This document shows, in pieces, positions 1 through 64,000 of a stretch of 64,000 nt of DNA; position 1 is the first letter of the stretch; the number at the start of each line of letters is the position of its first letter. Origin of the DNA: Chrysogorgia sp. JL179-B06 (taxonomy: Eukaryota > Cnidaria > Anthozoa > Scleralcyonacea > Chrysogorgiidae); contig JAYKKM010000504.1 of NCBI GenBank assembly GCA_035772405.1, positions 913,501-977,500 of the forward strand, given 5' to 3'. The position numbers were made by a program, and so were the translations under genes. The notes under the pieces were generated by a model that did not search any database, was not told the DNA's origin, and was given only the letters and a program-made list of their open reading frames with translations.

Positions 1-310
1 ATAACTTCTGCCGACTAAAATATAACTTCTGCCGACTAAAATACAACTTCTGCCGACTAAAATATAACTTCTGCCGACTAAAATATAACTTCTGCCGACT
101 AAAATATAACTTCTGCCGACCAAAATATAACTTCTGCCGACTAAAATATAACTTCTGCCGACTAAAATATAACTTCTGCCGACTAAAATATAACTTCTGC
201 CGACTAAAATACAACTTCTGCCGACTAAAATATAACTTCTGCCGACCAAAATACAACTTCTGCCGACTAAAATACAACTTCTGCCGACTAAAATATAACT
301 TCTGCCGACT
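1..310. repeat. 21-bp minisatellite, about 15 copies
   Basis: Direct repeats of a 21-bp unit with core CTTCTGCCGACTAAAAT run from the window edge. Copies differ by single C/T changes (ATATAACTT versus ATACAACTT; GACTAAAA versus GACCAAAA). The last copy decays at about 310. The array continues beyond the window on the left. No coding potential is seen. Confidence 0.97.
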
Positions 311-375
311 GAAACTCGTAAAAAGATTTTTTTGGGTGTCACAACCCCCACACCCCCCGTAGCTCCGGGCCTGAA

Positions 376-560
376 TAATCCCCTCGCCCGGCGCGAAGCG
401 CCGGCCGAAGGCCTGAGGGCGAGGGTGCTAATATCGACCGGCGTTTAGTCCCTTATCACGCGAGATCCAAGTGTTCCTGATTTCGCATCGGGTTTATAGG
501 TATATTTATATATATGCATCAACCGTCCTCATGCGTGCCATCGGAAAATTTGACCCTGGT
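376..560. repeat. Dispersed GC-rich fold-back repeat, copy 1
   Basis: An outer inverted repeat (CCCTCGCC at about 381, GGCGAGGG at about 417) encloses two GAA-loop hairpins, CGGCGC-GAA-GCGCCG and GCC-GAA-GGC, so a single strand would fold as a three-way junction. The following roughly 140 bp (from GCTAATATCGACCGGCG to CATCGGAAAAT) recur at 49081-49290, which makes this a dispersed repeat and not a chance palindrome. It sits in AT-rich surroundings. Confidence 0.85.
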
Positions 561-1401
561 GACTAGATATGGTAAATATCTGCATTGAATTAATGAAGAT
601 TTGTGTTCAAAAAGATTGTGAAAAGGCAGTGAAAATGCAATATATCGTCGTCGGAAGATGTCAAGTTCGTAAATCAAGTTTTATACGTAATAATCAAAGA
701 CAGACACAAGTAAAAGGTAAAAGGACTATTATAATGATGTACATTGTGATTTTCTCACCGGTCTGTGTTGAGCAATTAATTTGCCTTTTCTGCATAGTTT
801 TTTTTGGTTAGGGTTAGCAATTTGGTTAGGATTAGGTTTAGGATTTCGTTGAATTCTAAGAGACTATAGCGTCGTACGGCTACCGTACGAATAGCCATTA
901 CCTTCAGTTAATTTTTGACTTGACTCGCTATAAATTTTAATGTAATTTAAATAATTGTACACTGTGTTGTGTATTTGCAAGCTCCGAAATCTAATAGACA
1001 CATTTTGAAATACTTAACAGAGAGATTTGGGAAAATTTGAAGGTGTGTAATGTTTTAAATTTTCAAAACATATATGTATAATATTTTGAGTTGGAATTAA
1101 ATATCAGGCTTGGACTGGCCATTGACAAGATGGCACAATGGCCAGTCCTAGCCTGTTTAAAATATATACCATTTGTTCTTTATAATACTGCTGAATAGTA
1201 AGTGTAGTACAAATTTTGGAATTGCATGTACAGTATGTTTATTATTTGATTAAAATTATAAATACTATATGCTTGATAATTAGCCTATATATACAGTAGT
1301 TTAGGGTGAAAAAACATGCATACTATTACTGTGTTTATATGACCTGGGCCTGGCCTACAATTTTGTAGCAATAAACAAGCATTACTGTGTATACTTGTCA
1401 G
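561..1401. other. Non-coding stretch; short hairpin and degenerate TTAGG-like tract
   Basis: An 80-codon open frame at 569-811 has no protein character. A degenerate GGTTAGG-like tract lies at about 807-842. A near-perfect 20-bp inverted repeat (1105-1124 and 1136-1155, core TTGGACTGGCCATTG) makes a hairpin. Nothing else is recognised. Confidence 0.5.
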
Positions 1402-2124
1402 CCCTTACGAAATTGTAACATATTTAAAACATATTTAAATATGTTTAAAATATGTTTCAATACTCGTAGTTAAATTGGAAACATGTTTAAAACAGGTTGC
1501 TCTATTTTTGTCAAAAGTTGGATATGTTTTAAACATGTTCCGCAGATATGTTTTAAACATGTCACTATGAGATATGTTTTAAACATATTGCGTCACTAAG
1601 ACTTGGTCTTGCATTATTGAGTTCTATATAGCTAGCTGTCTTTACTGTTTTAATTAAATCAATGTTTCGCATAAATTGGTAGATATATCATTAAAATTTT
1701 GAAATCCAAATACATAGTCCCTCCAATTACAGTAGATGCAACAACCTCGCGCATTAGCCAAAAAATAAGCTGACAAGTTTACAATGGTATTAATAGAACT
1801 GCAGTCATTAATATATTAATGTTTTTCTTCTCGTCTTTATCTTTATGAAATCTTTTATTCACTGCCCGCAAAGGATTGTAGGAAAATCGACAAGTCGCCA
1901 GCTTTTAGTAATGAAAAACAATTGAATAGCTGATTTCACTAATATCATAAAAGAAATTGAATGCATCATTGTCTTTATATATGCAGGTTGTCTACACACC
2001 AAATCTGTCTAACATAATACACGTGTCACCAATATCCTCTTCTAAAAGCTCTGAACATGCTATGAAAATGCCGACCGGACTTTATTCCCTAACATAGCAC
2101 GTGATCAGAGTGACACGTGATGTT

Positions 2125-2447
2125 ATGGCGCGCAATATTTCGTATTCGTCGCTTCGCGATTTTACATGTTCTGCGTCCGAAGAGATCAGCTCGCGTATCT
2201 TTATAACTTTATTTGACGTATGAAACCTATCTAGAAGCCAGATGAAATACGTATTGATCCACTGGACTTCTACCAACTAGACGACTATCCTTACTGAAGA
2301 TTTTGTTCGCGATTATGCTCGTTATTCCGAAGAAAGAAGGCATGGAATTAATCATGCACTGTTGTTTTCTCAAAGCAGTGGTCAAACGGTCAAACCGCCT
2401 AAAGGTGACTGGAAAGCGTATCTGGGGCGCGTAATTGCTGCGACTGG
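2125..2447 (+). pseudogene. Exon-like coding remnant inside element A
   Basis: An ATG at 2125 opens 32 codons (MARNISYSSLRDF...). After a frame change the next stretch reads KYVLIHWTSTN, an in-frame TAG, then TTILTEDFVRDYARYSEE, and runs open to a consensus-like splice donor (GCGACTG|GTGAGT, exon end 2447). Its composition is protein-like, with a K-Y-V-L-x-x-W start and a later W-K-A-Y-L-G-R segment. I do not recognise the family with certainty; it resembles N-terminal modules of proteins carried by large animal DNA transposons. Broken by one frameshift and one stop. Confidence 0.4.
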
Positions 2448-3028
2448 TGAGTTGTATATAATTTGTTCATGACTTTGGCGATAATCTACTTCTCTCTTAA
2501 TGTTTAATAATACTTATATTTGTATTTCATAATTGCGAATCGCCATAAATTTTGGACGGCATTGATATATTCGTCGAGTGAGTACTGAGTCGCTGTTCGT
2601 ATAAACTGGGATGAAACATTTATATTGATCAGCTTTCGTCAATTGCTCATAAGACCTTTGTAAGTTTGCTGAAAAGGTTTTATGAGCCAGTTAAGCCCCT
2701 GAAGGCTGAAGGAAAATGCACCAATATTACTGTAGAACTGTTTATTATATTAAATCTTGCTCTTCATGAAAGCAATTTATAAACTGATTTAATTCTAAGA
2801 GAAACTGGTTGCTGGTTGGAACTTAGTTATGACAATGTTGAAGTTATAGCTAATGAACGAAAACTTTGAGTGTGAAGATCCAACTGAGATGGGTTGTGAA
2901 AAATAAAAATTCAAGGCAACAAGTTCAGTATTATATGATGGTGGTATTAATGCCATTATGAAGTGAATGGGGATATTTTACTGAGAATATTTGCATTTAC
3001 ACTACATTAATTGGATGACATATTAAAG

Positions 3029-3091
3029 TTATAGTGAAGGAAAATTGTAAGTGTGATAAACCGACTGGAACCAGTTGCGAAAAATGCAACT
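3029..3091 (+). repeat. Fragment of the SINE body seen at 57.3 kb
   Basis: GTGAAGGAAAATTG and CCAGTTGCGAAAAATGCAACT match the inner part of the SINE at 57250-57425 in the same strand sense (that SINE reads on the minus strand). A more diverged stretch at about 2863-2915 may be another remnant. Both lie inside element A. Confidence 0.55.
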
Positions 3092-4972
3092 ACAAGACTA
3101 GCCTGTGTCACACCCCTGACTCGTCTCGGTAAGAGTAAGTATGAGTACTTACAAGAGTAATCCTGTAGACTTTCCTTGGAAAAAATATGTGTTGTTATGT
3201 GTTTAAATTTTAACAATGAGAGACCTATTATTCCTCTCTAAAAAAGTCCCCTCAAGTCTTTAATAATACTTTAAGGTTTTTGTTGAAATCTAAATTTAGA
3301 GTGTACGTACTATAACACCAAAGCCATTGGATAATTATCATTCAATGGCATCAAGACAACCAACAAACTAGTGCTCGACTATCGCCAATGCTGATTCTAA
3401 TTGGCTATGCTACTATAAGTCTATTTGTAATAGACCACAAAAAGTGATAAGCACCGGTTTTGAAAATCAAAACAATGCAGAAACTTTGCGGTTTGTCTTT
3501 AAAATAAAAAATAAATTTTCATATTTTAAGTTTGACTGACTAGTTTGTTGATACTAAAACAATTAACTTGTGATGAGCGTTAGATAACTATGCTTGCATA
3601 GAAAAATTGACTACTATGTTTATCTGCCTAAATGTATCACTATGGATCTGGACTATAGGTCAATGTTGTAGGTCAAGCGAGGGGTTGATTCTGCATTCTC
3701 ATCTCTAAACTTCTCTTTCATTATTTCCTTTCAAATGAAAAAGTAATTAATAAAAGCAAGTATTTAGGGCTACAGTACTGTACCTTTTCACTTGAATTTT
3801 TTAAAAATACCTCTAGAAATATCTCTTTTATAGGACTACCATATATCCCTCTTATTAATATTTTAAAATTTATATATTTCTTTATTTTCAGCTCATGTCC
3901 TGAAGCACTTCTCTAACATGTTATTGAAACAAAACATTGATAATATTACTGTAAATTTCGTGTTTTTAGGGAAAATTGATAGAAACACCACGTTCAGTTA
4001 TTTCTTGCAAAACTCTTAGCCTTTGACACTGACTCATGCCTTAATTAGACCTATAATTCCTCTGATGAATTAGGACAGAGTAACTAGGTCCACAGCTTAG
4101 CAGGATATAAATAAACAGTGTTTCAACCAAATATTGTTACTAATTAGTTTTAAATGGGCTTTTAGTGAAATATGTGTGCGAATTACTAAAACAAGATGTT
4201 AACCTGGGCCAGTTGTTTGAATGTCCATTAATTGGGCATGATAATATCATGTTTACCTTGATTAGGACCTGTAATATACTATTGAGAAATATTTTTTATG
4301 TAGATTTCAAAACCTACCAGTATGTTGTTGACATATTTAGTTAATAAATTATTGAACTTCTATTTTTGTTTCTGTGTATCATTCAGGAATCATTCAGAGA
4401 ACATTGTTACTTTGCACAACTTGTCAAAGAGTAGAATGAACCTCATAAAGGAGTAGAAATGACCCAAAAATGAAATGACCCACTTTTTGATCATATAAAC
4501 AGACATTTACTAAACCAACATCATTGCAGTCAGCTAGCAAACATATATTGCACTTGAAGAAGTGTCTACAAATATAAATGTTACTTTCTAATTCTCTTTT
4601 AGACCTTTTTCTTGAATAGTTTTTATACACTTAGTTTCTATTGAGAATATTAATTTTGCAATTTATTATAGTATTTAGATTATAATAAGTAAAATTATTT
4701 GCATATTGTAATTGTATATATTTTACAACAGCAATATATGTTTAAAATATGTAAATGAGAATATGTTTAAAAATTGTTAAAATTTGTATTAAAAACATGT
4801 TTAATGTTCGAATTTTATAGTGTTTTTTTTATGTTTTAAACATAGATAAAACATATATCAAATATATATTTTAAATATGTTTAAAACATATTTTAAATAT
4901 ATATTGCTAAACATGTTTTAGATATGTTTAATTTTGACAAGGGAGTGTTAATACTTAATATATACATTGCTG

Positions 4973-5115
4973 TAGTGAATAAGGGAGAGCTCGGGGGGAA
5001 ACAGACGATACAGTACATGGATGATTGTCAAGCAAGCTCATATCCTCAGAAAAATTATTCTGTGTCCCGGACATGGATAACTTTCTGATTTCCAGTGAGA
5101 TGCTCTGACCATTCA
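4973..5115. repeat. Diverged half of the T-arm palindrome family
   Basis: GGGAGAGCTCGGGG, GACGATAC, CATGGATGATTGTCAAGC and the CTCAGAAAAATTATTCTG stretch align with the left arm of the palindromes at 23336-23756. Here the second arm is missing or replaced. Confidence 0.6.
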
Positions 5116-5303
5116 AGAGCTACCAAGACACAGATGGTGAGTGAACGTTACATTTGTGTACTGATTCTATTGATATAACAGCAGTGTATATATTAACACA
5201 CCCAATCATTAGTCATTACTGAAATATATAGTAACTGGTGTGCATAGGCAGTACATATATCATTAGAACCAGTGCATCATTGTAACCTCTCCATCTGAAT
5301 CTC

Positions 5304-5372
5304 GATGGCTCAATGGTTAAAGGCCGTCACTGGCAATAAGAAGGTTATAATTTTTTCAACCAGGAATATTAT
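5304..5372 (+). repeat. Degenerate tRNA-like SINE head
   Basis: GATGGCTCAATGGTTAAAGG resembles a tRNA A box (TGGCTCAATGGTTA), but the expected B box downstream (about 5343-5365) is eroded. It is not a functional tRNA: no acceptor stem can be drawn. Confidence 0.4.
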
Positions 5373-5399
5373 GTTTCTGACGATATGATCTTGACGTCC

Positions 5400-7700
5400 A
5401 TGTTTTGTATACTGGCATGTATTCCATATAACTGTATAATCTGTGTTTACAGTACGCCATCCATTATGGAACATGTTAGACCTACAGTACAGTAGCTGGC
5501 CTAGTGGGTCACAACTTATTCTGTCAATGTAAAATACAGCTTATTATTATGTTCACATTGGGTATGTTGACACTACTGTGTGTGTTAGCTAGATCATTGT
5601 CGACAAGCAGACTAGGCATGGCATGCTGAATATAGGTTATAATACAGTATATATGTGCAGTGGTGCACGGTGATATAATTTAGATACTATAGTACACAAT
5701 GCCATATATATGCTTTGTTACATGGCAAATATGGTATCTGCAATCTGCATTATTATTATTAGTATTATTATTGTTAATGCATTATTATTAGTAGTATTAA
5801 TAATAATAATACAATAATATTTATACAGGATAGCCCCTTCAATGCTAACACTGGTATCAATATATGGTGTCTTTTTTTCTAACAAATTACAGTTGTTACA
5901 AATTTCAACACATATTCACAAATGTACAGTACAATGTTACAAAAACTAATTTTAACTCAAAAGTTGTATATCCTTCACATATTGTCAATTAAGGCAATAG
6001 ATAATGGTGCTATAACATGTATGAACAGATTAATTGAAACATGGAAAATAGCTCTTTACTGGTAGATATGATGTTAAAATGCCATGGAATTTCCTAACTA
6101 GCATTACACAATGTAACTTGCTTCTAATACAAGAGGTACAAAACTTAGGAAAGATCATTTTTCCTGACATGCATAGAGACCTCTGATTATGACCATCAAT
6201 ATTTAGTTATCCATATTCCTGCCAGCTCCATGTCACAGTAGTCCAATGTGGGTAGAATTATCAACTTACTGTACCTTGGAGTAGAATCCCTAATATGTCT
6301 TAGTAAATCTAATTTGAATGGACCCCTATACATTTGCAATATATGCATGCCATCCGTCGACATTTGAACAAATTTGATTTTTTTAAAGGACACTCATTGT
6401 GTGATAGAGATGCACTTTCTTCCTTCAACAGCCTTTGGTGTCCATACACACAATAATGCATTGATTATTTCGTGAGTCATCAATATTGTGATAAAAGTAA
6501 TTTCTTTCTTAGTGATTGATGGTAGAAACAGCAGTAGACCCCCCACTATTCTGTTGCTGCACTCAAAAATTAAAAAGTTTAATTGGGCTGCATGTATTTA
6601 TTTTGATGTCCTATGAAACAATTAAATTCAGACAATACAAAGCTCTGAGAGATATTGTCCACTGAAAATTTATTTACTGTAGTTTGGCAAATGAAGTGGC
6701 TATTATCTAATTCAAGTAATTTAGAACTAAAATAAGTACTGTGCTAAGTTTCAAACAGCAATTGGGCGAGGGGTTGTTGCGTATACGTATTTCTAGTATA
6801 TGTCTAAATAAGCCGGAGAATACAATGGAATTTCCTTCCAACAAACACAAGGAAATTACTTCGTTTAACATCTTTAAATTAACATGTTTAACTATATTTT
6901 AAAAAGTGACATCGTTTGCCATATTTGTAATTCTTGAATCGTTTCACTTTCTCTATCATTCACATCTGTATTATAGATATGATCTTGAAAATATTATTAG
7001 TTATTGTTAGATGTAGTTATATAATTATAAATACTGTTCATACTGTTTATATTTGTACAGCAAAAGGAGTATTTTTAGAATGAAAGTTTAAATATTAAAC
7101 TTATAGTAAATATTAACGACCTGCAGTTCCATTCAGTTTCAACGCTTACAGATCTTCTTTCAGTTTTCGTTGCTTAAAGCATTGAATTCTATACACGAGT
7201 TCCGGTTGTAAATCTAAATATTTAACATTACAGAAATATCCCACAAATATCCTGAACGCTTCTCTATAAAATGTGCCATATAGTTAGTTTAATAGTATTA
7301 AATTCTCACTATAAACATCGACGACATTAGTAACACAAGAAGAATCTTTGCGGTCTACAAAAATTACTGGATATGACAACTAAATTGTTTGTTGAAAAAG
7401 TAAGTAGCATAGTGTAAAATTTGACTTATTTTTCTGGTTTCGGCGTGCATGATAAACTGGTTGCGGATCCGATTGAAAAGTTGATTAAATCTCTAGTATA
7501 GCATTCAGACATACCATCAACAAATGAATTAGGTCATATATCTCAAGCAGCAGAATATTGTATTCGAAATAGTGAATCATGGTTTGATCGCAGGGGTCAC
7601 GGACGTTAAAATTTCTAAGATACAAACCTTTATAGAACATCAACGCAAAGCTCAAATAATGAAACATCAAGTTGAAATTTGTTAACTTATCTTAATATAT
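5400..7700. other. AT-rich non-coding stretch, nothing recognised
   Basis: Only short random open frames and an ATT/TAA-rich patch (about 5747-5815). A 35-bp motif at 6771-6805 (GGGCGAGGGGTTGTTGCG, then CGTATTTCTAGT) recurs inverted at about 16521-16556 and directly at about 50119-50153. No gene is supported. Confidence 0.5.
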
Positions 7701-7720
7701 GCTGCTAATTTCTTGCAGAT

Positions 7721-8117
7721 TCTTGAACATATTTTGGTAGTATTGTACGTGATGTGCGTTATCTCAGACCAGGGTAAAGTGACAGGAACTTCTACTTCAT
7801 GTCTTGCAAAAGCAATTACGACTTTTAAATCTGAGAGAGATCCACGTATCATAACAAGTTACTTGTGCAAATCAGGTTGCCAAAGCGTCTCAGCGACAGT
7901 TTCCTACTTGGAAAAAGTAACTAAAGACATTGTTATAGGATGCCTACCAAACAACCTTGCAAGCAAAATAAATCAACAAGTTTTTTTCAGAAATAACGAA
8001 AAAATAATCAAGTGTATAAATTCTTCTGCTGTGACCGTTTCGTATCCAGTTGTGAAGCGAATTAAGCAGAATAAGTTGGTTACACAACGAAAGAAAATAG
8101 TTATCGGATGTATCTAG
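7721..8117 (+). CDS. Possible exon of an unrecognised protein
   Basis: A good splice acceptor (CTAATTTCTTGCAG, ending 7720) precedes about 131 open codons to a TAG. The product is basic and Ser/Thr-rich with several Cys (LAKAITTF, SYLCKSGCQS, VSYPVVKRIKQNK). Its composition is more protein-like than its neighbours, but I recognise no domain and find no further exons. It could be a transposon remnant or chance. It is listed because the length and the acceptor together are unusual here. Confidence 0.3.
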
Positions 8118-8594
8118 TGAACTGATATATATGCTCACGAGTGGAAAGATCGAGGATTTTAATATTGTACCAAAGCATGTTAGATTTTTCAGAGAGCCTA
8201 TCCAAGAATATTTACATATATGATAATTTAGATGAAGTCGCGTATAGCGTAGAAGTTTGGCGTGTATTCTGGATAGCTTCAAAGCTTCTGGGTAGCACAT
8301 ATATACACACCATATATGTACAATTTAATTAATTAATAATTAATATAATATTTATGATTATTTGTGAATTTAATGTTCAATAAATACATTTCAGTTTTCG
8401 CATTAATTTTGTCTAATTATAATAAATTGTTTGCTACTCAAACTTTGCTACCCCGTCTGTGACTCATAGTAATTTTTCTGAGTTTGCGTTGTAGCTTGAG
8501 TAGCAGACTATACTTTATCAAATAATTTTACTCTACGCGCGCTGTGGTTGGTCAGCTTCCCGGTCTCGATCAGGCTAAGGAGACCGGAATGACG

Positions 8595-9150
8595 TGACCA
8601 TAATGAATGGGCAAAGACCTGGCAATTAGACTTTAATATTACCAAATGCTACCATCTGGGAATTACAAACAATTAAGGTGATCCCTGCTTCTTTTAACTA
8701 CCTGATAGATAAATGGCCGTGCTATCTCCAGAACAGACTCAACTAAATACCTGGGAATCACAATAATAGCGTAGAGTCTGGCTGCTATTAATAGCTAAAA
8801 AAGCGGACAAACAAACCAAATTTGACTCACAAATGATTGCAAATGAGCTATTTCTAATTTTGTTATGGTCGCAAGAATTATGGGTAAAAGCGGAAAAACA
8901 TCGGTACTGACGTCATCTCGACGGAGCGCTATTAAAAAGCTTAATTGGAATCAGCATTGCGATAACATCTGTAAAAAAGCAAATGGTACACTTGGACTTC
9001 TGAGACGAGTACTGGGGGATTGTGCAGAGATGTGAAAAGCAAGGCATATTTAACTCTTGTACGCCCTAATATGTGAGAAAACCATTTACGAAACGCATTT
9101 CTGCCAGATTGTCCATGACATCCATAACCCCTAAAAAGAATACAGAGAGC
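8595..9150 (+). pseudogene. LINE reverse-transcriptase C-terminal fragment
   Basis: Disjointed frames read WQL-x-FNITKCYHLGIT (8610-8670), STKYLGITI (about 8735-8765) and, after about 160 unrelated bases, WNQHCDNICKKANGTLGLLR (8946 onward), then a stretch like KAYLTLVRPN. This is the usual post-catalytic region of CR1/Jockey-type RTs (thumb and connection: N-x-x-K-C, KYLG, GLLRR). It is broken by stops, frameshifts and an insertion at about 8770-8930. It is a dead fragment separate from the LINE at 11.7 kb. Confidence 0.7.
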
Positions 9151-9266
9151 TAGCGTGATTAAATGCGATGTAAATAAATAGTGTTTATATAGCATCACAC
9201 AACTTTGATCACACAGATCTAACTTGAAGAGGTTGTTTCGTATTAAATAGAAATATTAACACTTAC

Positions 9267-9736
9267 CAATGGCTTATGCAATGTGCTTCGTCGACTACAA
9301 TTCCAAACACACGTTGTTTATAGATGTGTTATCCAATTAACTCCCTCATGAGTTCATTGCTGAGCAGCGATTCGGGAGAGGAATATACAATGGTGTAGTC
9401 ACCAGACTTGAGTCTCTCGTCATCAAAATATTTTTCCGATAAGGATATAGCACTTATTCTTTGCTTTCTCAACTGAGTGACCTGCTCTTGCATGAGGGTA
9501 ACCAACGGGCTTATGACCGGAACAATTGGATCCATACAAAGAGCAAGCTGTTTTACCACTAAAGGAGCCATTTGGTAAATCAGCGATTTACCAAAACCTG
9601 TTGGCAGGTTAACGAATACACCACGCTTATAAATGAAGCTGTACAAATATTCCAGTTGTTCTTGTTTCAATATATCAATTGAAAAGATCTGTTTAACATC
9701 CTCGACTGCTTTAAGAAATCCTTCGTAATCGAACAA
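9267..9736 (-). pseudogene. RecQ-like DNA helicase, one exon with an in-frame stop
   Basis: The minus strand encodes the N-terminal half of a superfamily-2 helicase: a motif 0-like region (residues 18-35), Walker A LPTGFGKSLIYQ (about 44-55), motif Ia VISPLVTLMQEQ, and, past one in-frame TAA (9329-9331), DEAHCISHW (motif II of RecQ). The W codon is split by a splice donor (TG|GTAAGT, exon end 9267). The frame before and after the stop is continuous, so a single nonsense change broke it. No ATG opens the frame: it starts at TTG, and a stray T in ACATTG may have destroyed one. RecQ proteins unwind DNA 3'-5' using ATP. Short intron-poor RecQ-like copies are often multicopy in cnidarian genomes and may travel with transposons. 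Later exons are not found nearby. Confidence 0.75.
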
Positions 9737-9802
9737 TGTTTACGAAATTCTCGGCATGAAATTAAGTATACAAAATAAAGCATTTTAACCAATCAAATGC
9801 TG

Positions 9803-9899
9803 CCGGCGAATTTCCGTCGGCAGCTGTACGGCATTAGTGTTGATTGATCGCAGACTGTTTCTCTTCCGCTCCCGCGGGGGGGGGGGGGGGGGGGGGGGG
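9803..9899. repeat. GC hairpin and poly-G tract
   Basis: CTGCCGGCG and CGTCGGCAG (about 9805-9830) form a short hairpin around AATTTC. A 24-base run of G follows at 9876-9899, next to GCTCCCGCG. Such runs can form quadruplexes and are prone to sequencing error. Confidence 0.6.
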
Positions 9900-10037
9900 T
9901 GTGCGGGCGAGAGGCAGGCTGCTATCGCAGACTAAAGTTGTTCGAATTGTTGCAGAAAGTAGACTATAGAATTCTACGTTCTGCAATGATTGGAGAAACT
10001 ATTTTCAGCATTGCACAGTGAACACCCGCATATGGAA

Positions 10038-10160
10038 CTTGTCTCACAATGCGAAACTTTGCGAGTCAAGTGGCACTTATATCGTTGCCTGACGTAACAC
10101 CTCCTTTCATGCAACTGCAACGTAGCAGATTAAGCCATTGCGAGACAAGTTGCACGAAAA
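10038..10160. repeat. Inverted repeat (fold-back)
   Basis: AACTTGTCTCACAATGCG at about 10038 is mirrored by CATTGCGAGACAAGTTGC at about 10137, with a 70-100 bp spacer that includes partial inner pairing (AACTTTGCGAG). Probably a small fold-back element; no target duplication was identified. Confidence 0.6.
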
Positions 10161-10169
10161 ATTGCATAG

Positions 10170-10880
10170 TTTAACACCACCTTAAACATCCCGGACTGGA
10201 ATCTGAAGCTGCGTTACCGGACGAATTTGGATCCTATATGAAATTCGTGCGGTTAGACCTTGCGTTTTCACGGATCTGCTCTACCCGGACTAATTTCGTA
10301 CCGCCTAACCTGACTAGTTTTATACCTGCAAAAAAGCAGGTCTACTTTTGTATCCGGTGTCCAGTACCAAATTCGTTCCAAATTCGTTCCAAATTAAACA
10401 CTTTCGACCGAATAAATTTGGTACCAATGTCACTTTTTAGGATTGAGCCCTAGTGAGATTTGGCCAGGTAACCTAATTCGTTCAGAAAGAGTATATTTTC
10501 GTTTTTGTATGTTGTTTTATTGCTTTTTAATCGAAAAGTTGTCACTACTAACAGCATGAGAAGACAAGTATTGTGCATTGTTACATTGATGCTTGGTATT
10601 CTTGCATCAATGGCATAATTTTTTCTCCCGATGATGTTAAATATGTCTGCTTACCAAATTTCACATGACAGCGAAATTTTAGAAACAGTTGTAGCGTCCA
10701 TCCTGACATTTTCTCCTTTTTGTCTACTGTTTGCTTTGGTTTCGAAATTTTATCAAGTTAAGGCGAGAAGTTATGAGTGTTAATCGACATGTTATGTCTT
10801 GATCAGTTCTCGTGTGAACATTTACGATTTTTGTGCGAGAAAAAGGCAGTACTTTCCTTGTGATAGTAGACAGGCTACTG
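10170..10880. other. Intergenic stretch, nothing firmly recognised
   Basis: Contains two adjacent copies of CAAATTCGTTC and several short palindromes (GGATCC, TTCGTGCGG). The 71-codon frame at 10238-10453 has no domain. No promoter or RNA gene could be defended. Confidence 0.4.
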
Positions 10881-10903
10881 GCTACGTATCTTTTATCTGA
10901 TTC

Positions 10904-11409
10904 GTGTTATTTTCTGTTTTAGGAGTCTTACAGGAAATATTTGTGAGTTCATCACTTGTGACAGTTTTGTTGATCACAGGAGCCATTGTGTTCGCGGGGA
11001 TTAAGAGTTCTATCAGATACTTATTGTATGGTATCACACAACATAAATTAAACGAAGCCATTAGTTGTACTCGTTCGTCCAACTCGCCCGTTGTCGTTGA
11101 GGAAACTACAACTCGCCCGTTGAGGCAAACTATAACTTGTCCGTTGAGGCAATCTACAACTACACAGCTACTGTATAAACACGAATCACTTGAAATGGGA
11201 GTAAGGATTGAGCAAATATACAGAGCTCGAATTGGTCCCCACAATATCGTTGCAAAAACCAAAGAGGATATTAAATCTCGAAGGTATTATTTGGAATGCA
11301 ATAGCAATATTAATATTATTATTATTCCGCTGTGTATTTTTAATAGTCTATCGTGTATGTTGCACTATTGTTAAGACTGGCAAATGATGTTGAGGAATAT
11401 CCAGGACCT
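10904..11409 (+). pseudogene. Transposon N-terminal remnant ending in a degenerate 2A-like motif
   Basis: An open frame (10904-11374) carries a hydrophobic segment (VTVLLITGAIVFAGI) and a Thr/Arg-rich repeat (TRPLRQT, CPLRQST). In another frame, immediately after its stop, the sequence reads VALLLRLANDVEEYPGP (ending 11409). This has the hydrophobic lead-in and D-V-E-x-x-P-G-P of a 2A translational-skipping peptide, except that Tyr replaces the essential Asn. It lies directly upstream of a LINE with a proper 2A-like motif, so it is probably the N-terminal part of a related or nested copy. One frameshift separates the two parts. Confidence 0.5.
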
Positions 11410-11953
11410 ATACTGTATATGATATAATAAGTGATACAATTTGTGCTGATTTTAGTCAAGGCAATTCAAGACAATTTGGACAAAATGCTGGTAAACAATG
11501 TGTTATTATTATATACTCAAGTAAAAGATACATTACAACTTCGGATTCACGATTTTTAAATACGATATTATGTGCTGGAAATAACCCTTTATACTTGCAT
11601 ACCTGTAGGTAATTCCATTAAAAATTTTTTTTGCTATTAATTGTGTGCCAGAATTAATTTCAATATATAGATGCAATCGAGCAAGACAAGACAAGATGGC
11701 GGGCCGTTTTCTAGCTCTGGCAATTGTTCTTGTCCTTGCCATTAACTTACACTCATGGCACTCGGATACCCAAAGAAAGAAAGCTAATAACAACATTGAT
11801 CACTGGAATTGCGTTTATAGTCCTCGCCTATCTGCTAGGATTGGTTTAGAAGTGATTTATCGCTCGAATCGTGGGTTTAATCGATCGGCTATATTTTACT
11901 TAGCATCTAACAACCCTAGACTGGGAACACTGTTATGCGTACTAATGCTTACG

Positions 11954-11980
11954 GGAAATATAGAGGTTAATCCTGGTCCG
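11954..11980 (+). other. 2A-like ribosome-skipping peptide
   Basis: Codons read GNIEVNPGP, preceded by LLCVLMLT. This fits the 2A consensus (D/N-I/V-E-x-N-P-G-P with a hydrophobic lead-in), with Asn for the usual Asp. 2A-like peptides at the N-terminus of APE-type non-LTR retrotransposons are known from several marine invertebrates. There they release the upstream peptide co-translationally, and N-terminal versions can act as signal sequences. The upstream part here does start with a hydrophobic, signal-like segment. Confidence 0.8.
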
Positions 11981-11998
11981 CAATATAACTACAAATAT

Positions 11999-12160
11999 CC
12001 GTGTGGAGTATGTTCTAAAGCGGTCAAAAGCAATAAAAAGGAGTCCAATGTGACATGTGCGACCTGTGGTTCCATACAAGATGCATGGTCATCTCTACGA
12101 AGACATACGAAGGTCTGGGAAATTCCAGTACGGTTTGGATCTGTTCTAGTTGTGATACTC
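11999..12160 (+). pseudogene. PHD-type zinc finger of the LINE, frameshifted
   Basis: YPCGVCSKAV (C-x2-C) and NVTCATC lie in one frame. CDLWFHTRC (C-x2-W-x-H-x2-C) and VWICSSC lie in another frame starting at 12055. Together they supply the Cys4-His-Cys3 pattern. The switch occurs inside GCGACCTGTGG and can be explained by loss of one copy of a 7-base direct repeat. Confidence 0.7.
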
Positions 12161-14116
12161 CTAACTTCTCCAGCTGCCTGTCTGACTCTCTCAATGATGT
12201 GGATACTTATAATTCATATTCAGCTATAAACAGCAGGGACCTAAGGAATAAGTTAATAGCTCTCCTGAGGCCTATATAGCACCAACACCTCTGTTTACCT
12301 CAAGTCCATCCTGCCCTGTTGCCACCAAGAAAATACCAAGCTACCCAAAAATGAGAAAAAGCCTGACAATACTGAGCATCAACTGCCAAAGCCTACCAGC
12401 TAAGAAAGAAGCCTACTGTAATATTATCCACAATTTATCCGAGCACATTACGGCTGATTATTTTTTTGTCTGACAGCTGCCTAGTCGAGAGAAGAGATAG
12501 AGTACACATGGCGGTGGTGTGTTTATAGCTGCAAAGAAAGATCTTGTGTTAATCAGGGAAACCAATTGTGAAACCAACTGTAAATTGCAAACTTGACTGT
12601 GTTGGACATAAAACACTCCATATTAGTGCTTATTATAGACCACATACTAGTGACGAGGAAATTAAAGCCTCCTGGAATTGGAAAAATCATTGGCCTTATT
12701 CAATCCCAGTCATGAGATCCTTCTAAGGGGATTTCAATTTGCCTTGATGGGACTGGAAAAATCATTCTCTAAAGCAATGCTATTATCCAAATATTCATTA
12801 TTACTTTTCTGATGTCTTGGATGATTATGGTCTCACACAAATAGTTGAGGAGGCTACTAGGGGTCACAATATACTAGACCTGATTATCACCAACAACCCA
12901 ACCAGGGTCTGCCAGATTAATATCGTACCTGGTATCTCTGATCATGATTGTCCCCTAGTGGAACTGGAAATCCAATACATACGACACCGCCAGAAACAAC
13001 GTGAAATTCCCCTCTATCGAAGGGCGCAGTGGGCCAACTTTGAGACCGACTTGGTGACCACATGGGAGAAGATTGAGATGTGTGAAGATACAATGTTGGT
13101 AATGACCTATGGCTCATGTTTAAGAAAGACATCCAGGAGGGTGTGCTAAAACATATTCAACACAAGACATGTAAAAAGAAAGATAATCTAACCATGGATA
13201 AAACCTGGCATTAAACGCCTAATAAAGCAAAGGTATTAGACTAACATCATGCGGAAGAGAGCTAGAACAAGAAATGCAACTGAGTGGAACCACCAACTTG
13301 ACCAGAAGATGAGGAACATAAAAAGGAAGATCCAAGCAGAGTCAAGGAAGGAATACTGGAATTATGTAGAGTCCATAATTTCCCCAATGAAAGAGGATAC
13401 CAATGAGTATTCGGGGATGAAAAGATTTTGGTCCTTCATTAAACATCGTAGAACAGACAACATGGGAGTGTCAACTCTAAGAACTGATGGAAAAACAATT
13501 TCTGATCCGAAAGAAAAAGCTAATGTTTTGAACAGATACTTTTTCTCAGTATTTACAAGGGACAAATCGAACCATCATCCCCTGCCCTCAGCTCCATCCA
13601 TCTATCCTGTAATTAGCGACATTAACATATCAAGAGAGGGAATTAAGAAGTTGTTGGATAATTGAAAGATACATAAAGTACCTGGTCCTGTTGAAATTAC
13701 CACAAGAGTATTGAAAGAACTAGCTAATTAGCCCGTAGCTAATATATTAACTGTGATATTTAGGAAGTCATACAGTACCGGTTAGACACCATGTGACTGG
13801 AAATTAGCCAATGTAATTCATATCCACAAGAAGGACTCCAGACACGATCCATGCAACTGTCCGATCTCTCTCACATGTGTTGCATGTAAGTTAATGGAAC
13901 ATATTATAACAAGCTCCATTATGCACCATGCTAGAAACCATGGAATACTCTTTTCTTACAGCATGGATTTAGGGACAGGCGGTCATGTGAAACACAGCTG
14001 TTAGGTTTCATTCAGAATCTTGTTAACAACATACACGAAGGCTACCAAACTGACATGCTGGTGATGGACTTCAGCAAAGCCTTTGACAAGGTTACCATCG
14101 ACACCTTGTTACAAAA

Positions 14117-14650
14117 TTGATTAAATACGGTATGTGTGGAAAGTCCATGCAGTGGATCCAGTCATTCCTAACTAACAGGAAGCAGCGTGTCTTGCTAAAT
14201 GGGGAGTCATTTGAGTTTGTTGATGTATTATCGGGAGTACCTCAGGGCTCGGTGCAAGGACCATGTCTCTTCTTATTTTATATAAATGACCTTCCGGAGA
14301 CACTAACTTCAAATGTCAGGCTCTTTGCAGATGACACCATCGCGTATCTTACGATACATTCTGATTTAGTTACTGAAATTCTTCAAAAGGACCTTGACAA
14401 ATTAGCTGAATGGGAGAGGCTGTGGGACATGAAATTCCATCCTGAAAAGTGTGAGATAATATGCGTGTCGATCGTAAACGACATCTTATTTCACATGATT
14501 CTCCATGGTAATATCCTGCGCTCTGTAGACTCATCTAAATATTTGGGTGTTACCATCTCACCGGACTTGAGCTGGAACACTCATATTAATAACACTACAA
14601 TGAAGGCAAATACTATACTCTTGCCTTTCTCAGAAGAAATCTCCAAGTAA
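14117..14650 (+). pseudogene. LINE reverse-transcriptase core
   Basis: A 177-codon open piece containing the B-motif region (SGVPQGSVQGPCLFLFYIND), the catalytic A/C-motif end FADDTIAYL, and the conserved MKFHPEKCEII and KYLGVTI. The first catalytic Asp lies just upstream in MDFSKAFDKV (about 14065). Breaks on both sides show that this is a relic. The C-terminal tail (14823-15128, MLEQLGWEPL...FKLALMNLDR) is in a separate frame. Confidence 0.9.
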
Positions 14651-15313
14651 ACTCCTCTACAATCAATACCTCAGCCTATTTTGGCTTGGTACGGCCTATA
14701 TTAGAATATGCAGCAACAGTGTGAGATCCCTACGCTCAAGCTAATATCAAGAAAATGGAAATGATGTAGCGACGTGCAGCACGTTTTGTGCTCAAGAAAT
14801 ACGATCGAACAGTGTCAGCAAAATGCTGGAGCAATTAGGATGGGAGCCACTCAAAAGTAGGAGGAAAGCAATGAGACTGTGTATGATGTATAAAATACAT
14901 AATGGGCTTGTTGCCACTGATGGTATACCACCAATGTTGCCAGTGCAGAGAAAGAGTAGGCACCTCAACTCATTGTCCTACCAAGTTTCGAGCTCCAAAA
15001 CGGATTACCACATGTACTCATTCTTCCCTCGTACAATAAGGGACTGGAACTCCTTACCTGGAGAGGACCTAATTAAACTGCCAAGCCTTAATTCCTTTAA
15101 GCTGGCCCTCATGAACTTGGACCGATAGCTGCCAATTATTATTATTATTATTTTTTATTATTAACTTTATTTATTTACATACATTTATTTATATGTTATT
15201 ACTGTAATATGTTATTTTATTTTAAGACCCCCCATGAGAATCTTCATATAGAAGGAGTTGGGGTAATTTGGAAGAAGAAGAAGAAAGACAAAGTTTATTA
15301 TTTACAATATAGT

Positions 15314-15652
15314 GACTCCTTTGCTGGTGGGGTTTTACTACATCCCGGGCGTTCTTTGTCAGCGCCCACAAGCAATTGTCTTCTGGACGATCCTTTTATT
15401 AGTATTATAAGGTCCATTAGGTGGGGGGGGGGGTTAGAAAACCCATTAGGCAGGGGGTTTGGGTTAGTTATTTTGGGGTTAGCAGTTCTTTGATGTATTT
15501 CATCATACAGACATGTCCGATCATATGATAGCAGTACAATCTCTCATTTTGTCCCACCACTCGTGGATTCTAAAAAAATGTATTATAAGACGATTGCTTG
15601 CGGGCACTAACAAAGAATGCCTGGATGTAGTAAAACCCTTGCTGGTGACGTA
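15314..15652. repeat. Fold-back element with G-runs in the spacer
   Basis: An arm at about 15318-15381 (GCTGGTGGGGTTTTACTACA, GGGCGTTCTTTG, CAAGCAATTGTCTT) is mirrored at about 15585-15650. The spacer contains GGGGGGGGGGG and GGGGTTAGC tracts. Arm identity is about 85% by eye. No transposase is seen, and the ends and target duplication are not resolved. Confidence 0.75.
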
Positions 15653-15659
15653 TTTATAT

Positions 15660-16050
15660 AATAATACTTTGGGTTAGGTTTTCGGGCATGTTTGGGATTA
15701 TAAAGTTCGTGATTTCATTAAATTACGTGGAGTACTTCTGCTGTAAACCAAGCTATTCTGCCTGGTTTCTAAGCCATTTCGCCAAGTTGTAGCGATGTCT
15801 GAGATGACATCATCATTTTGTCCCCCCCCCCCCCCCCCACTTCTCCAGGTCTGTTGACGCCACTTTGTGTAGGCACTATACAGTGTAGACACTAATATAC
15901 CTGTGCAACAGTAAATACTTAATATCACCACTGTATCCAGTGCAAAATATTTTCTTGATTGTTTATTTTGTGCTATTTAATTAGCACTAATGAATTAGAA
16001 CTGTTTAATAGGTATAATAACTGCACTCTACCATACAGCAAAATAATATT
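15660..16050. other. Non-coding stretch with poly-C tract
   Basis: Contains a run of 17 C (about 15822-15838). No gene is recognised. Confidence 0.4.
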
Positions 16051-16052
16051 TA

Positions 16053-16460
16053 AGAAATAGAAAACATTTTCCGTGTTATAGGAAGTTTTGGAGAACGAGA
16101 AATCATAGCGTAGGGCGAGTGTTTCTACGCCATTTCGAGTTCTCCCAAACTTTCACGAGTGTTTCTATAACCTATGGGAACACGGATAAAAACGTTTTCC
16201 ATTTCTTTTATAAAATAACCAGTAGAAAGCAAATAAAATGTACATATCTCTTTTTTTTCAACACGTAAATTCTCCTTACTGCGTATGATGGCGCCATGAT
16301 GGCTAATTGATGGCTAATTGATGGCGTATGATGGCTAATTGATGGCGTATGATGGCTAATTGATGGCGTATGATGGTTAATTGATGGCGTATGATGGCTA
16401 ATTGATGCGTAGGATGGCTAATTGATGGCGTATCACGATGGCGTAATCCATCTATGTAGC
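16053..16460. repeat. Palindrome plus GATGGCTAATT minisatellite, copy 1
   Basis: Starts TTTAAGAAATAGAAAAC. An imperfect 150-bp palindrome follows (arms around AACGAGAAATC and GATTTCGAGTTCTCC-like segments) and ends ATTTCTTTTATAAAATAACCAG. Next come an AT spacer and tandem copies of GATGGCGTATGATGGCTAATT (about 16290-16440). The whole composite recurs at 43962-44340, so palindrome and minisatellite travel as one unit. Confidence 0.85.
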
Positions 16461-17379
16461 CTGATATAAACACGGTAACTGACCAATCACAGCGTGCGTA
16501 AGACACGACTTATTTTATAACTAGAAATACGTGTACGCAACAATCCCACGCTCGATGTATGATAATACTGCTACAATGCACGCAATTTGGCGCATCCTAA
16601 TTAATTGGGCCTATGTTCGAGAAAGGGTCAAAATAAATAAGATAGTTTTGGTAATAAATAATAGTTGATTTTTTCAGTAAAAAGAAAAGAAAAAACTCGA
16701 AATTTGGAAAAAGGAGAAACTTAGTACACAGAGTACTAGTAATACAAACTTTTCGTACATTTTATAAATAAACAACGAACTAATTTAGATTTTCCTATGA
16801 TCAATTATTTGAGCTTTAACTTCATATATAATAATAAATAATAATAAAAGACGTATTAGGAGCATTATACAAAAGTCTCAATGCTCTTACAACAATATAT
16901 TCTTAATATATAGACTCAACAATAAATAGGCTCCTTCGAAGCGACAAAGTTTCTATGATGAAACTCATTTAAATTTCTTTCATTCGAACAACGTTCGACT
17001 TGCCAATGTGATGAATAAAATGATTTTAAGTTCACTTTGTAAATAGGAAAAACAAATATCAAACTTACATACACGTATTTATAGTTTCTTGTGCAAAAGA
17101 AGCTGTGTACTAAAAATAAGTTGTACTTGGAAAAACATTTCTGTACTTATTTCGTTACTTCGTATTATAGTAACACCCGTTTTTTCTGATTTCTTGCATA
17201 ATTTATTTTTTTCTTGCATAATTATCGCTTTCGACGGCTTTTCGTTCGAAATATATTTAGCCAAGAAATGACGCAATTGTTACCATGGTAACGAACTGGT
17301 TTTTAATTTATCAAATACAAACTGATTTTAACATGTTCCGACGACAATATCTTTTGAAATACTAACTCTACGAACTCAT

Positions 17380-17905
17380 GAGATTGAGATACATCAAATG
17401 AAAGCTTGAATAACAGACTCGGACATACGTACAAAAATATATTTGTAAATAATTGCTAACATCTTTTAAAAAGCGAAAACACTTACAGGTTTGTCAGTGA
17501 ATGGCTTCTAAATTTACGAACTGTCAAATTTTCCAGACATCTGCCAGCTTCCAATGACGATATATTTTGAACTACAGAAAGCTTGACTAATTGACTCGGA
17601 CATACGTACACAATATCTCAGTAGTATTAACTTTAAATTGCTAACCGATAAAACAATGATAAACACTGAAACACAAACACATCAAATGAAAGCTTGAATA
17701 TCAGACTTGAACATACGTACAAAAATATCTCTATAACCGATTGCTAACATCTTTAAAAAAGGGAAAACACTTACAGGTTTGCCCTTGAATGGCTTTTGAA
17801 TTTACGAACTGTCAAATTTGACATCTTCCAGCTTCAGACGACTATATATTTTGAACTACTGAAAGCTTGACTAAAGTTTGACTCAGACATACAGTACCGC
17901 AGTAC
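17380..17905. repeat. Two diverged direct copies of a 300-bp segment
   Basis: CATCAAATGAAAGCTTGAAT, CATACGTACAAAAATAT, AACACTTACAGGTTTG and TTTGAACTACTGAAAGCTTG occur in the same order in copy 1 (17394-17690) and copy 2 (17688-17905). Copy 2 is interrupted by element B exactly at the ACGTACRCAATAT site that is intact in copy 1 (about 17606). Confidence 0.85.
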
Positions 17906-18882
17906 GTACACTGTAAAAACGGAATGGTTATTTCAACCAATTAAATTGGTTATAACCAAATCAAATTGGTTGAAATAACACACTCAAAATTGGTTATATA
18001 TTAACCAATGTAAAATGGTGGATTCAACCAAAAAACAATGATTAATGTAACCAATAATAATAGGTGGTTAGTATAACCAAATGGAATTGGTTAAATAACC
18101 CGGTTTAAATTGGTTAAAATATTAACCAATTGGTAGAAATAACACACTCAAAATTGGTTATATATTAACCAATGTAAAATGGTGGTTTCAACCAAAAAAC
18201 AGTGATTAATGTAACCAATAATAATAGGTGGTTAGTATAACCAAATGGAATTGGTTAAATAACCCGGTTTAAATTGGTTAAAATATTAACCAATTGGTAG
18301 AAATAACACTCAAAATTGGCTATATATTAACCAATGTAAAATGGTGGTTTCAACCAAAAAACAGTGATTAATGTAACCAATAATAATAGGTGGTTAGTAT
18401 AAACCAAGTGGAATTGGTTAAATAACCCGGTTTAAATTGGTTAAGATTAACCAATACACAATGTTACTATCAACAAAAAACAATGGTCAATTTTAAACAA
18501 ATTTAATATTATTTTAAGTTATATACATTATAACACCGTTTCAATCAATTTTACTCATTCCTGATTGGTTAATGACCTCAATATTAAAATATTTTTTTAA
18601 AATAACATCCGGGATGTTGGATTTTAATATTTACAAACATCAGTTTTCCCGCTTCTTTGTAAAATTTGGTAAACTATGAATTCGCATAAAATTGATTGAA
18701 AAAGTATTAAAAGGAAATAACATTTGTTCTCAAAGAATTAATGAAAAATCACACTTGTGTTTGGCGAAATACTAACCACATGTGGTATTATGAATATTTC
18801 ACCTAACACACATGTGATTTTTCATTAATTCTTCTCAAACTGTGTTATTTCCTATACTAATACATCATATAAATTATATACA

Positions 18883-19227
18883 TTATATAATACATATACT
18901 GAATCTTGGTGCAATATAGTAAGCACCATTTCTGTGTTCAGTACCAAAAGGATGAATTACATGTGCTGGCATATATGTCAGAAATTCTTTTTGTGAGGAA
19001 AAGAAATTATCACTAATCGCTTCGCTGCAAACTTTAAAAGCATGAAAATGTGGAACAAATTCAATTGTAGTAAATTTTGTCAGATAAAAAATAACATTAT
19101 TCTGCACATTGACAACAATGTTTTTAATCAATGAAAATTCAGGAATCTGGTCATCTGATATTCCAGTAGATACCACAGCTCCTACTCTATACTCTGTACC
19201 ATGGATAACTATACACATTGTTTTCAA
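18883..19227 (-). pseudogene. Transposon-associated protein remnant in element B
   Basis: 114 open codons, starting at an ATG (MKTMCIVIHGTEYRVGAVVS), with SDDQIPEFSLIKNIVV and EFVPHFHAFKV. The pattern G-T-x-Y-x-x-G-A-x-V plus a later H-F-H-A-F resembles C-terminal regions of proteins carried by animal CACTA/EnSpm elements. That similarity is from memory and unverified. No catalytic residues lie in this stretch. It runs antisense to the exons at 20.0-20.4 kb. Confidence 0.45.
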
Positions 19228-20006
19228 TTATTTTATTATATTTAAATACAGCAGACTTAAATTACAAATAACTATCACTTATCTGAATATAATTGGCAAG
19301 GCTTTTGAATTTGACTGCATACACAGTATTCATAAATTATGACTATGTTTGATGTTTGGTAAACAAATTTCCGATAAATCACTGCCACTATAAATCATGC
19401 TTCTTTAGTACTGTGGTAAAACTGTCAGTGGAATTGCAAGTGTCTGATATGTGATGGCAAAGCAAAGCACTGACAAAATAAAAACCAGAAATGGTATGTA
19501 ACAGATGTTTCTGGTATTGTTGATCCATTATTTATATTGTCTAACTTTTATTGGAGTTCTTGTTGAGAATACAATACTCTATGTGATGTATTAGTTCATT
19601 GCACATGTGCACGACTCCACATATAATGTAGTTGTCGTTTGGGAATACACCACTGCAACTACTGTATTTTCCCATACCATAGCTATATCTTATGATTTAC
19701 TTTTAGCACACTGTAAGTTATTCCCAGTGTTGGACCACAACATTTTACCAGATAGTGTCAAACATCTAGATTTTGCCCTGGCACATCCCTAATGGCTAGG
19801 TTGTCAGTTGTCACTAACACTTCATACACATAAAGCATCGTGTGTTCTTAAAATCATTAACATCATCTGTTTCCAGTGCCATTGTTTAATTTGCACATTC
19901 AGTTTCTGTATGTACTTTGCACTGATATCACCATAATAGCAATGTTTAGCTTAATAATAATTTAATTATAAAATTGACATGCAAAAAATCCAATTTTATT
20001 CTTCAG

Positions 20007-20358
20007 AAGTGGACAATCGCTGTATTATGGCTGCCCTACCACACCTGCTTGGTGAGAAGAAGTCAACTGACTTTATCGCTGGGGAGATGTTTTGGAAAAT
20101 CATTCTTGTAAGTTTGCAATTCATTTGCACTTTTCAATTTCCATTTAGAGGCACAATATGTTCCTGAATGGAACATTGTAAATACAGTAACTGCCATTTC
20201 TTAGTTTATTTTATAATTGTAGTATAATGACCTAATATTATAGTATAAAATAAAATAATATAAAATTATTTCATGTATAATTACAGGATGAAGGTGATGT
20301 ACAGACATCAATCCATGAGACAAAAGCTCCACGACTGATTTTGACTGGAACATTTTAA
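20007..20358 (+). pseudogene. Two-exon 3' coding remnant in element B
   Basis: Exon 20007-20107 follows a strong acceptor (TTTTATTCTTCAG) and encodes MAALPHLLGEKKSTDFIAGE and FWKIIL before a GTAAGT donor. After a 179-bp intron ending in TTACAG, exon 20287-20358 encodes DEGDVQTSIHETKAPRLIL and TGTF, then a stop. The junction is in phase 0. The family is not recognised; it is probably the second gene of a CACTA-like element. The 5' exons were not found. Confidence 0.5.
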
Positions 20359-21138
20359 ATATTCATTAACTTTGTTTGGCCAATGAGGGCAATGGTCCAA
20401 TTTTAAGCCATTCTCTGTTTAGCTACTAAGCAATTTGTCTGTGAGCCGGGATCAAATTTCAGTCCAGCTTACCGCGCTGAGATTTTAGCCCGGCCAGGCT
20501 GAGACTATCCATGTAATAAGCCCTTTATATAGCACTTTTTGCTGTTAAGAATTTTGTAAACATTTGTAAAACAGGAAGCATTTAGATTAAATTTTTTCCA
20601 TCAAATTTGTGTTTTTTTTTTGTTATATTTCATAAGATGGATAAGATTTGTGTTTTAAATGTTAACCATTTGTGTAATGGTTAATACTACAACCAATAAA
20701 AAATTGTTAAAATAACACACTTCAACCATTTAGAATTGATTACCTCAGATCCACCCTGGGTACTATTCTAAATAGGTTAAAACTACTGTTGTTAATTGGT
20801 TACAACTTCGAATGACCAAATCTAATTGGTCATATACACCCATTATAATTGATCATTTATACTAAAATATAATGGTTAAATCTACTATTGGAAATTGGTC
20901 GTTACAACAATTCACAATGGTAGTTTCAACCATTATAAAATGGTAAATGTAACCATTTAAATGTGGTTAACGACCATTTATTAATTGGTTGTTATAACCA
21001 TTTACAACTGTTTGTCTCAGATCCACATTTCAACCATTTTTTTTTGCTTGAAATAACCATTTCGTTTTTACAGTGTACGCAATATAAACAGTGAAAAGGA
21101 GTTGGCCTTCGAACATTATAAACTTACTTGAAAGCATG

Positions 21139-21778
21139 TTCAATAAAACATGTTCCTGTATTTCTTCCAAAGTGCAAGTAGTCTATTAATTATAACCCAA
21201 GATCAATTAAGTGCTTAAAAACTACAATGCCCATCTGTAGTGTAGCACCGTGCCCATACATGCAGTTAATGAATCAGATAAACAATGGGCTATACCAGTA
21301 GTGGGTGTATAGTTTTACCTCAAGAAATATGTTTGTTCAGTTTTTAATGGTTAATATTTTAATGGTTAATATATATATGCACCAGTCCACCAAGTCATGT
21401 GTAAAGTAATTTCACTTCCAACAAATGTAAATACCAATATTAATTGCTTCCAGTTTTGCTATAATCAGGTATATATGTGCCACAATGGTAATTACGCGCC
21501 ATCTTAAACGTAGACGCGTGTCTATATTTTGTTGTCGCAGGTATCCATTTTTAATTTGCTTATTTTATAATAAAGTTTATGATTGACATTGTTCAATAAT
21601 AACATGTTCCTGTATTTCTTACCCAAAGTGCAAGTAGTCTATTATAACCCGAGACCAAGTGCTGAAAAACTACAATGCCCATCTGTAGTGTAGCACCGTG
21701 CCCATATATGCAGTTAATGAATCAGATAAACAATGGGCTATACCAGTAGTGGGTGTATAGTTTTACCTCAAGAAATAA
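21139..21778. repeat. Direct duplication of a roughly 190-bp segment
   Basis: AACATGTTCCTGTATTTCTT through GGGTGTATAGTTTTACCTCA occurs at about 21139-21331 and again at 21600-21778, with small indels. The copies are separated by 270 bp. It lies between the right end of element B and the 107-bp tandem array, inside element E. Confidence 0.85.
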
Positions 21779-21825
21779 GTTGAGTTATAAGAAATAAGTT
21801 CTGCGTATAAGCTAATATAAATGCC

Positions 21826-22245
21826 GGTACCGTGTAAACGCAAAAATAACCGGATCAAAATAAAGACGGTATACAGTGTAAACATAACTGAGCCGTACGT
21901 ATTTTATACTGAATAAATAATGTATATATGCCGGTACCGTTAAACGCAAAAATAACCGGATCAAAATAAAGACGGTATACAGTGTAAACATAACTGAGCC
22001 ATACGTATTTTATACTGAATAAGTAATGTATAAATGTTGGTACCGTATAAACGCAAAAATAACCGGATCAAAATAAAGACGGTATACAGTGTAAACATAA
22101 CTGAGCCATACGTATTTTACACTGAATAAGTAATGTATAAATGTTGGTACCGTATAAACGCAAAAATAACCGGATCAAAATAAAGACGGTATACAGTGTA
22201 AACATAACTGAGCCGTATGTATTTCATACCGGATCCAAATTCGTA
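21826..22245. repeat. 107-bp tandem repeat, four copies
   Basis: The unit contains AAACGCAAAAATAACCGG, ATCAAAATAAAGACGG and TATACAGTGTAAACATAACT. Its start recurs at 21836, 21942, 22049 and 22156. Divergence is low (a few substitutions), so the expansion is recent. No coding capacity. Confidence 0.92.
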
Positions 22246-22432
22246 TGGCAAAGCCAATTGACAATGAAACATTTTCTTATAAATTCCCTCTTGTTATGTA
22301 TGTATATAGTAGGCTTTATCACATGTAGTAGGCTTTATCTTATAATGAAACTGTAATTAGTTTTTATAAGTAACATTAAAAATATATTGTTGTAAGAGCA
22401 TTGAGACTATTGTATAATGCTCCTAATACGTC

Positions 22433-23335
22433 ATTATTCCCGCAGGGAGGCAGCACACTATTATTGACAAATATTGGGTTACCAGTGCGTAACTTGTGCT
22501 CAGCCTCTTTGCCGAGCTATATATAGTCGACCAAATTTCGATTAGTTTGAATTTGAGTTTGTTGTCTGTTGTTTGTCCATTTCCGGGGGTATGCGTGAGA
22601 AGTAGCAGCCAAACTGCGCATGTTCTATTCGCACGCTGCCAGTTGCCTTCGAAGGCTATAATGGGCTATATATGATCGCCTTGATACGTTTCTTAATTCA
22701 AGGAGACAGTCTAACCTCAATGTTTTTGACAACGGTGATATCCCGCATGATTTCCGTATGTTATTTTAATTCCCGTTCGTTTATTCGATTTGAAATATGA
22801 CCGCACGAGCGCCAGATATTAACTCTGTTCAATTCAGCAAATATTACAAACGTGAAGTTCGATTTGCAAAGATCAGAGTGTTGCTTGAATGGAAAATTTA
22901 TAACTTCGCGAGGCTTGCTCTTTCGAGTAAATGTTGTTCAAATTAGATGTATGGCGTTCAAATGGTCACATTGAATTTTGACATTATAAACCCTTTAACG
23001 CGCCATATGATTACCGTATGTTATTTTAATATTTCAAGGCTATATGATCGCCTTAGCTTGATACGTGGTTTAGATTCTACATTCTATTTATTTGATCCTC
23101 TATGCTATAGAAAATTTCTAGCATCTTACTGACATGCTTTCCCAACCTCGTACCCACTGCTCCTGTGTTAGCCCAGAGGCAGCATTTCACTTAAGAACTC
23201 CTAGTTATTATTATTGTTCAGATTGCTTGAAATCCATATTTATTATTAATATCCAAAATTGTTATAACATCAAAGAATAATAAAATATGTGCAAAAATGC
23301 GTTAATATACACAATGTGTTAAATATACACACTAC
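22433..23335. other. Non-coding stretch with a short dispersed duplication
   Basis: GGCTATATATGATCGCCTTG (about 22661) and a TTCCGTATGTTATTTTAAT-like segment (about 22750) are each repeated near 23037 and 23010, in a different order. No gene is recognised. Confidence 0.4.
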
Positions 23336-23756
23336 TAGTGAATGTGGGAGAGCTTGGAGTAAACTGACGATACATGGGCGATCGTCAAACTCGTATCCTC
23401 AGAAACGTTATTCTGAGTCCCGTGCAGGAATCGAACCTTTAATTACCTTCTGATTGTTACAGGTTCGATTCCGGTACGGAACTCAGAATCATTTTTCTGA
23501 GGATACGAGCTTGACGATCGCCCATGTATCGTCAATATACACAATGTTGTAGTGAATGTGGGGAGAGCTCGCTGTAGACAGACGATACGTGGACGATCGT
23601 CAAGCTCGTATTCTCAGAAAAATTATTCTGAGTCCCGTACAGGAATCGAACCTTTAATTACCTTCTGATTGTTACAGGTTCGATTCCTGTACGGGACTCA
23701 GAATCATTTTTCTGAGGATATGAGCTTGACGATAATCCACGTATCATATGTGCAAA
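23336..23756. repeat. Two tandem palindromes with tRNA T-arm-like centres
   Basis: Each about 200-bp unit (23336-23540, 23545-23756) is an inverted repeat. The arms run from GACGATAC-x-TGGACGATCGTC through TCTCAGAA and TTCTGAGTCCCGT to GTACAGGAATCGAACC. They mirror across a short spacer (TTTAATTACCTTCTGATTGTT) as AGGTTCGATTCCTGTAC. GGTTCGATTCC is a perfect Pol III B-box/T-loop consensus flanked by a T-stem (ACAGG...CCTGT), present in both orientations. A diverged half copy lies at 4973-5115. Confidence 0.85.
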
Positions 23757-24026
23757 CATAATGAATTGCACTATTTTACTATAAATTAAAAATAGACAAA
23801 TTTCCACCTTAGAACAATGGCCATGTTTTAGTAATTACACAATGATTCACAATTTTTGAATCACAATGAATAATAAATGTTTCACTTAAGTTGGGAGTCT
23901 ATTTGTACAGCAGTTGATGTCGTGGCGTCACAATGTCACTATTTGGTTATTTTTTAGGTACAAAACTAACCCTTACCCAAAATCAAAGCCTGATCCTAAC
24001 CATAACCGTCATCCTAATCCTAACCC

Positions 24027-24192
24027 TAACCTTATTTAAGAAATAAAAAGGGGCGCGTGTGATTATCGAGTTATAATGGCATGAGAGATGCGTGTAAAAC
24101 ACGAGGCGATCGCCCAGTGTTTTTCTAGCTTCTCGAGTGCATTATAACTCGATAATCACACAAGGAAAAGTTTTGTATTTCTTTTATAAAAG
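24027..24192. repeat. Fold-back element
   Basis: TTTAAGAAATAAAAAGG opens an imperfect palindrome with arms GTGTGATTATCGAGTTATAAT and ATTATAACTCGATAATCACA, closing with GTATTTCTTTTATAAAA. The termini (TTTAAGAAAT, ATTTCTTTTATAAAA) match those of the palindromes at 16053 and 43962 although the arms differ, so these are related families. Confidence 0.85.
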
Positions 24193-24199
24193 AACACCA

Positions 24200-25490
24200 T
24201 TATTATTAACAATAAAGCCATGAAAGATGCAGATTTAACTGTTATAAGAGGCGTCGCTATGTGCGTTGCTAGGAAACCTTTGTTGAAAACACGTTGACGA
24301 TTTTGGCAATGAAAATGTACTCAACGTTGCAGTTAAAACCTTCCGTTGTGTTAGTACCTTGATTAGCCTTGTATCCAGGTATTCTTTGACTTCCTTTTGT
24401 GATTTAAACTATTTAAATCCGTCAAAAACGACAAAATCTACGCGAGGGAGGAACACGTCAGCTTATGCTTTATTGAGGATAATGACACGGTTTTTGAGCT
24501 CAGTAACCAATTTACTTCTGGTTATTTTATAATTCAGTTTAAAGTCGAACAATGCGAGTTGGTATTTTGACGTCACGAAATGAACTGCTGTACATATAGT
24601 GAATCCGCACTTTAAGTTACGTTGACACACGCTGTGATTTATTGGGAAGATTTCGTATCCTGGTTTATGTTATATACTGCAAAATTTACTGAGGAGATTA
24701 GCTCGTGAATGATTCTTGATTTCCTTGAACGTTTTGGGGACTATAAAAATTTTACTATGATAAAAAACCATCCAGATTAATCACTGCCGTTTATAAACAG
24801 TCGTAATTGCCACGAGAACTTTACGATACATGTAAATAGCCTATATATAAGCTTAGCCTATCTCTATATTAATATTTTGATGTTGTTTATGCACCTGTGC
24901 ACTTAAATTAAACTAAAATTGGATATTAATTTTTCACAAAATCGGACTTCTATATAGACAGACATATGACAAGCAAACAGGCCAAACGATACAACGGCAG
25001 AACCCAGAAAAGAGCACATACTGACTTCTGCGCCTGAACATTATTTTGTAAGTATATATATATATACATATATTAAGTATTTACCGAGAACGAGATATCA
25101 GGCTGAGGTCTTGACAGTGCAGACCGAGTAAACGAGGTTAATAAATCGAGGTTAATAAATCGCCATTCAAGTTTCTCGATACTTATCTTCTATCAAAATT
25201 AGTGTGAAAACATTAGAAATTCACCCAGCAAAATCAACATCCGTGTCAGCGGTCCGGAAAAAGACGGACATATATATATATAGACTACACGGTTCCTCAA
25301 GTGTGTCGTACATGGATACTACGAGTATTTTAGTTTCTGGTTCCTTTGGGGCTAGCGTCGTGTTCTTCTAAATAAAGGTTTTCCTATACTATTGCTAGAC
25401 TTTGAGAGCGTGAATTCCTCAGAGAAATAACGTATGGTTGCTAGCATTAAAATTGAAGTAATAGAAAATATTTTCTTATAATTTTTTAAA
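24200..25490. other. Upstream region of the PLA2 gene; 5' exon not resolved
   Basis: Single-copy looking AT-rich sequence with short (TA)n at about 25054-25075 and 25269-25282. The acceptor at 25493 implies at least one upstream untranslated exon in this stretch, but I could not choose its donor or a promoter with confidence. Confidence 0.35.
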
Positions 25491-25493
25491 CAG

Positions 25494-40901
<15,408 letters not shown>

Positions 40902-40919
40902 GTTACAAGAAACTTGCGA

Positions 40920-42230
40920 GGGAAAAACGCTTGAAAAATCCTAATTGAACTAGCATTCTGGATGTTCCATTTTCTTTGTTAGTTAATGTTTTAACCTTCA
41001 GTAACAAGTCACTCGCTGTAGAGAAGACGAAGATTAAATATTAGACGTTATTATTCACTATAACTATATTTTTCTTGTCTATTTTTTCTTCAAATATAAC
41101 TGGGATGGATCGATTGGTTTGATGGGTGATAAATAAATGAAACATATCATGAAAGTAAAGTACTTCCCAATACATACGTTAGCATCAACCTCGTACCCCA
41201 GGGCATTTTGCCTCCACGGGGGAAAGGCGAAAAACGACCGGTCGTTCGATATTATAATCTTATTGACCAGTGTAAAACTCAATTCTATTTCGTCATCAGC
41301 GAAAGAGTGCAGCGCATGCGCCAATCAGTTGTGTGGATCACGCGCCTGAATACAGCCATGTTTGATTATTTGTGTCTGTAAATAAGCAAATCTGTCACTA
41401 AATTATTCCTCTAAATCGCCGAAACAAGCCTGGATATACTGTGTCGTTGGAAACCTTTATCATCCAGAATATTACAAGCTTAGCATATTGTTGATGTATA
41501 TGTAAGATTTGCTTTTGTGGTTCGGTCATGTCGAACGACGAAACCGTACAAGTACTGGATGATGTAACGAATGAGGTTGAGAATTCATCGTCAGAAAAAG
41601 TCTTGAACCTCAGAAACGCGATTTCCCGCATTCTGAGAGAATTTTACGTTCAAATTTTACGCAAAAACAAAGAACCAAATATCATAATTTACAGAAAATT
41701 TAACGTTATCCATTTATCTCACGTACATGTATATCACAATATCAAACCATGATATTGTATGATGATGTAAATCATGATATACAGTACACGTTTTGGACCA
41801 ATTGTACGCAAGCAGATCACGAGGAGCACTATAAACACATCAAATGCCTCTAATATTTTACCATAGAGAGTGAGTAAATACTCATTTCCACTCCAGGCGG
41901 ATACTTTCAAATTAATTTTTCTATCTAAGACAGAAAAATAAATTTAACACGCATCCTCCAAGAGGCAATCAGTTCAATCAGTTTATATACGTGTTGGATT
42001 CTCAGTTGACCAAGCAAATGGACTGTTTAATCAGTTTATATAGGTGTTGGATAATCAGTAGACCACTGAAGCAAATTGAACAGTTTAATTAGTTTATAGA
42101 CATGTTAGATGAGCAGCATTATGGGTACTCTCTCCATCGCAAAGAGAACACAATGAAGGAATAAAGCCCCATCATATCCACACTAGGAGTAGGCAAGCCA
42201 AGGGAATTCTGAGAACCACCTGTATTGAAA
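40920..42230. other. Region downstream of PLA2; possible small first exon
   Basis: Holds the presumed PLA2 3' UTR. An ATG at 41528 opens 74 codons (MSNDETVQVLDDVTNEVENS...) whose first 30 residues are acidic and protein-like. It may be a first exon, but no donor or continuation could be settled. ATCAGTTTATATANGTGTTGGAT repeats loosely three times at about 41976-42105. Confidence 0.3.
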
Positions 42231-42234
42231 CTTT

Positions 42235-42816
42235 CTAGACAAAATCAAGATGTGGCTGAGTTATACATGTATTGGTTAAATACATGTTATTGGTTATAGA
42301 CATACATATATTGGTTGACAACTTATACTTTTCCTCATCACTAAAACTTTTAACATGTAAACAAAAGTGGCCAATGTCACCTTTGACAATGGCTTTGCAT
42401 ATCTGCGAGTAGATTATTTTCATAATTGCATGCTGAAGAGGATGGCTGGTTTGGAGAAGAGCTTCAGATTTAGGTAGCACATTATCGTCAATTGTGGTAA
42501 CTAATTGAGAAAAATGGTTGGATTCATCTAATGGCTTAGGTACCTTATCAGCAAAATGAGCAATTGTGAGCTGCTTTCTCTTGTTTGTTTGTATGGGAAC
42601 TGGTACTTTGATGCTTGGGGGCTGTATAGCAGAAGTTGTACATAAGGAATTTTTGGCTATTGTTAATTCATAAGACTTCACAAAACATGAAGGAAGGGAA
42701 AACTTTACATCTTTAAGATTTACTGGCATAAGAGGAACAAAGTGATCTTTCTTTTGTTGGAGTTTTGAGGTTGAGATATAGTCCAAGGGCACTGAAGCAC
42801 AAAGGAAAATGTGCAT
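42235..42816 (-). CDS. Unrecognised protein, 193 codons
   Basis: An ATG start and a TAG stop on the minus strand. This is the longest uninterrupted unassigned frame in the window. The composition is clearly protein-like: FSLPSCFVKSYELTIAKNSL, IKVPVPIQTNKRKQLTIAHF, ADKVPKP, HPLQHAIMKIIYSQICKAI, HFCLHVKSFSDEEKYKL. It looks like an internal or C-terminal part of a larger transposon-associated protein: there is no signal peptide or membrane segment, and upstream bases on the minus strand contain early stops. A His/Cys pair (FCLH) is not enough for a zinc finger. No family assigned. Confidence 0.5.
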   Translation of the reverse strand: MHIFLCASVPLDYISTSKLQQKKDHFVPLMPVNLKDVKFSLPSCFVKSYELTIAKNSLCTTSAIQPPSIKVPVPIQTNKRKQLTIAHFADKVPKPLDESNHFSQLVTTIDDNVLPKSEALLQTSHPLQHAIMKIIYSQICKAIVKGDIGHFCLHVKSFSDEEKYKLSTNICMSITNNMYLTNTCITQPHLDFV

Positions 42817-42837
42817 TGCAATTTAAGGCTCTAATAA

Positions 42838-43200
42838 ATGGGTTGTCCCAGGACAGATCCACATCTCCCCCACGGACGAAATATGCCCGCGAGACTACAT
42901 GCCCCCGGGCCCGTCCTGTCTCTCGGCGGCCCAGGCATCATCCCGTCGTGGAGTAATAGTTTACAGTATCGACCGCCGTGCAACTGCCACAAGGTCGCTT
43001 GCTTCAGTCATAGCGTCAGTCTGCGTCAATCTCATTGGCTTGCTTCAGTCAGATTATGCGCGGTAGCATTTTCATTGGCTTGCTTCAGTCAGATTTGAAC
43101 TGACTGAAGCAAGCCAATAGCAGAGCTTCTCAACGGACACTTACTGAAGCAAGCCAATGACAGAGCTTTCCAACTGAAGCTAACCTGCACACAGGTTCTC
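42838..43200. repeat. GC-rich patch followed by GGCTTGCTTCAGTCAG inverted repeats
   Basis: 42840-42960 is unusually GC-rich (CCCCCGGGCCCGTCC, CTCTCGGCGGCCC) with no recognised product. From about 43000, CATTGGCTTGCTTCAGTCAG occurs twice directly and is then mirrored as CTGACTGAAGCAAGCCAAT and a further copy at about 43144. This makes a multi-arm fold-back. Confidence 0.65.
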
Positions 43201-43654
43201 CAGAAAGGCGGTTAACCCGACTTTGTGCGCCCACGGAATTAGGCAGCGGTAATCATAGCAATACTTCAACTAATCCAATCGAAAGGGTCCACTAGCCGAT
43301 AGACTGGGCATGAAAACATGCCGGTCAATTATAATATAATTATTACTTGAAGTACACGGGTGGATTCAACAGAAACAATCGCGGGGATATAATAACTCGG
43401 TATTATAAAATGTCAAATGCACCGAAACTCGGATTAAAAAAAATGAAAAGAGTAAAACATGCATTTGACATTGCAATGAAGAAAATCGTGGAGTAGAAAC
43501 ATTTTATTTATAGTGTGGATTTTTTAGTCGAAGCTCAAAATCTGACTGACGCTTAAGCACCAGTTGCACCAGTCTGGATCCGCCCCTTCTGAGATTAGCG
43601 AGTAGTCGCCTTCCACTGATTCTAGTTTCTAGTTTGATATCAGTCTTGTCTGAG

Positions 43655-43970
43655 ATGAAAAGAAGTATGATGGTTAACAACAAACTGCTTACTTCCTTTG
43701 TCAACAACGAGACTGAGGACCTTGACCGTAATGATTTGGATGCCGAGGCTGACCATGATAATGAAGTTGATTTGTCTCTGTCAATGAAAAATTGGCTAAA
43801 CTAGTTAACGAAAAGTTTACACTTGATTTTGATCTTCCAAAACGTAAAGAGATTTCTCAAAAGTACAATGTACCAAAAATTTGTGAGAACTTATATGTAC
43901 CTCGTGTAAGTATGGAGATTTGGGGACGTTTAAGTCCCCGTGCAAAAAGAAGACTGATATTTAAGAAATA
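43655..43970 (+). pseudogene. Gag-like fragment, probably of a DIRS-type retroelement
   Basis: Frame 1 from the ATG at 43655 encodes an acidic stretch (NNETEDLDRNDLDAEADHDN...) to TAG at 43802. After a one-base shift the sequence continues KLAKLVNEKFTLDFDL, ICENLYVPRVSMEIWGRLSP. The pattern N-E-K...C-x-x-L-x-V-P-x-V-x-x-x-I-W resembles cnidarian DIRS-type Gag proteins (from memory). It is cut at the 3' end by insertion of the palindromic element at about 43962. Confidence 0.45.
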
Positions 43971-44340
43971 GAAAACATTTTCCGTGTTTACATACAGTTA
44001 TATAAACACGAGTGGAAGTTTGGGAGAACGAGAAATCATAGTGGGAACACGAGCCCGTAGGGCGAGTGTTTCCACGCGATTTCGAGTTCTCCCAAACTTC
44101 CACGAGTGTTTATATAACGTATGGGAACACGGATAAAAATGTTTTCTATTTCTTTTGTAAAATAACCAGTAGAAAGCGAATAAAATGTACAAATATATTT
44201 TTTATCAACACGTAAATTCTCCTTACTGCGTATGATGGCGCCGTGATGTCTAATTGATGGCTAATTGATGGCGTATGATGGCTAATTGATGGCGTATGAT
44301 GGCTAATTGATGGCGTATCACGATGGCGTAATCCATCCGT
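43962..44340. repeat. Palindrome plus GATGGCTAATT minisatellite, copy 2
   Basis: Same composite as 16053-16460: TTTAAGAAATAGAAAAC, a palindrome around AACGAGAAATC, ATTTCTTTTGTAAAATAACCAG, then GATGGCTAATT/GATGGCGTAT units, ending in GCGTAATCCAT. It interrupts the Gag-like fragment, so it inserted after that element. Confidence 0.88.
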
Positions 44341-44343
44341 GTT

Positions 44344-44463
44344 ATATTTAACAATTATTCACCGAAGTGGAAGTGAATAGTGGTGGATATTTACCGAGAC
44401 GCGAAGCGTCGAGGTAAATATCCAACCACTATTCACTGACACTGAGGTGAATAATTGTTTTAG
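44344..44463. repeat. Palindrome of about 118 bp with GCGAAGC apex
   Basis: The arms AACAATTATTCACC...GAATAGTGGTGGATATTTACC and their mirror meet at GACGC-GAA-GCGTC (44399-44410). Arm mismatches are few (GAAGTGGAAG versus CACTGACACTGAG). It directly abuts the previous composite element. Confidence 0.9.
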
Positions 44464-44469
44464 CATATA

Positions 44470-45055
44470 CCAAAACAAATTGATAAAAAAGAAGGAAATT
44501 TCGGTTAGTTTCATTATAATTTAGCCAGGAATTGGTGCGAAACGCAAGGCAAAAAATTCCCTCCTTTCCATATTTGGAGTTTGCCTTTCTATATTTGGAG
44601 TTGTTTATCAGTTTTGACAAGCTGACAGCAGCCGGTCGTTTTGAAAACCTTTCGAAGTTGGATCAAAGTAAGGCAAAAGACCACTGGATTTTAACTCAAA
44701 GGAAATATTTTAATACTGTACATGGGAAAACCTGAGGACAAAGGATAACTAATGAATTCTGGGTGAGTAAACGACAGTAATTGTTCTTTTCAAAGCGTTT
44801 TTAATTCGGTCAGTACTCGAGATTATCACCATGGGTGGTTTGGGGGAAAATGTGATTTGCATTTAAAATAGAGTTGCTATAACTAGGAAGTATAAACTGT
44901 ACAAAATGCAAGAGACTAGAGTAAGTAAAAATTGGACTGCACTGATCAAGGAGGCAATTTACTCATGATTTTTCCCCTGTCCTACATGTTGTGTACAATG
45001 TAATAAAACCTGAGGTAAATTTACAAATAATCATAATGTCATTAACAACTACAGT
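44470..45055. other. Non-coding stretch, nothing recognised
   Basis: Contains CATATTTGGAGTT twice with one change. No gene. Confidence 0.35.
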
Positions 45056-45059
45056 ATGC

Positions 45060-45310
45060 AAATAGAGATGCGAAAAGTTAAATCATTTGCTATTGTTACA
45101 GTCGATTAGAGGGGGAAGGAGAAATGACAGGTCCAATATTAGGGATTAGGCGATATAGTAAAGCAGTAAGAAACAAAAAAATTGAAAAGGAATGAAAGTG
45201 CATACAGTACTGCTAAGAAATAACCTATCACTGCGTCCTCTTCTCGTCTTGCGTTCGTCTTGCGTTCGTCTTGCGTCCGGGGTCGTGACAGACGCAGAAC
45301 CGAAGTTCCT
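45060..45310 (-). mobile_element. Penelope-like 3' fragment joined to a GACGCAAGACGAAC minisatellite
   Basis: 45064-45200 matches the 3' UTR of the Penelope-like copies (GAAATGACAGGTCCAATATT and flanks), minus orientation. It is joined at about 45222 to (CGTCTTGCGTT)n, the same minisatellite that precedes the fragment at 51361. A GAAACGTC stretch at about 45317 may be another decayed terminal motif. Confidence 0.75.
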
Positions 45311-45319
45311 TCTCGTGAA

Positions 45320-46140
45320 ACGTCGGTATCACGTTTATCGAATAGTACTAATGACAATGATCGCCGCGCTCTACGTTGACATCCATAATTGCTGCGGAGC
45401 TTATTTGCAAGAATAGAAACATTTAAAAAAGTCACTGGAACGTTTTTTAGATAATTCCTCAACAATTTGAAAGCGTGTGTGTTTTTCTTTAGAAGAAAAC
45501 TAAAGTCGAGGCTAAAGGAAGCTGTATAGTAAATTCTGGTGTCGGAGTGTTTTATATTACGTAAAAGCAGATAGTAATAATTGTATCAGTGGATGAGTCA
45601 CTGAAATGTGAACAAATGTCAACAGACCTTTTCAATACATATCAATACATACAGCAAATTGTGCGCGGAATTCCGTTAAAATGTTTACTGCGAAGAAATG
45701 CAAAATTTAAATGTGGCAAGACGCCAGGAACTGAAGCGAAACGAGACTTTTAATATAGTGACGTTTCCTTTGGCAGAAGTTTTATTTAAAAAACGGTGTG
45801 GAAATAGATAGTTAAGAACATGAAAACTGACTAAACAACGTTAAAGAAACAAAAACTAATTCTAAACTAGCAGTAGATTTAGTACTGGAGGACCCTAGAT
45901 CTATCTTTGTAATTAATCCAAGGTTACACACGCCGATTTATGTGGCAATATACTAAATAGTGTTGCAAGATAAATCGGGCATCCGCCTGCACATATTGAC
46001 TTATCGGATATTTTTCACTATCGTCCTGCATTTTGGAACGTTTTCTTTTCTGTATTCATGATATAATAATTGTATTGATAAATCCCGTATCAAAAACTGA
46101 GAATGCATTGGTGACGCTAAAATTTGTGTTGAATGGCAAC
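45320..46140. other. Non-coding stretch, nothing recognised
   Basis: AT-rich, with only short open frames of random composition. Confidence 0.35.
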
Positions 46141-46144
46141 GTTA

Positions 46145-48976
46145 CCCTTGTGAAAACCAACACTATTTTTTCCCTACAAAAAAGCTATTTTTTTCAACCC
46201 TATTTTATTAATGGTAATATTATTTTAAACCTATTATAATACTATTTTTTACCTATCACTTTGCTATTTTAAATGGTTTTTTTTGAAACAAAAATAGGCT
46301 ATTTTAAAGTTATTTTATTCTCTACAGTTTTTGTTGTGCCAAAACACTAGGGTTAAAATAGCAATAAAAGCCATTTAAAATAGTTCTTATACAAGGAACT
46401 TAGATTGCAAAATAGCAATAAAATATATTTAAAATAGTTTAAAAATATAGAAATAATAGTAATAAAATAGCAATAAAATAATGCAAAATAGCTAAAAAAA
46501 TTAGTAATAAAATAATGAAAAATAGCTAAAAAATAGTAATAAAATATGAAAAATAGCTAAAAAACAGTAATAAAATAATGAAAAATAGCTAAAAAATTGT
46601 AATAAAATAATGAAAAATAGCTAAAAAAACAGTAATAAAATAATGAAAAATAGCTAAAAAATAGTAATAAAATAATGAAAGACTAAGCTGAAATATAGTG
46701 ATAAAATAATGGAAAATAGTAAGAATAATATACAATAGCAATAATAAATGCTATATACAGTAGTTTGGACAATATATTTACCGGTAACAATTACAGTATA
46801 TACAGAGAACATGCAATGAGCTAAATGAAAGAACAACATGACTGTAACAAGGATTGGGCTGTAATTAATTTATTAGATTATAGTAATAGATAATATAACT
46901 GCTGTTTGCTTTCGGCTTCTTTGTCTTCCAGTATTCTGAAAAACAAAGTATTAACAATATATTATATTATATATAATATATATTATAATAACATATTATA
47001 TAACAACATTGTATATACAATCATGTTTTAAATATATTAAATTTCATGCAATTTTTGACAGCTGCTATACTGTATATGAGTGCATTATGGATATTAATTA
47101 TCTTGGAGTAATCAGGCTTGTTTCTGCTAAATTGCAGTGAATAAGTGGAGTGGGCCAATGGTACTGCCAGAGGTTAGCCTCCTTGAGCAGACGATGTGAT
47201 GTGTTTCTGTTTTACTCCATTCCCTCACTAACGTCGAAAATGGAGTAGTGGAGTACAACGGAAGCGCCTGACAACTGAGATCTGCCTTCTTGTAATTAGG
47301 TGCATTTTCCATTTTCCATACACAAACAATTTAAGAAGATAAACAAGGGAATTTTCACATCCATGCTTTCTTTCATGTATGCTTTCTTATGACAACATTA
47401 AATATACATTGCTTTGTCAGTTAGTGCGCGCATTTTAATACTAGTAAACCAAACAAAATACATAATAGCGCCAAGCCTGCAAGCACGTCGACAACCCGAA
47501 ATCACATTTCTCGATTTTCAGTATTTAGCGAAGGAGCGTATCCCACGGAAAGCTACAAGTGACCTTTCAGACAACTTATCTAGAACCCTAACTCAAAACG
47601 AGTTGACATTAAAGTTCATTTTAATAGCACCAGAGCTTGATGAATGATGGCCGAGATCACTTCTGACTTCGAACACGAAGCACTGTCAACACGCCGTGAT
47701 TTTTCAACGCTAACAAAACCTGGCTTACTGTAAAGGAATTGGTGAAAGCCGTGCGTCACAAGCGATAAGGCGTGTTTGTTGCAGTGTTCTCTTTAAAAAC
47801 TTTACATCAGGGTGGATTTAATTCGCTTCAAAACATCACCTTGACTTCGGACAATCACAATGTATCGTCGGTAATCAACAAGATGTTTACAAAAGAAACG
47901 CGCGTGTTGTATACGTATTACCGCGCATTTTGTTTGATAAATGTATATTCTTAGTCTTACCTTGAGCTTGAGATGATAGGATAAATAGTCAAACGCTGAT
48001 GGGAGAAACTCCTTGTCAAACGACCAACTGATCGGCAAAACATAGACACATGAGATGAAAGCCGCGTCTCTGATGCATTTTGAAATATCCCGCCATGCAC
48101 GCGGACAACCAATTACTGGTTGTCTGGGGCAAACTGCCCCAGTTCTTTTCGACCGCGTCACTAGACGCACGCACGATAGTCTTTTAGATATTTCGATAGA
48201 TATTTTATCAGTATTTTAAAAATATGCTTTCCTCTTCAAATGTAAAATAGGAATTAAACAGTCTATTTTATTCTATTTTGCAGATTAAGAAAGACGATAA
48301 ATACGTTTAAAATAGTCTATTTTATCTGTATTTTAAAAATATGCTTTCCTCTTCAAATGTAAAATAGGGATTAAACAGTCTATTTTATTCTAGTTTGCAG
48401 ATTAAGAAAGATAAATACGTTTAAAATAATCTATTTTATCTGTATTTTAAAAATACGCTTTCCTCTTCAAATGTAAAATAGGAATTAAACAGTCTATTTT
48501 ATTCTATTTTGCAGATTAAGAAAGATAAATACGTTTAAAATAGTCTATTTTATCTGTATTTTAAAAATATGCTTTCCTCTTCAAATGTAAAATAGGAATT
48601 AAACAGTCTATTTTATTCTATTTTGCAGATTAAGAAAGATAAATACGTTTAAAATAGTCTATTTTATCTGTATTTTAAAAATATGCTTTCCTCTTCAAAT
48701 GTAAAATAGGAATTAAATATCCTATTTTATTCTATTTTGCATTTCTGCTGCAATTTATTGTGAAAAATAGCCTTAAAATATGCTATTTTATTTATGTCTG
48801 TGTGAAAATAGTTATAAAATAAAGTAAAACAGGGATAAAATATAGTTCACTAATTTTTAGAAATATCGTGATAGCATTAAAATAGGGTTTTCGCTATATA
48901 AAATATGATAAAAATAGGTGTGATAGTAATAAAATATACTTAAAATAGCAATAAAATATAGTTGTTTTCGTAAGGG
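46145..48976. mobile_element. Element D: 2.8-kb DNA element with AAATAGNAATAAAATA arrays
   Basis: Terminal repeats: left CCCTTGTGAAAACCAACAC, right (complemented) CCCTTACGAAAACAACTA, flanked by TA on both sides (46143-46144, 48977-48978). The left subterminal array (46170-46740) and right array (about 48185-48960) consist of AATAGYAATAAAATA-like units and their mirror TATTTTAT forms. The right array contains five 114-117 bp tandem units. The interior is largely non-coding. On the minus strand a GTAAGACTAAG donor follows an open stretch near 47965, and a 122-codon frame spans 47802-48170. The termini match element A. Confidence 0.7.
48165..48735. repeat. 114-bp tandem repeat, five units, in element D
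   Basis: The start of ATGCTTTCCTCTTCAAATGT recurs at 48224, 48341, 48455 (as ACGC), 48569 and 48683. Each unit contains AAATAGTCTATTTTAT mirror motifs. Units are over 95% alike, which indicates recent expansion. Confidence 0.92.
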
Positions 48977-49077
48977 TACATATAAATCAACGTGAGTGAA
49001 GACACGTTTACACGATGCAACAAAAAATGCACATAGATTCCTAATTAGTTCCAGTTGATAGCTAATATATATTTTAT

Positions 49078-49290
49078 AGTCCCCTCGCCCGGCGCGAAGC
49101 GCCGGCCGAAGGCCGAAGGCCTGAGGGCGAGGGTGATAATATCGACCGGCGTTTAGTCCCTTATCACGCGAGATCCAAGCGGATCCTGATCTCGGATCGG
49201 CTTTATAGGTATATATATATATATATATATATATATGATCAACCGTCCTCATGCGCGGCATCGGAAAATGTGGCACTGGTAACTAGATAC
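49078..49290. repeat. Dispersed GC-rich fold-back repeat, copy 2
   Basis: Matches 376-560, including CCCTCGCCC, the GGCGC-GAA-GCGCC hairpin and the 140-bp trailer. Here the second arm is expanded (GGCCGAAGGCCGAAGGCC), and the (TA)n in the trailer is longer (49209-49236). Confidence 0.88.
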
Positions 49291-49349
49291 TCAGATTAAA
49301 TTGAACCGTCACAAGAGACATATTTTTTTGAGGAAATAGAAATCCGAGT

Positions 49350-49990
49350 CCGAGTATGTATTTTGACTCGCTAATTCCAAATCTGTTTTCAGAATTGAAA
49401 ACGGTTATATATTGATCGAGATTATCATAGCCGACCAAGCCCGGACTAATTTCTAAGTACATAAACCATTTTTACGAAGGGTATTCACGTTCTCGTAATA
49501 TAGTAGACACATATATTATGTATTTTGACTCGCTAATTCCAAATCTGTTTTCAGAATTGAAAACGGTTATATATTGATCGAGATATTCAACATAATATTC
49601 GACGAAAGTGACCGGCTAATCATTATTTAGCCGACAAAGCCGACTAACTTTCTAAGTACATAAACCATTTTTACGAAGGGTATTCACGTTCTCGTAATAT
49701 AGTAGACACATATGTGATGTATTTTGACTCGCTAATTCCAAATCTGTTTTCAGAATTGAAAACGGTTAAATATTGATCGAGATAACGTTCAAAATAATAT
49801 ACGATGAAGTAACCAGTTTATAATCGACTAATTTCTAAGTACATAAACCGTTTTTACGAAGGGTACTCACGTTCTCGTAATATAGTAAACGCGTATGTTA
49901 TGTATGTTTACTCGCTAATTCCAAATGTGTTTTCCGAGTTTAAAATCGGTTAAATATTGGCCGAGATAACGTTCAAAACATTTCTTCGAC
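49350..49990. repeat. 165-198 bp tandem repeat, four copies
   Basis: The unit contains TTTGACTCGCTAATTCCAAA, TTCAGAATTGAAAACGGTTA and TTACGAAGGGTATTCACG. Unit starts are near 49365, 49528, 49726 and 49908. The fourth unit is the most diverged. Spacing varies because of an internal indel (CGACGAAAGTGACCGGCT). Confidence 0.9.
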
Positions 49991-50344
49991 GAAACGGGCT
50001 TTTGGAAATTGTGAATTTTTGCAAAACAGAAATAATACACGGCCACGGCGTGCGAGGTCTGGGCACCATGGATGGAGAAATTCCCGTAGGGGGAGGGGGG
50101 GGGAGGGTAGAAAAGGCGGGCGAGGGGATTATTGCGAATTCGTATTTCTAGTTACAGTTGATAATATATACAGTTGATAGCTAATATATAAGTCGCTCGT
50201 GCGACATTTTTCGCCAAGTGAAAATCCAGCCAAAATGGACTTATTTTGGCGACTGAAGTTTCAACTTTTGAAAATATTTCAACTTTCCACGCAACATAAT
50301 CTCATGTCGCAAAACAATGAACCTCGTTAATATTTTGTGATTTT

Positions 50345-50870
50345 GTTGCGTATCGCATGTTTTGGTAGTAGCGTCAGTGAACGCAGTAGCTCATGTAATT
50401 CGGCATGATTAATTTTATCGTCGTCTCGTCGACGCCGTATATCGAATGGCGTTCTTTTAATAATCTGTGCCGTTCTCCTCGAGATTACTGTAGCTTCTGG
50501 CAGTACTTTGCGCATGAAGTTAATCTAGAGCCGTGAAAACATGTTTACGAGGAGCACGATAGATCAGAATAGATCTGTCATCTTGTCACATTATTTTGCA
50601 TGGGCAGTCAGTGAACGCAGATATATAGCTCATGTAATTCGGCATAATTAATGTTATCGTCGTCGCCGCATAACGAATGGCGTTCTTATAATAATCTGTG
50701 TCGTACTTTGCGTATGAAGTTAATCTCGAGCCGTGAAAAGCACAATAGATCAGAATAAATCTGTCATCTTGTAATTTTATTTTGCATGGGCAGTAAATGA
50801 ACGCAGATGGCTCATGTAATTCGGCATATTTAATTGATCGTCGTCTCGTTGATCGGCTGTACTACCAGTT
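50345..50870. repeat. Three direct copies of a TGAACGCAG...CATGTAATTCGGCAT segment
   Basis: CTCATGTAATTCGGCAT is followed by TTATCGTCGTC, GAATGGCGTTCTT and TAATAATCTGTG in copies 1 and 2 (about 50375, 50630). Copy 3 starts at about 50810 and runs into the Tc1-like fragment. Translated on the minus strand they encode RRDDDKINHAELHELLRSLT-like sequence, so the duplicated unit derives from a transposon coding region. Confidence 0.75.
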
Positions 50871-51034
50871 CGATTGTATCGAGCGATAAATTGTCTTACA
50901 GCAAACCGTGATGTTTTGATTCCTTCTTCTTCCTCCAAAATTTGTGTGATTTTCATAATCGAAACGCCAGAAGATTTTAACGATACAATTCGATTTCGGG
51001 CGAATTGAGAAAGTTTTTCCCATTCTGATCTGTG
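50842..51034 (-). pseudogene. Tc1-like transposase DNA-binding domain fragment
   Basis: Minus strand: FARNRIVSLKSSGVSIMKIT (first helix-turn-helix), then TSRFAVRQFIARYNRTGS (second), the bipartite pattern of Tc1/mariner N-termini ending in the usual x-T-G-S. An MGK-like start in the next frame suggests one frameshift near 51025. The catalytic DDE domain is absent. Confidence 0.6.
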
Positions 51035-51159
51035 TGAACACAAGATTCGAGTGATAGAGCAGGAGGGAACAATAACAACAGAACGACTCGGATAACCTTC
51101 GCAATGTAATTGAATCACCGAACGCGATGCGAGCTCTGCGTCCAGCGAGTACAGCGTTC

Positions 51160-51360
51160 ACCGAGACGCAAGACGGACGCAAGACGATCGCAAGACGAAC
51201 GCCAGACGGACGCAAGACGAACGCAAGACGAACGCAAGACGGACGCCAGACGAACGCAAGACGCACGCAAGACGAACGCCAGACGGACGCAAGATGAACG
51301 CATGCAAGACGGACGCAAGACGAACGCAAGACGGACGCCAGACGAACGCAAGACGGACGC
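51160..51360. repeat. GACGCAAGACGAAC minisatellite
   Basis: About 15 imperfect 11-14 bp units (GACGCAAGACGGACGCCAGACG) directly abut the Penelope-like fragment at 51361. All six frames are open because the unit lacks stops; this is not a gene. Confidence 0.92.
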
Positions 51361-51850
51361 ATTTGGTTTCAGACATGAAAGTTTGTACCATCCTTCCGCA
51401 AGAGAAGCGTCTCATTTTTAAACTTGGCACCACACATCCTCTTGGTCTTAACGAACGTTTTTCTTTTATTTAATTTCCCACAAGTTTTTTGTTATTTTAG
51501 TTTTCCTAGAACTTTTTTATTATTAGCCTATGCACTTTCATTCCTTTTCAAATTTTTTGTTTCTTACTGCTTTACTATATCGCCTAATCCCCTTAATATT
51601 GGACCTGTCATTTCTCCCTCCCCCTCTAATCGACTGTAAAAATAGCAAATGATTTAACTTTTCGCATCTCAGTAATTATCAGTTTGTTTATCTCCCGTGC
51701 ATTTGATTGGCTACTTTCTACTTGTGACACCCTTTTGGCATATATATATATATAAGCCCTATTTATGTTATTTCATCTCGTCATGGGCTCCGCTCGAAAC
51801 GTCAGTATCTCGTCACTAAATTCTTGGCAGTTTATAAACCACCTTTTCAC
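51361..51850 (+). pseudogene. Penelope-like 3' fragment, copy 2a
   Basis: Starts within the GIY-YIG C-terminal region (TTTCAGACATGAAAG), continues through the 3' UTR (TTGGACCTGTCATTTCTCCC), the TA tract at about 51741-51753, and a deleted hammerhead region (GGGCTCCGCTCGAAACGTC at about 51786). It meets (TA)n and lies tail-to-tail with copy 2b. Confidence 0.85.
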
Positions 51851-51852
51851 TT

Positions 51853-51856
<4 letters not shown>

Positions 51857-51921
<65 letters not shown>

Positions 51922-51944
51922 TAGCTTTGCAAGTTTATTTTCAA

Positions 51945-51975
<31 letters not shown>
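51857..51975. repeat. Two (TA)n tracts around a TTTGCAAGTTTATTTTC segment
   Basis: TA tracts (51857-51917, 51949-51975) flank TTAGCTTTGCAAGTTTATTT. The same segment next to (TA)n occurs at 60895-60930, so it is part of the repeat's terminal structure. Confidence 0.9.
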
Positions 51976-54060
51976 GCAAAGTGAAAAGGTGGTAAACTGC
52001 CAAGAATTTAGTGACGAGATACTGACGTTTCGAGCGGAGCCCTTCATCAGAGTAAGACGAGATGAAATAAAATAAATAGGGCTTATATATATGCCAAAAG
52101 GGTGTCACAGGTGGAAAGTAGCCAATCAAATGCACGGGAAATAAACTAACTAATAATTAATGAGATGGGAAAAGTTAAATCATTTACTATTTTTACAGTC
52201 GATCAATAAGCAGACTGAGGGGACGGGAAAAATGACAGGTCCAATATTCAAGGGGATTAGGCGATAATAATAGAAACAAAGACTTGAAAAGGAATGAAAG
52301 TGCATAAGCTAATAATAAAAAGTTCCAAGCAAAATAAAATAACAAAAAACTTTTAGGAAATTAAATAAAAGAAAAACGATCGTTAAGACCAAGAGGATGT
52401 GTGGTGCCAAGTTTAAAAATGAGACGCTTCTCTTGCCGCTTGCGGTTATCGTTGCCACCGGAGATGGGAAGGATGGCACAGACTTTCATGTCTGAAACTA
52501 AATGGTTAGAGCTGTTGAAATGGCAGGCTACAGGTTTGTCACCATCATTGATCCTCACGGAACGAAGATGTTCAGCAAACCTGTCTGAAAGGCGTCGCCC
52601 AGTTTCACCGATGTAGATTTTAGGGCATTTATTGCAAGAAATGCAATAAATTATGTTGGTGGACGTGCATGAAAAAGAATGACGGATTGTGTGGTCGAAT
52701 TTGGGGGCAGTAATAACTGTAGTTATGTAGAGAAAGGGCATGTGTTACAGGCCGGGAACGTCTCAGGATCATTTTGTAAAATGTGAAAATTCCGATTAAA
52801 AATATTTTTAACTTTAAAATTGAAAGGATGAAATGTTAGAACTAAAGGAATTTTATTGTTTGAAACTCGTTCCAAAGATGGTTCAAGGGCGTCTATACGG
52901 GGGACGAGAAAAGCTTTCTGAACGGCGAGGTCTAAAAGGTTGGTAGGGTAACCAAGTTGGACAAAAAAAGATCTCATTTCCATTGATTTGGCATGAAAAT
53001 CTTGGTCGTCGCTACATAAGCGGCGAAGACGCAAGAATTGAGAGTAAGGGATGGATTGCTTAGTGTGGTTGGGATGAGAGGATGAAAATAGAAGATAACT
53101 ATGGGAGTCAGTAGGCTTGTACGAGACCGACGTTTTCAGCGAATCACCATTAATCGAAATTAAAATATCAAGGAACGACACAGAGGTCTCGCTGATTTCC
53201 CACGTGAACTTCAGAGCAGGATGAAAATCATCAACAAAATTGATGAACTGCTCTAAAAGGACACGTGAACACGACGCTGTTCCTAAACAGTCATCGATAA
53301 ATGTGCCGAAAAAATCAGGCAAGGGACCCGTGTATTGTTCAAAGATCTGTTTTTCAACATAACCAACAAATAAGTTAGCATAGTTTGGACCCATTTTGGT
53401 GCCCACCGCAACATCACTTATTTGTTGATAATGTTCACCATCAAACGAAAAATTGTTAAGGGTAAGCACTAGTTCTGCTAAGCGGAGTAACGTGGTTGTG
53501 GAGGGTTCTAAAGTGCGCTGATCAAAGAAAAACTTCAGAGCTTCAAGGCCATCACAATGGGGAATGACGGTGTATAAGGACTAATTGACGTCCATCGTGA
53601 AAATAAATTTATCGGAACTACTGAAACGTAACTGGTCGAAAATTTGCAAGGCATGTTTAGTATCTTTGATATAAGAAGGCAACTTCTTTACCAAAGGATA
53701 CATAACGTTGTCTAGAAACGCCACCTTTGTCCGCAGGTTTTATGACAACGTCATTTCGGCATCGTAATGAATTCAAAGCTAGAAGCTCTTCTTTGTTCAG
53801 GTTATGAACTTGTCAGTTTCTGCGCGGAGGGTGCAATTTATCAATGTCATGGCGGTATTGTCTTACGAAAAGATCAAGGGAAGAAAAATCGCCTTCGGAT
53901 GGGGACCAAGACGACTTCTTGGGGTTGAGTTCTTCGAAAATATCCTTATTGCTATTGAAAGTGGGCTTATCATGAAAAAAGGCTTTGAGGCACATGCGGC
54001 GGAAGAAAGATTCGGTATCCTCTTTAACTGAAAATAGATCGATGGCCCCGGAGTTGGGAA
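51976..54060 (-). pseudogene. Penelope-like retroelement, copy 2b, best preserved
   Basis: Minus strand, N- to C-terminal: an upstream domain (SLDLFVRQYRHDIDKLHP, about 53813-54060), NLNKEELLALNSLR and VIKPADKGG (RT start, about 53740-53800), an internal deletion at about 53735, DNVMYPLVKKLPSYIKDTKH, FTMDV then a stop, SFDGEHYQQIS, GTKMGPNYANLFVGY and the catalytic FIDDCLGT (frame 52723-53469). Then, after a frameshift, the GIY-YIG nuclease in frame 52361-52741: NIIYCISCNKCPKIYIGETG, RFAEHL. A hammerhead-like motif lies in the 3' region. Loss of the mid-RT and the breaks make it inactive. Confidence 0.92.
52018..52056 (-). ncRNA. Hammerhead-like ribozyme motif of Penelope-like copy 2b
   Basis: Stem I TACT/AGTA, core CTGATGA, one extra A, stem II GGGC-TCC-GCTC (one G-U pair), GAAAC, and GTC with C at the cleavage position. 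Stem III is minimal. All invariant core bases are present; the extra base after A9 leaves activity open. Hammerhead motifs are known in Penelope-like elements. Confidence 0.6.
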
Positions 54061-54065
54061 CAAAC

Positions 54066-54125
54066 TGAGACCTTTGATATAAACCTTTGATATAGACCTT
54101 TGATATAAACCTTTGATATAAATGA
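54066..54125. repeat. CCTTTGATATAAA tandem repeat, four units
   Basis: A short array at the 5' end of Penelope-like copy 2b, ending in ATGACCCCCC. Confidence 0.9.
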
Positions 54126-54238
54126 CCCCCCGATATAAACAACGACTAATAAAAGTAACGTGACTGGAAAAACGGGTTTTAGATAAAACAAGACGCCCGC
54201 TGCGCTAGGCGTTAACTCGGGCTACTTGAGGTTGTGGC

Positions 54239-54590
54239 TTGTTGAAAGACATTGTAGGCAAATTCAATATACACAAATCTATAGTTGTAGGTACAATGGT
54301 ACATGTAATGATACAGCTGTCAGTGCAGGGGTGGTTAAATTTTCCATCATTGCAAACCCATAACGTATTGTTGGCCAACGGCTTTGATTATATGAAGGTG
54401 AGTTGGCTCAGTATTGAGAAGTCTGCCCCACCAAGTGAGCCATCCTGTTTGCTGCCTAATCCAGTTCTAGTCAACAGGGTCAACCTGGCAAGCAAGCCCG
54501 GCCTGTGCTCATGTAACAACAATTCATCTGGCCAGTCCCGCAAACAGGTTCAGTTTGAGCAAGTATTAAATCAGTTATATTGTTTAATGT
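54239..54590 (+). CDS. Possible coding fragment interrupted by a SINE
   Basis: An open frame with protein-like stretches (HNVLLANGFDYMKVSWLSIE, KPGLCSCNNNSSGQSRKQVQ) that becomes SINE tail sequence at about 54590. No domain, no splice sites; low weight. Confidence 0.25.
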
Positions 54591-54594
54591 TTAA

Positions 54595-54948
54595 TGTTTA
54601 CTATTTATATAGCGCAAATTAGCATGTGTATATGATCAAATGCGCTTTACAACATCGACAATTTATTCTATTATATTCAGTAACTAGTACCCAGTACCCC
54701 AATCAATTAACCTTAGCTATTTATTTTTACAGTTTTTATCATCATTAGTTTTCCTAACTATTTATCCTAACCCGCCCTGTCAACTTCCCTGTGGGAGGAA
54801 ACCGGACAACCCGGAGAAAACCCACGACTTTCGGCAGAGTGTTGACCAACTCTTTCCACGTGCGATCAAATGTCCGAACACAGGATTCGAACTCTTGAGC
54901 TCAGAGGTGGGAGGCAGTGGCCCTGACCACTAGGCCACCGAAGCCCCA
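54595..54948 (-). repeat. tRNA-derived SINE, full length
   Basis: The minus strand reads a Pol III head with A box TGGCCTAGTGGTCAGGGC and B box GAGTTCGAATCCTGT, then a central domain with TTTTCTCCGGGTTGTCCGG and TTTCCTCCCACA. It ends with a tail GTAAAGCGCATTTGATCATA and TTTGCGCTATATAAAT. The head resembles a tRNA, but an intact cloverleaf cannot be drawn. The tail matches the 3' end of the LINE at 57.6-60.8 kb. Confidence 0.9.
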
Positions 54949-54951
54949 CTC

Positions 54952-55095
54952 AGTACTTGTCACTGGAAACCCCTACGGCTGGGGTTTAGGATGTTATTTT
55001 CCCCTATACTGTAGGTGGGGCATTTTCTTAGATTTGTTTCTTGATAAGTCTAATCTCTCATACTTACCTGGGGTTTCCAGTGACAAGTGCATTTA
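54952..55095. repeat. Inverted repeat, 140 bp
   Basis: ACTTGTCACTGGAAACCCC (about 54955) is mirrored by GGGGTTTCCAGTGACAAGT (about 55071-55090). Inner halves pair partly (CTACGGCTGGGGTTTAGG; CCCCTATACTGTAGGTGGGG). It abuts the SINE. Confidence 0.8.
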
Positions 55096-55099
55096 AATC

Positions 55100-56140
55100 A
55101 AACCATTTAGCTGGCAGTAGCAAGACATCATAAGCAAAACAGCTTAAAGAAATATAATTCAAAATCTTTATTTCTTTGTGAAGTCAACATTTTGAGCCAG
55201 TAAACATATTCATAAATTTAGCACATTTATTATTGGGCCAGCTCGCTTCATGTAATATAAAAAATGTATCTGGCTGTACAGACCAAGTAACAGTTGGCAA
55301 ATGGTGTGCTTGTTAGCAAGTCTGGCATATGTGGGCTAGCCTGCCTCATGCACTGTAATATCAGGACTATTATTACTATCTCGATTAGAGAGCGAGCTTT
55401 CCTCCTGCATGTACAGCTTGCCTTCATAATATACAGCTATAGTAATCATGAAACTAGCCAAAAATCAGTATGAAAAGTTTGTATCTGTCTGTGCAGACCA
55501 AGTAACTGTTGTAACAATGGAAAGTACATGGCAACAGGCTGTCATTGATAAACCAGCAAATAACAAACTCTTTACTCTTTGATCTTGATAGTTGGTATGG
55601 GTGTAATTGAGTTGATCGATACAGACTTATTGATAACCAGCACATTTTGGAGGCCCATTTAAGCTTACACATATCAAGTGAAACAGGTTTATTCGAGAAG
55701 CAATTATAGAATTCAAAAGTGGACACTTTTGAAAGGTTGCTCTAAAATCTCTAAATAATTATAATGTCGAAGGTTTATATATTGTGTATGAAACAATAAA
55801 CTGTTGATTAACATCGACTTTATTTTGTATATATAGACATATAAACAATAAAAATGCAGGCAACAAAGCTTATAAAACATATTACAGTTACCTCAGAACA
55901 GTTAACATATTTTCAAAAACATATTAGAGTTACCTCAGAACAGTTAACATATTTTTACACAGCATTCATATGTTGAGTTTTATAAACAATAAACAATGCA
56001 GGCAACAAAGCTTATAAAACATATTACAGTTACCTCAGAACAGTTAACATATTTTCGCACAGCATTCATACGTTGAGTTTCATATTAAATTGTTAAACAT
56101 AGGTTTAATCGAGTACACATCAGCGTACAGGTACGGCATT
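55100..56140. other. Non-coding stretch with a direct duplication
   Basis: ATGCAGGCAACAAAGCTTAT through CAGAACAGTTAACATATTTT occurs at about 55854-55915 and again at 55996-56055, with TTACCTCAGAACAGTTAACA a third time at about 55930. A minus-strand frame (56142-56417, MPRPLSINATADF...) is protein-like at its start but unassigned. Confidence 0.45.
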
Positions 56141-56693
56141 TTCAGTGTACGGGCTGTTGTAAGATGCCCCCAGATTGCCCCCCCCCCGTATCTGTTACTA
56201 GGACCAAATGTCCCCCTTGCGATCCACACTTGTAGTACAAGGTAAAATAGTTTGGAAACGAACGTGAAACTTTTAAAGCGTTCAACCGATCAAGAGACTT
56301 CATTCCGACGATTTGAAATGATTCAAAAGCTTTGTCTATGATAATTTTTGCACTGACATTGTGAGACCATGCATAAATGAAGTCAGCCGTAGCGTTAATT
56401 GAAAGTGGTCGCGGCATTCGACGAATAGTTATATTAGCATCTCTTTAAAAACTGTCGAATTTAACATGCGAATTTGCCATTACAATTCTGTGCGCGCTCT
56501 TCGACTTTCCCACTGCTAAAAAAACTTGAAGTGGACCTAGTAGACATTCAACGACAAAGATGTGGATCCGATTGTGGCCGTTTCGCAGTCGTATACGCGG
56601 TTTCGGTGGAGTTCGGTGAGTTCTCACAGTCAGTACAGTTCCCCCAAGTTAAAATGCGACCACATCTGTTGTTATGCCTGGAGAAAGGGAAAT

Positions 56694-57088
<395 letters not shown>

Positions 57089-57089
57089 C

Positions 57090-57240
<151 letters not shown>

Positions 57241-57245
57241 CAATA

Positions 57246-57425
57246 TATATTGAAAGGATTTATGGTGAAGGAAAATTTCCAGTGTTGGTATACATACATT
57301 TTAAGACCAAACCGGGACCAGTTGCGAAAAATGCAACTTAGCGGCCTTCCGGTAGGAATTGAACCCGCGACCCTGCGATTGCTAGTGCAGCGCTCTGACC
57401 ACTGAGCTACGGAAGCCGTTGCCGA
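57246..57425 (-). repeat. tRNA-derived SINE, second family
   Basis: Minus strand: GGCTTCCGTAGCTCAGTGGT (A box in a D-arm), then a GCGGGTTCAATTCCTACCGG B box and T-arm. The acceptor stem is nearly complete, but the anticodon stem does not close, so it is not a working tRNA. The body contains TTGCATTTTTCGCAACTGG and TTTTCCTTCACCATAAA, and it ends in TATATTGA-(TA)n. A fragment lies at 3029-3091. Confidence 0.85.
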
Positions 57426-57433
57426 GAGCCTAG

Positions 57434-57585
<152 letters not shown>

Positions 57586-57756
57586 ATATATAATAATAAT
57601 AATAATAATAATTTAATAACTTATATTGCGCAAATTACATGATTATGATCAAATGCGCATTACAATCAATGTTGTATCTAATTAAAATACAATAATCTAT
57701 AATACAATTTGAAGGTAAAACAAAACAGAATACAGTGTGACTAAATGGTATTAATA

Positions 57757-59389
57757 TTATGAAGTATATGCTAACCTAAAAAAGTGTGTTTTAAGATGAC
57801 TTTTAAAATTGGTCACGGAACCCATTAATCTTAGTTCCACTGGCAAGGCATTCCATAGCTTAGGAGCAGCAACAAGAAAAGCCCTGTCACCTAAAGTTTT
57901 AAGCGTCTTACAATTCGGATAACAAAGCAATAATCCATTTGAAGACCTCAAATTATAGCCAGAAGTTTTCACGGATAGTAAACTAGTTATGTAAGATGGA
58001 GCAAGGCCATGAAGCGCCTTGAACGTAATTAACAAGATCTTATAATTAACACGATATCTTACAGGTAGCCAATGCAATTCTGAGAGTAATGGCGTAATGT
58101 GGCAGAATCTAGTAGCTTTACAGATAAGTCTAGCTGCGGCATTTTGGACTCGTTGAAGCTTATTTAGTTGACAATTTGGCAAACCGTATAGTAGGCTGTT
58201 ACAATAGTCAACACGACTTGATATAAAGGCATGCACTAGGATTTCCGTGGTTTCGCGGGACAAATATTTCCTGATACGTCGTATATTGTGCAGATGGTAA
58301 AACGCTGAGCTGGATAACTTAGTAATATGGGTAGACATAGACAATTCAGAATCAAACCAAGATCCAAGGTTTCTGACTGAAGTGACGGGAGTCACTTCAG
58401 AAGTGCCAACAACAATATGATCTATATCAACTTTGGCCAGTTGTTGACGAGTACCTAGTAAGATAAATTCAGTTTTGTTGTCATTAAGCATCAGCTTGTC
58501 AGTGATCATCCAGTTTCTTATCTCCCTGATACACCTAGTCATCGACTCAACAGCAAATTCAGAGTTTGTAGACACTTTTGGGCTGAATGAAAGGTAAAGT
58601 TGAGAGTCGTCAGCGTAACAATGGACTTGCGGTAAGTGTGCCTCAACTATGTCAAACAGCTTATTAGTATAAATTGTGAACAACAAAGGCCCAAGGCAAG
58701 ATCCTTGTGGAACACCACAGGAGAGATTAAACTTTTTTGACAATCCACCATTTACAGATACTCGCTGCGAACGATTAGTTAAGTAGGAACTGAACCATGT
58801 CAATGCATCATCGTTTACCCCAAGTTTGGAACGTAAGCGATCAACCAATATGCCATGATCAATAGTATCAAACGCAGCGCTCAAGTCAAGTAAAATTAGT
58901 AGGGTAACATGTTGGTCATTCATGTTCATCAGAATGTCATTCTTCACTTTCAGTAATGCTGTTTCTGTACTATGATGAACTTTATATGCTGATTGGTGGA
59001 TGGAATGGAGATTGTTTTCTGACATGTGCAGATTTAATTGTTCGGCGGCAGCCCTTTCAGATAACTTAGAGATATATGGTAGATTGCTAAGCGGACGAAA
59101 ATTTTTGAAGGCCAGTATCAAGACCAGGCTTTTTAATCGATGGAAACACAAGAGCTTCCTTCCATTTATCAGCGAAATAGCTAGATTCAAATGACAAGTT
59201 AATCATTGAAGTGATAGCAGGAAGGAGTAGATCCAGTAGCTCAACAACTAGTGTCGTGGGCATGGGGTCCAAAGGGCAGGATTTTTTGGCCGCCTTCATG
59301 ATCATATCTCGGACCTCTTCTTGGGAAAGAGTCTTGAAATTGGTGAAGGAAACATTTGAAGCGCAAGCATTGACATCTAGGGGCAACAT
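57757..59389 (-). pseudogene. LINE reverse transcriptase domain
   Basis: 59087-59389 encodes the linker (AAKKSCPLDPMPTTLV, FADKWKEALV). After a frameshift near 59110 the 57757-59190 frame gives RPLSNLPYISKLSE, LLDLSAAFDTIDH (motif A), SCGVPQGSCLGPLLF (motif B), CYADDSQLYL (motif C, catalytic), KTEFILLGT, NLGSWFDSEL, and a C-terminal segment WNALPVELRLMGSVTNFKSH. It makes the element's cDNA. Apart from the two frame breaks it is complete. Confidence 0.93.
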
Positions 59390-60737
59390 TTACCTCAGTG
59401 GATAAGGATGAAACAGTTAGAGCGTCCAGTGATTTATGAATGTTTTCAATCTTTTTGATGAAAAATTGACCAAAGTCATTGGCAAGGACGATGGGAACCT
59501 TGTTTGATGGAAATGATGTGTCACGGGGTTCACATAGTAATGCCTTTGTGGCTCGGAACAACTTGTTCTGGTCAGAGCTGTTATCATGAATATAGCTAGT
59601 ATAATATTCCTGACGAGCAACATTCATAATATACGTAGCATGATTTTTTGAAGCCTTGAATGCTGCAAGATCTAGCATAGAGTGTGAAGTTCGCCATTTT
59701 CTTTCAGCTTTCCTTCTAGACCTTATCGCATTTTTTATTTCACTGTTAAACCATGGCTCTCGTTTCCGATTTACGACAACCTTTGTCTTGAGAGGTGCAT
59801 GCAGATCAAGCAAGGTCGACAAAGTAGAATTATAGCACTCAGCTAGCTCATCCAAGTTAGAAAATTGTTTAATGCAAAGGTCAGTTATAGCAAGGTCTTT
59901 ACGAACTGCATCAATGTCAATAGATTTAAGTTTCATGTACGTGATCTTTTTAGAAATAGGTTGTGGTTTAACATTATTGATTTGGCAAAGAACAGCAGCA
60001 TGATCAGATATATAGCGATCTATTAAAGGGCTAGCAGTTATTATACGGTCATATTTTCTAGTGATCAACAGGTCCAGAGTATGGCCTCCCTCATGTGTAG
60101 GTAGTTTAACATGCTGCTCAAGTCCCATAGATTCAAGAATATCGAGAAATTCATTTGCATCAGGGTCATTAGCTTGGTCAACATGTATGTTAAAGTCGCC
60201 AGTAATAATCAATGGATCAGGAGATAATATAATAGATTCAAGATACGTGATAAATTCATTGAAAAACGTATTAATAGTTACCGGATGACTTGCAGAATAA
60301 GGAGGGCGGTATATTATGGCTAGTCTTGCTTTGAATGAGCTTATATTTATGCCCCATTCAGAGAATTCAAATGCATCATTTTCTCCAGTGTTGATTTTAG
60401 TAACACCAATATTCTCTCTAAAGAGCAAGGCTGTTCCACCGCCCTTACGGCCAATACGATGTTGATGAACAAATTTATACGTAGACGGAATAATCTCTAG
60501 TTTAGCAGCAGTATCTTTATCAGTTAGCCAGGTTTCAGTGAAAGCAAACAAATCCGCGTTTGAGGCGTGGATGTAGTTACGTAAGTCAGCCGATTTAGAC
60601 TTAATTGAGCGAACATTTACAGAGCACAATGTGAGAGGCAGGCTTTGTAAGGCGAACAAAGGAGAGCGTTTGATTTCTATAAGATTATTTGTGTTGATAG
60701 AGCCAGAGGTGTCAGTATGAATATTTAATTTCTTCAA
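59375..60737 (-). pseudogene. LINE endonuclease domain
   Basis: AP-endonuclease motifs in order: LCSVNVRSIKSK (Asn), FTETWLTDKD (Glu), YRPPYS (Tyr), ITGDFNIHVDQAN (Asp/Asn), HTLDLLITR, and YISDHAAV (His). All catalytic positions are present. A linker follows with REPWFNSEIKNAIRSRRKAE. The first base in frame is a TTG, not an ATG, which fits a 5' truncation. It nicks target DNA to prime reverse transcription. The frame is lost near 59389. Confidence 0.92.
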
Positions 60738-60892
60738 AATTGGAATATGTAAATGTCCTTCTTGTCGTTTTTCCGATAGATTTCCTTCGTAAGAAGTCTG
60801 TGATTGATATATATATATATATATATACTTCTAGTTTACTTCATGTCAGCATCTGTGTAACGTACTTAATAGAACGCGTCATACCCATTCAA

Positions 60893-61083
<191 letters not shown>

Positions 61084-61088
61084 AATAT

Positions 61089-61132
61089 CTACAGACACGT
61101 GTTTCACTGTTCCACACAGCTCATCAGTGTAG
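61089..61132 (-). ncRNA. Type I hammerhead ribozyme, canonical core
   Basis: Minus strand: stem I CTACA/TGTAG (5 bp), CTGATGA, stem II GCTGT-GTGGA-ACAGT starting directly after A9, GAAAC, a self-complementary stem III ACAC/GTGT, then C at the cleavage position. All invariant hammerhead bases are present and, unlike the other motifs here, there is no extra base after A9. Self-cleavage is expected after C (complement of 61094). It is flanked by (TA)n on both sides, as expected for a retrozyme or Penelope-like terminal repeat. Confidence 0.82.
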
Positions 61133-61155
61133 CTTGGTACAATCTAGATATGTCC

Positions 61156-62170
<1,015 letters not shown>

Positions 62171-63437
62171 ATGGTATCTTTTACCTGGTCGTCGAAAGCC
62201 GTTGCATTAAAATGGATGTTCTTCTTTAATTTATCAAGCTCAATAACATATCAGGAATATTTGGCATTGTATCTGAAGCAACTAGGCTTCACCGCCAAAC
62301 AAATCGGCTTGACAAATCTCTGGGGATTTCCAACTCTATTTCTCCCTCTGATTGCAGTTTTCGCCGATCGATATCGAGCAAGAAAATTGGTTTTAGTTGT
62401 ATGCATTCCTGTACTTATTCTGCTGTCATTGGCGCCGCTTACACTGCTGCCCAATGTTACGCACTCGTGTAATACAAGACAAAGTGATTATTTAAATAAT
62501 GGGACCAACGACTTCTTGAATACAACCGTGTGGGATACAAATATCTCCGATTTGTCACTCAAAATATCGAATAACCCATCAAATGTTGTAGTTTTACCAT
62601 CAGAAGGACAGTCGATCTTCTCAGTCTCAGATAATCAGTCTTATATCGTGAACCAAACGTGGAACTCATTGAAATGGAACGCTTCTGTCTCTAGTAGCTC
62701 CTTCATATTTCTGGTGATGGTTTTGATTAGAGTGTTATACTTCATCATCAGTTTATCCGTTTTCTTACTGTATAACGTGGCTGTCATGACGTACATCAAG
62801 AAAGAAAGGGCGAACTACGGTTCGTACTTATGCTGGGCCGAAATTGGAACTAGTATTTCTTTATTTTCCGTCGGCATGATCGCGTCGTACGTAACGAGCA
62901 CAGTTTGTGGTGAAGTCATGCATGGATATTTCGTAACGTTCCCATTCGTAGCCATTACTATGAGTTTATCGCTCGTTGCTCTTCCATGGATCTCTTTTGA
63001 ATATCTCGAACATAGAGTAATCAACTGGGCCGAAGCGAAAAGCGTTATCTTTAGCAGACACTATATGTTCATGCTGTTAATTGCTTTTTATGTTGGGTCT
63101 TGTTATTCATTTCAATATTACTGGGAGTATTGGTACATTGCCGCGCTTTCTGGAAGCCCGAAACTCATAGCAGTTGCAGGTGTAATTCGTCGACCTTTTA
63201 CAGGACTCTGGTTACTTTTGGCAGGGAAGCTTATAAACAGTCTTGGTGAGCTTCGAACCATGGCGATAGCCCTCTTTATCTACGCAGTTAGCGAGATTTC
63301 TTTATCGTTTATTCGACTCTCGTATCTTGTCCTAGTTATCGATTTTTTTCAGGCATCAGCATACGCTTTTTCGTATTCAGCGTTAACAGTTCATTTTTCA
63401 AAAGCTGGATCGAAAGCCTCTTCTGCTGTAGTATTAG
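62171..63437 (+). CDS. MFSD6-like major facilitator transporter, first coding exon
   Basis: An ATG at 62171 starts 422 codons plus one base, ending at a donor TTAG|GTAAGG (phase 1). The product is a 12-helix-type MFS membrane protein, of which about ten helices are in this exon. LKWMFFFNLSSSITYQEYLA (helix 1) is followed by ALYLKQLGFTAKQIGL, typical of the MFSD6 (MFS_1-like) family, and ADRYRARK, the loop 2-3 MFS signature. A large loop (about residues 95-172) carries many N-x-S/T sites (NGTND, NTTV, NISD, NQSY, NQTW, NASV) and should face outside or the lumen. Later helices include GSYLCWAEIGTSISLFSVGM and YWEYWYIAALSGSPKL. The end, SYSALTVHFSKAGSKASSAV, matches the family's segment before its last helices. 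The substrate is unknown. The last helices should be on a following exon beyond the window. Confidence 0.88.
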
Positions 63438-63750
63438 GTAAGGATTACAATTTATTAATGATCACGATATTTGAGATAATGTAAACGTTGTCAATTGTAG
63501 AGGAAATACATCGGATAACCAGCTATGCATATCGCAACTATAATAATCATTATATACCGAAATAATTTAACAGCGTTTCCTTGACATTATACATCTATAT
63601 ATACTGAACTCGCGTTGTTAAGATCTCAACAACGGTTTTTCTACACTAGACCCTCCAGTTGTTCGGGCGAAGTTTCATATAAATCCAGAAATGATCGGTA
63701 GTAAAATTCGAAAATAAAATCAGCTGTTATTTCTAAAATAAAGCATTATC
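63438..63750. other. Start of MFSD6-like intron
   Basis: From the donor GTAAGG onward, no recognised feature. Confidence 0.6.
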
Positions 63751-63756
63751 GTAAGA

Positions 63757-63811
63757 GTTAGGGTTAGTATTAGGGTTAGGGTTAGGGTTAGGATTGTGTT
63801 GGGGTTAGGAC
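63757..63811. repeat. Interstitial telomere-like TTAGGG tract
   Basis: GTTAGGGTTAGTATTAGGG, then three perfect TTAGGG units and variants (GTTGGGGTTAGG). A related degenerate tract occurs at about 23980-24034 on the other strand (CCTAACCCTAACC), and another at 807-842. Confidence 0.85.
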
Positions 63812-63857
63812 TATTTTTTAAATTCGGGATATTTATATGAAACGTCAGCCAGTTTTT

Positions 63858-63899
63858 CCCTCGCAAGCGAGCTCGCGAAGCGACCGAGCGATGCGAGGG
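63858..63899. repeat. GC fold-back with GCGAAGC apex
   Basis: CCCTCGCA and TGCGAGGG enclose GCTCGCGAAGCGACCGAGC, a hairpin with the GAA loop (GCGAAGC at 63875-63881). The layout resembles the repeats at 376 and 49078, but the sequence is different. A second CGCATGCGAGGTGACGAAGCG stretch follows at about 63951. Confidence 0.75.
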
Positions 63900-64000
63900 T
63901 GGTAATCTCGCCGCGGCAGCGATCCATTTCTCACGAATTAATTTGTCCCATCGCATGCGAGGTGACGAAGCGAAGGTGATAATTACATGCTCGTTGTATT

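Follow-up and report, generated by a model that had tools for sequence, protein, structure and literature searches.

The three large elements found in the 64,000-nucleotide stretch of the Chrysogorgia genome analyzed here (hereafter, the window) raise the question of what kind of transposon combines short, similar CCC-starting ends with long, dissimilar repeat arrays just inside them, and which element protein recognizes these arrays. The first-pass annotation had placed the elements, all on the forward strand, at positions 1402..4943 (element A, 3542 bp), 33808..38701 (C, 4894 bp) and 46145..48976 (D, 2832 bp), and these coordinates proved to be exact, with CCC at the first and GGG at the last bases. 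The reported 2-bp flanking repeats are present as well, namely AG (1400..1401 and 4944..4945) around A, AA around C and TA around D. The inverted repeats match over a short distance: of their first 14 bases, 9 agree in A and 11 each in C and D. All three elements are CCC-ended, without the CACTA termini of the canonical plant CACTA elements.

The prediction that such termini recur was borne out by a search of the 781-Mb genome for ends and array motifs. The left and right ends of D have 58 and 54 copies, respectively, at up to 3 mismatches, and the left end of C, represented by a 29-mer, has 52 copies, with 0 matches for the controls in each case. A shorter, 17-mer probe for the end of C yielded 320 matches versus 26 for controls; many of these are chance internal matches within copies of A. 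Among the copies of A that possess both ends, 14 of 16 have matching 2-bp flanks (19 copies were examined, with L019, L024 and the C412 copy each missing one end), the exceptions being L015 (CC/GG) and L021 (AT/AG); two copies, L020 (99.8%) and L023 (99.7%), are nearly identical to A in the window and share its boundaries. For D, the flanks agree in 16 of 21 cases (12 of 17 pairs plus the window copy, C61, C243 and C275) and disagree in C218 and C21 (right end damaged), in C270, and in C190 and C363. In the C190 and C363 pairs, the ends are 30-32 kb apart. The expected agreement of flanking dinucleotides across insertions is accordingly documented for A and D, but for C comes from the window copy only. 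We conclude that all three elements are DNA transposons of the non-autonomous kind, bounded by short inverted repeats with CCC ends and flanked by duplications of 2 bp of the target.

Large subterminal arrays have long been known in CACTA-type elements and are poorly explained outside a few plant cases. In A, the left array, built of ATATGTTTTAAACATAT-like units, occupies positions 1419..1588 and the right array, as read in the window sequence, 4736..4931; the 17-bp motif of the A array has 77 exact copies in the genome versus 2 for the reversed control. Element C carries on the left an outer block of TCTTGTAAGATCTTACAAGA palindromes (33819..33990) and an inner block of 32-bp units (34266..34590), and on the right a further palindrome array (38287..38690). 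In D, CTATTTTA/TAAAATAG half-sites make up the left array (46160..46750), and 114-bp units together with outer half-sites make up the right one (48180..48962). Perfect palindromes of at least 10 bp were counted against dinucleotide shuffles: the right 300 bp of C contains 18 versus 0.68 in shuffles, the left 300 bp of A contains 3 versus 0.77 (shuffle maximum 3), and the right end of A contains 4 versus 2.14, with 2 versus 1.45 at the left and 0 versus 1.19 at the right end of D. The D array, analyzed on the C243 copy, consists of inward-pointing CTATTTTA half-sites. Palindromes, which the first-pass annotation had described as common to all three elements, are therefore strong in C and weak in A but do not characterize D. 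The accompanying claim that each family possesses its own array is supported for A, C and D, and for the E, L088/L091 and L092 families described below, except that the array of D is not palindromic.

CCC-ended animal elements are not an undescribed class, their features, CCC ends, 2-bp duplications and transposase, having already been published. TRC elements, an animal branch of CACTA reported in 2006 and including SmTRC1 of Schistosoma mansoni with relatives in Tribolium and Aedes, are described in the available part of the source as having CCC at the ends of the terminal inverted repeats (TIRs), 2-bp duplications (a 2-bp repeat in 7 of 14 copies) and a Transposase_21 gene with introns (PMC1636069). 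The same features recur here. A 13-kb relative of D (C243) encodes a tnp2 (Transposase_21) transposase (42.7 bits), and a fourth family, E, is represented by an 18-kb element that is flanked on either side by TA and nested inside a D copy, at a site that is empty in the D element of the window. The spliced pieces of the E transposase match PF02992 at 36.8 bits (cut-off 28.6) and have 404 relatives at E<=1e-5, from animals and metagenomes (120 among the matches listed); this copy contains one frameshift and one in-frame stop. Given that D and E carry tnp2, and that the ends and duplications are those published for TRC, the assignment of these elements to one superfamily is supported. The CACTA-related Plavaka/ESTA elements of fungi (CMCT clade) share 2-bp duplications in the case of PlavakaA but have 5'-TGT or 5'-CATCA termini, CCC termini not being found in the available part of that work (PMC12730594).

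The recovery of autonomous copies succeeded to the extent that tnp2-bearing relatives exist for D and E, but not for A or C. None of 16 copies of A was found to be coding, and the copy of C in the window, the one looked at, is likewise non-coding. A Pfam search of the reading frames of A, C and D produced nothing above the cut-off, and comparison of their interiors with the E genes revealed no homology pointing to element genes; matches to the E genes fall elsewhere in the window. Several candidates were set aside. The 11.7-kb C437 copy, considered as an autonomous A, is A with tandemly amplified inner repeats and a longest frame of 134 aa, and C275 (D275), considered as a clean full-length D, contains other insertions, including an integrase-like frame. 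A D left end accompanied by Rep/helicase, RPA-like and LINE frames (L029 and L052, which have a common flank and were counted as one insertion) suggested that the autonomous D might be a Helitron. The arrangement is instead one of nesting, since the D sequence in L029 breaks off at 169 and continues from 12157, the two parts overlapping by 6 bp; the TIRs and duplications present in these elements are not those of a Helitron, and the Rep/helicase-like genes of L029 lie nested in a D copy.

The new finding is a second gene, encoding a BEN domain, beside the transposase gene in CCC-ended elements; a literature search listed no publication that places BEN proteins in CACTA elements. In E, this gene is transcribed divergently from the transposase gene, with its 3' end facing the left array. 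Its BEN exon matches Pfam BEN at 33.9 bits (cut-off 23.2) and, among solved BEN domains, BEND6 (2.8e-8) and 4ix7 (6.3e-5); a comparison of the spliced protein with 1621 candidates yielded no relative at E<=1e-5. Among the matches listed, in exon-based lists that include host genes, 30 of 150 BEN exons have at least one of the 150 tnp2 exons at a distance of 15 kb or less and 120 have none, whereas uniform placement would yield 0.86 such neighbors and eight coordinate offsets yielded 0-5. Of these 30, 27 are divergent, 2 are on the same strand and 1 is convergent. When the tnp2 matches are split at rank 71, 2 of 71 and 30 of 79 are near BEN (Fisher p 4e-8), a comparison that is descriptive only, the split having been picked after the ranks were seen. 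Several of the 27 divergent pairs belong to a single family, of which they are closely similar copies. CACTA elements capture genes (PMC13317346), and such copies, including four pairs with the same BEN score of 44.0, would be expected if a few elements had captured host BEN genes and the linkage merely counted the descendants. We consider this origin very improbable: the 27 pairs show 20 different BEN scores and so do not represent one family, 27 of 30 share one orientation, and the second gene of D is under strong purifying selection, as judged from the sequences of two D copies (65 codons, dN 0.13, dS 1.56), unlike passive cargo.

The BEN genes also adjoin arrays. Of six BEN exons that had been selected ahead of the tnp2 search, four are followed, 761-1413 bp downstream, by a CCC-type end with a repeat array, and three of the six pass a strict rule of at least 3 perfect 12-bp palindromes; within 1.35 kb of the L089 and L090 exons, no CCC end was found. 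In E, L088, L091, L092 and L093, a BEN gene with its own kind of array adjoins a CCC end. The closest listed tnp2 exon to L091 is 14.5 kb away and convergent.

In plant En/Spm elements, a second protein, TnpA, acts beside TnpD and binds the subterminal repeats, and plant CACTA elements generate 3-bp target duplications. The present elements resemble En/Spm in combining a tnp2-type transposase, a second protein and subterminal repeat arrays but differ in having CCC rather than CACTA ends, 2-bp rather than 3-bp duplications and BEN rather than TnpA. The reading that we favor, with a probability of roughly 0.6, is that A, C and D belong to the TRC branch of the CACTA superfamily and that a BEN protein of this branch binds its own array and aids transposition. 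Under this scenario, the tnp2 DDE-type transposase of full-length relatives would cut at the CCC ends, and insertion would duplicate almost any dinucleotide; at least part of the branch encodes, head to head with the transposase, a BEN protein that most likely binds the subterminal array of its family at both ends and, once bound, may assist the transposase by drawing the ends together or opening them, a job equivalent to that of TnpA in Spm. Elements A and C would presumably depend on the same BEN-tnp2 arrangement. The BEN domain of NAC1 is described, in the available part of the source, as binding the palindrome ACATGT, so BEN domains can bind palindromes.

The array-bound BEN protein could instead serve expression of the element, through anti-silencing, as described for the VANC proteins of plant VANDAL elements in the available part of that report (PMC10398659), or through boundary formation at the element edges. 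The position of the BEN gene next to the array would suit autoregulation too, and BEN proteins are known, according to the available parts of the sources, as chromatin and boundary factors, including at fly boundaries. This role appears somewhat unlikely given that the non-autonomous A, C and D retain large arrays at both ends without any genes, for which reason mobilization in trans is a suitable role.

The first-pass proposal that each family has its own DNA-binding protein is met by a BEN candidate in E, one linked to tnp2 genome-wide, but in D the protein is only BEN-like and for A and C none was found. The second protein of D (C243) has no Pfam BEN match at E<=1; its best PDB matches, to NAC1 BEN at E 0.53 and 0.68, are not significant and are only suggestive. 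The alignment of this protein to the E BEN protein does not support homology, its score being like those of shuffles (259 of 500 as high). Together with the non-palindromic D array, this leaves room for the transposase itself to bind the arrays, as the BED domains of the Hermes transposase bind subterminal repeats in the available part of that study (PMC10368747), with BEN acting, for example, in target choice or host interaction. We regard such a division of labor as quite unlikely: sequence-specific DNA binding is an established property of the BEN domain, and BEN genes with their own arrays stand next to CCC ends in the five cases listed above.

Compared with TRC, with which they share CCC ends, 2-bp duplications and tnp2, the elements described here have a linked BEN gene and large family-specific arrays; the available text of the TRC paper does not name a second DNA-binding gene, and the words "subterminal" and "sub-terminal" are absent from it (PMC1636069). 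Host BEN proteins such as NAC1, BEND6 and Insensitive/BANP similarly contain a sequence-specific DNA-binding BEN domain, with a palindromic site for NAC1 in the available sources, but are encoded by single host genes without an adjoining transposase. For animal CACTA-like elements, the linked BEN gene offers a specific candidate for the protein that binds the array, and the many natural protein-array pairs make the array question accessible to direct binding assays. The pairing, if real, would explain how families with nearly shared, short CCC ends remain distinct, and the BEN genes of the elements are suggested as a possible source of host BEN chromatin factors. A broader scheme, in which a fast-changing BEN protein fits the subterminal array of its own element as a key fits its lock, so that the ends of each family are private, and in which the boundary and repressor BEN proteins of animals descend from such transposon proteins, is speculative and, taken as a whole, unlikely. 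The last BEN exons of E and L089 end in IEKCHKLKK and VEKCSKLKK, respectively, and those of L088, L091 and L092 have VVKVMKAK-, VTKVLKAQ- and IVKVINAK-like tails. For the loci with a known array (E, L088, L091 and L092), these differences hint that the domain may change together with the array motif.

The three CCC-ended elements of the window, A (1402-4943), C (33808-38701) and D (46145-48976), have exactly the ends that the first-pass annotation assigned to them, with AG (A), AA (C) and TA (D) flanking both sides. In the genome (781 Mb, 522 contigs), the motif of the A array, that is, the short repeats just inside the element ends, has 77 exact copies versus 2 for the reversed control, frequently in +/- pairs 3-5 kb apart. 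The 20 stretches fetched represent 18 loci; together with the window copy, 19 copies of A were examined, of which 16 possess both ends and 3 lack one. The 2-bp flanks match in 14 of these 16 copies (CA, TG, TT, AT, TG, TA, CA, TA, CT, TC, TG, TT, AT, AG) and disagree at two loci, L015 and L021. For D, 58 left and 54 right ends were detected, with none in the control; among the 21 pairs with flanks read (the end-match lists contain more pairs), the flanks match in 16 (AT, AG, TA, TA, TT, AA, AA, TT, AA, TG, TT, TA, TA, TA, AT, AT). Given these tallies and the variety of the dinucleotides, the target duplication is 2 bp, with no fixed sequence. The left end of C has 52 genome matches (0 in the control), and the flanks of this element were read in the window copy.

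Some copies are rearranged or carry additional genes. Three D copies with 10.5-kb spacing and a common flank (C210:260262, 270759 and 281255) represent a tandem duplication carrying D, and one A copy (L027 and L028, contig C437) is enlarged to 11,685 bp because inner units of ~200-400 bp have been amplified in tandem at two sites. In the D copy at L029 (C11) and L052 (C363), a nested insertion carries Helitron-like genes, for Rep/helicase and an RPA-like protein, and itself holds an inserted LINE. Within A, a frame at 2281-2469, followed by GTGAG, weakly matches KOW5 of SPT5 (E 0.0006; 19.7 bits against a cut-off of 27) and may be a fragment of a captured gene. For one gene of the window, the sole named relatives are proteins of the octocoral Dendronephthya (36-42% identity), which makes a cnidarian host probable.

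Larger relatives encode two genes. On contig C243, a 12,982-bp relative of D, with AT on each side, encodes a tnp2 (Transposase_21) transposase (42.7 bits) and, close to the left end on the reverse strand, a second gene, one exon of which recurs in a further D copy, C275 (dN 0.13, dS 1.56; 65 codons). A search of the C243 second protein for the Pfam BEN domain, a DNA-binding domain, gave no match, and its best PDB matches, to the NAC1 BEN domain, are not significant (E 0.53, 0.68); by sequence, it may be termed BEN-like only. The D copy L031 contains another CCC end, CCCTTACGAAAAATTCCTATAGGAATT, with a different palindrome, which is the left end of a fourth family, E. This element was traced over 18.2 kb between two ends, the right one missing one G, with TA on each side and D sequence continuing beyond; its insertion site is empty in the window's D. 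The multi-exon tnp2 gene on the + strand of E (PF02992, 36.8 bits, cut-off 28.6; DUF4218 match under its cut-off) has relatives in Dendronephthya (54% identity), echinoderms and fishes. On the opposite strand, a multi-exon BEN gene (33.9 bits, cut-off 23.2; PDB match to BEND6, 2.8e-8) terminates near the left end. Both frames are broken in this copy. Structure places A, C and D, and the transposase places D and E, in the CCC-ended animal branch of the CACTA superfamily, described as TRC in PMC1636069.

The association of BEN with tnp2 extends across the genome. Profile searches provided 150 BEN exons (150 of 250 candidates scored) and 150 Transposase_21 exons (150 of 215). Among these listed exons, 30 of BEN have a tnp2 exon no more than 15 kb away (27 divergent, 2 same-strand, 1 convergent), and at distances up to 10 kb, 26 of the 27 neighbours are divergent; uniform placement of the listed exons predicts 0.86 neighbours, and eight coordinate offsets yielded 2, 5, 2, 0, 1, 0, 2 and 5. 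The 27 divergent pairs include 20 distinct BEN scores, several pairs being close, non-independent copies. E is not among them because its tnp2 exon scores below those listed. BEN exons also occur in tandem arrays (four at ~15.2 kb spacing, C518:2665179-2710961; five at 1571 bp, C360:1118819-1125225).

Six BEN exons from multi-copy groups, picked before the tnp2 search, were inspected downstream, over 1.35 kb for four and from +650 to +1500 for two. A CCC-type end with an array follows four: L088 and L091 (CCCTTACAAAAATATTCTATAGAAT...), L092 (CCCATACGAAAATGTTC..., with imperfect palindromes) and L093 (CCCATACGAAAAAATCCTATAGGAATTC..., with a core identical to that of E), the L093 exon also belonging to the 27 linked pairs. 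No such end was seen in the stretches read at L089 and L090. Strictly requiring at least three perfect palindromes of 12 bp leaves 3 of the 6 exons and, among the 12 CCC-type matches in the window, 1, which is the right end of C itself. At L090, a nested element 3' of the BEN exon, presumably hAT-like, has ends TAGGGATGCACCGG, an 8-bp duplication ATACAAAC and TTCCGGCCGGAA palindromes.

The BEN gene is the feature for which we found no earlier description, unlike the already published TRC branch itself. Among the papers listed by the literature search, with Repbase reports and subscription papers outside its reach, none deals with both a BEN domain and CACTA/EnSpm elements, and the papers pairing BEN domains with transposases or DNA transposons include, judging by their titles, none on such genes. 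The proposed mechanism is binding of the subterminal array by the BEN protein, in the manner of TnpA in plant elements.

The arrays themselves differ. The first-pass annotation described all three as palindromic, a term that is apt for C, partly for A and not for D because the excess of perfect palindromes over shuffles is strong in C, weak in A and absent in D. In the C243 relative of D, the outermost left part has the motif CTATTTTA pointing towards the interior, whereas on the right the complement of this motif prevails in the outer part. Another element of the window (17911-21077) has CAC ends (ACACTGTAAAAACG...CGTTTTTACAGTGT) and, just inside them, AACCAATT/AATTGGTT repeats; it is CACTA-type with other ends and resembles the CCC-ended elements in its layout of ends and subterminal repeats. 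Fold-back repeats built of TGGACTGATAAAACA units are located at 39271-39713 and 27070-27430, the former with ACTATTTCTG on each side, a possible 9-10 bp duplication.
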